From: a virus | Strand: one strand, 5' to 3' | Length of the DNA stretch: 45,819 nt | Virus record (IMG/VR): IMGVR_UViG_3300029286_000075 | Location: 1-45,819 of that record | Shown: positions 1-45,819 of the stretch, piece after piece | Layout of the letters: each line of letters begins with the position of its first letter | Numbering within the stretch: the stretch's first letter is position 1 | Notes under the pieces: generated by a model | What the model was told of the DNA's origin: nothing | What the model saw: only the letters and a program-made list of their open reading frames with translations | Databases searched by the model: none | Translations under genes and position numbers: made by a program

Positions 1-133
1 CAAAGTTTGGGTTCATTGATTTTATGAATTGTGCTGTGGCTGTAAATGTCTGAAAAAATTGAGCCGCATTGTTTCCAAAGAAATCAAAATGTTCTTGTGG
101 AGTTAGGATTGAGTTGTTAAAAATATCATTAAA
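1..133. repeat. Terminal overlap, left copy
   Basis: These 133 bases match 45687-45819 except position 7 (T here, C at 45693). The repeat lies inside a reading frame that is completed only by joining the two ends. It is therefore best read as the closing overlap of a circular or circularly permuted genome rather than a functional terminal repeat. The 126 bases after the mismatch are identical. Confidence 0.93.
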
Positions 134-250
134 TGAAACTGTAAAAGCTGATGTGAGAGCTTCTAATGTTCCTTTACGATATTCTGCACAACGTCTTACT
201 TCGTCTGCTTTTAATTCTGCTTCTGTTTTTTCTATGTTAAATATGTTCAT
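1..250 (-). CDS. Small phage protein, N-terminal part (gene crosses the contig ends)
   Basis: The ATG is the complement of 248-250. The frame stays open to position 1 and continues at 45686 down to a TAA at 45601-45603, giving 111 residues on the closed circle. The product has an acidic, helical N-terminus (MNIFNIEKTEAELKADEVRR), a central segment with FNNSILTPQEHFDFFG, and ends in IEVVEK. An LTPQ-containing segment followed by a helix occurs, as far as I recall, in small proteins beside fibre genes of many phages; no function is known. It lies in the late block between a holin-like gene and the tail fibre, 9 bp before the fibre start region. The mismatch in the overlap changes one codon from Asn (AAC) to Asp (GAC). 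I assign only a generic late virion-region role. Confidence 0.8.
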   Translation of the reverse strand, partial: MNIFNIEKTEAELKADEVRRCAEYRKGTLEALTSAFTVSFNDIFNNSILTPQEHFDFFGNNAAQFFQTFTATAQFIKSMNPNF

Positions 251-259
251 AATAATTTG

Positions 260-1963
260 TTAAGCTAATAATCCGTATGCCTTAATTTTTGTTTCTAATT
301 CCGACACTCTTGTTTGAAGATTTGCAATCACAGCAAGAACAGAGTTTCCCTCGTCCTTTGTGGCAAATCCAAAACAAGCACCAGCCGAGCTATCTATTAA
401 ATCTTGAATAGCATAATCGGCTGATACTGGAGCTGTATGGGTGATGGTAGTAAGTTGTGTAGTAAGAGCTGTTTGTTTTGTAGTTGGAGCAGTTCCAAAG
501 AACCCGATGTTTGAACCATCGTGGTCAATGTCGCCATCAAGTTCTACTGCGTCAGAGAATGTGAACTTTGAACCCGAACCAACCGCATCAAAAGTGACAA
601 GCCCGTTAGATGCAACTGTTGTTGAGTAGTAGTTTGAAGCATCATAGCCAACCCTTAATTGCTCTGTGGTTGAGATAGTGTGGAGACGAGCAGAGGGGCC
701 TGTCGTCCCAATGCCAACCTTCCCATCAGCAGTAAATCTAACTTTTTCAGCTAATGGAGCGCCAAATTGAAAAGCCAAATCTCCACCATCGCGAATCATA
801 AAAATATCTCTGGTGACATTTCCCGGTCCCCATCCTAAAAAGGGTTCGCCCATATCAAGTCCTAATCCAATTCTGCCCCAAGTGTCACTTGGACCAGATA
901 CAGTCACACCTGCATTTTGAGCCGTTGTAGTATTCAATCGCATACCTAAAGCCCCGTATTGATTTACGCCCATAAATTGTTCGGAATAATCCCCGCTAAC
1001 AGTAGCATTAACCTTGAAGGAATATGCTGAAGGAGTGAAATCCATTTCAATAACTGGTGTTGCACTTTCAAGAGCACTTCCCCAATGCAAGACATTTGTT
1101 GCATCCCACCAGACAAAAGAATCTCTGGCTGCGGTTCCTGGTCCGAATCCTAGATAGGGTTTTCCTGACTCTAGACCAGCAGCAAATCTTCCCCATGCTC
1201 CAGTATCCCCAACAATACCTAATCCAATCCACCCACCAGTTAATCCCGTGCCCATCTCATGCATTATTGGGTCTTTAAAATTAAATTGAGCACCAGAACC
1301 CACCGCGTCTAGTGTTACTATACCTGTATTTCCTACTGTTGCATTGAAGTAGTTTGAAGTATTATAGCCAACCCTTAGTTGTTCTGTGGTAGAGATAGTG
1401 TGGAGACGAGCAGAGGGGCCTGTTGTGCCGATACCGACGTTCCCACCATTCAAAATCCTCATAAACTCTGTAGCACCGTTATTACCCCCTCTAAATATCA
1501 TATCTGCACCTGTAGCTCCAACTCCACTTGTAGTTTGTAGAATAAGGTCGTCTGTTGTACCCGTGCCTCCGATTAAAGTCTGCCCTCCACTTCTACCTGC
1601 CAATAATGCGTATTGAGCATGGTCATCATCTGAAAGTCCTGAAAGAGAACCGTGGTCACTTCCTGAAATTGTAGTTAAATAAGTAGAATTATCAGAACTT
1701 CCATCTGCTTTTAAGAATTGTGCTGATGTTCCACCTGTTTTGATGAAAGATTGTGCTGTTATATCGTTTGTAGTAGTAGCACCTGAATCGGTTACTGCTT
1801 GGAGGGTTTGGGTTTCGGGAGGAAAATCAACATATACCAAACCAAAACCTGTCTCATCAACAATTACAGTTTGACCCGGTGACCCAAAATCCCCAAGGTC
1901 AGATACAGCAATCTGTTCTTCAGGTGTCAGTTCTGTTCCTGTTTTATTGGATTGATAAGACAT
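260..1963 (-). CDS. Tail fibre or fibre-like structural protein (567 aa)
   Basis: This long protein, rich in Gly, Thr and Asp, is probably a trimeric fibre or appendage that contacts the host surface. The N-terminus (about 1-60) is unlike the rest. The body carries two copies of a block beginning VGIGTTGPSARLHTISTTEQ followed by LRVGY, 240 residues apart, each leading into a beta-rich segment ending near DAVGSG. VGIGTT-type repeats are typical of fibres that end in an intramolecular chaperone. The C-terminus here is only a short heptad helix (VIANLQTRVSELETKIKAYG), as in the last part of such proteins, but I cannot see a full peptidase-S74 domain with its catalytic Ser-Lys. The start follows AAGTAATTAAAATG without a Shine-Dalgarno. 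Neighbours are two coiled-coil genes and, across the genome joint, the collagen-like fibre, making this a receptor-contact module. Confidence 0.75.
   Translation of the reverse strand: MSYQSNKTGTELTPEEQIAVSDLGDFGSPGQTVIVDETGFGLVYVDFPPETQTLQAVTDSGATTTNDITAQSFIKTGGTSAQFLKADGSSDNSTYLTTISGSDHGSLSGLSDDDHAQYALLAGRSGGQTLIGGTGTTDDLILQTTSGVGATGADMIFRGGNNGATEFMRILNGGNVGIGTTGPSARLHTISTTEQLRVGYNTSNYFNATVGNTGIVTLDAVGSGAQFNFKDPIMHEMGTGLTGGWIGLGIVGDTGAWGRFAAGLESGKPYLGFGPGTAARDSFVWWDATNVLHWGSALESATPVIEMDFTPSAYSFKVNATVSGDYSEQFMGVNQYGALGMRLNTTTAQNAGVTVSGPSDTWGRIGLGLDMGEPFLGWGPGNVTRDIFMIRDGGDLAFQFGAPLAEKVRFTADGKVGIGTTGPSARLHTISTTEQLRVGYDASNYYSTTVASNGLVTFDAVGSGSKFTFSDAVELDGDIDHDGSNIGFFGTAPTTKQTALTTQLTTITHTAPVSADYAIQDLIDSSAGACFGFATKDEGNSVLAVIANLQTRVSELETKIKAYGLLA
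630..718 (-). repeat. Fibre gene internal repeat, C-terminal copy
   Basis: About 89 bp nearly identical to 1350-1438. The two copies are exactly 720 bp (240 codons) apart and in frame, both encoding the ARLHTISTTEQLRVGY segment. Differences are scattered and mostly third-position, so the protein sequence is under selection. Confidence 0.85.
1350..1438 (-). repeat. Fibre gene internal repeat, N-terminal copy
   Basis: Partner of 630-718. It marks the first of two fibre modules and is a natural site for homologous recombination that would lengthen or shorten the fibre by 240 residues. Confidence 0.85.
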
Positions 1964-1973
1964 TTTAATTACT

Positions 1974-2339
1974 TTACTTACTTACAATACTTTTCATGTT
2001 TTCAAACACAGCAAGGTATTTGTTGATTTTCTCTTCTTTACTTTTTAGAGCATTAGCATAAACATCAAGAGCTGACTCTTTTTGTAATATTTTTTCTTCT
2101 CTCTCATCAAGTGACGATATTCTTATTTTTTGTTCAGAAATAATTCTATTTAATTCATTGTGGGCATCTGTTATTCTTTCACTCAATTCAGCTTCTTGTA
2201 TTTTTTTTGAACCTACTGAATTTTCTAAATCAAGCTTCTGTCTTTCTAAAACAGAAACAGCTTGCTGAACCTCATTAATTCTTTTCTCTATATCTTCTGG
2301 AAGATTTAATTCCGTATTTGTTTTTCCTATTGAACTCAT
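1974..2339 (-). CDS. Coiled-coil protein (121 aa), function unknown
   Basis: Not recognised. Almost the whole chain is predicted helix with heptad spacing (for example INEVQQAVSVLERQKLDLEN around residues 22-41), with no Cys and no membrane segment. It starts 4 bp after the stop of the upstream coiled-coil gene (2344-2943) and ends 10 bp before the fibre start, so the three are surely co-transcribed. Two adjacent all-helical proteins next to a fibre suggest a fibre stalk, an assembly chaperone or a hinge protein. This is inference from position and composition only. Confidence 0.7.
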   Translation of the reverse strand: MSSIGKTNTELNLPEDIEKRINEVQQAVSVLERQKLDLENSVGSKKIQEAELSERITDAHNELNRIISEQKIRISSLDEREEKILQKESALDVYANALKSKEEKINKYLAVFENMKSIVSK

Positions 2340-2343
2340 ATAA

Positions 2344-2943
2344 TTATATTTTATTTCTTATTAATTTTGTCTTTTGCAATTCGACTAACATTGCAGGTAA
2401 TTTTTCTAATACCATATTTGTTTCTGATACGTTCTTTTGATTCAAATCTACAACTTCTTGAGAACTTTTTTTAATAGTCTCAACTAAATCTTCAACAATA
2501 AACTTATTCTGTTCACTAACTTTCTTGACATGGTCAACAATCTTTTCTAATGAAAGAGTATCTGTTTTTACAGCCTCAAATGTCTTGATAGAGAAATCAA
2601 TATCTTTTTCCAAAGACTCTTTCTTTTCAACCAATGGAATTATTGAATTTTTTAATTCAGTAACTTGAGATTCTAGTAAAGTTTTTTCAGATGAAAGGCT
2701 AGCTATTTCTTTAGATATAAGTAAGGGTAACTCTGACTCTTTCTTTTTTAATTCTTCGATTCTTCCAGAGACAAAAACGGATTGTTCAATAATATCAGAA
2801 TTTGATTCTGATAATTGTTTATTTTTATCCTGAATAGTGTCTCTAAGAGTTGTTAGACCAGAAATCTCCAAGAGAATAGCATCTCTCTGGCTTGCCCATG
2901 TATTGAGTTGCTCTTTTTGTTCTGGGGTAATTTCTGTTTCCAT
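2344..2943 (-). CDS. Coiled-coil protein (199 aa), function unknown
   Basis: Not recognised. The protein is highly charged and helical throughout, with long heptad stretches such as LEKDIDFSIKTFEAVKTDTL (about residues 110-130) and a basic end (KTKLIRNKI). It begins METEITPEQKEQLNTWASQR. It is separated from the 108-aa upstream gene by 2 bp and from the downstream coiled-coil gene by 4 bp, so it belongs to a tight late cassette between capsid and fibre genes. A rod-like structural or chaperone role is plausible. Nothing in it suggests catalysis. Confidence 0.7.
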   Translation of the reverse strand: METEITPEQKEQLNTWASQRDAILLEISGLTTLRDTIQDKNKQLSESNSDIIEQSVFVSGRIEELKKKESELPLLISKEIASLSSEKTLLESQVTELKNSIIPLVEKKESLEKDIDFSIKTFEAVKTDTLSLEKIVDHVKKVSEQNKFIVEDLVETIKKSSQEVVDLNQKNVSETNMVLEKLPAMLVELQKTKLIRNKI

Positions 2944-2945
2944 AA

Positions 2946-3272
2946 TTAGTATCTTATTGAATAATGTATTGCTCCATTGAATGTTCCGCCAGTGACTCTT
3001 AAAATAAAATTATCACCAGGTTTACATTCGAAACGAGGGCGGTTATCTTCTCCTGCTTCATCTTGAACAGTAATACCTTGTCCAGCATCCAACGTAAAAG
3101 TTGCGAGAACATCTGTTCCAGACAAAACTGTAAGTGTCCCATCAGCAGCAAGGTCTCCAATCAGTTCGTGAACATAAATCCAACGGTCTGAAGCACCTTG
3201 TATAATAACAGTATCACCAACTGGGGCGGTTACTGAGTTTGCTATTTTTCTTGTGTGTACATCTTGTAACAT
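2946..3272 (-). CDS. Small beta-rich late protein (108 aa), possibly head or tail decoration
   Basis: Not firmly recognised. The sequence is mostly short beta strands with acidic turns (TVIIQGASDRWIYVHELIGD; later GDNFILRVTGG), the look of a small jelly-roll or Ig-like virion protein. It has no Cys pair other than a single Cys and no signal peptide. It is the first gene after the hairpin region at 3296-3347, downstream of the major capsid gene once the inserted HNH gene is removed. A capsid-surface or fibre-base protein would fit the position. Confidence 0.65.
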   Translation of the reverse strand: MLQDVHTRKIANSVTAPVGDTVIIQGASDRWIYVHELIGDLAADGTLTVLSGTDVLATFTLDAGQGITVQDEAGEDNRPRFECKPGDNFILRVTGGTFNGAIHYSIRY

Positions 3273-3295
3273 TTTAGTAAAATTAAGCTAATAAA

Positions 3296-3347
3296 GAGTA
3301 GTTACCCTACTCAATTCTATATCCAATTACTTAGATATAGAATGAGT
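3296..3347 (-). terminator. Two mutually exclusive hairpins, possible partial terminator
   Basis: Minus-strand RNA can form a long stem (3309-3323 with 3334-3347, 10 + 4 bp with one bulge) or a later stem (GAGTAG 3296-3301 with CTACTC 3307-3312) followed by UUUAUUA. The two share 3309-3312 and cannot coexist. The second resembles a weak intrinsic terminator between the capsid/HNH genes and the 108-aa gene. Confidence 0.4.
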
Positions 3348-3355
3348 ATGTTAAC

Positions 3356-3955
3356 TCAGAAATTAAATGTAGTATTTTTACCGTGGGTTGGTTCTTTAAG
3401 GTGACATTCCCGACACAAAGTTCTACCATTATTTAGGTCAAACCTTAACTCTGGATATTTCGCAAATGATTTAATGTGGTCAGCTTCTAAGAGAACTCTG
3501 TCTCCTGGTTTTCTTTTCCTTCCACATTTCATACAAGTGTACTTGTCTCTTTTCAGAACTTCTCTACTCCACTGTTTCATTTCAGGAGAATGTCTTATTT
3601 TTAAGTGCTCTGGGTAAATCCCACCTTTCCACCTAGGATTTTTTTCCCCAGTGAAATGTGGGTTTTTCTTTCCTTTCCAATAAGAAGTATCTCCTTTTTT
3701 AAACTGTGTATTAGGAGAAGCAGAAATACCTTTTTTAAAATGTGTTCTTCCTGTGTTACAAGTTCTACCTAATAGAACTTTATGAAGATGAAGTTTTTGT
3801 TCTGGTGTCTTTGGTATTCCCTTACACCATGATGAAACTCCAATCTTAGCACAAGATTTAGAACAACATTTTATTGTTTCCCATTTTTTTCTACTACAAG
3901 TTATTTTCTTTTCAAAGTTCTTTCCGCACTTTATACATATTTTTATATTTTTCAT
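3356..3955 (-). CDS. HNH homing-type endonuclease with zinc fingers (199 aa)
   Basis: This is a free-standing HNH nuclease, probably a selfish homing endonuclease. It has an N-terminal Cys-rich finger (CIKCGKNF, then CCSKSCAKIG; residues about 7-38), a basic middle with repeated GKxxPxxxG-like pieces resembling NUMOD3 DNA-binding modules (TPEQKLHLHKVLLGR; KKNPHFTGEKNPRWKGG), and a C-terminal HNH core: KRDKYTCMKCG, then LEADHIKSFAKYP, then LNNGRTLCRECH. The Cys pairs bracket the HNH as in zinc-stabilised members. It sits just after the major capsid gene, breaking the capsid-to-fibre run. A TGATATACT extended -10 lies 6 bp before the ATG, so it appears to have its own leaderless promoter. The target is unknown. 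Confidence 0.88.
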   Translation of the reverse strand: MKNIKICIKCGKNFEKKITCSRKKWETIKCCSKSCAKIGVSSWCKGIPKTPEQKLHLHKVLLGRTCNTGRTHFKKGISASPNTQFKKGDTSYWKGKKNPHFTGEKNPRWKGGIYPEHLKIRHSPEMKQWSREVLKRDKYTCMKCGRKRKPGDRVLLEADHIKSFAKYPELRFDLNNGRTLCRECHLKEPTHGKNTTFNF

Positions 3956-3961
3956 TTAAAT

Positions 3962-3970
3962 AGTATATCA
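3962..3970 (-). promoter_or_regulatory. Extended -10 promoter of HNH gene, leaderless
   Basis: Minus strand reads TGATATACT, then 6 nt, then ATG. The TGn plus TATACT forms an extended -10, and the expected transcription start falls at or within a base of the ATG. The same layout precedes two other HNH genes (11059-11067 and 40485-40493). Confidence 0.55.
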
Positions 3971-4011
3971 GTTATTAGACTGTAATACTACTTGACAAAT
4001 ATATAAATATG

Positions 4012-5049
4012 TTATACGGTTGAACCATTCCCCGCACTCCACATCCAACCACGAAGGTCTGATGCACCCATAACTGCAAGAGAGTTGAAGTTCAACACTA
4101 AGTCTTGGTTACCTAACAAATCAATAACAGCTGGTTCTGCTCTTGTTGGAAGAGCTTCAATATATTTGAAACCGTAGTCTTCGTTGACCATTTTGGAATC
4201 AAACATACCCCATTGTAGACCATCCATAGCCAAGTTCTCGTAAGGAGAAACTTCAACGACTTTGAATGTATCTGTTGCTGGAGCGTTATTAAATACGTTA
4301 GTTTGCTGAGGAGCTAATCCTTTATCAATAGTACCTTTGATAGTTTTAGCAAATTGTGCAGCAGATGAACCTCTGCGAACAATTAAAGTATCTAGGTCTG
4401 AGATAAGTGGATTTCCACGACCATCCTTCTTTAGAGCGTGCAGTCTTCGTGCAGCCAATAAAGCTGAATAAGTAAATTGTGGAGAGTTTGTAGCACCATC
4501 TACGATAACGTTTGACCATGCAGCACCTCCGTCTTCACGAGGGTGAGCTTGTGACCAGTATTCAACTGCATCCGCACCAATTGTTGCAATTGGAGTAGGT
4601 GTTCCTACGTTGTTAATAGGTTTCCATGTGAATGAAGTATTGAATCCTTGAGCCAAAAGTGATTGAGCAAGGTAGTTCTTAGCGTGCTCAATTGCATTTT
4701 TTCCTTCAAGAACTTTTGATTTAACAGAGCTTTTAATTTTAGCTGCTGCTGATTCAAACAAAAAGAAGTTTGTTTGGAATGTCAAACGTACTTTTTTTGT
4801 AAAGTGCATTTGAACATAGTTCTTTGAGTAACCTTGGATTGGAGCATCTGATGCACCAATACCGCCATCTGGGATTATTTCAGCCATTCCTAAACCGGTA
4901 ACACCAACATCTGTGTAAATTCTTTCGTTGTTGTCAACTTTACACATGAAATCAAGGTATTCAGCCTTAACCGTTGGGGAAACTTTAGGAGAAACATGTT
5001 TTAAAACATTGTTTACGATAACTGCATAATCATTTATTGTTCCTATCAT
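4012..5049 (-). CDS. Major capsid protein (345 aa)
   Basis: Proposed HK97-fold major head protein, the shell subunit of the icosahedral capsid. Support is the position directly after scaffold and decoration genes, the typical length, a helix-rich N-terminus (MIGTINDYAVIVNNVLKHVS) and a middle segment with an E-loop/spine-helix feel (NAIEHAKNYLAQSLLAQGF). Later pieces such as YENLAMDGLQWGMFDSKMVN resemble capsids of this class. I cannot see a cleavable prohead delta domain, consistent with the separate scaffold gene. The start follows TTATAAAATATTATG, AT-rich with no Shine-Dalgarno. It is followed by an inserted HNH gene. Identification is mainly from gene order, so a structure-based search would settle it. 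Confidence 0.8.
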   Translation of the reverse strand: MIGTINDYAVIVNNVLKHVSPKVSPTVKAEYLDFMCKVDNNERIYTDVGVTGLGMAEIIPDGGIGASDAPIQGYSKNYVQMHFTKKVRLTFQTNFFLFESAAAKIKSSVKSKVLEGKNAIEHAKNYLAQSLLAQGFNTSFTWKPINNVGTPTPIATIGADAVEYWSQAHPREDGGAAWSNVIVDGATNSPQFTYSALLAARRLHALKKDGRGNPLISDLDTLIVRRGSSAAQFAKTIKGTIDKGLAPQQTNVFNNAPATDTFKVVEVSPYENLAMDGLQWGMFDSKMVNEDYGFKYIEALPTRAEPAVIDLLGNQDLVLNFNSLAVMGASDLRGWMWSAGNGSTV

Positions 5050-5079
5050 AATATTTTATAATTAATTAGTTAATAACGA

Positions 5080-5496
5080 TTATAGAGTCAAGAAACGACC
5101 GATAATTAATTTATCAGCAGCTGCTCCTAGTACATCGACCTGTTGAACAATACCAGTACCTGAAGTAGTACCAGTGTTGTTAACTGTTGTTGAATTTGCT
5201 CCAAGAACCATAGCTTGTCCGTTATCGGTAGCATTTGAGTTGTTGGTTGTTGAGAAGATATAAGTATCTTCATCTGAAGGCACGATATAAAGAACTTGAG
5301 TCAATGCTTCTGCTGCTGCAATTGTTTGGTTACAAACACCAAGCAAGTCAGCTTTCACAGTTGAGCTTGTCGCTGGAACAGCGTATCCACCAGTTTGCAT
5401 TAGAATTTCTCCTAATGTAAGAACTGTTGCTGCTTCTTTGTTAGCAAGAGCTAGTTGACGTGTATTCTTTACTACGGCTTGTTTTACTGTTGCCAT
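5080..5496 (-). CDS. Probable head decoration/stabilisation protein (138 aa)
   Basis: This small Ala/Thr/Val-rich beta protein lies between scaffold and major capsid, the usual place for a capsid decoration or head-stabilising protein. It starts MATVKQAVVKNTRQLALANK, has a Gly/Thr-rich loop (TTVNNTGTTSGTGIVQQVDV) and ends KLIIGRFLTL. This fits the lambda gpD/SHP-like group in size and composition, but I see no diagnostic motif. Spacing to scaffold (29 bp) and capsid (30 bp) shows one operon. Confidence in a virion role is fair, and in the exact role it is low. Confidence 0.6.
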   Translation of the reverse strand: MATVKQAVVKNTRQLALANKEAATVLTLGEILMQTGGYAVPATSSTVKADLLGVCNQTIAAAEALTQVLYIVPSDEDTYIFSTTNNSNATDNGQAMVLGANSTTVNNTGTTSGTGIVQQVDVLGAAADKLIIGRFLTL

Positions 5497-5525
5497 AATT
5501 TTTATTGATTAGTTAAAATCAGTTG

Positions 5526-6476
5526 TTATTCATCCGACAGAAGTTCAATGGCTTTTTCTTCTGATAGACCAGTTGAGGTAAGTTCATCAATTGACTTACG
5601 CATCTCTGGTGAGTACTCAGTTTTTGCGATGGTTCCACCGGGAAATTGCATTGCATTAACTTTTTCTTGAACGTTAGCACCTTTCAAAACTCTCTCAGTG
5701 ATAGTTTCTGATGGCTTGAACATGCTTTCACGAGCTAGTTCTAGGACTGTCATTAACTCCTTACCACTTTTGTTTTGCCAATTGTAGTTGGAATCAACGA
5801 AGTCAAAGAATACTTCTCTTGTGTCTTCATCTAAAAGCTCAGTATGTCTATCAACGAATTTATCTAAAGTACTTTTTACTTCAACTGCGAGTTGCTGCTT
5901 TTCGATGATTTCTTTAATATCTTCTTTAGTAGCACCACCAAGTTGTCGTAATCGTTCCTTATCAGCTTCTAAAAGTTCATCTACTTCCCCTGTAGGAGTA
6001 GTAACTTCTTTTTCACTCGTGTTGAGTGGATTGATAAATTTGTCAGTTCCATTAAGATTTTTTATTTGACCTTTGGTCGTCTTAATTTGTTCTGAGATTT
6101 GTTGTCGAGCCTCATCAGTTTTAGCAAGCTTACGCTTTTTTACTAAATCCATAAGTTCAATTCGCTTCTCATAAGATTCATCAGATTCGAATTTGCCCTT
6201 ATTGGGGATACGATAATCGTATTCATCCTTCTTTGGTTCATCAACAGGAGGGGTGCTGGGGTCCTCCGGTTTTGGGGTTTCAGGATTCTTTTTAGCTTCT
6301 GGAGTTTCCTCTTTTGGCTCTTCGGTTTCCTTTGGCTCTTCTACCTTGCCTTCTTCCTTTTTAGGAGTTAGGTCTTTTCCAGCTTTAACTGAATTGATTG
6401 ATTCTTCAAGAACTTTATCAAGTTCTGCTTCGTCAATTTCTTCCGGTTTTATCTCTTTATTTTTATTATCTTCCAT
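5526..6476 (-). CDS. Probable capsid scaffolding protein (316 aa)
   Basis: A highly acidic, Glu/Lys/Pro-rich, low-complexity N-terminal half (for example KEEGKVEEPKETEEPKEE, about residues 40-60) is followed by helical, coiled-coil-like segments. No Cys, membrane or catalytic motif is visible. This composition, and the position before decoration and major capsid genes, are typical of phage internal scaffolds that assemble the procapsid and are then lost. The ATG is preceded on the RNA by AAAGGATAAAAT, one of the few Shine-Dalgarno-like sites here, and that AAAGG forms the 3' arm of a conserved hairpin (6484-6502). A plausible promoter lies at 6520-6548. Translation of the scaffold may therefore be separately controlled. 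Confidence 0.72.
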   Translation of the reverse strand: MEDNKNKEIKPEEIDEAELDKVLEESINSVKAGKDLTPKKEEGKVEEPKETEEPKEETPEAKKNPETPKPEDPSTPPVDEPKKDEYDYRIPNKGKFESDESYEKRIELMDLVKKRKLAKTDEARQQISEQIKTTKGQIKNLNGTDKFINPLNTSEKEVTTPTGEVDELLEADKERLRQLGGATKEDIKEIIEKQQLAVEVKSTLDKFVDRHTELLDEDTREVFFDFVDSNYNWQNKSGKELMTVLELARESMFKPSETITERVLKGANVQEKVNAMQFPGGTIAKTEYSPEMRKSIDELTSTGLSEEKAIELLSDE

Positions 6477-6483
6477 ATTTTAT

Positions 6484-6515
6484 CCTTTCGTATCGTGAAA
6501 GGTGACGATGGTTAA
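6484..6515 (-). promoter_or_regulatory. 5'-UTR hairpin, copy 1, before scaffold gene
   Basis: The stem CCTTTC (6484-6489)/GAAAGG (6497-6502) encloses a 7-nt loop, with conserved flanks ATTTTATCC and ACGATGGTTA. A second copy at 7045-7077 has the inner stem changed from TTTC/GAAA to ACCC/GGGT, so base pairing is kept by compensatory changes. The 3' arm in RNA carries AAAGG, the likely ribosome-binding site, 6-8 nt before the ATG. Confidence 0.6.
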
Positions 6516-6519
6516 ATTA

Positions 6520-6548
6520 ATTGTATAATGGTTACATTTTATTTGCAA
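6520..6548 (-). promoter_or_regulatory. Candidate late internal promoter before scaffold
   Basis: Minus strand has TTGCAA (6543-6548), 17 bp, then TACAAT (6520-6525). The predicted start is near 6513, which would place the covarying hairpin at the very 5' end of the transcript. The -35 matches consensus at only 4 of 6 positions. Confidence 0.42.
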
Positions 6549-6549
6549 A

Positions 6550-7035
6550 CTATCTGTCAGAATATTTTACAAAAGTATTTATTTTTAGAAGTTTTGCTCT
6601 TAATGTATCTGGGTTTACTGAACCTTCGTTCAAAAAAGAGATTGCATGTTTTTGAAAATCTCCCTCGATTGAGTTATTAAATTCTCCAATGTCGGTTGAA
6701 AACTTAATAGGTATAATTACCAAATAAACTTCTTTATCAGCTTGCTTATAAAACAAGATGTTATCTTCTGGTTTGAAAACCCTGTTGAACACAGAAATTA
6801 AATCCTCTCTATCCACAGGTTTTCCACAGGTTCCTTCAAATCCTGAAGGAACAATACCTCCAAAGAAATAATCTTCAACTGGAACTTCTTTACCAGCAAC
6901 ATTTCTTAAAATGCTTTTTTTTGAAGTCTTGGTTTCTTTTGCAGGTTGATTTTCTGCTTTAGCTGCAGGGTCATTTTTTACTTTTTCTACTGGGTCCTTT
7001 GTTACCTTTTCTACTGTATCTTTTTCATTTGCCAT
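6550..7035 (-). CDS. Late protein of unknown function (161 aa)
   Basis: Not recognised. The N-terminal ~45 residues are a charged, repetitive, probably disordered tail (VEKVTKDPVEKVKNDPAAKA). The remainder looks like a compact alpha/beta domain with IPIKFSTDIGEFNNS and ends in TFVKYSDR. It lies between the 156-aa gene and scaffold, so it should act in head assembly. A copy of the covarying hairpin with an AGGATAAAAT ribosome-binding-like site precedes its ATG, suggesting coordinate translational control with scaffold. Confidence 0.65.
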   Translation of the reverse strand: MANEKDTVEKVTKDPVEKVKNDPAAKAENQPAKETKTSKKSILRNVAGKEVPVEDYFFGGIVPSGFEGTCGKPVDREDLISVFNRVFKPEDNILFYKQADKEVYLVIIPIKFSTDIGEFNNSIEGDFQKHAISFLNEGSVNPDTLRAKLLKINTFVKYSDR

Positions 7036-7044
7036 ATATTTTAT

Positions 7045-7077
7045 CCTACCCGTGTCGTGGGTGGTTACGATGGTTAC
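7045..7077 (-). promoter_or_regulatory. 5'-UTR hairpin, copy 2, before 161-aa gene
   Basis: CC-ACCC (7045-7051, with a bulged T at 7047) pairs with GGGTGG (7059-7064) around loop GTGTCGT, which differs from copy 1 by one base. The flanking ATTTTATCC and ACGATGGTTA are the same as in copy 1. The 3' flank overlaps the stop region of the preceding gene. Confidence 0.58.
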
Positions 7078-7544
7078 TTAATTTTTAAATTTTTAAACGA
7101 CCTATAAAACTTATTTATATAATCAGTCATCTCAGGTTTTAATTTTTTCTTTGCCTCATCAATGTATTCTCGAGTCAAGATTAATGATGGGACATCCATC
7201 TTTATCTTTGCTATGCCGTAAGACTGTTCTATTATAGCAAATTCTAAAGGTAATGGATGGGTGTAATTGATATTAATCTTTTCACCTTTCTTCATATCTT
7301 TATCAAGAACACACTGCAATTGCCGACCGACCTCGACAACATTAATTCTATCAGATTCAACAAATGTGGCTTCTAGTGTTTCAGAATTAACACCACCAAT
7401 AATCATTGATGACATTTCTTCCGCACTGATTACAAATTCGTCTCCGGATTTTGTAATGAACTTCATTAATTTTTTCTCAATAGCTTCGGGAGAATATCCT
7501 ATTTGAACTGTGTAATTTTCTTTTTTTAACTCTCGTGATTTCAT
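7074..7544 (-). CDS. Late protein of unknown function (156 aa)
   Basis: Not recognised. A soluble alpha/beta protein beginning MKSRELKKENYTVQIGYSPE and ending in a basic helix (INKFYRSFKNLKIK). It has no transmembrane segment and one Cys (QLQCVLDKDM). It starts 2 bp from the stop of the 77-aa gene and lies in the small-gene cluster between portal and scaffold. That position often holds head-completion or connector-associated proteins, but no motif supports a specific assignment. Confidence 0.6.
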   Translation of the reverse strand: MKSRELKKENYTVQIGYSPEAIEKKLMKFITKSGDEFVISAEEMSSMIIGGVNSETLEATFVESDRINVVEVGRQLQCVLDKDMKKGEKININYTHPLPLEFAIIEQSYGIAKIKMDVPSLILTREYIDEAKKKLKPEMTDYINKFYRSFKNLKIK

Positions 7545-7545
7545 A

Positions 7546-7779
7546 TTATTTTTCTTCGTGTAAACTTCCGTTTCTAATATTTTCTAAATAGTCCACCATT
7601 GTTCGAAGCATTGTTCCTTGAACTTCTAGGGTTACTGCATTTACAATTGTACCCCATTCAGTGTCTACAATAATTGGGGTTTTAGACATACAGTCCTTCA
7701 TCAACTCAATAATAGTTGAGGCGTGTTCGCTTGTAGCTAAGGCAATCTTTTTTTGTTTTAAGTTTTGTTCGCTTTCCAT
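7546..7779 (-). CDS. Small late protein of unknown function (77 aa)
   Basis: Not recognised. A short, mostly helical soluble protein (SEHASTIIELMKDCMSKTPI; ending DYLENIRNGSLHEEK). It is packed with 2 bp to the 156-aa gene and 2 bp to the transglycosylase-like gene upstream, so it is co-expressed with portal-region genes. Its reality rests on the tight spacing and the otherwise empty interval. Confidence 0.55.
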   Translation of the reverse strand: MESEQNLKQKKIALATSEHASTIIELMKDCMSKTPIIVDTEWGTIVNAVTLEVQGTMLRTMVDYLENIRNGSLHEEK

Positions 7780-7780
7780 T

Positions 7781-8440
7781 TTATTTTTCCATTATATTTT
7801 TAAAATAATTCAACACCCGTTCACGATTTTTGGGTGTGTAACTAGGACCTCCATTTCCAACGTAATATTCCATATAATCATTCGCCAATGATTCTGGAGT
7901 GAAATCTTCTTTTGATTGTCTCTTCATCATAAAAAACTCATTTGCTAGTTCACCGGCACCTTCGGGTGTCATGAGTTTTTGTTGAATCTCGTCTGGATGT
8001 TTTCCAGGAAGAAGAGGAGCACCATACTTTGTGTATTCAGATAAAGGAGCATTCTTGTTTGCTTTTGATTTTGCAAGTTCTGCTAATGCATCTGGAGTTA
8101 ATCCGTACTCTCCACCGTATCCAATATCATAAGATATTTTTCTTTGTTTTTCATTTCCATTCAAAGCTGGAATAATATATTCTCTTCTCATGTTTCTTGG
8201 TGTGTTTGGGTCAAGACCTCCACTAGACTCAAGGTCACGAATGGCTTTAGAAATAAGTGCAGGATTTACTGTTCCTTTTGGAATAGTTGGAGTAACTTGT
8301 TTTTCAGAAGGTAATCCTTTGCTTCTAAGATATTCTTCTCTGTCATAAGTAATTGGTTTTGATTGAAAAACACTAGAAAGACTTCCAGATAATTTCTTTG
8401 CTCCGTCTACTGTTTTATTGTAAATATCAAGTATTCCCAT
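7781..8440 (-). CDS. Lytic-transglycosylase-like virion protein (219 aa)
   Basis: Probable virion-associated peptidoglycan-cleaving protein that helps DNA entry. Residues about 62-80 read SKAIRDLESSGGLDPNTPRN, where ESSG fits the catalytic-Glu motif of SLT-type transglycosylases, and GYGGEYGLTPDALAELA (about residues 107-123) takes the place of the usual G-L-M/T-Q/P-I motif. Later helices (EGAGELANEFFMMKRQSKED) match the helical remainder of the fold. It follows portal directly, with the start at GTAGGATAAAATATTATG, an AGGA-containing site that overlaps the portal end. Family assignment comes from motif spacing only. A degenerate, non-catalytic adaptor is possible. Confidence 0.55.
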   Translation of the reverse strand: MGILDIYNKTVDGAKKLSGSLSSVFQSKPITYDREEYLRSKGLPSEKQVTPTIPKGTVNPALISKAIRDLESSGGLDPNTPRNMRREYIIPALNGNEKQRKISYDIGYGGEYGLTPDALAELAKSKANKNAPLSEYTKYGAPLLPGKHPDEIQQKLMTPEGAGELANEFFMMKRQSKEDFTPESLANDYMEYYVGNGGPSYTPKNRERVLNYFKNIMEK

Positions 8441-8446
8441 AATATT

Positions 8447-10600
8447 TTATCCTACTGCACCAGCTCTTCCTATACTTGCATCAACTGCACTACCCATTGG
8501 TGATTGTGGTCGTGGAACTTCATTAGGATTTTGAGGTTGCATTGGGTCCATTCCATCTCCAGCCATTTGTTGTCCCATTGGAAGTGATTCTCCTCCTCCA
8601 GAACCTCCGGCCATAGATTGCATTGCAGTGTTCTTTGCTTCTTGTTCCATTTGAGCTTCTTGCATTTGTCGTTGCATATCCGAAGGTTGTTTCGCAATAA
8701 TTGCATCGTAATCAGTTTTTGAAATGTAATCAAAGATATCTCCATTTTGAATATCAAGAAGTTTTTCGAGTGCCATCAGTTGAGAAGCAGCAGCTTCAGG
8801 GTCTTGGTTTCTCATTGAATAAATCAATGTAATCTGATTAGTAATAACAGGGAACAGTGCCATATATGTTTGTCGTTGAATTTCAAGAGATGGTAGAAGC
8901 ATTGAATCTGGGTCAATAATAAATTCAATGTAATCACAGATGTGTCCTGTATTCTTCATTTCATCGAACAATCCTTTTGCAGAAATTTGACGAGTGTCAA
9001 CATTTTCCATAACTTCTCCTTCTGGAGAGAAGTCGAAATTCAATCGTAGATTTTGAGAGGCAGCCGCAACCATTCCAACTGGAATACCGTTATCATCAAG
9101 AACGTCTTGTGATTCAATATAGTAGTCTGGGTTTTGTCTTGTGAACTCAGCTAGTTGGTCCTGAGAATCAATCATGAAGATTTTATCTGTAGGATAAATT
9201 TGTCGCATCCATGTATTTGCAATGTGAGCATCTCGTTCCAATCCTGTAACCATAGAATTTTTCGGAGGAGTCAATCGATTGTATGCAGCTTCCTTTAAGA
9301 TAACCGTTGAACCGAGAGTAGTTTCAGATTGAGTTCCGGCCACGATGTTGTTCACACCAGTGTTCTCTTCTATAGCCATCTTTTGTTTGTCAGCGTATAT
9401 AATTCCTTGTTGAACATTTCCGGAAGTTTTTACTACATCAATATCAGTTCCTGGGTGTTTAGGGTTTACAATGTTTGGTCCTCTCTTATAGGTAGCGGAG
9501 CCATTTTGTACTTGAGCACCGAATAGAAGTGGGAAAATTTCCGCTTCAACTTGTTGTGCGTTTAGAGAGTTGATATATGTATAGATAGCAGTGTTACCTC
9601 TCATCATTTCATATAGTCCAACACCGTATGGGTCGTTAAGATTTTTTTGGAAACAACGAGCGACTACTACTGAACCATGAGAGCCATCGTTAGGAAGTTC
9701 TCCATCGTAAATAACCATTTTTCCACAAGTAACAATATATCGGTTCATCAATTCATTTTCATAGTATCCGATAGTTACGCTTGTATGGGTCTTCTCACTA
9801 TTTTCATCTTTAGCTTCTTCAGATACTGAAACGTATTCCAATTTCTTTTTATTTTTCGCAGATTTTGCTTCTGGATACATTCTAAGAAAATCTTCCTTAG
9901 GCATATCCTTCTCATAATAAACTTCAGATTGTGACCAAACATCTCCATTATTAAAACCAATTCCAAGCCATGTTCTTGTAACCTCTAGTGGCTCTCGGTA
10001 AATATCATCGAATAGAATTTTATCAACTCCATTTCTTTTTACTTGAACTCGCCTTGGATATACTCTCCACGCAGCCCATCCGTATGTAAATAAATTTTGG
10101 TACGTCAACATCAGAGTGTTCGAACCGTTTGCACCAGTCATTGACCAGTTTCTCTTCCACAATTCGTACATTGCTTTTCCGTAGACCTTATCATCTGCGA
10201 CCACAGTAGCATCTGGAAGTTTTCCAGCTAGAACAGAGGTTGCGATAATAATTTTTGAGAATGCAATTGGTTCTTGAGATACAGGAACACCAGAACGGTT
10301 CTGGTCCCGGTCCGTAAGTTTCTGTGGATAGACGTTAATATCGTAAGCACCATTAGCCATCTTGTTGTAGAACACCATTGACCCCCAACCAGATTTTTCA
10401 TATAGCTTCTGTCCGTAAGAAACAGCAGTGTTCATCAAGTTCTGCTGTATTTCTGAAGCGAGAGCATCGAATTTTTCTCGATACTGACTTTTCTTCATCT
10501 GTTTCTTCTTTTCTGTAATAAATTTTATGGTATCGGTATCGTTTTTACTTTTTTTTGTAAAAATTTGTTCTGTTTCTAATGGTGTTAGGTCTTTTTCCAT
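8447..10600 (-). CDS. Portal protein (717 aa)
   Basis: Ring-forming dodecameric portal through which DNA is packaged and ejected. Evidence is the size (717 aa, like podovirus portals), position right after TerL once the HNH insertion is ignored, and typical features: an Asp/Glu/Lys helical N-terminus, a central region with many aromatic and basic residues (RSGVPVSQEPIAFSKIIIAT), a long helix rich in Asn and Gln near NNIVAGTQSETTLGSTVILK (a stem/wing element seen in many portals), and a Gln/Met/Pro-rich disordered C-terminal barrel tail (MQMQPQNP-like, about residues 640-717). The start is ATG after AATTAATTAAAAATATG, without a Shine-Dalgarno. Confidence 0.85.
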   Translation of the reverse strand: MEKDLTPLETEQIFTKKSKNDTDTIKFITEKKKQMKKSQYREKFDALASEIQQNLMNTAVSYGQKLYEKSGWGSMVFYNKMANGAYDINVYPQKLTDRDQNRSGVPVSQEPIAFSKIIIATSVLAGKLPDATVVADDKVYGKAMYELWKRNWSMTGANGSNTLMLTYQNLFTYGWAAWRVYPRRVQVKRNGVDKILFDDIYREPLEVTRTWLGIGFNNGDVWSQSEVYYEKDMPKEDFLRMYPEAKSAKNKKKLEYVSVSEEAKDENSEKTHTSVTIGYYENELMNRYIVTCGKMVIYDGELPNDGSHGSVVVARCFQKNLNDPYGVGLYEMMRGNTAIYTYINSLNAQQVEAEIFPLLFGAQVQNGSATYKRGPNIVNPKHPGTDIDVVKTSGNVQQGIIYADKQKMAIEENTGVNNIVAGTQSETTLGSTVILKEAAYNRLTPPKNSMVTGLERDAHIANTWMRQIYPTDKIFMIDSQDQLAEFTRQNPDYYIESQDVLDDNGIPVGMVAAASQNLRLNFDFSPEGEVMENVDTRQISAKGLFDEMKNTGHICDYIEFIIDPDSMLLPSLEIQRQTYMALFPVITNQITLIYSMRNQDPEAAASQLMALEKLLDIQNGDIFDYISKTDYDAIIAKQPSDMQRQMQEAQMEQEAKNTAMQSMAGGSGGGESLPMGQQMAGDGMDPMQPQNPNEVPRPQSPMGSAVDASIGRAGAVG

Positions 10601-10656
10601 ATTTTTAATTAATTATTAATTAATTATGACTCCATTTATAAAATAAAGCAAGTTTA

Positions 10657-11052
10657 TTATTTTTTTTTCTTCATTCTGATATATCTTGCTTTAGAATAAC
10701 ATCGATATGAACAAAATTTTGCCTTTCTGACAGAAAAATAACTGAATTTTGTGTTACAAGACTCACAATTTCCAATTTTTTCTACTTTTCTTTCTTTCAT
10801 GTGATGGATGGCGTGGTCCTTAGAAGACAGTAGTTCCAAATTGTCTATTGAATTATTTAAAGTGTTTCTGTCTTTATGGTGAACAATATAGTTTTTTGGT
10901 ATTGGCCCATAATTATCAATCCAAATCTGTCTGTGTAAGGAAACTGGTGGCTGTTTCCACTTATCATGCCTCCAGTAATAAGCTCTATGCTGTCTGCGTT
11001 TTGATTCTGGATTTCTATTATATTTTTTGCCTTGATAAACAATTGTATCCAT
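10657..11052 (-). CDS. HNH homing-type endonuclease (131 aa)
   Basis: An HNH nuclease between TerL and portal. The HNH core lies at residues about 40-90: LHRQIWIDNYGPIPKNYIVH, then HKDRNTLNNSIDNLELLSS, then KDHAIHHM, the classic H-N-H layout of phage homing nucleases. A C-terminal Cys4 finger (CESC, then CSYRC) and a Lys/Arg tail probably aid DNA binding. Minus-strand TGATAAACT lies 6 bp before the ATG, again suggesting its own leaderless promoter. The gene separates two otherwise adjacent packaging genes, as expected for an insertion of a mobile nuclease beside a conserved target. Confidence 0.9.
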   Translation of the reverse strand: MDTIVYQGKKYNRNPESKRRQHRAYYWRHDKWKQPPVSLHRQIWIDNYGPIPKNYIVHHKDRNTLNNSIDNLELLSSKDHAIHHMKERKVEKIGNCESCNTKFSYFSVRKAKFCSYRCYSKARYIRMKKKK

Positions 11053-11058
11053 ACATGT

Positions 11059-11067
11059 AGTTTATCA
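11059..11067 (-). promoter_or_regulatory. Extended -10 promoter of HNH gene, leaderless
   Basis: Minus strand has TGA-TAAACT, 6 nt, then ATG. A TTGCAA-like -35 lies 16 nt upstream of the hexamer. This is the same geometry as at 3962-3970 and 40485-40493. Confidence 0.48.
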
Positions 11068-11086
11068 TAATGGTAAATAATTGCAA

Positions 11087-12823
11087 CTAATGATTTATCA
11101 CAGTACCCTGGTCCTCACCAAAAATCATTTTCATGTGACTTGTGCCTTCACCAGCTTGAGCGTCATCAACATAGCGGCCTTGCTCCTGAAGTATGGCATA
11201 ACCAATAGCAGCTGCGAGTATGCAATCATCGTGTTTTTTATCCATAGCTTCCGGTTTTCCTTTTATGTTTCGAATGAATGTGAACATTTCGTTCAAAATC
11301 TGTGCCGGGAATCCTCTATCAAGTCGGAAGAAGTACGCCTTCAGTGCAGCGAGTGCAAAAGGTCTAGTCGCAGACGTAGTTTTCCACCCAAAAAATTTTG
11401 TCACCTTCTGTGTTATGTCATCGAATACCTTTCTATAGTACAGATTAATATACCCCATCTTTTCCAGTGCATCGTTCACCCACAGTCCATCCTTGTTTAC
11501 TTCAATCCCAAGTAGAGCCCAGTTGTAATACTTCCCGAGTTTGTATGCCTCCGTAGCCAGTTCATCCGGTGCCACTTGTGACCTGTATATTGCATCACAC
11601 CCCTCCGTCTTGTGATTTATTACATAGAGCACCTGTGCATCCCCGTGAGCCAGTCCTTCAGAAGTATCTCCCCCGATTATATATCTAGTTCCAACTTGAG
11701 GCTCGTGGAACACTTCCAAAGACCCCGATGATACTTTGTTGAATACCACCCCTCCCGTTTCAGTATTTCCGAGTTCTCCCCTCACTCCAGGCGTAGCCTC
11801 CGCCAGTAATTTAGCCACCTTAGCTGTTGAGAAATAGGTCTGTCCGGTAGACAGAAAAGCTTCCTCCTGAGTAGTTGGGTATTCCTGCATCAGAGATTTA
11901 ATAGCATCCGGTGAGTTCTTTCCTCCGAACTGCAACCATTTCATATAGTAGTAAGTAATCTCCTTATCCGTCAGATTATGCTCCACCTGATAACTCGCCC
12001 AATCAATTTCACAGACCTCCATTTTATCCGTAGGAACAGTCTCGTAAATCTTCTTCATTTCCATATCATCGTATTGCCAATTATAAAAGTGTGGCATGAA
12101 CTGCACCTGCGATAACTGCGGTGTTATTTTATCCCTACTCAACCAATTCTGTTGGAAGATTTCGTAGAACCTCCCAGCCATTCCTTCCGCAGTGGACTCG
12201 ATGAATATGAACCCATCGAACGGAACCGTTGGGAAAGTACCTCTCTCCACTTCCTCCGCTCGTTTTGGATACTGTGCACAGAGTTTAGCGAACTCCGATA
12301 TATGAACAAGGTGATACGTTCCCGAACGACCGGACACTGCCACAGCAATAGAGGAGGTGGAACCCTTCTCCGGCCCGTAGTCCAGAACAATCTGTATCTT
12401 TCGTGCAGACTTCTGATTGATTTTAAAGAAAGCTCCCTTCACATCCTCCGCCATGTTTCGAACAGCGAATTCAATCTTCTTGTCGAAAATCTGTGTTGCA
12501 TCCTCCACCTTGTGAGCGATTACAATCCCCTCCTTGTTCGGCTGGAATAGTATAGAGTCCAATATCAGAAGGTCGATGAAAGTTGTGAATCCGAGTTGCC
12601 GACTTTTCAGAATTACATGCCTATGATATGGCCTCTCCATATTCAGATAATTATCGTAAAAATGTTTCTGTGCCCTGTTCATCGTAAACACCGCCTTATC
12701 TCCATCCTTCGTAATTATCCAGTACAAATTCGAAAGCCTCCACTCCTGACTTTGAATAAGCTCTGGATTTTTTGTCAGTAGTTCTACAATTTTTTCATTA
12801 TGGTCCTTGTATATATTCGCCAT
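11087..12823 (-). CDS. terL: Terminase large subunit (578 aa)
   Basis: Packaging ATPase and nuclease that docks on the portal and cuts concatemers. The Walker A variant KSRQLGFTT is at residues 73-81. A Walker B candidate, LVHISEFAK, lies near 172-180, and the coupling motif FIFIESTAEG at 205-214. The C-terminal RNase-H-like nuclease has acidic positions in IIGGDTSEG (about 380), GIEVNKDG (about 420) and HDDCILAAAIGYA (about 528-540). The length fits the family, and the adjacent TerS supports the call. The ATG directly follows the TerS stop with no Shine-Dalgarno. Base composition is clearly GC-richer than portal and scaffold (for example 35 of 60 G/C at 12841-12900 just outside it against 23 of 60 at 9001-9060), so this pair may have a separate history. 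Confidence 0.96.
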   Translation of the reverse strand: MANIYKDHNEKIVELLTKNPELIQSQEWRLSNLYWIITKDGDKAVFTMNRAQKHFYDNYLNMERPYHRHVILKSRQLGFTTFIDLLILDSILFQPNKEGIVIAHKVEDATQIFDKKIEFAVRNMAEDVKGAFFKINQKSARKIQIVLDYGPEKGSTSSIAVAVSGRSGTYHLVHISEFAKLCAQYPKRAEEVERGTFPTVPFDGFIFIESTAEGMAGRFYEIFQQNWLSRDKITPQLSQVQFMPHFYNWQYDDMEMKKIYETVPTDKMEVCEIDWASYQVEHNLTDKEITYYYMKWLQFGGKNSPDAIKSLMQEYPTTQEEAFLSTGQTYFSTAKVAKLLAEATPGVRGELGNTETGGVVFNKVSSGSLEVFHEPQVGTRYIIGGDTSEGLAHGDAQVLYVINHKTEGCDAIYRSQVAPDELATEAYKLGKYYNWALLGIEVNKDGLWVNDALEKMGYINLYYRKVFDDITQKVTKFFGWKTTSATRPFALAALKAYFFRLDRGFPAQILNEMFTFIRNIKGKPEAMDKKHDDCILAAAIGYAILQEQGRYVDDAQAGEGTSHMKMIFGEDQGTVINH

Positions 12824-12826
12824 TTT

Positions 12827-13294
12827 TTAAAAATCATCCTCCTCCTTCAACTGAGGTTCCGCCGAAGTGTCCTGGATAAGCGGAGCTGGACCTCCGATAG
12901 TCTGATTCTCCACCTGTTGAAGAATGACCGTTCGCAAGCGGTTGGTCGACTGTGATTGGTCCTTCTCCTTTGGAGCCTGGTTGAACTTCGACCATGCCAG
13001 TCCAATAGCGTTGAGAGCTCCAATAAGGTCCTTGTTCGAGAAGTCCGAGAACCCACGTTTTTTAAACTCAGCCATAGCGGCCAGGGCTAGGTTATTAGAG
13101 TCCACAGCTAAGGCAGAGATTGCGTTGTGGAATCCCTGCTTGTCCTCGATATGAGAAGATACCGAATTAGCCACCGCAGGAGAGTATCCCACGTTCAATG
13201 CAATCTCCTTTTTTGATTTACCCTTAGCCCCAAGAAGCCCACGAGCGTAAGCCATCTGTTTCATAGTGGAACCCTTTGTCGAAATAAATACCAT
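12827..13294 (-). CDS. terS: Terminase small subunit (155 aa)
   Basis: Recognises phage DNA to start packaging and regulates TerL. It is directly upstream of TerL and contains a helix-turn-helix-like N-terminal region (KSKKEIALNVGYSPAVANSV, about residues 26-45), typical of TerS, then a helical oligomerisation region and an acidic end (QLKEEDDF). A start at MVFISTKG is preferred over the later MKQMAY: TTGACA, 16 bp, TACAAT ends 7 bp before this ATG, which predicts a leaderless transcript beginning exactly there. Its GC content is high, like TerL. The gene opens the main late operon. Confidence 0.87.
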   Translation of the reverse strand: MVFISTKGSTMKQMAYARGLLGAKGKSKKEIALNVGYSPAVANSVSSHIEDKQGFHNAISALAVDSNNLALAAMAEFKKRGFSDFSNKDLIGALNAIGLAWSKFNQAPKEKDQSQSTNRLRTVILQQVENQTIGGPAPLIQDTSAEPQLKEEDDF

Positions 13295-13301
13295 ATCCTT
13301 A

Positions 13302-13329
13302 ATTGTATTCCTTATGAAACTTTTGTCAA
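13302..13329 (-). promoter_or_regulatory. Late promoter before terS (leaderless)
   Basis: Minus strand: TTGACA (13324-13329), 16 bp, TACAAT (13302-13307). Only 7 bp separate the -10 from the ATG of terS, so the RNA probably starts at or next to the A of the start codon. It lies between the RHH gene and terS and could drive the whole late block. Confidence 0.65.
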
Positions 13330-13339
13330 AGTTTGTGTG

Positions 13340-13582
13340 CTAAAACTTCTTTTTCATTTCTTTGATTATTTCATCAGCATCTTTAGGGGTGTTAGATTCT
13401 CCATATAAATCTTCATTGCGTTTTATATTTTTTTCAAGTTCATCGTCTCTATCTAGCTGAAATTCAATAGCCCTGTTTATTATAAAAGTTATATTTGTTC
13501 CTAATCTTTCAGACCTAGACTTCAATCTAATCTTTAAATCCTCTCTTAAATTAAAGCTAAACATCTTTTTATTATTTTTCAT
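13340..13582 (-). CDS. Ribbon-helix-helix transcription regulator (80 aa)
   Basis: A small Arc/CopG-type DNA-binding protein. The N-terminal strand KKMFSFNLREDLK (residues 5-17) is followed by helix IRLKSRSERLGTN and helix ITFIINRAIEFQLDRD, the RHH order, then an acidic tail with EIIKEMKKKF. It is the first gene of the late block and sits beside the array of TTATGTC/GACATAA sites at 13627-13952. One site lies just upstream of its own -35 (13613-13618), so it may autoregulate and switch early and late transcription. Its promoter's -10 ends 7 bp before the ATG, giving a leaderless mRNA. RHH proteins commonly bind short repeated sites like these. Binding here is inferred. Confidence 0.82.
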   Translation of the reverse strand: MKNNKKMFSFNLREDLKIRLKSRSERLGTNITFIINRAIEFQLDRDDELEKNIKRNEDLYGESNTPKDADEIIKEMKKKF

Positions 13583-13589
13583 ATATATA

Positions 13590-13618
13590 AGTATATACCT
13601 TTATATATAATTTGTCAA
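13590..13618 (-). promoter_or_regulatory. Promoter of the RHH regulator (leaderless)
   Basis: Minus strand: TTGACA (13613-13618), 17 bp, TATACT (13590-13595), then 7 bp to the ATG. A GACATAA-type site at 13627-13633 lies 8 bp upstream of the -35, a fitting place for autorepression or activation. Confidence 0.72.
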
Positions 13619-13623
13619 ATAAA

Positions 13624-13952
13624 TGCGACATAACTATTTGAAAGTGGCATAAGAAAATGGGTTATGTCACCAAGAGTTAGCCTTATTACAAGCCATTTTT
13701 TGTCAAAAACACCCCAAAAGTGACATAGTGACATAAGGTTAGAAAACTATCTGTATATAAAATCATATATAAGAATATATATATATTTTACTAATATCTC
13801 TTTTTTTTAAATAGTTATGTCTTATGTCACTTTTAATGAAAAGGTGTTGATAAATAAGGATATTATTTGCGACATAACTATTTGGGTTATGTCACCTTAT
13901 GTCACTTTTGTTGTTAGAACCCTTATTTTAAGCCATTAAAAAAGTGACATAA
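13624..13952. repeat. Iteron/operator array of TTATGTC (GACATAA)
   Basis: Exact heptamers start at 13627, 13662, 13730, 13815, 13822, 13871, 13887, 13897 and 13946, in both orientations, with variants at 13647 and 13722. Flanking context is also duplicated: GCGACATAACTATTTG occurs at 13625 and 13869, each followed by GGGTTATGTCACC, then by GTTAG, CCTTATT and AAGCCATT in the same order. The array is therefore two diverged copies of a ~110-bp unit around an AT-rich core. It could be initiator-binding iterons, RHH operators, or both. Confidence 0.82.
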
Positions 13953-13975
13953 CCTTTTTAGGTACCATATAACCA

Positions 13976-14100
13976 TCCCTTTTTCTATTAAAAGGGGGGT
14001 GGGGGTGTGTTTTGGGACCCCCATGGGGATAAGGTGGGGAGAAATTACACTTCGGGGAGATGGGGAGAAATTACACTTCGGGGAGATGGGAGGGACTGTT
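13976..14100. repeat. G-rich region with tandem 26-bp repeat
   Basis: Plus-strand G runs at 13995-14030 (GGGGGG, GGGGG, GGG, GGGG) could fold as a G-quadruplex. They are preceded by a CCCTTTT/AAAAGGG stem (from about 13977) and contain CCCCATGGGG. A 26-bp unit beginning GGGGAGAAATTACACTTCGG is exactly repeated head to tail at 14036-14061 and 14062-14087. Such a site near terS and a likely origin could serve packaging or replication. Function unproven. Confidence 0.65.
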
Positions 14101-14223
14101 TTTTTAAGATTATGATACCCCCTCAACTGAAAGGGGATATCCCCTCATTCCTATGCATAGAATAATTTAAATAGTTAATCATTATAATTCAAACAATTAA
14201 AATGATACACCTAAAAAATATGG

Positions 14224-14347
14224 GATGTATTGCTATCGCAATACATCTATTAAAGAGCCGGAAATATTGTGCGACACAATGTCGCTTTGTATTATATGGC
14301 TTGGTTTATGGTTTTTGTGGAGATTTTATACCACCATGTCGCACAAT
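14224..14347. repeat. Nested inverted repeats in the control region
   Basis: A perfect 10-bp stem with a TATC loop lies at 14224-14247 (GATGTATTGC/GCAATACATC). A second 10-bp inverted repeat pairs ATTGTGCGAC (14266-14275) with GTCGCACAAT (14338-14347), and GCGAC-acaat-GTCGC sits at its left arm. These may be single-strand initiation sites or regulator-binding sites. Confidence 0.6.
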
Positions 14348-14408
14348 CCCCCCCCTAGCATTATCGCCTTTTCAATTAGCACCTATTCCCAACCCAACCC
14401 GTGCTGTT

Positions 14409-14477
14409 TTGACACAGGTCATCTTCTGTGTTATAACAGTTATCCACAATTGACACTGTCGCCACATTTGAGATAAT
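14409..14477 (+). promoter_or_regulatory. Tandem early promoters P1 with DnaA-box-like site
   Basis: Promoter P1a is TTGACA (14409-14414), 17 bp, TATAAC (14432-14437). Promoter P1b is TTGACA (14450-14455), 16 bp, GATAAT (14472-14477). A consensus DnaA box TTATCCACA (14440-14448) ends one base before the P1b -35 and just after the P1a -10, so binding there would affect both. They drive the first early genes from 14576. Confidence 0.72.
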
Positions 14478-14484
14478 TATCACA

Positions 14485-14551
14485 GGTGAGAATATCACCA
14501 CATAACAAGCATAATTATTTTGTGCTTGTCATTGTGAGAGTTATCTCACAA
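14485..14551 (+). promoter_or_regulatory. Structured 5' leader of the first early operon
   Basis: Three consecutive perfect hairpins: GGTGA/TCACC (14485-14499), ACAAGCA/TGCTTGT (14505-14529) and TTGTGAGA/TCTCACAA with a GTTA loop (14532-14551). A 24-nt AT-rich unstructured run then leads to the ATG. No U-tract follows, so stabilisation or translation control is more likely than termination. Confidence 0.55.
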
Positions 14552-14575
14552 GATTATTAAAATAATTATAAATAT

Positions 14576-14905
14576 ATGAAACAATCAATAACATTAGCGA
14601 TAATTAGTATTATCGCAGTAGCGTTAGGAGTTTGGGGATTAGTAGAGGGAATTGAAAGACAAGAGAGATACGAGTGTGCAAAATGGGCCAGTGAAAGAAA
14701 TGATTATGCCGGTTATTATTTAGTTAGTTGGCAAAAGGAGCAGTGTGGCTTCAATGATGAAACAGAAGTAGTTTCAAAGAAGGTTGTCAGTGATACCGGA
14801 GTGAAAGAAATTCCGGAGTTGAAATTCAACTGGACACCTATCAACGACCGGACAGAACGACCAGAAGCATTACCAACAATAAGATTTAACCAATTAGAAA
14901 AATAA
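14576..14905 (+). CDS. Membrane-anchored early protein (109 aa), unknown function
   Basis: Not recognised. The N-terminal hydrophobic helix (residues about 5-24, ITLAIISIIAVALGVWGLVE) is followed by an outside or periplasmic-looking domain with two Cys (ECAKWASERNDYAGYYLVSW, then QCGF) and a Pro-rich C-terminus. It could be a type-II membrane protein acting at the host envelope early in infection, for example in exclusion of other phages, but this is inference. It is the first gene behind the tandem P1 promoters, with ATG after an AT-rich spacer and no Shine-Dalgarno. It is 1 bp from the following 25-codon membrane peptide. Confidence 0.7.
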   Translation: MKQSITLAIISIIAVALGVWGLVEGIERQERYECAKWASERNDYAGYYLVSWQKEQCGFNDETEVVSKKVVSDTGVKEIPELKFNWTPINDRTERPEALPTIRFNQLEK

Positions 14906-14906
14906 T

Positions 14907-14984
14907 ATGTTCGAAGATATTAGTTTTATCTTTGTAATCATTGTTATGATTGGTTCGACGATTTTATACATAAGAAACTTATAA
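14907..14984 (+). CDS. 25-residue membrane micropeptide
   Basis: ATG at 14907, TAA ending at 14984: MFEDISFIFVIIVMIGSTIL followed by YIRNL. A single transmembrane helix with an acidic start and a basic end. It fits exactly between two genes with 1-bp gaps on each side (upstream stop 14905, next ATG 14986), which is the main reason to believe it. Function unknown. The early block contains several similar tiny membrane proteins. Confidence 0.5.
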   Translation: MFEDISFIFVIIVMIGSTILYIRNL

Positions 14985-14985
14985 T

Positions 14986-15333
14986 ATGAAAGTGGAAATA
15001 AGGACAGACTGTAAGGTGTGTGGAGGTGATTTGCCGAACACAAGGTATAGAACTTTTTGTAGTGCAAAATGTAGAAATAAGTTCTATAATAAGAAGTATG
15101 CCGACATTCACACAGCACACAATAAGAATAAGAGAGAACGGCTCGCAAGTGTCCCCGACCCAATAAATAAATGTCAATGTTTAATTTGCGGTTTGTGGTA
15201 TGTTCAACTCGGAACTCACGTAGTGCAGGTGCATAATCTAACCGCAAGACAGTATCGTGAGCAATTTGATTTGAAAGTGAAGAAAGGAACTGTTGAATTA
15301 GATGGTGTAAAATACACTGCGACAATAGATTAA
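14986..15333 (+). CDS. Zinc-finger protein with Ros/MucR-like C-terminal domain (115 aa)
   Basis: Probable DNA-binding regulator. The N-terminal Cys4 ribbon is CKVCGG, then FCSAKCRNKFYN (residues about 6-30), a zinc finger seen in many phage proteins. The C-terminal half has CQCLICGLWYVQLGTHVVQV, then HNLTARQYREQFDL (about residues 60-95), matching the Cys2-His2 Ros/MucR-type finger with its HxLT-x-Y-R segment. Between them is a basic linker. It starts 1 bp after the micropeptide stop, so it belongs to the P1 operon. Target unknown; it might control the early-to-late switch. Confidence 0.72.
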   Translation: MKVEIRTDCKVCGGDLPNTRYRTFCSAKCRNKFYNKKYADIHTAHNKNKRERLASVPDPINKCQCLICGLWYVQLGTHVVQVHNLTARQYREQFDLKVKKGTVELDGVKYTATID

Positions 15334-15350
15334 ACTAATAACATAGAACA

Positions 15351-15608
15351 ATGAAAACAGATAAAGAGATATTAGACAACTTAAAAAACCACAGAATAAA
15401 TGGTGCGAATGTAGGACTTACAAAAGATTTAGAGGTATATCACACAGGGGTGGTTGAGAATATAATTCTAAATATCCGTAAAGCAGATAGAGAAGCTGTG
15501 GTGGGGATAGTGAGAGAATTGGCTAGTAATTCACCGCTAGATAGTAACGATATAAGGAGGGGTTACCAACAGATGGCAACAGACATTATCAACGAACTTA
15601 ACAAATAA
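15351..15608 (+). CDS. Early protein of unknown function (85 aa)
   Basis: Not recognised. A small, soluble, helical protein starting MKTDKEILDNLKNHRINGAN and ending MATDIINELNK. It has no Cys or membrane segment. It is third in a series of short genes with 2-17 bp spacing. The ATG follows AACATAGAACA with no Shine-Dalgarno. Probably a host-takeover or accessory factor of the early class; no motif supports more. Confidence 0.6.
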   Translation: MKTDKEILDNLKNHRINGANVGLTKDLEVYHTGVVENIILNIRKADREAVVGIVRELASNSPLDSNDIRRGYQQMATDIINELNK

Positions 15609-15610
15609 CT

Positions 15611-16060
15611 ATGAACACTAAAGCAAGCGAAATCTTTGAAGGTGAAAACTCATCTTTAAGAAAGACATTTAACAATGCAGTAGAAGATGTTTTTATTAAA
15701 GAAACAACTGACGAATTGTGGGAATTACTACCAGAAGATTTTAACTATAAGGGTTGTAATAGAAAAACACTTTATAATTGGTTGAAATCTAAATTAGAGT
15801 ATCAATATTTTGAGGCAATAGACCAAGCAACAATGGCAGAAAGAGAAAGATGGTTAAATCAACCCGCCAATGAACACGATAATCAGATACGAAACGAATT
15901 ACTAAAAGATATAAGCGAAAGACTAGAAGAATTATCTCTTATGACTTGGAGAGGTTATCGTGAAAGATTTAATCGTGAAGACGCTCCAATTGATGAGGTG
16001 ACAGGATATGAAGTCGCCTGCAATGATATGAAAGATTATATTAATAGTTTAAGTAAATAG
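15611..16060 (+). CDS. Early protein of unknown function (149 aa)
   Basis: Not recognised. Soluble and mostly helical; contains a Trp-rich region (TDELWELLPEDFNYKGCNRK, about residues 34-53) and ends NDMKDYINSLSK. The start is 2 bp after the previous stop and the next gene begins 1 bp after its end, so translation is probably coupled. The helix ends of this protein and its two neighbours look alike (DIINELNK, KDYINSLSK, KDIINLINNK), perhaps by common descent. Confidence 0.6.
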   Translation: MNTKASEIFEGENSSLRKTFNNAVEDVFIKETTDELWELLPEDFNYKGCNRKTLYNWLKSKLEYQYFEAIDQATMAERERWLNQPANEHDNQIRNELLKDISERLEELSLMTWRGYRERFNREDAPIDEVTGYEVACNDMKDYINSLSK

Positions 16061-16061
16061 T

Positions 16062-16334
16062 ATGAACACTAATGAAATAAAACAAAAGGCTAGGGAGATG
16101 TTTGATAATAAGTGTAAAGAACATTTTAACGCTGGTGGAATAAGTTTAGAAGTAATTAAAGAAAAGATTTTAGACTCCATTATTGACCTAGCACTAGAAA
16201 ACAGGAATAGGGAGGTTGTGGAGATTATTGAAAGATATTACCCAGAAGTTAAGATGGTTAGCAATTCTCTTACCGATGAAATTGTAATATTTAAAATTTA
16301 CAAAGATATTATCAACCTAATCAATAACAAATAA
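16062..16334 (+). CDS. Early protein of unknown function (90 aa)
   Basis: Not recognised. Helical and charged (IKQKAREMFDNKCKEHFNAG near the start, IYKDIINLINNK at the end). It is coupled to its neighbours by 1- and 4-bp gaps. A single Cys and no metal-site pattern are seen. It belongs to the small-gene tail of the P1 operon. Confidence 0.58.
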   Translation: MNTNEIKQKAREMFDNKCKEHFNAGGISLEVIKEKILDSIIDLALENRNREVVEIIERYYPEVKMVSNSLTDEIVIFKIYKDIINLINNK

Positions 16335-16338
16335 GTAT

Positions 16339-16638
16339 ATGAGTAAAGTACAATCAATAATAGAGGCGTGGATAGGCGAGATTAAAGAATTTACGCCAAT
16401 TGACCCGCTCAAAATATATGCCAATCCCAAAGACATTGCTTTTATAGAAGGACGCAACCAAGCCATATCAGACATAAAATCCCGCATACCAGAGTTAGAG
16501 AAGGAGATTGTGGGGGAGATAGAAAAGACAATGCCAAATGCTTGGTTTCCACAAGGGGCACTACATATGAAAAAAAGATTTTTAGAAGACTTAATAACTT
16601 TATTAACAACCCCCAAGACACCAGATATAGACGATTAA
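16339..16638 (+). CDS. Early protein of unknown function (99 aa)
   Basis: Not recognised. Has a helical segment with AFIEGRNQAISDIKSRIPEL (about residues 34-53). The EGxNxAISDI spacing is common in small early proteins of diverse phages whose function is unknown. It ends with an acidic tail (TPDIDD). The gap to the methyltransferase is 16 bp. It is probably part of the same early transcript. Confidence 0.6.
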   Translation: MSKVQSIIEAWIGEIKEFTPIDPLKIYANPKDIAFIEGRNQAISDIKSRIPELEKEIVGEIEKTMPNAWFPQGALHMKKRFLEDLITLLTTPKTPDIDD

Positions 16639-16654
16639 TAGATAATTATATAAG

Positions 16655-17296
16655 ATGAAGATATTGAATTTATATGCAGGAATAGGAGGCAACCGAAAAC
16701 TCTGGGGAGACCAACACGAAATCACAGCAGTAGAAAATGTGCAGGATATAGCCGATGTATATCAAACGCTTTTTCCAAAAGATACCGTTATTGTGGGAGA
16801 TGCACATCAATACTTAATTGACCACCACCAAGAATTTGACTTCATATGGTCTAGTCCTCCTTGCCCAACCCACTCTGTGACGAACCATTTTTTAAAAGGT
16901 CAAGGAATATTTAGATACCCAGACTATAGATTGTGGCAGGAGATTATATTTTTAAAACATTTCTTTAAAGGAAAATATGTTATTGAAAATGTTAAAAGTT
17001 ATTATGAACCAATTTACAAACCTCAAATAGTTGGCAGACATTACTTCTGGGCTAACTTTGAAATACCAGACATAAAAATTGATTACGTCCAAATCGGCAC
17101 AATGAATCGCCAAGCATCAAAAACCGCACAAAGAAAAGCAATAATTAGAGAAGCTCAAATTCCAGAACTAATAGATTTGCACGGGTTAAATAATCTAAAT
17201 ATAAAACTAAAAAACAAACGGCAAGTATTAAGAAATTGTGTTTTACCAGAAGTTGGTTTACATATATTACAAGCAAGCCAAATAGATAAATGCTAG
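16655..17296 (+). CDS. DNA (cytosine-5) methyltransferase, phage type (213 aa)
   Basis: Transfers methyl groups to cytosine in DNA. Motif I is LYAGIGGNRKLWG (residues 5-17). The acidic end of motif II/III includes VIVGDAHQYL (about 47-56). Motif IV is WSSPPCPTHS (about 67-76) with the catalytic Cys in PPC. Motif VI is KYVIENVKS (about 107-115). The protein is short for the family, with a reduced target-recognition region, as in phage orphan enzymes. No restriction partner is next to it, so it likely protects phage DNA against host enzymes or marks it. The 3' end overlaps the next micro-gene by 7 bp (ATG at 17290). The ATG is preceded by AATTATATAAG, no Shine-Dalgarno. Confidence 0.87.
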   Translation: MKILNLYAGIGGNRKLWGDQHEITAVENVQDIADVYQTLFPKDTVIVGDAHQYLIDHHQEFDFIWSSPPCPTHSVTNHFLKGQGIFRYPDYRLWQEIIFLKHFFKGKYVIENVKSYYEPIYKPQIVGRHYFWANFEIPDIKIDYVQIGTMNRQASKTAQRKAIIREAQIPELIDLHGLNNLNIKLKNKRQVLRNCVLPEVGLHILQASQIDKC

Positions 17297-17397
17297 AAAA
17301 AACATTCTACATATTACTAGGAGCATACTCTGTATGGTGGTTGTGGGGGGCTTTGGAGTGGGTTTACGAGCATACCCTAGCAGGTGTTATATTATAA
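17290..17397 (+). CDS. 35-residue membrane micropeptide overlapping the methyltransferase
   Basis: ATG 17290-17292 overlaps the methyltransferase stop. The product begins MLEKTFYILLGAYSVWWLWG and ends HTLAGVIL, a Trp-rich single membrane helix. The overlap and the stop before the terminator region suggest a coupled real gene, but its short length leaves doubt. Function unknown. Confidence 0.42.
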   Translation: MLEKTFYILLGAYSVWWLWGALEWVYEHTLAGVIL

Positions 17398-17436
17398 TCC
17401 TAATAATGTTTTCGTCGCCTGCTAGAGTTTGCTCGG

Positions 17437-17472
17437 AAATAAAAAAGCAACTCCGTATTAGGTAAGTTGCTT
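17437..17472 (-). terminator. Intrinsic terminator for the inverted HNH gene
   Basis: Minus-strand RNA forms AAGCAACT (17465-17472) with AGTTGCTT (17445-17452), followed by UUUUUUAUUU (17446-17437). The HNH stop codon (17458-17460) lies in the loop. The plus-strand reading has no U-tract, so early transcripts could read through. Confidence 0.72.
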
Positions 17473-17724
17473 GAGAAATTTCTCAACCTGGTCGATATGT
17501 CGAACATCTATGCAAATGAATTTCCATCTGCCATCTAGCCACTTATCATTGATGATGTGGCAGATAGTTGTAGGCAACATATTACTAAACAATCCGTGCC
17601 AGAAGTGATGTTGATTCTTCGGAACCATAGAGATATTGCTATCATCATTACTCCCTCCATTACTTCTGCATTGCAAATGATGCCTGGTTAAGTCGTGCCG
17701 ATGTGGGTCTTTCTTTTTCTTCAC
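17458..17724 (-). CDS. Small HNH-like protein inverted in the early block (88 aa)
   Basis: The core HDLTRHHLQCRSNGGSNDDS, then NISMVPKNQHHFWHGLF, resembles the compact HNH proteins common in Patescibacteria genomes (HHL-x-R-SxGG...N...H-x-W/LWH). The start codon is GTG (17722-17724); an in-frame TGA lies just upstream, so no longer form exists. Unlike most genes here it has a G-rich AGGGGGG site about 9 nt before the start, and it carries its own terminator. Opposite orientation, own signals and different start region suggest a recent insertion from a host-like source. Nuclease activity is inferred. It could also be a structural HNH relative. Confidence 0.68.
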   Translation of the reverse strand: MKKKKDPHRHDLTRHHLQCRSNGGSNDDSNISMVPKNQHHFWHGLFSNMLPTTICHIINDKWLDGRWKFICIDVRHIDQVEKFLKQLT

Positions 17725-18032
17725 TTGAATATCCCCCCTTCAAACCAGAAGTGTCCTCTTGGTAATTGATGCCAAAAGTAATATTTATCAGTCGATTCAT
17801 TGTAGTAGAACAGTAGTGCTTGCATATTAAAGAACTCCTTTCTATATAAGTGTATCAACAGAGTATGATTATACACAAGTTATCCACCTTTTAAATAGTT
17901 GCACCGACATTAACTCAGCAGTATAATAATTGAAGATTTAATTTCATTCGTCACGAAATAAAAATCTTATCCGAATTACACTGGATAAATTATCAAAAAA
18001 TGGTGGTATTCCACCAATAACATTAAAAATAT
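17725..18032 (+). other. Non-coding interval with early promoter P2 and structured leader
   Basis: No gene is evident in these 308 bp. They contain promoter P2 (17899-17927) and, downstream of it, a leader with several short hairpins: TTCG-tca-CGAA near 17947-17957, TTATCC/GGATAA (17967-17988) and TGGTGG-tatt-CCACCA (18001-18016), the last ending 16 bp before the SSB ATG. The leader layout copies that of the P1 operon. Confidence 0.65.
17880..17927 (+). promoter_or_regulatory. Early promoter P2 (SSB/primase) with DnaA-box-like site
   Basis: TTGCAC (17899-17904), 17 bp, TATAAT (17922-17927). TTATCCACC, one mismatch from a DnaA box, is at 17880-17888 upstream of the -35. GCACCGAC (17901-17908) overlaps the -35 and spacer and recurs in P3. 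Confidence 0.72.
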
Positions 18033-18677
18033 ATGGGACTAGAACAAAGAGCAGAAGGAAAATTTATTACAATTTTAGGTGGTAAATTTTGCCAGAGAGT
18101 TCAAGAAGGAACAGAAGGTGCAGTGACAAGAGTTAATAAAGTAGGTAAAACTGTTCATGAAAAATTCTATGACAGCTTCACCGGAAAACTTATTAGTATC
18201 AAAGTTCAAGACGGTGCTTACGGAAAAACTTGGAACTTTGGATTCGTAGATAGCGGAGAAGTTTACACACTTCAATTGGCTTACAGCAATAGTTTTGTAA
18301 CAGCGTTTCTAAAAATGCTTCCAAACATTGACTTGTCAAAAGAAATGAAATTGTCTCCAAGCGTTAAAGAAGTTGACGGAAAGAACAGAAGTTCATTATT
18401 CGTTAATCAAGATAACGTAGCAATCAAGCACGCTTACACAAAAGAAAGTCCGAACGGCATGCCAGACATGGAACAGGTCACAATTAAAGGAACGTTGGTT
18501 TGGGATGATACAAAAAGAATTGAGTTCTTACACGATATGGTAATCGCAAAAATTCTTCCAAAGTTATCACAGACAGCACCTTTGGAACCAGTTCAAAGTC
18601 AAGCAACAAAAGATTTCAACGAGATAGGAGCAGATTCTTCTACTGATGAAATCAATCCAGACGACATTCCTTTTTAG
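18033..18677 (+). CDS. ssb: Single-stranded DNA-binding protein (214 aa)
   Basis: Coats single-stranded DNA at the replication fork and recruits partners through its tail. The body is beta-rich with aromatic and basic residues (KFYDSFTGKLISIKVQDGAY; GKTWNFGFVDSGEV), compatible with an OB fold though I see no canonical bacterial Ssb signature. The decisive feature is an acidic, flexible C-terminus ending DEINPDDIPF, equivalent to the DDIPF tip of bacterial Ssb that binds host replication proteins. It is first in the P2 operon, followed by primase and helicase. The start follows AAAATATATG, no Shine-Dalgarno. The fold may be a phage-specific OB type. Confidence 0.82.
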   Translation: MGLEQRAEGKFITILGGKFCQRVQEGTEGAVTRVNKVGKTVHEKFYDSFTGKLISIKVQDGAYGKTWNFGFVDSGEVYTLQLAYSNSFVTAFLKMLPNIDLSKEMKLSPSVKEVDGKNRSSLFVNQDNVAIKHAYTKESPNGMPDMEQVTIKGTLVWDDTKRIEFLHDMVIAKILPKLSQTAPLEPVQSQATKDFNEIGADSSTDEINPDDIPF

Positions 18678-18686
18678 TAGAAAATT

Positions 18687-18893
18687 CAGTACATAGTGTA
18701 CTGAGGTCTATCCTGAACTTTCGTAGTTGTTTTCTTCAGGATAGAGTTCGGTTCGCTATGATTTAACCGCAAAAGAATGAAGAAATGTAACAATAATAAA
18801 CAAAAGAATATCGGGTATAGAATGAAAATAGTCATTGCATATTATAGGGGGTTCGTTACATTTCCTACCTATGAAGCTCTGGCTATTTTCATT
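18687..18893 (+). promoter_or_regulatory. Structured SSB-primase intergenic RNA, possible attenuator
   Basis: Hairpins CAGTACA/TGTACTG (18687-18703) and CTATCCTGAA/TTCAGGATAG (18708-18744) come first. Then two interleaved pairings: AAATGTAAC (18783-18791) with GTTACATTT (18855-18863), and AATGAAAATAG (18821-18831) with CTATTTTCATT (18883-18893). The latter is followed by a U-rich run. The interleaving makes them alternative structures or a pseudoknot, as in attenuators. The second pairing hides the start codon of the 33-codon ORF. Confidence 0.5.
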
Positions 18894-18923
18894 TTTTCTC
18901 TGATGATAATAAAAAATGTATGA
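18822..18923 (+). CDS. 33-residue hydrophobic micro-ORF coupled to primase
   Basis: ATG 18822-18824 to TGA 18921-18923; the stop overlaps the primase ATG as ATGA, the usual sign of translational coupling. The product starts MKIVIAYYRGFVTFPTYEAL and ends in a membrane-like stretch, AIFIFSLMIIKNV. It may be a real membrane peptide or a leader ORF that gates primase translation. Its start codon lies in the arm of an 11-bp stem. Confidence 0.42.
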   Translation: MKIVIAYYRGFVTFPTYEALAIFIFSLMIIKNV

Positions 18924-21310
18924 AGAAAAATAATAATGGAGAGTTTCTAACATATTTCCCGGACCACTGTTTCAGGTATTTAGACAGAACTGGAAACAAT
19001 AGACCACCGATATCCTCTTTGGAAAAAAGAGATGACCTTAACTTACTCGGCTATGATGCTTACTTCACACCAAACGGTTTCGCTGATTTCAAAAACAATC
19101 CGAGTGCTATAAAAGAAAACTGCACATCGTTGAATGGATTCTTTGTTGATATCGACGGAAGAAAAGAATGGAGTGAGATAGAAGAAATAATGAAAAGATT
19201 AGTGCCAACTTTTGTGCTTGAAACTTTTCACGGATATCACTGCCACTGGCTGCTTGATGAGCCTATTTATAAGAACGAAGTCACAGCCGAAGAATGGGAA
19301 GAAGCAATGACTAGGTGGGAGAATTTGGAGCAAGCGATTGTAGACAATCTAAAAGGTGATAACAACGCCAAAGATATTCCACGAATACTTAGAGTGCCTA
19401 GTTCCTACTACTGGGAAAAAGGTTCTGGAGATAAATATAAAGAAGGGGTGAAAGGTGTTCCTAAAATAATTGGGAAGTGGAAAAAAGTATCTTGCCGATA
19501 CACTATGGAGCAGATTGAAGAAGCTTTCCCTTCAATGAAGAAAGAGTTGAGCTTTATTGAAACACCTCTTGGTGAGAGAACTAAGAAGTTCGCTGATGCT
19601 GAACGTAAGGACTTTTTCAACAGAGTGAATAATACATACCCATTAGCCGAGAGAGATAGTTTCTTGAAATTGATTAGTGCCAAGCCAGAAACTTTACCGG
19701 CCGGAGCAGGTAGAAATAATGCCCTATTGATTACCGCCTCACTTATGAAACAATCTGGTTGGACCCAAGCTAGTGCCCTAGAACATTTACAGAGTGTCGG
19801 TTGGCATGGAATGGAATCAGAGCGTGGAGGTTGGAACGAGATACAGAACACGGTGAACAGTGCGTTCTCTAAAGGTTATACTTACTCTTTCAAGAATGAG
19901 ATTATCTCTCACAACATGACACCGGAGGAGCAGAGTAGGATTCAAGATGCTTTTGCTTCTGCTGTGAAACAGAGAAAAGAATTGGACAAGATTCGATTTG
20001 CCGATTACGAAAAAGAATTACTATTGCGTTTTCCATATCTAAGACGAAACACAATCGGAATACTTTACAACTATGAAAACGGTGTATATCGCCCAGTGAA
20101 TGACCTAGATTTAAAAAGTATGATACTTCGAAGTTTAGATGAGGATATGTTGGTGAACTATAGGACAAACAAGAATGTGTCCGATAAAATCTCCTGTCTT
20201 TTATCTATCATTCCGAAATTAAATATCACCGAAGATGAAGGTAAAATTGTAAATGTGGAGAATGGCCTATTGAATATCTACACCAAAGACTTAATGCCTC
20301 ACACTCCGAACTTTGTGTCCTTGATACAGTATCCTGTCTATTACGACCCAGAAGCTAAGTGCCCGAATTGGGAGAGTTGTGTAGCTGATTGGATGAAAGG
20401 ACCAGAGCAAGAAGAAAAAACCCGATTGATAAAACAGTTTTGTGGATACATTCTGTCCTCCTCTATGCTTTACGACCGAGCTTTGTTTATGGTGGGAGAC
20501 GGAGGGAACGGAAAATCCACATTCATTGATACGATTTCCAAAGTGATTGGTCCAGAAGCTACTTCCCATATTGACCTAGACGGATTGTATGGACAGTTCG
20601 GAATGGCAGGATTGGTTGGTAAGAGATTGAATATCATTGAGGAGGTGCGAGGAAATTATTACGAGAGCAACAAATTAAAGAAATTGATTTCCGGTGAAAC
20701 GGTCACTATTGATATTAAGTATAAGGAGCAGTTTACTTTCAAACCACAAGCGAAATTTGTTTTCGCAGTGAATGAAATGCCGAGAGTTGATGACGTATCT
20801 ACTGCAACTGAACGCAGAATATGTGCTGTAACTTTCTTGAATAACTACCGAAAAAATCCTAATCCAAAACTACGAGCGAGAGTTGGTGGGTTGGGAGACG
20901 AGGTTTCAGGAATTCTAAATTGGATGATTGAAGGAGCTATTGATTTGAAAGAAACTGATAACTTTATTGTGACAGACGAGCAGACCACAATGTTGAACGA
21001 ATACCGAGAGGAGAACTCTTCTGTGGAAGGATTTATAAAAGAGTGTATTGTTCTTGACCCCGAAGGAAGTATTGAAACTCCAGATATGTATTCCGAATAC
21101 AAGAAATGGTGCCAGTCTGAAGGTGGAAGAAAGACCAAAGCAAAAATTACTTTCACCAAAGAAGTAAAAGCCTTTGGAGCAAAAGACACTCGCTTTACTT
21201 TCAAGCCACGAGAACACAGTAATTCTGAAGCGGCCTTTGTTGGAGTAAAGCTAAATCCATTTTGGGTAAAACAGTCAAGTGCATGGAGAGGTACAGGATT
21301 TGACGATTAA
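18920..21310 (+). CDS. Primase (AEP-like) fused to SF3 helicase (796 aa)
   Basis: Primes and unwinds phage DNA at the fork. The N-terminal archaeo-eukaryotic-type primase has FFVDIDG (residues 74-80, paired acidic metal ligands), the HGYHCHWLL motif (104-112) and RILRVPSS (about 155-162), as in RepB-/plasmid-type primases. A middle linker is followed by a D5-type N-domain and an SF3 helicase: Walker A VGDGGNGKST (525-534), Walker B region RLNIIEEV (about 570-577) and sensor FVFAVNEMPRVDD (about 613-625). The C-terminal winged part (ending SAWRGTGFDD) completes the poxvirus D5 layout. No separate DNA polymerase is seen in the genome. The start overlaps the micro-ORF stop. The downstream helicase ATG is 4 bp after the TAA. 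Confidence 0.9.
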   Translation: MKKNNNGEFLTYFPDHCFRYLDRTGNNRPPISSLEKRDDLNLLGYDAYFTPNGFADFKNNPSAIKENCTSLNGFFVDIDGRKEWSEIEEIMKRLVPTFVLETFHGYHCHWLLDEPIYKNEVTAEEWEEAMTRWENLEQAIVDNLKGDNNAKDIPRILRVPSSYYWEKGSGDKYKEGVKGVPKIIGKWKKVSCRYTMEQIEEAFPSMKKELSFIETPLGERTKKFADAERKDFFNRVNNTYPLAERDSFLKLISAKPETLPAGAGRNNALLITASLMKQSGWTQASALEHLQSVGWHGMESERGGWNEIQNTVNSAFSKGYTYSFKNEIISHNMTPEEQSRIQDAFASAVKQRKELDKIRFADYEKELLLRFPYLRRNTIGILYNYENGVYRPVNDLDLKSMILRSLDEDMLVNYRTNKNVSDKISCLLSIIPKLNITEDEGKIVNVENGLLNIYTKDLMPHTPNFVSLIQYPVYYDPEAKCPNWESCVADWMKGPEQEEKTRLIKQFCGYILSSSMLYDRALFMVGDGGNGKSTFIDTISKVIGPEATSHIDLDGLYGQFGMAGLVGKRLNIIEEVRGNYYESNKLKKLISGETVTIDIKYKEQFTFKPQAKFVFAVNEMPRVDDVSTATERRICAVTFLNNYRKNPNPKLRARVGGLGDEVSGILNWMIEGAIDLKETDNFIVTDEQTTMLNEYREENSSVEGFIKECIVLDPEGSIETPDMYSEYKKWCQSEGGRKTKAKITFTKEVKAFGAKDTRFTFKPREHSNSEAAFVGVKLNPFWVKQSSAWRGTGFDD

Positions 21311-21314
21311 AATT

Positions 21315-23519
21315 ATGATACCACCACTATACGAACACCAAAAAAAGATACTCAAAGAAAACAAATTAAAATGTGGTTTGTTTCTTGGTACCGGAGCTAG
21401 TAAAACTAGAACAGCTTTGGAATTGGCTGAAGGTTCAACATTAATTATTTGCCCTAAGCAACAAAGGGAAGATAAAACTTGGGAAAGAGAGAATGAAAAA
21501 TGGGAAACTAATAAAAAATTAACTGTAATCAGTAAAGAAGATATCCGCAAAATGTGGGATGAACTTCCTTATTACGACACTTTGATTATTGATGAGTGCT
21601 TTACTGGCGAAACAGAAATCTTAACAGATTCAGGATTTAAAAAATTTAAAGATTTAGATAAAACTGAAAAAGTTGCACAGTGGGATAATTACAAAATTTC
21701 TTTTGTAAAACCTTTGAGATATATCAAAAAAGACCACTCTGGCGAGATGGTTTCTTTCAAGGTGAAGCATGGTATCGATGTTTTAATGACATTAAATCAC
21801 GACCAAGTATTAGTAAACAATAAAAACAAAAAAATAATAAAAAAACCTATTTCAAAATGTTGCTTTCATTCTTTGTGGAAGTTACCTACAGGTGGTTTTT
21901 CAGTCGAGCCAGATAGTCGATTATCTCCAATGGAAAAAATGTATATAGCGACTCAAGCGGATGGGAGCCTACATAGAGTAGGAAAAAACCATACAACGGT
22001 TTCTTTTACTTTTATGAAACAAAGAAAGATAAGTAGGCTTCTAAAAATAATTTCAGAAGCAGGGCTTGAATTTAATTTTGTTAAACATAATAAAAAAAGG
22101 CATAAGGCTAGAATTATGGTTAAAATGCCTAAAGGTACTACAAAAGATATTCGAAATCATATTAACTACCCCATGGGGTATAAAAAAGCGGTAGAAGTTA
22201 TAAATGAAATGGTTGAATGGGATGGAAGTAAAATTAGTAAAAAACAATTTTATTTTTCTTCAAAAGATAAAACACAATCAGACTTTTATGCACAAGTGGC
22301 AGTTCTTGCTGGACACAGATGTTATCAAAGTATAGAAGAAGATAATAGGAAAGAATCATATAGTAAAATGCACCGACTTTTTATCACATTAAATAAACAG
22401 TTGGACGATACACAAAAATGTAGAAAGAAATATACTACATATAAAGGAAAAGTTTATTGCGTTGAAGTACCCTCTGGAATGATAGTTGTTCGACATAAAG
22501 GTTTTGTTTTTGTCACGGGGAATTGTCACAACAATCTTGGTGTTAGTGCCACTTGTATCCAGAGAAAAGGAATAGAAATTCCAAAAACATCTCAGATATT
22601 CGAAGCGACAAAAAACTTCCTAGAAAAGCACCCTCCAAAAAGATTTTATTTATTGTCTGCAACACCGGTCCCGAAGCCACTTAGTATGTGGGCTATCGGG
22701 GTTCTGTTCGGACAAAAGTGGGACTTCTTTCAATTTCGTAGGGTTTATTACACCGAAATTAGAATAGGAGGGACCAGAAGAATATGGGTTCCAAAGAAAG
22801 ATGAAGCAACAAAGCAAAGGTTGGCTGAGCTCATTCAAAGATTCGGGTACACTGGGGGGTTGAGTGACTTCTTTGATGTCCCTGAGCAGACTCATAAAAC
22901 GGTTGAAATTGAGCTTAGCGGAGAGCAAAAGAAGGCAGTGAAGGAAATGATGTTTTCAGAGCCAGACCCCCTTATAAGGCGTGCACGGCTTCGTACGATT
23001 GAAAATGGAGTGCTGTACGGTAAGAAAATTGAGGAATTGGATGGAAAAATTGACCAAATGAGCAATTTCACGACAATTTACAAATCTTACAAGATAGATT
23101 ACATCCTAGAACGAGCTCAAGAGTTCCCAAAATTGCTTATATTTGCCAATTATAAAGCTCAGATTGCTCAGATTGCTAAGGAACTTCGGAAAGAAGGCTA
23201 CAACGTTTCAACATTGACAGGGGAGACAAAGGATAGAACATTCATAAAAAAAGTAGACGATAGTCCTGCTCCACATATCATTATTGCTCAGAGTTCCATA
23301 TCTTCAGGATATGAACTCCCAAGTTTTCCTTGCGTTATTTACGCAAGTAAATCCTGGAGGTATGTGGATTATGAGCAATCATTAGGTCGAGTGCTTCGTT
23401 CCAATAAATTGAAGAAGAACCTGTACATCCATTTGGTTGTAAAAGGTTGCGACAAAGATTGTCACGATACAATTATGTCTGGGTCTGATTTCCAAGAAAA
23501 GCTGACCTTGAACATATAA
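21315..23519 (+). CDS. SF2 DEAD/DEAH-type DNA helicase with intein (734-aa precursor)
   Basis: An ATP-driven helicase/translocase, 425 residues after protein splicing. I chose ATG 21315 (MIPPLYEHQKKILK), directly behind the primase stop; the upstream in-frame ATG lies within primase. Motifs: I GTGASKT (25-31), II LIIDE-CHN split by the intein at residues 95-403, III LLSATPVP (about 444-451), V and VI in the C-terminal RecA lobe with IIAQSSISSGYELP and QSLGRVLRSN (about 688-697). This is the compact SNF2-like phage helicase layout used in fork remodelling or recombination. It follows primase in the P2 operon. Without splicing, the ATPase motif II would be broken, so activity needs the intein removed. 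Confidence 0.92.
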   Translation: MIPPLYEHQKKILKENKLKCGLFLGTGASKTRTALELAEGSTLIICPKQQREDKTWERENEKWETNKKLTVISKEDIRKMWDELPYYDTLIIDECFTGETEILTDSGFKKFKDLDKTEKVAQWDNYKISFVKPLRYIKKDHSGEMVSFKVKHGIDVLMTLNHDQVLVNNKNKKIIKKPISKCCFHSLWKLPTGGFSVEPDSRLSPMEKMYIATQADGSLHRVGKNHTTVSFTFMKQRKISRLLKIISEAGLEFNFVKHNKKRHKARIMVKMPKGTTKDIRNHINYPMGYKKAVEVINEMVEWDGSKISKKQFYFSSKDKTQSDFYAQVAVLAGHRCYQSIEEDNRKESYSKMHRLFITLNKQLDDTQKCRKKYTTYKGKVYCVEVPSGMIVVRHKGFVFVTGNCHNNLGVSATCIQRKGIEIPKTSQIFEATKNFLEKHPPKRFYLLSATPVPKPLSMWAIGVLFGQKWDFFQFRRVYYTEIRIGGTRRIWVPKKDEATKQRLAELIQRFGYTGGLSDFFDVPEQTHKTVEIELSGEQKKAVKEMMFSEPDPLIRRARLRTIENGVLYGKKIEELDGKIDQMSNFTTIYKSYKIDYILERAQEFPKLLIFANYKAQIAQIAKELRKEGYNVSTLTGETKDRTFIKKVDDSPAPHIIIAQSSISSGYELPSFPCVIYASKSWRYVDYEQSLGRVLRSNKLKKNLYIHLVVKGCDKDCHDTIMSGSDFQEKLTLNI
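21597..22523 (+). mobile_element. Intein with LAGLIDADG-type homing endonuclease (309 aa) in helicase motif II
   Basis: The intein begins at Cys95 (CFTGETEILTDSG, block A) and ends ...GFVFVTGN before Cys404, the +1 extein residue. Splicing would restore LIIDE-CHNNLG. The penultimate residue is Gly where most inteins have His, a known minority variant (block G: VVRHKGFVFVTGN-C). Block B is VLMTLNHDQVLV. The centre carries a dodecapeptide homing nuclease: motif MYIATQADGSLHR (about 206-218) and MVEWDGSKISKKQFYFSSK (about 297-315). It is therefore a full-size, possibly still mobile intein. Codon use is AT-rich, even more than the extein. Confidence 0.93.
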
Positions 23520-23524
23520 ACAGT

Positions 23525-23569
23525 TTATCCACACCTTAACTTGACTGTCGGCACCGACACATATATAAT
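23525..23569 (+). promoter_or_regulatory. Early promoter P3 with DnaA-box-like site and inverted-repeat operator
   Basis: TTGACT (23541-23546), 17 bp, TATAAT (23564-23569), with TTATCCACA (23525-23533) 7 bp upstream of the -35. The spacer holds GTCGGCACCGAC (23547-23558), an inverted repeat with arms GTCGG/CCGAC. Only 9 bp separate the -10 from the ATG (23579), giving a very short or absent leader. Confidence 0.8.
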
Positions 23570-23578
23570 TATACCAGA

Positions 23579-23950
23579 ATGAAAAAAGAACAGAAGTGGA
23601 ACACAATTTTAAATCAATATCTTAGAGAAAAAGGTTTTTATGGATTTTTTGAGCTAAAACAAACTGACAAAGATTCTTTTCAATTTGCAAAGATTGAAAA
23701 TGTACAATGGGAAGGGTTACAGGCAGCAGAAAAAGGGGGGCTAGTGTGGAAGTTATCAGATGAAATTAGCAGACCAAAACCGTGTGATACTCTATCAATA
23801 CCACCACTGCCCTCGTATCTGATTATCAAATTCAAAGATGAGTTTTGTGTAATCAGGTTCGGAATAATTGTTGCATTGAGAGAAGAAGGTCGAATCTCAA
23901 TCAGCAAAGAAATGGCGGAAAAATTATCAGAAAAAATAATAAAAATATGA
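23579..23950 (+). CDS. Early protein of unknown function (123 aa)
   Basis: Not recognised. A soluble alpha/beta protein with MKKEQKWNTILNQYLREKGF at the start and a repeated aromatic/Lys pattern (GFFELKQTDKDSFQFAKIEN). Similar small early proteins with such an NQYLREK-x-G-F-x-xFELK start appear, in my recollection, to relate to the Holliday-junction resolvase/RecU-type or other nuclease-like fold, and an E and K in FELK would fit a PD-(D/E)XK core, but the remaining motif is not clear. First gene behind P3, with a near-leaderless start. Its stop overlaps the following ATG (ATGA). Confidence 0.62.
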   Translation: MKKEQKWNTILNQYLREKGFYGFFELKQTDKDSFQFAKIENVQWEGLQAAEKGGLVWKLSDEISRPKPCDTLSIPPLPSYLIIKFKDEFCVIRFGIIVALREEGRISISKEMAEKLSEKIIKI

Positions 23951-24117
23951 CAACAGTAATAATAATCATTTTAGTAGTAATCTTTATCTTAGTATTAAGA
24001 GTAGAGAAAGACAAATTATTATCAGAAATTAAAAAAATAGAAGATGTTAAAAAAACAAAACGTATCGTTCGTAAGAATAAACACAAGAATAAGAAAAGAG
24101 CACTCCCAATTGATTAA
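23947..24117 (+). CDS. Membrane micro-protein with basic tail (56 aa)
   Basis: The ATG at 23947 overlaps the preceding stop as ATGA, a strong coupling sign, and is preferred over an earlier in-frame start lying inside the previous gene. Residues 3-17 (TVIIIILVVIFILVL) form one membrane helix, then EKDKLLSEIKKIEDVKK and a strongly basic tail (RKNKHKNKKRALPID). It could anchor or recruit DNA or a replication protein to the membrane. It overlaps the next small gene by 74 bp in another frame. Confidence 0.55.
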   Translation: MTTVIIIILVVIFILVLRVEKDKLLSEIKKIEDVKKTKRIVRKNKHKNKKRALPID

Positions 24118-24196
24118 GAAAACAGCAAAAGTTTACGGAAAAACTGAGGGAGAAGTTCTTCGAGAAATTTTAGACAAGAATTTTAAAATTAAATAA
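24044..24196 (+). CDS. Second ribbon-helix-helix regulator, micro-gene (50 aa)
   Basis: ATG 24044 to TAA 24196, too short for usual thresholds. The product shows the RHH order: strand NVSFVRINTRI (6-16), helix RKEHSQLIKKTAKVYG (17-32), helix TEGEVLREILDKNF (34-47). It is close to Arc-length. The start lies inside the preceding membrane micro-protein gene and the stop is 2 bp before the next ATG, so the spacing supports a real gene. It may be the early-region partner or antagonist of the RHH protein at 13340. Confidence 0.66.
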   Translation: MLKKQNVSFVRINTRIRKEHSQLIKKTAKVYGKTEGEVLREILDKNFKIK

Positions 24197-24198
24197 TT

Positions 24199-24522
24199 AT
24201 GAACACATACGAAAGATACGCAATCTTAGATGCTCAAATTGAGGAGCTTACTCGTCAAAAAGAATCAGTGAAAGAAGAAATCATTGAGGACATGATTAAG
24301 CGAGGTAAGAAAAATGAAGAAACTGATTTGGGTAAATTCACGATTGCCCCACTAAAAACTTGGACTTATACATCTACTTTGACAGAAGCTGAATCAAAAG
24401 CAAAAGATGAAATCAAAGAAATCAAAGATGAGATTGAAGCCTACAAAGCAAAAGAACAGGAAACTGGAGATGCAACCTGTGTTGAAAAACTTTCTCTACG
24501 ATTTACTGGAATAACATTATAA
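24199..24522 (+). CDS. Early coiled-coil protein (107 aa), unknown function
   Basis: Not recognised. A charged helical protein: MNTYERYAILDAQIEELTRQ opens, then KDEIKEIKDEIEAYKAKEQE (about residues 72-91) forms a heptad helix, with a short beta-like middle (GKFTIAPLKTW). The layout helix-strand-helix with Gln/Glu pairs is common in small recombination-accessory phage proteins (Gam-like helices), but I cannot confirm it. Spacing of 2 bp to the RHH gene and 4 bp to the next gene shows one operon behind P3. Confidence 0.62.
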   Translation: MNTYERYAILDAQIEELTRQKESVKEEIIEDMIKRGKKNEETDLGKFTIAPLKTWTYTSTLTEAESKAKDEIKEIKDEIEAYKAKEQETGDATCVEKLSLRFTGITL

Positions 24523-24526
24523 AATT

Positions 24527-25021
24527 ATGACAACCGCAAAACCAAAAGTAGTAAAAAAAGAAGTAGTAGTAATAACAGAAGAAGTCCCAAAAGGACTTGA
24601 GAAAAAACCAAAGGTTACTTTAATTAGCTATGCAATGAAAATGGTAATTCCGACTGGGAACTATGCCAATATCCAACCGGAAATCGTTGTAAAAGCAGGA
24701 ACTGTTGAGGAAGCTCACGATTATATTGCACCCCACATGAATAAGCTGTGGAAGGAATATTATATGGTGGGAGAAAGACGACCAGAACCAGTCACTCCAC
24801 CAAAAACACAACCTGTTGCACAGCCAGTTATTGAAGCAACTCCGGTAAGTAGTGTAGCGTTTATTAAAGCCACACAAGCAGTTCAATCATGCTTGAGTAT
24901 TGAGGCTTTGAAATTGATTGATAACCAAATTGCAAAATCAGTGAAACTAACAGAAGAAGATAAGAAAGATTTGGCTCCATTAGTAGATAATAGGTACAAA
25001 GAATTACAATTCAATGGATAA
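24527..25021 (+). CDS. Early protein of unknown function (164 aa)
   Basis: Not recognised. Begins with a Lys/Val-rich, likely disordered stretch (KPKVVKKEVVVITEEVPKGL), then a folded region that includes YANIQPEIVVKAGTVEEAHD (about residues 44-63, resembling a small single-stranded-DNA-annealing or KH-like unit only in feel), a Pro-rich linker, and a helical C-terminus. The end overlaps the nuclease gene by 8 bp, so the two are translationally linked and probably act together in recombination or replication. Confidence 0.62.
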   Translation: MTTAKPKVVKKEVVVITEEVPKGLEKKPKVTLISYAMKMVIPTGNYANIQPEIVVKAGTVEEAHDYIAPHMNKLWKEYYMVGERRPEPVTPPKTQPVAQPVIEATPVSSVAFIKATQAVQSCLSIEALKLIDNQIAKSVKLTEEDKKDLAPLVDNRYKELQFNG

Positions 25022-25625
25022 AATTATTCTACCAAAACCTCATATTTCTTGGTCTCAACTAACTTGTTGGATTAGTAGTCCTGCTCGTTATCGTAGGGAG
25101 TATTTTGAGATTGGAAAAAAACTAGACACCAAGTATTTGAGATTTGGAAAAGGGATTGCGGAATTGGTAGAAAAAGGATTGCACAAAGATTTACTTCCAG
25201 ACTTGGTAGTATACGACACACCGGAATTTGAGATAAAAACTGAAGTTCTTGGAGTTCCAATCTTATCATTTATTGACAGCTACGATTCTGTTAATAATGT
25301 ATTCAGAGAATATAAGACTGGAAAAATTCCCTGGAATAAAGCGAAAGTTATTAAACACGGTCAGCTAGTTTTTTATGCAACAGCCCTAAAGCATAGTTGT
25401 GGTAAAATACCGGAGTACTGTGATTTAGATTGGATAGAAACGAAAGAAAATAGGGATGAAGATGGGGGAGGTTTACAGAATGAAAGAGTTATAAATGTAA
25501 CAGGTAGAATAGTTTCATTTCACCGAGAGTTCGATGAAAGGGAAATTGAAAAAATGGAACAGTTGATAGTGAAGTCCGCAGAAGAAATTAGTAAAGCTTA
25601 TCAGGATTTTATAAAAGAAATATAA
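25014..25625 (+). CDS. PD-(D/E)XK nuclease, Cas4/RecB-like (203 aa)
   Basis: DNA exonuclease/endonuclease of the RecB-Cas4 type. The N-terminus has PHISWSQLTCWISSPARYRR (residues 6-25), the SxSxLxxxxxCPxxY-like opening of the family, with only one Cys of the iron-sulfur set. Catalytic pieces are FGKGIAELVEKG (about 43-54), the acidic ILSFIDSYDS (about 82-91) and FREYKTGK (about 97-104), where E and K fit motif III. The family works in phage recombination and end processing. Its gene overlaps the preceding one by 8 bp. It lies behind P3, with no obvious annealing partner except possibly the 164-aa neighbour. Confidence 0.82.
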   Translation: MDKIILPKPHISWSQLTCWISSPARYRREYFEIGKKLDTKYLRFGKGIAELVEKGLHKDLLPDLVVYDTPEFEIKTEVLGVPILSFIDSYDSVNNVFREYKTGKIPWNKAKVIKHGQLVFYATALKHSCGKIPEYCDLDWIETKENRDEDGGGLQNERVINVTGRIVSFHREFDEREIEKMEQLIVKSAEEISKAYQDFIKEI

Positions 25626-25626
25626 T

Positions 25627-25866
25627 ATGACAAAAATGACAAAAAAAGAAGTGCAACAAAAAATGCAAGAAAAACTTCAAGCGATTAATACTTTGTGTAA
25701 ACAATTAGAGATTGTTATTGAAGCAGGACAAAAATTAGACAATAGTGGATTTATAAGAAACGTTGTTACTTACACAGATATTGAAAAATATGATATACAA
25801 GAAGAAATTCATCAAGAAGGTCTCCCAACTCTTGACAAAGTTAAAGAAGAAGAAAATGCAAATTAA
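25627..25866 (+). CDS. Early protein of unknown function (79 aa)
   Basis: Not recognised. Small, helical, charged; MTKMTKKEVQQKMQEKLQAI at the start and an acidic end (KVKEEENAN). It starts 1 bp after the nuclease stop and overlaps the next gene start by 11 bp, as expected for coupled genes. It may be a cofactor of the nuclease or a host-directed protein. Confidence 0.58.
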   Translation: MTKMTKKEVQQKMQEKLQAINTLCKQLEIVIEAGQKLDNSGFIRNVVTYTDIEKYDIQEEIHQEGLPTLDKVKEEENAN

Positions 25867-26077
25867 ACGCCCGCCAATTTATGGAGATAAATCAATGAGA
25901 CTGGCTTTCGAGTTTGGATTAGTTTTGTCCGAAACTGCTAAAGATTTGAAAAAAGAATTAACTCCAGAAATTTCATCAAAAGCCGAATACGTTTTCTTGA
26001 ATGAATTAAGAACTAGAGGATATAAAAAGACCGCATTAGATTTTATCCCCTTGTTGCTTTCTGTCCTTGAAGTATAA
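25856..26077 (+). CDS. Last early gene, unknown function (73 aa)
   Basis: Start at 25856 (MQIKRPPIYGDKSMRLAFEF) is chosen because it overlaps the preceding stop by 11 bp; a longer form would overlap much more. Not recognised. Helical, with ELRTRGYKKTALDFIPLLLS near the end. It is the terminal gene of the early block, 108 bp before the bidirectional terminator. Confidence 0.55.
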   Translation: MQIKRPPIYGDKSMRLAFEFGLVLSETAKDLKKELTPEISSKAEYVFLNELRTRGYKKTALDFIPLLLSVLEV

Positions 26078-26185
26078 TTTATAACGTAGAGTACGAGTTT
26101 TATCGCCAGACACACTTTGAGCTACAAAGAACACTCTTGTAGTAGGGGGCTTGCCAGCGACAGATTGGTATTCTTATAGCAGCAG

Positions 26186-26239
26186 AAAAACACTTAGCTT
26201 ACTTGGCAAATTTTTTACAAGTGAAAACTAGGTGTTTTT
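26186..26239. terminator. Bidirectional intrinsic terminator between the converging blocks
   Basis: AAAAACACTTAG (26186-26197) pairs with CTAGGTGTTTTT (26228-26239), one G-U wobble, with a further inner stem ACTTG (26201-26205)/CAAGT (26218-26222). Each strand ends its hairpin in a U-run. It lies between the last early gene (stop 26077) and the last late gene (stop 26242). The 26078-26185 stretch holds only a small CTACAA/TTGTAG hairpin (26122-26142) and no gene. Confidence 0.9.
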
Positions 26240-26241
26240 AT

Positions 26242-29200
26242 TTATATAGGGTTGAAAGAGTTTGTTGTTTTTGATTTTTTCTTGGATGCCTTCTCGTCTT
26301 TCTTTTTATAATATTCCTTTGATTCAGTTAGATTATATTTTCCGAACAATGTCCCTCTTATGTAATTCATAGGAGTTTTATCTACTTTGTACTGAAAATT
26401 CCCACCTTTAGTAGTTGATTTACCTGCATTTACAGTATTGAACCCTTCAATACTTCTATTTATTTGCGCTCCCATAGGTACAACGTTTGTAAATAAGGAT
26501 TTTCCGATATTTTCTATTTTATTTTCTGTAGATAATGAGTTTTCGTATTTGTCTTTTCCTCCTATTGTATTTTGGTATAGACTTTCGATAAATATCCAAA
26601 TAGGTGGTTTATTTAATTTGTAAAATTCATCTTCCCATTTAATACCCAAAGCAGAACCAATCCAATATATAAATAATGCTTGTGCGGTTAAATATCTTGC
26701 AAATTTACCCCACTCTTTCTCTGTTAAAAGTCTTATAGCAAACTCCTGTTGTTTTAGTGGATACGTACCATACTGGACAAGGGTTTTCATAAAATCACTA
26801 TTGATACCTGACGGAGTATCAATAGCACCGAAAACGAATTGAGTTTTCTCAGCAATGAATTTACCGTAAGTAATTGCATCTTGTTCGGATGGAATATATC
26901 CTTCTGGTTTTTCTTGTCCGAAAGCTAGTTTAAAATCTTTATCTGAAACTTTACCTGCAAGGAATTTTGCTTTTGCACCGAAATAAGCAGCACCTCTGTT
27001 TATAAGTTCAGAAGCGTTCATATTAAAATATAGAATTTTATCTGTTCTTTCGGCCCATTTTTTTACAGCACTATACACCAAATCTTGGTTGGCTGAGTTC
27101 AAAAGGACTCCGTTTTCTTCTAATTCTTTAGCTCCTTTCGTAACTAAATTTATATATCCCACTGCTGTATATTTTGTTCCTAATTCTGCAAATGTGTTCT
27201 TACTTTGAGTTAAGTTTTTAGCGAAAGTGACAAATGAACCCGCAATTTTTGCAGCAGAAATAGTTTTTCTTATAGCTAAAGTTATTACTCTTGTAGGTCT
27301 TGGACCAAGCCGATTACCGAAAAACTTTTTAATAGTGTTATCTGTTAGTACATCTGCTGATGTGGGTCGCATATTAACACTTGCAACATACTTTTCAACA
27401 AACTCTATTTGAGTTGCTTCACTTACTTCCTTTCCAGCTCCAACTTTCTCTTGTAGGTTCTTAAGGGCAGGGTCCATGTGTACTTTTCGTGTAGCTCTTT
27501 TTGCATAAATTTCTAAAGCTGTCCAAGTATCTTTTTTATATCCTTCAGCTCCAAAACGCTCCAATAAGAATGGATTGTACACCTCACCAGGAATTTTCTT
27601 CCTAATCATTGCTGCTATTTCTTCAGGAATTTCAGCTGTCTCATCTTTTGGAAATATGTGGGTAATGTAATCAGTTATTCTATTTTCTGAATCAATACCC
27701 AATCTATCTGCCCAACTTTCAAGCCATACCTTTATTTCTTGAGCGACTTTCATCTCTGTTTCATTTAATTCGACTTTTTGACCGTCTAAGTAGTTGAAAA
27801 TTCTTTCATTACCTTCTTTCGTCGGAACTTGTTTCATCCAAGATTCAATTTTTTTAAAATTAGCTTTATTTTCTTTGAACATTTCAAACTCAGCAATCTT
27901 CAATTCTTGATAGTTTTCTCGTAGTCCGAGTTTTCTCAATACCCACATAGGAGTAGAGGCAACATCAAACCAATTAATTCTTTTTTTATAAGGAGTTCTT
28001 TTGGGTGGCTCATTTTTTTTAGGCTCAACTATTGCAGGTTCTTGGGGAGCAGGTTGAATTGGAGTTTCTGTTGGATTTGTAGCTTCCATTTGAGAGAACA
28101 TTTGTTGAAGCTGCTGTTTGAAAGAAACTGGTTCTCTATTATAAAATACACTTAAAGGAGTATCCTTGTTTCCAGAAAGAATTTTTTCAAAGATAGGTCT
28201 TAATCTGATTATCGCATCAACTTTCCCTCGATTTACAAGACGTTTTAGACCCTCATAAAATTTCAATGCAATCCTCTGTAGAAGAGGTCTCATTTTTTCG
28301 GCAGGGACTTTGTTTTCCATTACATACTCGGCAAAACTTTCTGCAAAAAACTCTTTTTCATCTTTCGCATGGTATTTTGTATTACCTCCAAGTCCGCTTT
28401 CAAAAATAGATTTCGCTCCAACTCTACCACGAATTTCACGATAGACATCTTTTACTATTTTCTGTTCCTCTTCACTTAAAAGTAACTTATAACCAGAGTG
28501 GCCAAATTCGTGCATAAATATTCTTGAAGCATCAAAGTTTTTTGCCAAATTTCTTCTGAGTACGATTTCGTTTTTATGTGGTTCTTCTAATCCAGTTATT
28601 TTACTTTTAGGAACTGCAAAATGCCCTAAAGCCGCCATATTTTTTCTGGCCCTTTTAAAATTTAAATATCCTAAATAACTATCTTTTGTATCTTCAAATA
28701 CTGTTTTTATGATATCCGCATCCTCAGGGAGAATAGTTTTTTCAGCAACCATAGTGTCAATTCCTTTTTCAAACTTCCTTCTATCTGCACTTTTGTTCAT
28801 TGGAAGAGCGTTGTTGAAAATAGTTTTTTTATTTGATTCTTGTAGGAGGACAGGTTTTGAAGTCTCTGCAGGTGGAGAAGAGGGTCTTCGTAGGGTTTGT
28901 GGAGGTGTATATTTTAATTTAATTGAATCTTTAATAGATGTATATCCTAATTCATTAAATGATTTCATTAAATTTTCTATATTCTCCATCTGTTCACCGT
29001 CCATCACATAACTGTTTACAATATGAGACATCATCTTATTTAATGAAATATCTCTTTTAAGAGGAATCATGTCTTCTTTTTCTATACCAACGTATGCTTG
29101 TATTTCTTGATTTTCTTTTTCCATTAATTCATATACATTTTCTGGTGGCACAGCATTACCATCAATAGATAGATTACTTGTTGGTGTTTGGCTTCCTTTA

Positions 29201-30348
29201 AAAATTGAGACAGAGCCGCCCGGTGGAGGAGGTGGAGTAGTTCCTGGTGGGACTGGTGTCATTCCGCCAGCTTGCTCTTCGTTTACTACGGGGGGTGTCT
29301 GATTCAAAGTATAAGCAGCTGTTCCAATCGCTGCACCAGAAATACCACCAACTCCGAGAGTCATTAGAATCTGTCCGCTTGTAAAATATTCTTTCGCTTT
29401 CTTCAAAATTGCAGCTTTCTCCTCTGGGGTCTTGGCTCTCAAATACGCATCCTGCATTTTCAAAAGGTCTTGAGCTACTTCGGTACCACCTTCAACTACA
29501 AAATTCTTTTTAATAGTGTGCCACAAAGTTTTTGCTGGTGCCTTGAACATTGCTTCAATAGAGTTTCCGAGCATTCTATCTCCGAGTACATCAATAGCAA
29601 TTGGTCTCAAACTTTCAACCTGTCCAGTACTTTCAATTTGTTCAGAGGCAGAGAGCGCAGACCAGTACGCTGCTGATAGAGGACGGCCAGTATAAGGAAC
29701 GAAGTTCAACGCAACACCGATTGCTGTTTGAGGCAATGAATCTCCAAGTTGATATAGGAATTTATTAAGCACAGAGGGATCTCCTGCTTGAGCTTGTCTG
29801 TTGGCTTTATAAGCTTCTTCGAAAGTTTTTGGACCAATCGCTTGAACCATTGATACGATACCTGTCCCAGAAGTTCTTTTCGTAACTTCAACCATATTAT
29901 CTTTTACAATAGGATGGTTCATAATTTTTATAGGAACTTCGCTCACAGCTTTACCAGCATTAACCGTTGCAACAATAGGCTTGCGGATTGCATCTACCAC
30001 TGGGTCCATAATCCTCTTCTGATTTGTTTCCCAGTCTTGGAAAACTTTTGTTCCTTCTTGGTAGGTTTGTTTCTGATTTTTTACCACGTCATGAATCAAT
30101 TGTGGAACTTCTAATTTAAATGGTTCTGCTTTGATTTGATTAGTTGCAAAGCTAAAAGGACTTACGACATTTTTGTTTGGTTGCAGAAGTGAACTAACAA
30201 CTGATTTTTTAGGGACGGGGGTGTAATTTATCTCAGGGCTCTTTGGTATAGGAGTATATAAAAGCTCCTCATCTGGTTTCGCATTTGATGATGGCGTAAA
30301 AGGATTAAAAGGATTTACTTTTATTGGATTAAAAGGATTTATGCTCAT
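26242..30348 (-). CDS. Large polyvalent virion protein with zinc-metallopeptidase domain (1368 aa)
   Basis: Likely an ejected internal virion protein with several jobs. The N-terminus is Pro/Ser-rich and disordered (1-100) with proline runs near residue 370. Residues around 310-350 are hydrophobic and Gly-rich (ILMTLGVGGISGAAIGTAAY). A zincin site is clear: MHEFGHSG (about 611-618) with KEFFAESFAEYV about 50 residues later, the HEXXH plus distal Glu arrangement found in phage polyvalent proteins. The C-terminal ~500 residues are helical with basic ends (KASKKKSKTTNSFNPI). Such mosaics combine a protease and membrane/DNA passage. It is last in the late block, after two smaller ejection-type genes. 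Substrate unknown; self-processing or cleavage of host protein are options. Confidence 0.75.
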   Translation of the reverse strand: MSINPFNPIKVNPFNPFTPSSNAKPDEELLYTPIPKSPEINYTPVPKKSVVSSLLQPNKNVVSPFSFATNQIKAEPFKLEVPQLIHDVVKNQKQTYQEGTKVFQDWETNQKRIMDPVVDAIRKPIVATVNAGKAVSEVPIKIMNHPIVKDNMVEVTKRTSGTGIVSMVQAIGPKTFEEAYKANRQAQAGDPSVLNKFLYQLGDSLPQTAIGVALNFVPYTGRPLSAAYWSALSASEQIESTGQVESLRPIAIDVLGDRMLGNSIEAMFKAPAKTLWHTIKKNFVVEGGTEVAQDLLKMQDAYLRAKTPEEKAAILKKAKEYFTSGQILMTLGVGGISGAAIGTAAYTLNQTPPVVNEEQAGGMTPVPPGTTPPPPPGGSVSIFKGSQTPTSNLSIDGNAVPPENVYELMEKENQEIQAYVGIEKEDMIPLKRDISLNKMMSHIVNSYVMDGEQMENIENLMKSFNELGYTSIKDSIKLKYTPPQTLRRPSSPPAETSKPVLLQESNKKTIFNNALPMNKSADRRKFEKGIDTMVAEKTILPEDADIIKTVFEDTKDSYLGYLNFKRARKNMAALGHFAVPKSKITGLEEPHKNEIVLRRNLAKNFDASRIFMHEFGHSGYKLLLSEEEQKIVKDVYREIRGRVGAKSIFESGLGGNTKYHAKDEKEFFAESFAEYVMENKVPAEKMRPLLQRIALKFYEGLKRLVNRGKVDAIIRLRPIFEKILSGNKDTPLSVFYNREPVSFKQQLQQMFSQMEATNPTETPIQPAPQEPAIVEPKKNEPPKRTPYKKRINWFDVASTPMWVLRKLGLRENYQELKIAEFEMFKENKANFKKIESWMKQVPTKEGNERIFNYLDGQKVELNETEMKVAQEIKVWLESWADRLGIDSENRITDYITHIFPKDETAEIPEEIAAMIRKKIPGEVYNPFLLERFGAEGYKKDTWTALEIYAKRATRKVHMDPALKNLQEKVGAGKEVSEATQIEFVEKYVASVNMRPTSADVLTDNTIKKFFGNRLGPRPTRVITLAIRKTISAAKIAGSFVTFAKNLTQSKNTFAELGTKYTAVGYINLVTKGAKELEENGVLLNSANQDLVYSAVKKWAERTDKILYFNMNASELINRGAAYFGAKAKFLAGKVSDKDFKLAFGQEKPEGYIPSEQDAITYGKFIAEKTQFVFGAIDTPSGINSDFMKTLVQYGTYPLKQQEFAIRLLTEKEWGKFARYLTAQALFIYWIGSALGIKWEDEFYKLNKPPIWIFIESLYQNTIGGKDKYENSLSTENKIENIGKSLFTNVVPMGAQINRSIEGFNTVNAGKSTTKGGNFQYKVDKTPMNYIRGTLFGKYNLTESKEYYKKKDEKASKKKSKTTNSFNPI

Positions 30349-30354
30349 TTTGTT

Positions 30355-31353
30355 TTAATTAAAGACCGCTCCCCAGATTTTTTTGTACCAAGCTTCTTTC
30401 TCTGGCTCTGGCAGAGGAAGCTGACTTATGAAATGATGTTTAACAGCTTCGGGCAATGAAGAAGATGTAATGTCATCTGATAGAGCGTCAATCTCAGCTT
30501 TTGTTTTTGCTGTTGCAATTCTGTCTTTGAAGATTGTTCTGATTGGAATAGCTTTTCCTGTTCCATCATCTCCTTTCGGTTCATTGATATAGAAGTTTTG
30601 AACATCTTGGTCCAAATCTTCGAACGCAGTGATAGTCATTCCAGCACGTGAAGCACCGTCATTTATTTGAGTTTGTGAGAACAAGTCAGAATCAGAACCA
30701 TTTTTTGTTGTACCTGTGGTTGCTCTCCATTGTCTGATGTTTTCGTTTGTAGCGAATATCATATCCTCTCTATCTTGCTCTCGTTTCTTTTCTTCTTCTC
30801 TTGTTTTCAATCGTGCAAATACATCATCCAAAGCTGGGTCATAAACACCTGCGTAGGCTTTTTGAATAGCCCCTCTATCTTCTGGACTAAACACGATATC
30901 ACCTCCTTGCGTAATATCATAAGGGTCAGTAGTTCCAGTTGCGATATCATTTCTAGCATTATTCATATTTCTAGCCCTTGTGGTCAATCCCTCAGCTGAT
31001 TCATCTGGGTTTGTTAAAGCATCACCTGCATATTTTCCTATATCACCACTGATTGTTGGTAATCTACTACCTACATAGGCTCCATACTCTTCTGCAGATT
31101 GAAAAAAATCTCCAGTTTTAGGATTAATATATTTTGAACGTGGCGCAGGAGTAGGTGTAGGTGCAGGAGCAGGAGCAGTAACGGGAGATTGCTGGATAGG
31201 TGTTTTAAGCCATCCAGATTTTGTAAAGGTATAACCATTATCAACTGCCCCATATCCCTTTGCAGGAGAATATCTAGGAGCATCATAAGACCCTCCACCA
31301 TTCGGTAATGTTCTTGTTACACTTCCACTATAAAAATTTGATAGGTTATTCAT
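30355..31353 (-). CDS. Late virion-associated protein of unknown function (332 aa)
   Basis: Not recognised. N-terminal Gly/Ser/Tyr-rich disordered segment, then a Pro/Ala-rich run (PAPAPTPTPAPRSKYINPKT, about residues 60-80), followed by a mostly helical domain (DPALDDVFARLKTREEEKKR). It lies 2 bp from the peptidoglycan-binding protein and 6 bp from the giant zincin gene, forming a three-gene set like the internal core or ejection proteins of podoviruses. No catalytic motif is visible. Confidence 0.62.
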   Translation of the reverse strand: MNNLSNFYSGSVTRTLPNGGGSYDAPRYSPAKGYGAVDNGYTFTKSGWLKTPIQQSPVTAPAPAPTPTPAPRSKYINPKTGDFFQSAEEYGAYVGSRLPTISGDIGKYAGDALTNPDESAEGLTTRARNMNNARNDIATGTTDPYDITQGGDIVFSPEDRGAIQKAYAGVYDPALDDVFARLKTREEEKKREQDREDMIFATNENIRQWRATTGTTKNGSDSDLFSQTQINDGASRAGMTITAFEDLDQDVQNFYINEPKGDDGTGKAIPIRTIFKDRIATAKTKAEIDALSDDITSSSLPEAVKHHFISQLPLPEPEKEAWYKKIWGAVFN

Positions 31354-31354
31354 A

Positions 31355-32362
31355 TTAATATTTATTATTGTAACCTGTTGCTACTAATTTGTTCCCTTTA
31401 TTCCACAACAAACCTGCCGCCTTTTTGTTTGCAGTTGCAACCTGCTCACCAAGTCTTGTACCTTTATAATCGTAACTTTTTGGGGCATAAACACTTGATA
31501 ATCCTTCTGATCCTACCCCTCCTTGAGAAACATTAGCGTTGTATGTATTTTGTCCAAGTTTATAATATTGTGATAATTTTTTAGCTGGGTCTTCTCCGTA
31601 TTTATACTGATAATCTCCGGCAAGACCCTGTATATCACGACTCATAGTACCGAACTTTGCTGCCTGTTCTTGATTATACGTCCGTTCAAGATTTTTCTCT
31701 TTTTGATATCTTCCGCCAGAGAACAGAACACCTCTATCGGCTGCAGTTTGGTCAGCTTGTACTTTATCCTTTTCAAAATTTTGTCCAGAAGTAAGTAAAT
31801 AATTCTGATAATCTGCTTGTTTTTGGGCTAAAGCAAGTTCTGTATCTTTGGTTTCTTTTTGTTTAAGAGCTTCATAATAAGCCTTATCCAATTCTTGAGC
31901 TTGCTCCAGGGCTTTTTGTTGGTCTTCAACCTTGAAAGGTTCTCCTGTTGCACTTCTCAATCCGCTAATATCTCCCGTTTCCAGTGCTGAAAGTATTTCC
32001 TCCATTGAGTTTCCATATTTTGACAATTCCTGAACTTTTGGGTTATTTTTCGCTCCAGATTCATATTCCTCGTCAGTCAGAGGTTGTCTTGGGTCGCTCT
32101 TACCAGAGCCAGATACACCACCTCCAGAGATACCTCCAGCTGCGGCAATAGTTTTTGGACCCCAATAACCCGGGCCAGAACTACTATCAACTCCAGCATC
32201 TTTTTGAAATGCTTTAACCGCTGCAGTAGTTTGTGGGCCATAAGTCCCATATCCACTATTTACTTGGGCCTGAGACAAATAACCACGACTAACAAGAAAG
32301 TCTTGTAGTTTTTTTACATCGGAACCTGTCTGACCTGGTTGTAAACTTGATTTTGGGTACAT
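31355..32362 (-). CDS. Peptidoglycan-binding virion protein (335 aa)
   Basis: N-terminal PG_binding_1 domain (residues 8-78): PGQTGSDVKKLQDFLVSRGY, then YGPQTTAAVKAFQKDAGV, then YWGPKTIAAAGG, the three-helix wall-binding fold. A Gly/Ser linker leads to a long Gln/Lys-rich helical part (ELALAQKQADYQNYLLTSGQ) and a Tyr/Gly-rich end. No hydrolase motif is seen, so it probably docks the injection complex to the cell wall or stabilises passage. The wall-binding domain is of the Patescibacteria-like style. It belongs to the ejection cassette. Confidence 0.8.
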   Translation of the reverse strand: MYPKSSLQPGQTGSDVKKLQDFLVSRGYLSQAQVNSGYGTYGPQTTAAVKAFQKDAGVDSSSGPGYWGPKTIAAAGGISGGGVSGSGKSDPRQPLTDEEYESGAKNNPKVQELSKYGNSMEEILSALETGDISGLRSATGEPFKVEDQQKALEQAQELDKAYYEALKQKETKDTELALAQKQADYQNYLLTSGQNFEKDKVQADQTAADRGVLFSGGRYQKEKNLERTYNQEQAAKFGTMSRDIQGLAGDYQYKYGEDPAKKLSQYYKLGQNTYNANVSQGGVGSEGLSSVYAPKSYDYKGTRLGEQVATANKKAAGLLWNKGNKLVATGYNNKY

Positions 32363-32387
32363 GGTGTATATAAATTATATTATTAAA

Positions 32388-32750
32388 TTATTGTTTTTGC
32401 AATTTTTTTATTTCTTTTTTCATATCTTCAACCTCATCCATTAAATCATTAAACTTGTGAGCAAACATTAAATAAATATCTTGTTTGGATTCATACATTC
32501 CAATCATCTGTCCCTCCCGAATAACCTTCGGCTCAATACCGAAAGTGGGGAACTTACCAGAACTTTTTTTTCTTTCTCTGGCATAAATCTCTAACTCTAA
32601 ATCTTCTTGTGGTTTTATTGGCTCAAAGTTTTTTGGGTCAAAATTTTTAAAAGGATTCATCATCTTATTTTTAGACTCTAAATACAGTGCCTTTCTTTCT
32701 GCTAACGGTTTTGTTTTATCTAAATATTCTTTTATTTTTTGTGTATCCAT
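32388..32750 (-). CDS. Small late protein with C-terminal coiled coil (120 aa)
   Basis: Not recognised. A charged N-terminus (MDTQKIKEYLDKTKPLAERK), a Pro/Phe-containing middle (MMNPFKNFDPKNFEPIKPQE) and a heptad end (KFNDLMDEVEDMKKEIKKLQ). It lies between a tail protein and the wall-binding protein. Could be a structural adaptor or a chaperone. No motif supports more. Confidence 0.6.
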   Translation of the reverse strand: MDTQKIKEYLDKTKPLAERKALYLESKNKMMNPFKNFDPKNFEPIKPQEDLELEIYARERKKSSGKFPTFGIEPKVIREGQMIGMYESKQDIYLMFAHKFNDLMDEVEDMKKEIKKLQKQ

Positions 32751-32760
32751 ATTTTTTTAA

Positions 32761-34176
32761 TTAAACTTCTGTAGCATCTAATTGTCCAGTCCATCCATTA
32801 AAACATACCCTTAACCCTCCAGTAGGAGAATCGTGGTACCAAAGTGACCCATCAGCAGTTTGATTTGTAGTCCTTCCTGTTTCAAAAAATATCGCTCTGG
32901 CATTATCAACATATCCATCATTACAATCAAAAGAATCTCCTACCCCAGTTAGCTGAATACCTCCTGTGTTTGTGATTGTATATCCTCCCCAGTTTTTAGT
33001 TGTATCAATAGAAAGTCCGCTAAGAGTTGTTGTTCCAGCTGAGGGCCAGGATGTAATAGTTGTACCATTAAGAGTGAACCTCATTGATTCTACGTTGTAC
33101 CATTTGTAAGAAGATGTTCCACACTCGTAAGTGTTATTAGCAGAAGGTCTTAAATCTTTATAAGAGATATTAAGATCACTTGTGGAGGTAAAATAAGTAG
33201 AACCCCCGACAGAAAGAGTTGCAGCGCCACTGCCTGTCGAAGAACCACTAAGAATCGCAATCCCATTATTTGCAGTTGCAAATAAAGATATAGAGCTGGT
33301 GTCTCCGATTATATACCCGACACTATTTCCAGATGAATTTGAAAAATATAAACTATCTCCAGAAAGCTGTGCTCTTAAAATACCAGATGAGTCGTAAGCC
33401 CTTATTTCATCATTTGAAATTTCAACTCTATCTCCTGTAGTAGAAGTTTTTATTGTCATACCAATCAAAGTACCGGCTGTTACAGTACCTAGAACTGTAA
33501 TAGATAAAGCATTTACGAAACCAGTTGTAACTGTGTTTCCGATAATAGTGGTTACACCACTAGAATCCTGTGCTGTTCCAAGTCCAACATTTGTTCCCAC
33601 AATCAATTGTCCTGTTGTAATTTTTGAAGCGTTGATACTGTTTGCAAGAATGTTATCTCCAACAATCTGAGTAGCTTCAGACATATTATAGGTAGCGGAA
33701 ATTCCGTCTGGATTTGCAACGGCCACTAGAACTTTTCCAATTCCAACAGAGTCTGAAGAAGTTGTAGTGATTTGATATGCAGTTTCTGATACTAAAAGGT
33801 CCAAATATATATATGTCTTAGCCACCATGTTCCCAGTGTTTCCAGTAGATATAGAATATGAAACTCCACTCGCAGAAGTGAATGTTCCAGAACCCCAAGT
33901 GACAGTGTTGGCATCAGTTGAAACAAAGGTACAAGTCTGACCCCAACCCCAGTTTGAAACATCCAGAACTGTCACTGGGTAAGTTCCCGGTTCTAGTTGT
34001 GCACCGTCTATCATAACGTTACCTGTATTAATATCTTGAGCGGCACCACCTGAAGGAATTGAAGCTGGTTCGTCAGTGCTCGAATCTACAGATTGAAAAA
34101 CAGAATCTTTTGTAGAAGAATCCTGAGATGTATCTTTATATAAGTATCTATTCAAATATAATTCAGATAATTGCAT
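32761..34176 (-). CDS. Tail fibre or central tail tip protein (471 aa)
   Basis: A Thr/Ser/Gly/Asn-rich beta protein with a helical stretch typical of phage central fibres (ILANSINASKITTGQLIVGT, about residues 177-196), where N/D-x-I-x-A-x-K-I-x-T-G repeats occur in host-specificity proteins. Later segments (TGDRVEISNDEIRAYDSSGI) carry the GDRVEI-x-N-x-E/G-I-x-AYD motif of the same class. It probably makes the tail tip or fibre base that contacts the receptor. It is 2 bp from the beta-propeller-like tail protein. Confidence 0.72.
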   Translation of the reverse strand: MQLSELYLNRYLYKDTSQDSSTKDSVFQSVDSSTDEPASIPSGGAAQDINTGNVMIDGAQLEPGTYPVTVLDVSNWGWGQTCTFVSTDANTVTWGSGTFTSASGVSYSISTGNTGNMVAKTYIYLDLLVSETAYQITTTSSDSVGIGKVLVAVANPDGISATYNMSEATQIVGDNILANSINASKITTGQLIVGTNVGLGTAQDSSGVTTIIGNTVTTGFVNALSITVLGTVTAGTLIGMTIKTSTTGDRVEISNDEIRAYDSSGILRAQLSGDSLYFSNSSGNSVGYIIGDTSSISLFATANNGIAILSGSSTGSGAATLSVGGSTYFTSTSDLNISYKDLRPSANNTYECGTSSYKWYNVESMRFTLNGTTITSWPSAGTTTLSGLSIDTTKNWGGYTITNTGGIQLTGVGDSFDCNDGYVDNARAIFFETGRTTNQTADGSLWYHDSPTGGLRVCFNGWTGQLDATEV

Positions 34177-34178
34177 AA

Positions 34179-35624
34179 TTAATTTTGGTCTAATCCTTTA
34201 TCTTGGATAGCTAGAAGTTCAATACCATAGAACACTATCGGAGTACCTGTAGTATTACCAGATAATCTCAAACGTGATTTGTTGAAATCTACTGTTGAAG
34301 CATTTGGGAACAGTGCGATATAATTATTTTTTATAGAATCAATGTCAGTCCATACATTCGGTTGTTGCTTCTCTGCCTGATATTGCAGTTTAGTTCCTGC
34401 CCCATTATCAGAGGCGACCATAATACCGCTGATTGATTTCGAACGTGAGTACATTTCAGTGTAAGAACGCCATCTATCAATCACTTCGAAATAGATTGAA
34501 CTACCCAAGTCTGTGTTTCCAGAATCAAGTTTCGCAATTACTCCTGTTGAAGTTCCTGCAACTTGTTCAATGGTTGTTCCATTATCATATCTAATAAGAG
34601 CAGTTACAGTACTTCCCAAATCGTAAATGGTCCAGACTTGAGTAGAGATAGAATATCTTACTTGACAATTTGCATAGGTAACTCCTTCCACAGTAACGGA
34701 CCCGATAGTCCACTTCACAGCATCAAAACCATCGTAAATACCGTAAATGCTTTCGTACGAAGTTCGAGGAATAGCTTTAACGAAGTCAATAATTCTACGA
34801 GAAATTTCCGTAGGTTGGCCATCGTAATTAAATTTGTAGAATCCTGATGAGTGGTGGAAATACAAACCATCTTTCGCTTGAACGATTGATTCCTGTGAAT
34901 ACGTTCCTACGTTGTAGGCAGGGTAGGCATCAACGTTGGAGGAATTATAAACACGGTATATATGATTCTGTTTGAAAACAAGGAGAGCTTTTGGAACTCG
35001 AAATAATCCTGTCATTGATTCACCGTCTTGAGGAGAGAAAGTTTCAATGTAGTTTGAGACATCGTAAGTCACCGTGTAGGTTGAAGGTGGTGTAAATTGA
35101 ACGATATCTGAATAATACAGAGCATCGTTTGCTTTATTTCCAATCCAAATTCTTCCATCAAATCCAGCTTGAATAAAATCTCCAAGAGGCATTGCAGTTG
35201 CAGGAATAAACCCAGCTTCAGCTGAGAAGGCTCCTCCATTTGAACATTGCAAAGCATCCGTACCGTTGACCATATATAATCTGTTCAACCACTGACTGTA
35301 TCTAGCTTTTGTTGAAACTGTTGTAGTTCTAGCAGTACTCCAAGTTGCTCCATTCCATACAGAAATATTAGTACCAACCTGACCATAGAGTCTTTTCACT
35401 CCACCTTGAATATTCAACGCTCCCAAAGAAGTAACACTCCCAGCTAAGGATGTGGCGTAAGTTGCAATACCCAACCTAGTAGTCATCGCACCAATTGTAT
35501 CGAAGTTCACGTTCACTGCTATTTGCACTGAATTTTCAGGACAGACCGTATCGCTCAGTTGAGCTGAGCGGATAACGCCTTCTGTCGGATATGGAATTTT
35601 TATATTTTCTATTGTTGTTGACAT
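34179..35624 (-). CDS. Tail hub/stabilisation protein, beta-propeller-like (481 aa)
   Basis: All-beta with many repeated blades of the form RLYxVNGTD, DGRIWIGNKANDALYYSD and HIYRVYNSSNV, the look of podovirus tail hub or stabilisation proteins built from beta-propeller blades. No catalytic residues stand out. It likely closes or extends the short tail below the connector. Its ATG is shortly after a strong hairpin (35650-35685) whose RNA form would lie 26 nt upstream of the start. The downstream neighbour is the central fibre protein. Confidence 0.72.
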   Translation of the reverse strand: MSTTIENIKIPYPTEGVIRSAQLSDTVCPENSVQIAVNVNFDTIGAMTTRLGIATYATSLAGSVTSLGALNIQGGVKRLYGQVGTNISVWNGATWSTARTTTVSTKARYSQWLNRLYMVNGTDALQCSNGGAFSAEAGFIPATAMPLGDFIQAGFDGRIWIGNKANDALYYSDIVQFTPPSTYTVTYDVSNYIETFSPQDGESMTGLFRVPKALLVFKQNHIYRVYNSSNVDAYPAYNVGTYSQESIVQAKDGLYFHHSSGFYKFNYDGQPTEISRRIIDFVKAIPRTSYESIYGIYDGFDAVKWTIGSVTVEGVTYANCQVRYSISTQVWTIYDLGSTVTALIRYDNGTTIEQVAGTSTGVIAKLDSGNTDLGSSIYFEVIDRWRSYTEMYSRSKSISGIMVASDNGAGTKLQYQAEKQQPNVWTDIDSIKNNYIALFPNASTVDFNKSRLRLSGNTTGTPIVFYGIELLAIQDKGLDQN

Positions 35625-35649
35625 TATATTTTTATTTTAATTTTCCCAT

Positions 35650-35685
35650 CCCCCATCCCTATACCGCAAAACATAAGGATGGGGG
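35650..35685 (-). promoter_or_regulatory. Strong GC-rich hairpin between collagen-like and tail-hub genes
   Basis: CCCCCATCC (35650-35658) pairs with GGATGGGGG (35677-35685). No U-tract follows on either strand, so it is not a classical terminator. A barrier to exonuclease or a processing site separating the two cistrons is more likely. Confidence 0.5.
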
Positions 35686-35693
35686 GAGAAAAA

Positions 35694-36167
35694 CTAAACA
35701 GTTACGTTAGTCACAAGTCCGTTTACTATCGTAATAGTTGCTGGGTTACAAGGACCTGTACTGAAAGTACCTACTGGACCTGTAGGACCCGTTGCTCCTT
35801 GAGGACCTGTAGGACCCGTTGCTCCAGTTGCTGAAGCTGCACCTGTTGGACCTGTATAGCCAGTTGGACCGATTGGACCAGTATAGCCTGTTGGACCTTG
35901 AGGACCTGTTGGACCTGTTGCACCCGCTGCACCAGTTCCGATTGCTGACCATGATGGACTAGCAACTGTACCCACGTTTTGATAAACCGCAGTACCATTT
36001 AGGTCTTGCAATAGACATTCTAGTGCAAAAAGACCTCCATAGGTTGTTCCTGTTGGCGGTGTACCGATAACTGTACCGAAAGTAATAAGCGGTGTTGAAC
36101 CACTGCTTTTTGGTTGTTCCATTTGTTGAACATCAACTGTTGGAATCAAAGGATTAATATATGCCAT
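35694..36167 (-). CDS. Short collagen-like protein (157 aa)
   Basis: The N-terminal domain (1-80) is a small beta region beginning [20 protein letters not shown]. The C-terminal half has about 20 G-x-y triplets ([20 protein letters not shown] and so on), a collagen-like triple-helix stalk, ending in a short cap ([20 protein letters not shown]). Probably a trimeric fibre or decoration. It shares its repeat style with the larger collagen-like gene at 44034-45323. The adjacent HNH gene upstream is an insertion. Confidence 0.8.
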
Positions 36168-36175
36168 GATTTTAA

Positions 36176-36679
36176 TTAATTAACTTGTAATTTGTTTCTT
36201 GACTTGGGACCAGGCTTCTCAAGTTTAGGTGATAGAGTTTTTTCTGCTGACCACCTATAAGCATAAAATCTTTGCATTAAAGTTTCTCTGCTTATACCTA
36301 ATTCTTTCGACCATTGGCTAAATGTTTTACCATTTAACTTTCGGACATTTCCTGTATTATTCATATTTTCCATTCGAGTAACCCAATGACAATTTATCTT
36401 GCTATAACCTATTTTATTATTTATTCGGTCTAACTCTGTGTCATTTTCATTGATTTCTCTATGTAAAAGATATAAGTCCCACATATCAATAAAGAAATAC
36501 TCAAATTTTTTCCATCTATCAGACACTTTAACCCCCTTATTGAAATAAGATTTATTATTTCTGTTGGTAGTTTTTTGTCTGCATCTCCGATTCATTTCAC
36601 TCCAAACTTTGTAGAAATTTCTTTCTACCTTATTTGGATTTGATGAAGATTTAAATTTTGAATGAATAATATTTGACAT
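36176..36679 (-). CDS. HNH-type homing endonuclease (167 aa)
   Basis: Phage-type HNH nuclease. Its core shows [14 protein letters not shown] (about residues 23-36), [20 protein letters not shown] (about 47-66), then [20 protein letters not shown] (about 82-101) with the DR-I-x-N-x-x-G-Y-x-x-x-N-C-x-W motif of these proteins. A C-terminal helix-turn-helix ([19 protein letters not shown]) is a NUMOD1-like DNA-binding arm. Its target is likely in the neighbouring connector or collagen-like gene. Unlike three other HNH genes it lacks the TGATAWACT promoter; only a weak CTTAAT precedes it. Confidence 0.83.
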
Positions 36680-36686
36680 ATCTTTA

Positions 36687-38084
36687 TTAAGATGTTATAA
36701 TCGTGGTATCCTGACCCGTATAAAGATTATCAAACAAAGCTTTTACTAATGATTCGAACTTCTTTAAATCCGGGTCGTTACCTTCCAATGCAATATCTTT
36801 ACGATATTTAATGGCGTAACGAAGATACCACTTGTAAATTTCACGATAATGCTCAGGGAGAACTTGATAAAGATTTTGAACCTCATCAATCTTTTTGTAG
36901 TAATCAATATATATGTTATTCCCCTGCATTGAATCAGGAATAATTCTATCAAAGACTAACTTATCTCCGTGAACAGTATAATAAATCGGCTGTGAAATTG
37001 TGGGTCTCGACCAAACCCGAGTGCCGACTGGAATATCTCTTGTTATTCCAGTAACGCCTAGGAGTTGGTTTGTTGTAAGGTCTACTGAGGTATATGCGAT
37101 TTGCATAATTGTTTGAGTAAACCCTGTTGTTTCAACATACGCAACTCCAGCTGATGTGTTTGGAAAATCCCCGGAGCTATCTAACGTAATAGAAGTAGCT
37201 CCAGTCAGAGCTTCGGCTGTAGTAGTTCCACCCATAACTGAAAATGCAATTTGGTTCCAACTTCTTTTATCAATGTATTTCAAGTTGAAAGGTGTAAGAA
37301 CGTTTCCAATCATAAACCTACAAGCCAATACCGACCTATCTGTTTCAGAGAAATCAATATCTTCAGGGAGGTTTATGGAATTACTTCCAGCATAAACTTT
37401 AATAGGATATTCAAACTGTTGTTGCCAAGCGTGTCTGATACCATACAATTTTGCTTCAGTGAATTTTCGTGCATCGTCAATGGCTGATAGACAAAAATCT
37501 ACAGTTATTTTTGGGTCACCTTCTGATACCCCCATAGCTTTTAGAACTGGGAATATAACTGAAGCAACAGAGTTTGTTGGATAGGAATCAACGCTGATTG
37601 GGGAGGAAAATTCCGACACTAAACCAGTGATGGAATTTTTCCATTGAACCTTGTAGTAATCTGTTGGAAGTCCCGTACTGTCATAGATTACTGTTTTTTG
37701 CTGAGTGGTGAAGAAAGTCTGAGTAGCTAAAACCGAGTAAGTTCCGCCTATTGTAGAACATTTAGAAATTACAATCTGGTCGTATTTTAACTCGCTAACA
37801 GAGTCTCCTCTGTTGTGAAGGTTGGAAGTTGCTAATGTTACAAATGACGTAGCTGTGTGAGAAGTAGATTTAATTATCTCAGCGTTTTCTGAACCAATAG
37901 AAGAAAGTAACAACATGATATCCCCAGCGATAAAGTCTGCAGCGTTATCAACAGGGACAGCAAGGACCGCTGAAGCTATGTTACTGCTTATATAAGTCGT
38001 TGTCTTGACATCCAATTGATTAGGAATTTCAAGGGTATTTCCTATATTGTGAAAAACTCGAATTTGAGGAAAAGAAGAACTCAT
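36687..38084 (-). CDS. Head-tail connector/adaptor protein (465 aa)
   Basis: Beta-rich N-terminal domain (residues 1-160), then a helical segment (KITVDFCLSAIDDARKFTEA) and a C-terminal helical region ending in KYRKDIALEGNDPDLKKFES. The central DYYKKIDEVQNLYQVLPEHY stretch followed by a WYLRYAIKYRKD helix is the pattern of proteins that join portal to tail in short-tailed phages. It lies upstream of the tail-hub genes. The fold cannot be proved from motifs, but length and place fit. Confidence 0.66.
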   Translation of the reverse strand: MSSSFPQIRVFHNIGNTLEIPNQLDVKTTTYISSNIASAVLAVPVDNAADFIAGDIMLLLSSIGSENAEIIKSTSHTATSFVTLATSNLHNRGDSVSELKYDQIVISKCSTIGGTYSVLATQTFFTTQQKTVIYDSTGLPTDYYKVQWKNSITGLVSEFSSPISVDSYPTNSVASVIFPVLKAMGVSEGDPKITVDFCLSAIDDARKFTEAKLYGIRHAWQQQFEYPIKVYAGSNSINLPEDIDFSETDRSVLACRFMIGNVLTPFNLKYIDKRSWNQIAFSVMGGTTTAEALTGATSITLDSSGDFPNTSAGVAYVETTGFTQTIMQIAYTSVDLTTNQLLGVTGITRDIPVGTRVWSRPTISQPIYYTVHGDKLVFDRIIPDSMQGNNIYIDYYKKIDEVQNLYQVLPEHYREIYKWYLRYAIKYRKDIALEGNDPDLKKFESLVKALFDNLYTGQDTTIITS

Positions 38085-38158
38085 ATTATTTTATTTGTAT
38101 TAATTGGAATACCTTTTGACATACCTTAATTCTATACTCTTTGTTTCTTAAAATCAAA

Positions 38159-38341
38159 TTATCCTTGATTACTTGAACTCACTGCAATCCCATTTTTGTT
38201 CAAAACAGCTACAACAATTTTTAGAATTGCTCCAACCGCAACAAAAAGTAGTCCAATCCCTGCATCTGTTCCAATCTGCACAAGTCCTGCACCTAATAGT
38301 AAGCTTCCTGCTTCATTCAATGTTAATGATGTATTATTCAT
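38159..38341 (-). CDS. Holin-like membrane protein (60 aa)
   Basis: A small hydrophobic protein: N-terminal acidic/polar MNNTSLTLNEAGSLLLGAGL, then a hydrophobic, Gly-rich stretch (IGLLFVAVGAILKIVVAVL, about residues 29-47) and a short polar tail. One or two membrane helices can be drawn. It is 6 bp after the lysin gene, the normal place for a pore-forming holin that releases or triggers the lysin. It is also a candidate for the weakly similar 84-aa membrane protein at 45345. Confidence 0.6.
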   Translation of the reverse strand: MNNTSLTLNEAGSLLLGAGLVQIGTDAGIGLLFVAVGAILKIVVAVLNKNGIAVSSSNQG

Positions 38342-38347
38342 ATAATT

Positions 38348-39328
38348 TCAATTAAATATTTCTGTTAATTTTGATTTTGTTAATGGTCCAAAGTTACCCT
38401 CTGCTGGTACAATTCCGTATTGCTTTTGGAATTTTATACAAGAAGACCTAGTAACTGGGCCCCAATTCTCGACTTTTGAAACATTAGTTGGGAATAATCC
38501 TAACCACTCAAAGCATGTTTGAGCCGATATAATTGTACCATCAAACTTTGGTTTGTCGCTTCCTTGCTGTGCAAATTTGAAGGCCATAACATAAGAAGCC
38601 AAGAAACATCTTTTGTTGAAATAATCACGACTGATTAATCTTTGACCGTTCATTGAATGTCCAAGACCCCAAGATTCATCGCAAACTAAATATTCAACAC
38701 CATTATAAGTTACGGGTTCAATCGCTATGATTGAATGTCCTGATGTATAAGGTTTACCACTATAAACCGGGATATCTTTCCACTCTTCTCTATTGAACTT
38801 GAACCAAACCATTACACCTTTACCAGTTTGTTGAAGGGTTGAGGCAACAGTATCGAAATCTAAAGGAAGAGAAATTTTCTTAATCTCTAAAACTTTCGCT
38901 AAATCTTTTGCATAAGTAGGCATTGGTACAGCCATACAATCTTTTTCTCCTAGACCGTCTCCTGGCATAAATGATTCAAAGATATTTCCAATTTTAGGGA
39001 ATATAGAGTATATATCTACTGAACTACATCCTCCGCCATTATTGATATCACTTCTAAGTTGATATGGAAAACAAGTTGAGAAATCTACCCATACACCATA
39101 TTTCTGCAAGAACCAAATTGAAAGTTCTTTCGCATAAGTAAATGTGACACACCGGCTACTTGAACCCTGTGAACGTATTGGATACTTCACAAAATCTTTT
39201 ACATCTTTTACTGGGAAAGTGGGAGTTGCTACTGAAGCCACTACATCACTTTGCTGATAATTTTTTTCTTTCTCCTCATCAGTTTGGTTGTCTATACAAC
39301 CTAAATAAATTTCTAATTCGTTGTCCAT
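38348..39328 (-). CDS. C1-papain-like peptidase lysin with peptidoglycan-binding domain (326 aa)
   Basis: Probable endolysin. The N-terminal C1-like peptidase has the catalytic Cys in RSQGSSSRCVTFTYAKEL (Cys60) and a His in SGHSIIAIEP (about 197). The usual Asn of the NSWG motif appears as CDESWG (about 213-218), so Glu replaces Asn at the third catalytic place, an oddity that needs checking. The C-terminus (about 255-326) is a PG_binding_1 domain: ISAQTCFEWLGLFPTNVSKV, then GPVTRSSCIKFQKQYGI and GNFGPLTKSKLTEIF. It would cut wall cross-bridges at lysis. Its N-terminus overlaps the glycosyltransferase stop by 16 bp; a holin-like gene follows. Confidence 0.82.
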   Translation of the reverse strand: MDNELEIYLGCIDNQTDEEKEKNYQQSDVVASVATPTFPVKDVKDFVKYPIRSQGSSSRCVTFTYAKELSIWFLQKYGVWVDFSTCFPYQLRSDINNGGGCSSVDIYSIFPKIGNIFESFMPGDGLGEKDCMAVPMPTYAKDLAKVLEIKKISLPLDFDTVASTLQQTGKGVMVWFKFNREEWKDIPVYSGKPYTSGHSIIAIEPVTYNGVEYLVCDESWGLGHSMNGQRLISRDYFNKRCFLASYVMAFKFAQQGSDKPKFDGTIISAQTCFEWLGLFPTNVSKVENWGPVTRSSCIKFQKQYGIVPAEGNFGPLTKSKLTEIFN

Positions 39329-39915
39329 AAATTTTCTAATTTAACTTTTAATAATGCTCGGTCTTCTTCTACTTTTTCCCAGCCTAATTCATACACCTTA
39401 TCCATTGGAGAACCTTTTGAGAAATGATAATGATGTACAATCGCTTTATCAGCTCTAACAAAGATTCCGAGTTTCTCCATTTGAGCTAATAAATAATTAT
39501 CAACTCCAACATGATGAAAATCTGTATCAAATACTTCACCAATCTTTTCAATGATATCTTTCCTAATCATGAAATGCTCGTTGATATTTCCTCTGTCTGG
39601 ATACACTTCACCTGTATTGAAAGCCACATAACCTTTCTCTCCAACCTTCAACGCTTCGTTAATTGATTCCGGTGTGAACTCATTGTCATTTGCTGCATAT
39701 ACAATCCAATCACCAGTTGATTCTTCAACCCCCTGTTTAACAAGTTTTGGAACTCCAAGTCTGTCATTAAATAAGTCTTGTTTAACAATTATTTCAATTC
39801 TATCTTGTGGATAATTCAATGATTTTATTGAGTTCAAACACCTTTCTAGGCCTTCACTTCTATCCAGGGTAGGGATAATAAAAGATATCGAAGGTGTTTC
39901 TATTGTTTTTTCCAT
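39313..39915 (-). CDS. Family-2 glycosyltransferase (200 aa)
   Basis: Transfers a sugar from a nucleotide donor. The N-terminal GT-A fold has SFIIPTLDRSEGLERCLNSI (residues 11-30), then the acidic DxD-like piece WIVYAANDNEFTPES (about 70-84) and a HHVGVDNYLLAQME-type acceptor loop. It is short, with no membrane anchor. It overlaps the lysin start by 16 bp and is separated from the three-domain glycosyltransferase by an inserted HNH gene. Likely substrates are virion proteins (for example the collagen-like fibre) or host surface glycans. This is inference. Confidence 0.85.
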   Translation of the reverse strand: MEKTIETPSISFIIPTLDRSEGLERCLNSIKSLNYPQDRIEIIVKQDLFNDRLGVPKLVKQGVEESTGDWIVYAANDNEFTPESINEALKVGEKGYVAFNTGEVYPDRGNINEHFMIRKDIIEKIGEVFDTDFHHVGVDNYLLAQMEKLGIFVRADKAIVHHYHFSKGSPMDKVYELGWEKVEEDRALLKVKLENLWTTN

Positions 39916-40478
39916 AGTGGTTTTATAAATTTATTTGCTAATTTTTTCATAGTTTTTACGTCAAATGTTTCACCCTTTACCATGTTACACGTCATACACG
40001 ATAAACAAATATTAGACTTAATATATCCAAGTTTATTACTTTTCCTATCTATACTAAAACGTAATTTACCTCTATAATTCTTTATTAAGTATAACTTCTC
40101 TTCTGGGATTTCGCAATAAGAACATTTTTTTTCTTCGTTTTTATACCACTGAATAAATTCATCTTTATCTATAATTGAGATATATTTCTTTTTTCTTGTT
40201 CTACTAACCAAGACGTGATAAATACCTAATGGTGTTTTATGATACCTCGCCCCCTTTTCTCTTTGTTTTTGTAAAAAAAGTTCTGGATTTTTCTCTCTTC
40301 TTCTTTTTATTGATTCTATTGATAATTCAATATACCTTTCTTTATTCTTAATATAATCTCTACGCTTTGATTCTTTAACTTTATCTGGATTCGCCAATCT
40401 CCATTTTCTATTATTCTCTCTAATTTTGTCCTTATTCTTTAACCTCCACTCCTTGTTATATTTATAATAATTGTTCAT
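39900..40478 (-). CDS. HNH homing-type endonuclease with basic N-terminus (192 aa)
   Basis: The C-terminal HNH-type core is CSYCEIPEEKLYL (about 117-129), FSIDRKSNKLGYIKSNICLS (about 139-158) and CMTCNMVKGETF, two Cys pairs round an IDR-x-x-N-x-x-GY-x-x-x-N motif. The N-terminal half is a strongly basic, charged helix (KNKDKIRENNRKWRLANPDK) likely to bind DNA. It is inserted between two glycosyltransferase genes, overlapping the downstream one by 16 bp. Its promoter, TGATATACT 6 bp before the ATG, matches those of the other HNH genes. Confidence 0.85.
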   Translation of the reverse strand: MNNYYKYNKEWRLKNKDKIRENNRKWRLANPDKVKESKRRDYIKNKERYIELSIESIKRRREKNPELFLQKQREKGARYHKTPLGIYHVLVSRTRKKKYISIIDKDEFIQWYKNEEKKCSYCEIPEEKLYLIKNYRGKLRFSIDRKSNKLGYIKSNICLSCMTCNMVKGETFDVKTMKKLANKFIKPLWKKQ

Positions 40479-40484
40479 ACCTAA

Positions 40485-40507
40485 AGTATATCATATATAA
40501 CTTTAGG
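40485..40507 (-). promoter_or_regulatory. Leaderless HNH promoter inside an inverted repeat
   Basis: Minus-strand TGATATACT (40485-40493), 6 nt, then ATG. The region is enclosed by an 8-bp inverted repeat, CCTAAAGT (40480-40487) and ACTTTAGG (40500-40507), that overlaps the -10, so a bound protein or a cruciform could block the start. Confidence 0.52.
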
Positions 40508-42782
40508 ACAATAATCGTTTTCTGATGATTCCTCCAAAACTCCAGCCTTTCATCACTGTTACAAGCTCCTCCATTTCAAGTCCGTCAAACTCTTCAATAA
40601 TCTTTGCAAGTTTCTGGCGAGTGAAAGTTTGAAGATGATATCCGCCACTGAGCATTGGATTCAGTGTGTCTATTATTTCATCATCAGGAAGAATAAAGAT
40701 TATCCGACCGTTCGGTTTCAAAATTCTTTTCCACTCAGTTAAAGTTTTGTTGGTATCAGCTATGTGTTCCAAAATATGACTTGCTAATATTACATCAACA
40801 GAATCAGATTCAATCATTGGTAAGTCATCAACACTAGCGACTAAATCAACCCCTGCTTTATTTTCAATATCTACACCGATAGCTCTCGGTAATGTTTTGA
40901 AAGTAGAACATCCTAAATCATAAATGACTTTATCTTCGTCTGTTATTCTTGCTAATTTGAAAAGTCTCTCAGGATGAGTCTCTTGGGAAATTGAAAACAT
41001 TGTATTCAGCTCTTCTTGAGTTGGTCTATAAAGGTAAAGTCGTCTCAGTGTTTCTTGGTCAGCTTGTTCTGTTCTTGTTTTTCCAACAAAGACTGGGTCG
41101 AAAGAACTTCCTGCATCAATACAAGTGAATGATTCTTCATGAAGAGACAATTGAGCAATTAACCACTTTGCTGGCATACCACAACTGAATATCCAAATAT
41201 CATTTTCATCTGGACCTTCGAACGAAATGGTTTTAAGATACTCAAAAGCATTGACAAGTGGAACCTCTATGAACTCGGCGTTTAAAAAATCCGAAGCACC
41301 TTTCAATCTTTCTGGTCCAATAAAGAATTTACGTCTAGGAGAGTTTTTAACTGTTACCCAAAAGTCTCTAACTTTTTCTAAATCATTGTCTGTTCTATGT
41401 AGAAATGTATTATAGAATTTCTGATTATCCCACTCAGCTATTTCTGCATTCCCCTTAAGAAGTTCAAATGATTCTAGTAATTTCTGACCAAGTTCTTCTG
41501 AATAAGGATGGTTATCACAATTCGCTCCTTTCTCACCATTCATACAAGCGATTTCACCATCGCCTCTTTTAACAAAAGTAAAGTTCTCATTATTTTTTAT
41601 ACGGTCGGTGTAATCTTCAATTTTTGACTTGACAAAAAATTGAGCGTCTTGAGCATATTTAGGATTACTTGGATTAAAAGCAACCGCCTTGAAATAATGT
41701 TCTCTCGCTTTTTCTTTATTTCCATTCCACCAATATGCAGTGTATAGAAGTTCATGAGGAACATGTTCATAATAAGGTTGATGATTTGAATAGAAAGGAA
41801 GCTGAGTAATTGAAAGAGCTGCTTCACAATACACAATTGTTTGAGGATACATTCCTTTGTGGAAATAATATTCTGCAAGCAACATAAGAGGTTCCCGTCT
41901 TGCTTCTTTTTCCACAGATTTTGCACACCACTTCAACATTTCATCGAAGTCACCTAGGGCTTTATAACATTCCGCAATATGAAGCATTGATTGAGAGGCT
42001 TCTGTTGGCCATTTATTCATTGAAATGTGATTTTTAAATTCCTTAATGGCTGATTTATGTCTTCCTAAATAAAACATCTCACGAGCAAAATAGTGTGAAT
42101 TTCTATCATTTTCTGGATGTTTATAACAATCAACAGCAAGACCTTTTAAGTAACCTGACCGATTAGTTTCAACATTCTGATAGTGTTCGAGCTTTATAAT
42201 ATCTTCACCTAGATAAACCATTTTAGCATCACCAACCAAAATCTCATGAATGATTCCTTCCCAGTGTAGTTTTTTTCTGTTGTAAAATTTGCAGTGTCGG
42301 AATTTTATAACTGGATTTCCTAAATGGTCATGACTAAAAACAAATTCATATTCCAATTGTTCTGCACCATTTTCAATAACTTCGTTCAGTTTATCAATAT
42401 CAAATTTTGTAAATATCTCATCACAGTCTGGAGTAGCGATTACATCGTTGGAAGCGAAGTCTGCAATGTAGTTTCTTGCAGATGAGAAATCAAAGAGAGA
42501 GTCGCCCTCTTTTACAACAGGCTCTTCATTATCAACAATGAATTTATTATTAATGTTGTCGGATAATTCTTTGTCTATATTTATTCGGAACTTGTCACCA
42601 ACTTCATGAACGATACAACCTAAAGAGCGAGCAACATCTGGTGTTCCATCGGTGGATCCTGTATCAAGGACGTAAAAATTGCCCCCTCTCTCCATAAATT
42701 CTTTGACTGAATTAATTAACCTTGGCAATGTTTTAGCTTCGTTTCTAGCAATAACCGCAATATCAAAAAGTGGTTTAATCAT
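40503..42782 (-). CDS. Three-domain sugar transferase: GT2, TPR, GT-D, methyltransferase (759 aa)
   Basis: A large glycan-modifying enzyme. The N-terminal GT2 domain (1-230) has IAVIARNEAKTLPRLINSVK, LDTGSTDGTPDVARSLG and acidic TPDCDEIFTKFD. Residues about 235-390 are TPR-like helices (HYFKAVAFNPSNPKYAQDAQ). Residues about 395-520 look like the GT-D fold (FVKRGDGEIACMNGEKG). The C-terminal third is a type-11 SAM methyltransferase: IYDLGCSTFKTLPRAIGVDI (about 613-632) and VDVILASHILEHIADTNKTL. Such multi-domain enzymes build or cap methylated sugars in bacterial surface clusters. In a phage late block it may decorate virion fibres or disguise the host surface. An inserted HNH gene separates it from the GT2 gene. 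Confidence 0.86.
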   Translation of the reverse strand: MIKPLFDIAVIARNEAKTLPRLINSVKEFMERGGNFYVLDTGSTDGTPDVARSLGCIVHEVGDKFRINIDKELSDNINNKFIVDNEEPVVKEGDSLFDFSSARNYIADFASNDVIATPDCDEIFTKFDIDKLNEVIENGAEQLEYEFVFSHDHLGNPVIKFRHCKFYNRKKLHWEGIIHEILVGDAKMVYLGEDIIKLEHYQNVETNRSGYLKGLAVDCYKHPENDRNSHYFAREMFYLGRHKSAIKEFKNHISMNKWPTEASQSMLHIAECYKALGDFDEMLKWCAKSVEKEARREPLMLLAEYYFHKGMYPQTIVYCEAALSITQLPFYSNHQPYYEHVPHELLYTAYWWNGNKEKAREHYFKAVAFNPSNPKYAQDAQFFVKSKIEDYTDRIKNNENFTFVKRGDGEIACMNGEKGANCDNHPYSEELGQKLLESFELLKGNAEIAEWDNQKFYNTFLHRTDNDLEKVRDFWVTVKNSPRRKFFIGPERLKGASDFLNAEFIEVPLVNAFEYLKTISFEGPDENDIWIFSCGMPAKWLIAQLSLHEESFTCIDAGSSFDPVFVGKTRTEQADQETLRRLYLYRPTQEELNTMFSISQETHPERLFKLARITDEDKVIYDLGCSTFKTLPRAIGVDIENKAGVDLVASVDDLPMIESDSVDVILASHILEHIADTNKTLTEWKRILKPNGRIIFILPDDEIIDTLNPMLSGGYHLQTFTRQKLAKIIEEFDGLEMEELVTVMKGWSFGGIIRKRLLS

Positions 42783-42822
42783 GTTTTTGTGGTTAGTTTT
42801 TAATATTTATATTATATTCTTC

Positions 42823-43569
42823 CTACTGAAAGAAAGCAAAGAAGTTACTAAAACTTTGTAATAGGTTGGCAAATAACCCCTTTGGTTTATAATTCAAAGT
42901 AGACTTCCTATAATATGTTTCTACTTCTTTTGCTGTCCATGCTCTGGATTCTATGATTACTTCGTCTACAAGACCGTTTAGGTAAGAGCCGCCAGCGGCG
43001 GTGCTACCTATTACGAGAGGGGAAGTTGAGTTGAATATGGAAGTTCTAACAGAGTCTTGTACGCTAATGCTTCTGCCATTCAAATAGAGTTCTGATAAGT
43101 GTGTTGATGCTGTATATTTAACTACTATATGTTTCCAATTAGAAAGTCCAAGATTCAAAGAGGACCAAGCAACGGCAGTAGAAGCACTGGCTCCGTCTGC
43201 GTTGACAGTAAGCACCATATCATAGTTTCCAGAGTTTTCTGCATAGAATATTTGATATGAGCGTTGATTCCCCGTTGGTGTATATTTTGTAAAGATGTTA
43301 AATGCATCACTTCCTGCTGGATTAGCCAATAGTTTCATCCAAAAAGAAATAGTAAAATCCCCAGTTAATGATATTGAATCACTATCTGCTATTGTGATTA
43401 AACTTGATGTTCCATTAAACTTCGCACCCTGTCCAAATCTTCCTTGTGGATATGTGATGTCGGTTGGTGTTCCTGTGTTTAAGTTGCCAGAATAATCGTT
43501 TGAATTATTGTTCAATGGATAATATGCTTTGGTATTCCCGCTTGGTTGAAATGCTGATAAGTTTCTCAT
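42823..43569 (-). CDS. LamG-like (concanavalin fold) protein (248 aa)
   Basis: A single LamG/concanavalin-like jelly-roll. Pieces include GAKFNGTSSLITIADSDSIS (about 49-68), FTISFWMKLL (about 72-81), WKHIVVKYTASTHLSELYLNG (about 145) and LNGLVDEVIIESRAWTAKEV, typical of LamG_3 domains that bind glycans or surfaces. No signal peptide is seen, consistent with a virion adhesin rather than a secreted protein. It follows the 150-aa gene and collagen-like fibre, so it probably belongs to the receptor-binding apparatus. Its style is common in Patescibacteria and their phages (recollection). Confidence 0.85.
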   Translation of the reverse strand: MRNLSAFQPSGNTKAYYPLNNNSNDYSGNLNTGTPTDITYPQGRFGQGAKFNGTSSLITIADSDSISLTGDFTISFWMKLLANPAGSDAFNIFTKYTPTGNQRSYQIFYAENSGNYDMVLTVNADGASASTAVAWSSLNLGLSNWKHIVVKYTASTHLSELYLNGRSISVQDSVRTSIFNSTSPLVIGSTAAGGSYLNGLVDEVIIESRAWTAKEVETYYRKSTLNYKPKGLFANLLQSFSNFFAFFQ

Positions 43570-43579
43570 AGCAGTTCAA

Positions 43580-44032
43580 TTAAATTACGGATAGGTATTT
43601 GGGACGAATTGATACTTCGTGGTCTCCCGCTGTTCCAGTTAGGGCGTTTCCTGATGAGTTTACTACTCCAATACACCATTTGGCAGGGAGGGTTAGACCT
43701 AATTCTGCTGTGTCAAAGACTTTAGAATAACTAGCAGTTGCTGGGGTTAGAATAGTTCCTAAAAGTAAAGCGTTGATAGGAGTGTAAGCTCCATCTGAAC
43801 CTGCGAACTCGTCATCAAATTCTGTTCCGTCTTCTGAACGAATAAGATAAACTGAAACATATCCTGTTGCCGAAGTTCCTGATGTTTTTACTTGAACTCT
43901 AACATCTGCTGAAATGTAAAGGTTAGATGTGTTGTCTACTGCGGTTGAAGCACGACCAGACCCATTCGCAAGTGATGCAAGTGTGATAGTTAAGTCTGCT
44001 TGTGTGCCTAGAACTTGTTTAATGTTTGCCAT
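43580..44032 (-). CDS. Small late structural protein (150 aa), unknown function
   Basis: Not recognised. A beta-rich, Thr/Ser/Ala protein beginning MANIKQVLGTQADLTITLAS, with SADVRVQVKTSGTSATGYVS (about 43-62) and ending in SIRPKYLSVI. It is 1 bp from the collagen-like fibre stop and 10 bp from the LamG start. Size, composition and place suggest a head or fibre-associated beta-sandwich protein. Confidence 0.62.
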   Translation of the reverse strand: MANIKQVLGTQADLTITLASLANGSGRASTAVDNTSNLYISADVRVQVKTSGTSATGYVSVYLIRSEDGTEFDDEFAGSDGAYTPINALLLGTILTPATASYSKVFDTAELGLTLPAKWCIGVVNSSGNALTGTAGDHEVSIRPKYLSVI

Positions 44033-44033
44033 A

Positions 44034-45323
44034 TTATATGTTGTTAAGTAATGCTAATAATGTCCATTTTGTATCTGTACTATTAAAAATGAATCCCATA
44101 AACAAAGTTTTGGACAACACTGTTGTTGATGGTAAAGGAAGGTCGGTTGAAGCATTGAATTGGGTATCCCAAGTTAAAGCTCTAGCTGTCCCGTTATCTT
44201 TTATACTAATTATTAATTTACTCCCCTCCACTGGAGTCCCACCAGGATTATTAAATTTCAATGCACCTGCCTGTGCAGTAACGACAAACTCGTCACAAGT
44301 CGCAACAGAAAGAGAGGTCCCTGTATCGGTGGTATAAGAAGTAGCTGATACAATTCTAGGGTTGATTCTCTTATTTGTAAAGGTAACAGTGTTACTTGGA
44401 GTGACTGATTCTGGACCTGTATATCCTGTTGGACCTATCAGACCAGTATAGCCTGTTGGACCAGTTGGACCCAGTGGACCTGTTGGACCTATCAGACCAG
44501 TATAGCCTGTTGGACCAGTTGGACCCAGTGGACCTGTTGGACCAGTGTATCCTGTTGGACCAGTGTATCCTGTATAGCCGGTTGGGCCTGTAAAATTACC
44601 AGCACCAGTGTATCCGGTTGGACCTATTGGACCAGTGTATCCTGTATAGCCAGTAGTACCTGTAGCGCCAGTAGCTGCAGCTGTTCCTTGTGGCCCAGTA
44701 TATCCTGTTGAACCTTGAGGACCTGTTGAACCTTGAGGACCTATTGGACCAGTATATCCAGTTGGACCAGTTCTACCAGTGTATCCAGTTGGACCAGTAA
44801 AAGCCCCTGCACCAGTGTATCCGGTTGGACCTATTGGACCAGTGTATCCTGTTGGACCGATTACTCCTTGTGGACCAGTGTATCCTGTTGGACCAGTGTA
44901 TCCTGTATATCCTGTTGGGCCAGTGTATCCTGTTGGACCGATTACTCCTTGTGGACCAGTGTATCCTGTTGGACCAGTGTATCCTGTTGGACCAGTAAAG
45001 TTTCCTGCTCCAGTATAACCAGTATAACCAGTTGGGCCAGTACGCCCTGTGTATCCTGTTGGACCAGTATATCCTGTTGGACCAAATCCTGTATAACCAG
45101 TATATCCTGTTGGACCAGTGTACCCTGTTGGACCAATTGGAACATCAGCTCCAGAGTTTACCCAAGCATTTGTATCAGTATCCCAAACCCAAATTGAGTC
45201 TGTAGAGGCAACGATTGCGAAATATCCAGCTGCGCCTATAGGATAAGCCGCAGATAAAGCCGCACCTGTTGCAAAATATCCTAAATTGTTTGGGTCTCCT
45301 AATTTGTTTGCTTGATATGACAT
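44034..45323 (-). CDS. Long collagen-like fibre protein (429 aa)
   Basis: Has an N-terminal domain (1-80, [20 protein letters not shown]; the MSYQxNK start is shared with the fibre at 260-1963), a stalk of about 230 residues made of GxT/GxP triplets ([16 protein letters not shown]) and a C-terminal globular head with [20 protein letters not shown] and [20 protein letters not shown]. The stalk should form a trimeric triple helix. Thr-rich repeats could carry sugars. The repeat is prone to slipped-strand length change. It may be the outermost receptor-binding or adhesion fibre. Confidence 0.86.
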
Positions 45324-45344
45324 AGATTTATATTAATTATATAA

Positions 45345-45599
45345 TTATAAAAATAAACTTGCAATAGCTTTTATTGTGGGCTGTCTTATATCTGAAACTA
45401 AAAATGAAAGTATGAATATTATCACACCTGTAAATTTGAAAGGGTGATTGGCAATCCACATTCCTATACTTCTTTTTTCAAGGGTAGAAACTCTGCCGTT
45501 TGTTCTACAAGCCTGTTCTAAAGTCTTTTGACCGACTTCTTTTAGGTGTTGTAGTTCTTGGTAAATATCTTCGTTTGTTATTTCTTTAAAGGTTGTCAT
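45345..45599 (-). CDS. Holin-like small membrane protein (84 aa)
   Basis: N-terminal helical half (MTTFKEITNEDIYQELQHLK, then LEQACRTNGRVSTLEKRSIG) and a C-terminal hydrophobic segment (FKFTGVIIFILSFLVSDIRQ, about residues 54-73). The layout, a coiled helix followed by one C-terminal membrane span, is like XhlA-type lysis or membrane proteins. It lies 21 bp downstream of the collagen-like gene and 1 bp before the gene that crosses the joint. A second holin or antiholin candidate besides the 60-aa protein. Confidence 0.6.
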   Translation of the reverse strand: MTTFKEITNEDIYQELQHLKEVGQKTLEQACRTNGRVSTLEKRSIGMWIANHPFKFTGVIIFILSFLVSDIRQPTIKAIASLFL

Positions 45600-45600
45600 A

Positions 45601-45819
45601 TTATTTTTCTACTACTTCTATTTTCTCTCCAACCGTAATTGTCCCATCGTCGTTCACAATATATTCATAAGGAATTGTTGGAACTTCAAAGTCTGGGTTC
45701 ATTGATTTTATGAATTGTGCTGTGGCTGTAAATGTCTGAAAAAATTGAGCCGCATTGTTTCCAAAGAAATCAAAATGTTCTTGTGGAGTTAGGATTGAGT
45801 TGTTAAAAATATCATTAAA
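45601..45819 (-). CDS. Small phage protein, C-terminal part (gene crosses the contig ends)
   Basis: Continuation of the gene starting at 250: TAA at 45601-45603, C-terminus ...TITVGEKIEVVEK. Read together on the circle it is 111 residues. The bases 45687-45819 repeat the left end. Here the codon at the mismatch encodes Asp rather than Asn. Function unknown. It is 1 bp from the 84-aa holin-like gene. Confidence 0.8.
   Translation of the reverse strand, partial: FNDIFNNSILTPQEHFDFFGNNAAQFFQTFTATAQFIKSMNPDFEVPTIPYEYIVNDDGTITVGEKIEVVEK
45687..45819. repeat. Terminal overlap, right copy
   Basis: Repeat of positions 1-133 with one mismatch (45693 C against T at position 7). Trimming one copy leaves a circle of 45,686 bp with an unbroken gene across the joint. 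Confidence 0.93.

Follow-up and report, generated by a model that had tools for sequence, protein, structure and literature searches.

The three HNH genes analyzed in this study are probably homing endonuclease genes that carry their own sigma70-type, often leaderless promoters. The genes lie in a viral DNA of 45,819 nucleotides, the whole of which was analyzed and is referred to here as the window. Relatives of one of them, HNH2, are mostly nested out of frame within an intein of the terminase large subunit gene (terL), with the promoter written in the codons of the intein.

The original prediction held that an extended -10 lies exactly 6 bp before the ATG of three HNH genes, and the exact matches bear this out. 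The motif TGATAWACT-N6-ATG matches at three places, all on the minus strand (3953-3970, 11050-11067 and 40476-40493), and at no other place in the window. Each match terminates in the ATG of an HNH-type ORF (3356-3955, 10657-11052 and 39900-40478, respectively). Dinucleotide shuffles gave an expected count of 0.02 ± 0.14 and three matches were reached in 0 of 100 shuffles, for a motif that was picked post hoc. The motif is shared by these three genes and is missing from a fourth HNH gene, HNH4. The features are as follows.

3356-3955, minus strand: HNH1, a free-standing HNH gene (PF01844) of 199 aa between the gene at the capsid position and the next structural gene (Pfam; occupied versus empty sites)
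3962-3970, minus strand: extended -10 of HNH1, TGATATACT, 6 nt before the ATG (motif scan, relatives)
3993-3998, minus strand: TTGTCA, with which TTGTCAAGT begins, at a distance of 25 nt upstream from the HNH1 -10 (sequence comparison)
10657-11052, minus strand: HNH2, a free-standing putative homing endonuclease gene (HNH_3, PF13392) of 131 aa between terL and the portal gene (Pfam E 8e-17)
11059-11067, minus strand: extended -10 of HNH2, TGATAAACT, 6 nt before the ATG (motif scan)
11081-11086, minus strand: TTGCAA, -35-like, 16 bp from the HNH2 -10 (score 10.5, the best of the upstream positions tested)
11087-12823, minus strand: terL, uninterrupted in the window (phrog_2, E 1e-23)
36176-36679, minus strand: HNH4, the fourth HNH gene, free of the motif and an internal negative (phrog_3377)
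39900-40478, minus strand: HNH3, an endonuclease VII-like/HNH gene of 192 aa (phrog_1035, E 4e-14)
40485-40493, minus strand: extended -10 of HNH3, TGATATACT, 6 nt before the ATG in a 24-bp intergenic gap (motif scan)
40506-40511, minus strand: TTGTCC, -35-like, 15 bp from the HNH3 -10 (score 10.5)

When the 50 gene starts of the window were ranked by sigma70 score at the N6 spacing, HNH3 was first, HNH2 second and HNH1 fourth, with scores of 10.5, 10.5 and 6.0 on the assumption that the host uses a sigma70 consensus. HNH2 and HNH3 have the -35-like hexamers listed above and HNH1 has an extended -10 alone. A -10 some 6-7 nt before the start without a Shine-Dalgarno (SD) site is the arrangement of a leaderless promoter; it was found here, with the mRNA 5' end predicted. 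SD-like motifs occur at 5 of the 50 window gene starts, and with so few sites in this SD-poor phage the absence of an SD site is by itself uninformative. N7 promoters also precede the window genes at 13340-13582 and 12827-13294, so the arrangement is not confined to nucleases. RNA hairpins around the three HNH starts did not stand out from those of shuffled sequences (z -1.25 to -0.04). Thus, sequestration of the ribosome binding site as in T4 is unsupported for the window HNH genes. Inverted repeats beside the -10 of HNH2 and HNH3 were set aside, being either not conserved or without comparable relatives, and an Rfam search of the window returned no intron or riboswitch.

The relatives of HNH2, which were found via a TerL search, lie mostly inside terL of related phages and not 3' of it. 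Their terL frame is continuous through CFVKDTMILTDKG...GTPDHP...VYNLQV..EYFANNILVHN|C, and the insert is, judged by its sequence, a Hint intein that interrupts TerL at its nuclease motif (HDD^C), a site which maps between 11225 and 11224 of the window terL. In-silico removal of the intein turns KKHDD|C...N|C(I/V)MAASIGYA into a contiguous TerL as in the intein-free window (KKHDDCILAAAIGYA), and the spliced inteins of the relatives restore the KKHDD-C(I/V) of the uninterrupted protein. The intein frame has an N-terminal Cys, a block B TxxH, a C-terminal (H/S/F)N and a Cys/Ser at +1, and the catalytic residues are invariant. It matches the Hint_2 (E 5e-9 to 5e-10) and Intein_splicing profiles; matches to NCBIfam intein profiles were weak. 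In the AlphaFold model, residues 1-100 and 210-233 are confident (pLDDT 87-97) and the overprinted residues 101-209 are at 40-79. The best PDB match of this model is the phage gp41-1 intein, which has the Hint fold (E 6e-6). A group I or group II intron as the terL insert was rejected, as Rfam searches of 15 nested loci returned no such intron and no riboswitch; one tRNA was returned.

The nested HNH gene is wholly out of frame, its frame being -1 to that of the intein in every case, and it matches HNH_3 (E 1e-16 and 4e-14). In the first set of relatives, where nested status was assigned by the openness of the frame, the only non-nested members were the free-standing ones (the window, L084, L090, L091 and L161). 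Wider searches, thinned to less than 80% identity, gave 77 loci, 74 of which were nested. No stop codon interrupts the intein frame across these 74 ORFs, which are 137-255 codons long, against 219.8 expected from synonymous shuffles of the HNH codons, and the third frame has 1583 stops against 1559 expected, as by chance. Both the intein and the nested HNH gene have thus been kept open. The same nesting occurs in Acinetobacter phage Highwayman, Tetrasphaera phage TJE1 and Rhodobacteraceae phage LS06-2018-MD07, all of them with TerL recorded as a single ORF. For Highwayman and TJE1 the Hint profiles were checked as well, and in these two the nuclease start appears leadered or unclear. A genome scan returned a single locus, in an Acidobacterium MAG.

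In 47 of 78 HNH2-family genes, the best sigma70-like -10 within 110 nt upstream of the start falls at N6 exactly; the same holds for 3 of 54 control genes, which were the other gene starts in the same loci (Fisher p 3e-11). The 47 genes comprise 37 from the close set (of 48) and 10 from the divergent set (of 30). The counts are drawn from relatives that are not independent, with a spacing that is partly inherited and D-x-L-x-x-W codons that partly fix the -10 and the ATG. In a position control of 190 distances N6 had the top mean z (1.47), compared with 0.18 ± 0.21 for the others; the second-ranked distance, 4 (z 1.19), overlaps distance 6. The promoter of this family is written in the intein codons D-[TKI]-[LI]-[HY]-[VI]-W, and in the nested relatives the bases equivalent to the HNH2 -10 encode D-x-L/I-H/Y. 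Synonymous recoding of the intein lowered the mean N6 score from 8.01 to 4.29 ± 0.40, with values of at most 5.55 in 500 draws, a gap whose size is not a probability since the sequences are related. The codons chosen at the promoter were GAT for Asp (31/33, background 0.60), ATA for Ile (13/13, background 0.43), ACA for Thr (11/12, background 0.37) and, in the -35, TTG for Leu (15/30, background 0.19). Because the N6 score exceeds that of synonymous recodings and codon choice follows the promoter, the promoter of the HNH2 family has been selected as DNA, beyond the amino acids of the intein.

About one third of the HNH2-family genes are leadered rather than N6. An SD-like motif was found in 0 of 47 genes at N5-7 and in 13 of 25 genes whose leader is at least 18 nt long; this contrast is in part forced, because the region where an SD site would lie is largely occupied by a -10 at N6. 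For example, two leadered genes (L117 and L122) keep TATAAT 45 nt upstream, and GGAGG or AGGAG precedes the new start. The free-standing L090 and L091, which have no intein, keep TATAGT-N6-GTG and TACAAT-N6-ATG.

The HNH2 gene of the window sits 34 bp past the terL stop, ahead of a portal promoter common to the relatives; in most relatives the terL-portal gap is 11-127 nt. Both HNH1 and HNH2 are present-or-absent insertions between conserved genes, as free-standing homing endonuclease genes are, and each has an HNH nuclease domain (PF01844 and PF13392), with HNH3 matching PHROG profiles only. The AlphaFold model of the window HNH2 is a confident fold (mean pLDDT 91), and among solved structures none matches the HNH2 family by sequence. 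The DNA upstream of the window HNH2 still encodes HYDKLHVW in the former intein frame. In the tree, the window HNH2 groups with L084 (98/90) as sister to three nested genes (95/86). The window HNH2 looks like a copy escaped from the intein. Escape is the simpler history, though the gene may instead have moved in the opposite direction, by invasion.

The HNH1 insertion site was occupied in 17 loci and empty in about 55, where the gap is 61-106 nt. The HNH1-type promoter is confined to alleles that have HNH1 and is lacking from empty sites; therefore, the promoter belongs to the inserted element. The distance from -10 to start is 6 or 7 in 6 of 13 HNH1 lineages (window, L260, L327, L105, L285 and L288), with a weaker -10, TAAGAT, in L285. 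The TTGTCA upstream of the -10 is conserved at the same spacing in L260, L327 and L285. In the remaining 7 of 13 lineages the distance is 26-30 nt, giving a leader of about 29 nt which is filled by a TATTATTAATTAATA-like repeat. Since L105 (N6/N7) clusters with leadered HNH1 genes, leaderlessness has changed more than once. A search for HNH3 relatives returned two identical copies and no divergent one, and HNH3 matched PHROG endonuclease VII and HNH profiles with no significant Pfam HNH match. Its spacing and promoter score, known from identical copies only, agree with the reading as a leaderless promoter. The expectation that a built-in promoter 6 nt before the start would be conserved in homologues was thus borne out in the HNH2 family and, at N6/N7, in the HNH1 lineages, and absence of the motif from homologous insertions, the outcome against which the original prediction had staked itself, was looked for and did not occur.

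These observations suggest the following mechanism. With an extended -10 so placed, transcription would begin at or within one base of the start codon, ideally at the A of the ATG. In the nested loci, ribosomes translating the TerL-intein would be unable to make the nuclease, which is out of frame, and would pass over its start; a separate leaderless mRNA therefore suits the out-of-frame gene. The promoter in the intein codons would supply such a short mRNA, with the nuclease AUG or GTG as its 5' end, and the host ribosome would accept it. The long TerL mRNA would give the TerL-intein, from which the intein would be released by self-splicing, the overprinted stretch forming a loop. HNH2-family members whose start is further downstream would have a leader, often with an SD site. 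The nuclease would cut intein-free terL, as in homing. The window HNH2 would be a free-standing descendant past the terL stop that retained, as its promoter, some 25 bp that once belonged to the intein. Leaderless expression of the HNH genes is a likely prediction from the promoter positions.

Several other explanations were weighed. The motif could be merely intein coding sequence, with D-x-L-x-x-W codons that look promoter-like by chance, an ATG that arises from (V/I)-W and a relic in HNH2. The motif is indeed translated in the nested relatives, W80 is invariant in the intein alignment and the codons fix the spacing. However, synonymous recoding drops the score far below that observed, codon choice favours TANNNT and TTG, the intein-free L090 and L091 retain the -10-N6-start arrangement, and HNH1 and HNH3 have the motif without any intein, so we regard this explanation as improbable. 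A programmed -1 frameshift from the TerL-intein frame would give an intein-HNH fusion with no need of a promoter, and the constant -1 frame of the HNH gene and the X XXY YYZ heptamers that 19 of 42 loci have close to the start are in keeping with it. These heptamers, however, are absent from 23 of 42 loci, and where present they occupy no conserved place and mostly lie downstream of the HNH start. In most loci the HNH frame is closed by a stop 12-15 nt ahead of the start, and free-standing members keep the motif though they need no frameshift. Frameshifting is thus very improbable.

An unlikely but more serious alternative is that the promoters are real and transcription starts upstream or imprecisely, with ordinary non-SD internal initiation and leaderlessness as an incidental feature. 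The scarcity of SD-like motifs at window starts agrees with this, as do the leaders in about half of the HNH1 and a third of the HNH2 relatives. Against it, a -10 at 6 nt allows scarcely any leader, and N6 is the sole preferred distance in several lineages and with both start codons. The original prediction had left open either convergence or transfer. Transfer of one portable promoter module among the HNH1, HNH2 and HNH3 families would account for an identical 9-mer and spacing at three unrelated genes in one genome; yet the upstream sequences align only at consensus promoter bases, and flank and history differ from family to family (intein codons in HNH2; TGTCAAGT or a leader hairpin in HNH1), which makes such a transfer exceedingly improbable. 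Convergence is the better reading of the common motif, because the non-consensus upstream bases are unrelated and the HNH2-family motif is intein coding sequence.

Leaderless mRNAs, such as lambda cI from PRM, have a -10 about 6-7 nt before the start and no SD site; they belong to host or regulator genes and the ones predicted here to mobile nucleases. Fractured genes with split inteins, reportedly described by Dassa et al. in 2009, have a free-standing endonuclease gene between the halves. These resemble the present loci in having an intein and, at the same locus, an endonuclease gene with expression of its own, but the present intein frame is unbroken through the nuclease gene. Inteins with an in-frame homing endonuclease domain are also known; in cyanophage CL131, for example, the dCTP deaminase intein contains HNH_3 (PMC6293099), and the endonuclease insertion site in inteins is conserved (PMC6801210). 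The present inteins likewise have a Hint splicing domain with HNH inserted after block B, but their nuclease has a gene of its own in the -1 frame and is not, as in those inteins, part of the intein polypeptide. The T4 genes I-TevI, I-TevII, I-TevIII and segB, and Aeh1 mobE, have their own embedded promoter just upstream (PMC2988022). They share with the present genes an own promoter and expression apart from the host transcript, but they use late or middle promoters, a ribosome binding site, a sequestering hairpin and a short leader, and are neither leaderless nor overprinted (PMC2988022).

Another close system is the ShiLan domain, where an out-of-frame HNH lies concealed within phage DNA methylases (Arsenault, Gosselin and Gogarten 2025, PMC11855218); its authors raise the translation of the hidden HNH as a question and propose leaderless initiation. 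The 74 nested relatives are hidden HNH genes of this type, and the window HNH2, being free-standing, is not. As in ShiLan, an HNH gene is overprinted in a second frame, the host gene stays open and there is no SD site (PMC11855218). In ShiLan, however, the insert in the host frame is neither an intein nor an intron and no promoter is described (PMC11855218), whereas in the present loci, from dozens of phages, the HNH gene is carried by a Hint intein that mostly sits in TerL, with a conserved promoter at N6. In the open-licence papers searched, no out-of-frame nuclease gene was described within an intein, which is a weak absence.

On balance, we lean towards the existence of a widespread class of phage inteins whose endonuclease is a second gene overprinted in the -1 frame and expressed as a leaderless mRNA from a promoter in conserved intein codons. 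One stretch of DNA would then serve as splicing domain, promoter, start site and second gene, and free-standing HNH2-like genes would be nested genes that escaped with their promoter. This would give a concrete and conserved answer, in another setting, to the translation question raised for ShiLan (PMC11855218), in that the promoter would put the 5' end on the start codon. If true, many phage TerL genes annotated as single ORFs would hide a second gene, including those of the cultured phages Highwayman and TJE1. These loci would be an unusually clear case of selection on DNA, as a promoter, on an intein protein and on an HNH protein in the same bases.

Two non-HNH genes of the window are each preceded by a strong predicted promoter whose -10 lies 7 nt (N7) from the ATG.

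13340-13582, minus strand: 80-aa non-HNH gene, strong predicted promoter TTGACA-17-TATACT-N7 before the ATG
12827-13294, minus strand: 155-aa non-HNH gene, strong predicted promoter TACAAT-N7 before the ATG

Thus, near-leaderless starts are not exclusive to the nuclease genes.

Upstream of HNH1, the HNH-type gene inserted after the capsid-position gene, TGTCAAGT (3991-3998, minus strand) is found exactly 25 nt 5' of the predicted extended -10, and this distance is identical in four diverged loci, namely the window and three relatives (L260, L327 and L285). TGTCAAGT was rejected as the -35 of HNH1 because 25 nt is too distant from the -10; it is possibly an operator or a homing-site remnant. 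In many HNH1 genes of relatives (L098-L106, L261-L313), the inverted repeat TGTATTATTAATTAATACA occupies the leader of about 29 nt. The -10 of HNH3 is enclosed by the inverted repeat CCTAAAG...CTTTAGG (40485-40511, minus strand), the folding of which was not better than that of shuffled sequences.

HNH2-family ORFs are mostly nested out of frame within the terminase (TerL) intein of relatives. In two of these (L117 and L122) the nested HNH start is shifted downstream, GGAGG/AGGAG has been acquired and TGATATAAT is retained approximately 45 nt 5' of the start. Unannotated nested HNH ORFs were hidden under the TerL annotation in three cultured or named phages, L254 (OZ038341), L255 (HQ225832) and L256 (OP947163). 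The sole GTDB match for this type, an Acidobacterium MAG (L257), contains a nested HNH extended at the N-terminus. In other family members (L088 / L195 and L094), the reading frame is disrupted or an internal segment is deleted, representing either element decay or sequencing error.

At the position of the free-standing HNH2, several relatives (L004, L006, L008, L027, L032, L052 and others) contain ORF-bearing insertions of 447-829 nt, and the terL-portal gap appears to be an insertion hot spot.

Follow-up and report, generated by a model that had tools for sequence, protein, structure and literature searches.

A two-block iteron array, probably the replication origin of an uncultured tailed phage, whose repeat word covaries with the wing of a D5-type primase-helicase

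Introduction

The known systems closest to the locus reported here are the replication origins of satellite elements and their dedicated initiators. PICI origins consist of two iteron sets around an AT-rich region (PMC6092414), and the iteron words differ between elements (PMC6092414, PMC7581432). The initiators (Rep or Pri-Rep; SaPI5 7ola/7om0) are SF3/D5-type helicases with a C-terminal DNA-binding domain, with which SaPI Rep reads its own iterons (PMC7581432). P4 pairs its alpha protein, a primase-helicase with a C-terminal winged-helix origin-binding domain, with ori and crr; the RFX-like fold of this domain is common to P4 alpha and the C962R tail (PMC10516667). In RFX1, the wing rather than the helix reads the major groove (PMC4333399).

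The array described below very probably marks the place where an uncultured tailed phage starts its replication, and its setting is a family of full-size tailed phages in which the iteron word and the wing of the primase-helicase change together. This natural series of words and wings offers a direct, testable account of how the origin specificity of an initiator changes, and the origins of uncultured phages may become predictable from initiator sequence.

Genome and gene layout

The window is the whole 45.8 kb stretch of DNA that was analyzed, a complete-looking phage record that closes on itself through a 133-bp overlap (first and last 133 bases identical bar one difference). Its source is an uncultured tailed phage of full size with its own terminase and tail genes; the presence of TerL, TerS-like, and tail fibre genes distinguishes it from a satellite genome. 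Megablast of the window against cultured phages returned no match, and the cultured relatives of its primase and TerL are distant only (25-31% identity).

Leftward genes run from ~13.6 kb down and comprise an 80-aa RHH (Arc-like) gene (13340-13582, minus strand), a TerS-like gene (12827-13294, minus), and the gene of the terminase large subunit, TerL (11087-12823, minus). The TerS-like gene, which adjoins the array on its leftward side, is assigned by position and conservation, and a Pfam/PHROG search with its protein gave no match. The rightward early genes start past ~14.45 kb, and one of them encodes a D5-type primase-helicase of 796 aa (18920-21310, plus). No phage DNA polymerase was recognized among the proteins scanned, which represent a subset of the genes. 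A helicase gene at 21279-23519 contains an intein-like segment at residues ~105-418, and the late genes include two glycosyltransferase-like genes (39313-39915 and 40503-42782).

The initial annotation, made from the sequence of the window, placed divergent promoters on both sides of the array. Sites with 11 of 12 consensus bases are indeed found to the left, for the RHH gene (TTGACA-17-TATACT; 13590-13618, minus), and ~500 bp to the right, for the rightward early operon (TTGACA-16-GATAAT; 14450-14477, plus), and a further site of equal quality fits TerS (13329-13302, minus), but the total of nine promoter-like sites is not above that of shuffles (7.6). The same annotation set one iteron just upstream of the RHH promoter, and the first iteron does lie 8 bp upstream of its -35 element. 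GC skew, proposed there as a check, turns cumulatively at ~14 kb, but this turn is confounded with the switch in gene direction at the same place.

Iteron array and AT-rich core

The word TTATGTC/GACATAA occurs nine times exactly, in both orientations, within 13627-13952, as first counted. Block A (13627-13736) holds GACATAA at 13627-13633 and 13730-13736 (minus) and TTATGTC at 13662-13668 (plus), together with two near copies beyond the nine, GTGGCATAA (13644-13652) and GTGACATAG (13720-13728), with one mismatch each. Block B (13815-13952) holds TTATGTC at 13815, 13822, 13887, and 13897 (plus) and GACATAA at 13871 and 13946-13952 (minus). This density is far above chance: at the shuffled rate of the window, ~0.058 heptamers are expected per 329 bp (Poisson P ~2e-17), and none of 1000 dinucleotide shuffles of the region produced a non-trivial heptamer with more than six copies. 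A 9-mer, GTGACATAA, describes the repeat unit better; it has six exact copies in the window, every one of them within the array, and the window contains no second cluster of the word.

The blocks flank an iteron-free AT-rich core (13737-13814), a candidate melting region, in which the stretch 13741-13812 reaches 87.5% AT, in agreement with the initial annotation. The duplicated unit of ~110 bp reported alongside it survives in part: matching blocks exist, but the duplication is imperfect, with offsets that range from 224 to 244 bp.

Arrays in related phages

Relatives were gathered by TerL (80 loci), and their arrays were detected with no prior choice of word. This search of relatives was among the checks first proposed. 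In many of the loci that reach far enough upstream, a dense array occurs 0.9-2 kb ahead of TerL; position (upstream of TerS) and design are those of the window, but the word is another. The words include GTGACATAA, GGGACATA, CGGGGCATAA, ACGGCACAA, CCAACATAA, and others, and most have the common 3′ half CA(T/C)AA. Two blocks around an iteron-free core are present in the window and most relatives; in L115, L122, L126, and L131 the largest gap between iterons is not clearly AT-richer than the rest, and L107 and L135 have degenerate arrays.

Of 32 relatives' records, 17 contain the primase-helicase, among them the long ones that span the array region; many of the remainder are fragments. An alignment search with this protein added records containing both gene and array, which brought the set to 21 distinct pairs; a second such scan yielded no new close phages for held-out tests, and a scan of genome contigs gave one weak match only. 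Several relatives (L103, L105, L106, L110, L111, L127, L128, L130, and others) have the wing and no origin array in the sequence covered.

Other dense repeat words fall outside the CA(T/C)AA pattern. These are ACCAACGT and GTGTGGTAAA, located ~2.8 kb (L023) or ~1.5 kb (L029, L030, and L043) upstream of TerL, the latter word being partly read as a repetitive ORF in L030 and L043. Strong short repeats of CTGGTCC, ACACTGG, or CTGTATA occur in L155, L156, L159, L164, and L166 (records of L111, L083, L103, L132, and L136), in stretches with no recognized origin region, and are possibly repeats inside other genes.

Primase-helicase and its winged-helix domain

The primase-helicase, proposed as the initiator, contains DUF5906, D5_N, and Pox_D5 domains and is a profile relative of the SaPI5 primase-helicase 7ola (E=6.8e-30). 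Its residues 691-796 (20990-21307, plus) form the C-terminal domain that is proposed to bind the iterons; Pox_D5 matches this region in all 32 relatives scanned, and an AlphaFold model (pLDDT 79) depicts it as a winged helix. The nearest solved folds to the model are the DNA-binding domains of RFX5 and RFX1 (8zjr, 1dp7), although sequence identity to these is only 13-14%, and the Pfam RFX profile touches just 4 of 32 members, the window's own match being below the cut-off. The structure of P4 alpha is not among the 50 fold matches listed for the model.

Iteron words covary with the wing

Across the 21 phages, every window of the primase-helicase, TerS, and TerL was set against the word by leave-one-out prediction, in which the word of each phage is predicted from the phage with the most similar protein window, close relatives excluded. 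Primase-helicase residues 766-770 come out on top among 783 columns, with a score of 0.729 and a z of 4.4, a result reached by none of 300 label permutations. The best TerS window, residues 38-42, is reached by 12 of 300 permutations, a weak association; for TerL, 64 of 300 permutations reach the best window, which is not significant. Leave-one-out prediction replaced a rank-based partial correlation that is noisy on near-constant windows; this earlier measure also placed wing residues (764-768) first, but fell short of scan-wide significance (maximum reached by 22 of 400 permutations).

The covarying residues belong to the wing segment R764-EHSNSE (21209-21229, plus) and sit in the loop between strands 70-72 and 82-88 of the modeled domain. 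As read from the same 21 phages that display them, two rules describe the pattern: the wing triplet SGH accompanies GGGA in five of five phages and no other, with four independent origins, and a histidine at the fourth wing position accompanies GG in 11 of 11 phages and is absent from the other 10. On a tree built from primase-helicase residues 1-690, with the C-terminal domain left out, GGGA and SGH change four times each, always together, while the fourth-position histidine and GG change five times each and match in 21 of 21 phages; these 4-5 independent pairs are fewer than a sign test needs for 0.05.

Sister phages illustrate the change most directly. L137 (ENGH, GGGG) and L138 (KSGH, GGGA) have domains that are otherwise 83% identical; L120 (GNGK, GTGG) pairs with L131 (KNGH, GGGG), and L104 (DHGS, ACGG) with L118 (ESGH, GGGA). 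In the close pair formed by the window and L082, the wing likewise changes with the word. L126, which was read after the pattern had been noted, keeps the histidine with GG and thus constitutes a single, partial held-out case that agrees on the GG part only.

Because the word tracks a short loop of the phage's own primase-helicase, the covariation points to this protein as the one that reads the array, and it supports the C-terminal domain as a candidate iteron reader. The role of the wing in RFX1 and the fold of P4 alpha and C962R agree with the covariation, whose detection preceded knowledge of the fold.

Proposed origin function and comparison with known systems

On these sequence comparisons, the array is in all likelihood a replication origin recognized by the phage's own D5-type primase-helicase through its C-terminal winged-helix domain. 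The initial annotation had left the choice between a replication origin and an RHH operator. The conserved place and design of the array and the covariation of word and wing support the origin half; the operator half is unsupported, as many array-bearing relatives show no RHH gene in the sequence covered.

The remaining steps are modeled on work with P4 and SaPI. Through its C-terminal domain, the primase-helicase would bind the iterons to the left and right of the AT-rich core, and the wing would read the first four bases of every copy. Once several copies are bound, helicase rings would be assembled on the two blocks and the core between them would melt. The helicase-primase could then prime and begin synthesis in both directions, probably continued by a host polymerase, such that the phage would replicate bidirectionally from the array.

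The origin of the window thus appears to work like the PICI/SaPI and P4 satellite origins. With the former it shares an SF3/D5-type initiator helicase with a C-terminal DNA-binding domain, whose binding is here predicted, and two iteron sets that flank an AT-rich core. It is not a PICI, for two reasons. The genome belongs to a full-size tailed phage that has terminase and tail genes of its own, and the origin does not follow the initiator gene: the array lies ~5 kb upstream of that gene, before TerS at the divide between early and late genes, whereas the PICI origin is directly downstream of rep. The proposed winged-helix origin-binding domain with an RFX-like fold is the feature held in common with P4, but unlike P4, the window has a single array and no crr-like second region. 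More tentatively, and with the odds somewhat against it, a simple RFX-like wing code, in which a few residues specify four bases, may let the family switch origin specificity repeatedly. Neighboring phages would then have origins that exclude one another, perhaps under selection by satellites or co-infecting relatives, which could otherwise exploit a common initiator.

Alternative roles of the array

The array could instead be a cos/pac site, at which packaging starts and to which the small terminase binds; the gene of this protein is never far away. The array lies upstream of TerS throughout the family, the TerS N-terminus looks HTH-like by eye, and its residues 38-42 are those weakly associated with the word. 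However, this association is weaker than that of the primase wing, and phages that share a word differ in their TerS helices. Packaging would be better served by another element beside the array, GGGG(T)n(A)CCCC, whose sequence the family conserves. This GC-rich dyad reads GGGGATATCCCC in the window (14133-14144) and mostly GGGGGTnACCCCTTtC in relatives, where it is located ~0.6-2.3 kb ahead of TerL, as a rule on the early side of the array but between array and TerS in L069, L078, and L079. The dyad is a candidate cos or other packaging element, and a packaging role for the array itself is judged very unlikely.

The array might also be an origin read mainly by another phage or host protein, the wing covariation then reflecting a linked role of the primase-helicase. 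The covariation tests covered the primase-helicase, TerS, and TerL rather than all early genes, and the iterons are interspersed with a second shared word. This word, TTAAGCC/GCCTTAT, occurs between iterons in 11-12 of 27 arrays examined (window 13678-13704 and 13913-13938) and is a possible site for another factor. Yet it is the wing loop that carries the signal of the scan, in a domain with origin-binding relatives in P4 and SaPI, and a different main reader is judged highly improbable.

As an operator, the array would bind the RHH protein and govern the RHH-TerS promoter, perhaps together with the early one. This would fit the adjacency of the RHH gene, whose -35 element is close to the outermost iteron, and the recurrence of RHH-type genes between TerS and the array in some of the family. 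The gene beside the array is RHH-like, as annotated, its product resembling PHROG 3180, an Arc-like repressor (E=2e-5). The family's RHH sequences are diverse; phmmer misses most members, and a profile search finds them. Many relatives with strong arrays, among them L002, L005, L024, L028, L038, and L079, show no RHH gene beside the array or elsewhere in the sequence covered; the gene is therefore an optional neighbor and not a general reader of the array. By eye, L065 and the window have a near-identical RHH strand motif (FSFNL) with different words, while L034 and L074 have the same word with a different motif. Eleven sites, spread over 330 bp on either side of an AT-rich core, are also more than one promoter needs, and an operator role of the whole array has very little probability. 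The RHH protein may nonetheless autoregulate from the promoter that adjoins the outermost iteron.

A lambda-type origin was set aside, as the array is intergenic and the proteins scanned include no O-like gene product. Two tandem 26-bp copies of AGGTGGGGAGAAATTACACTTCGGGG adjoin the array at 14032-14083.
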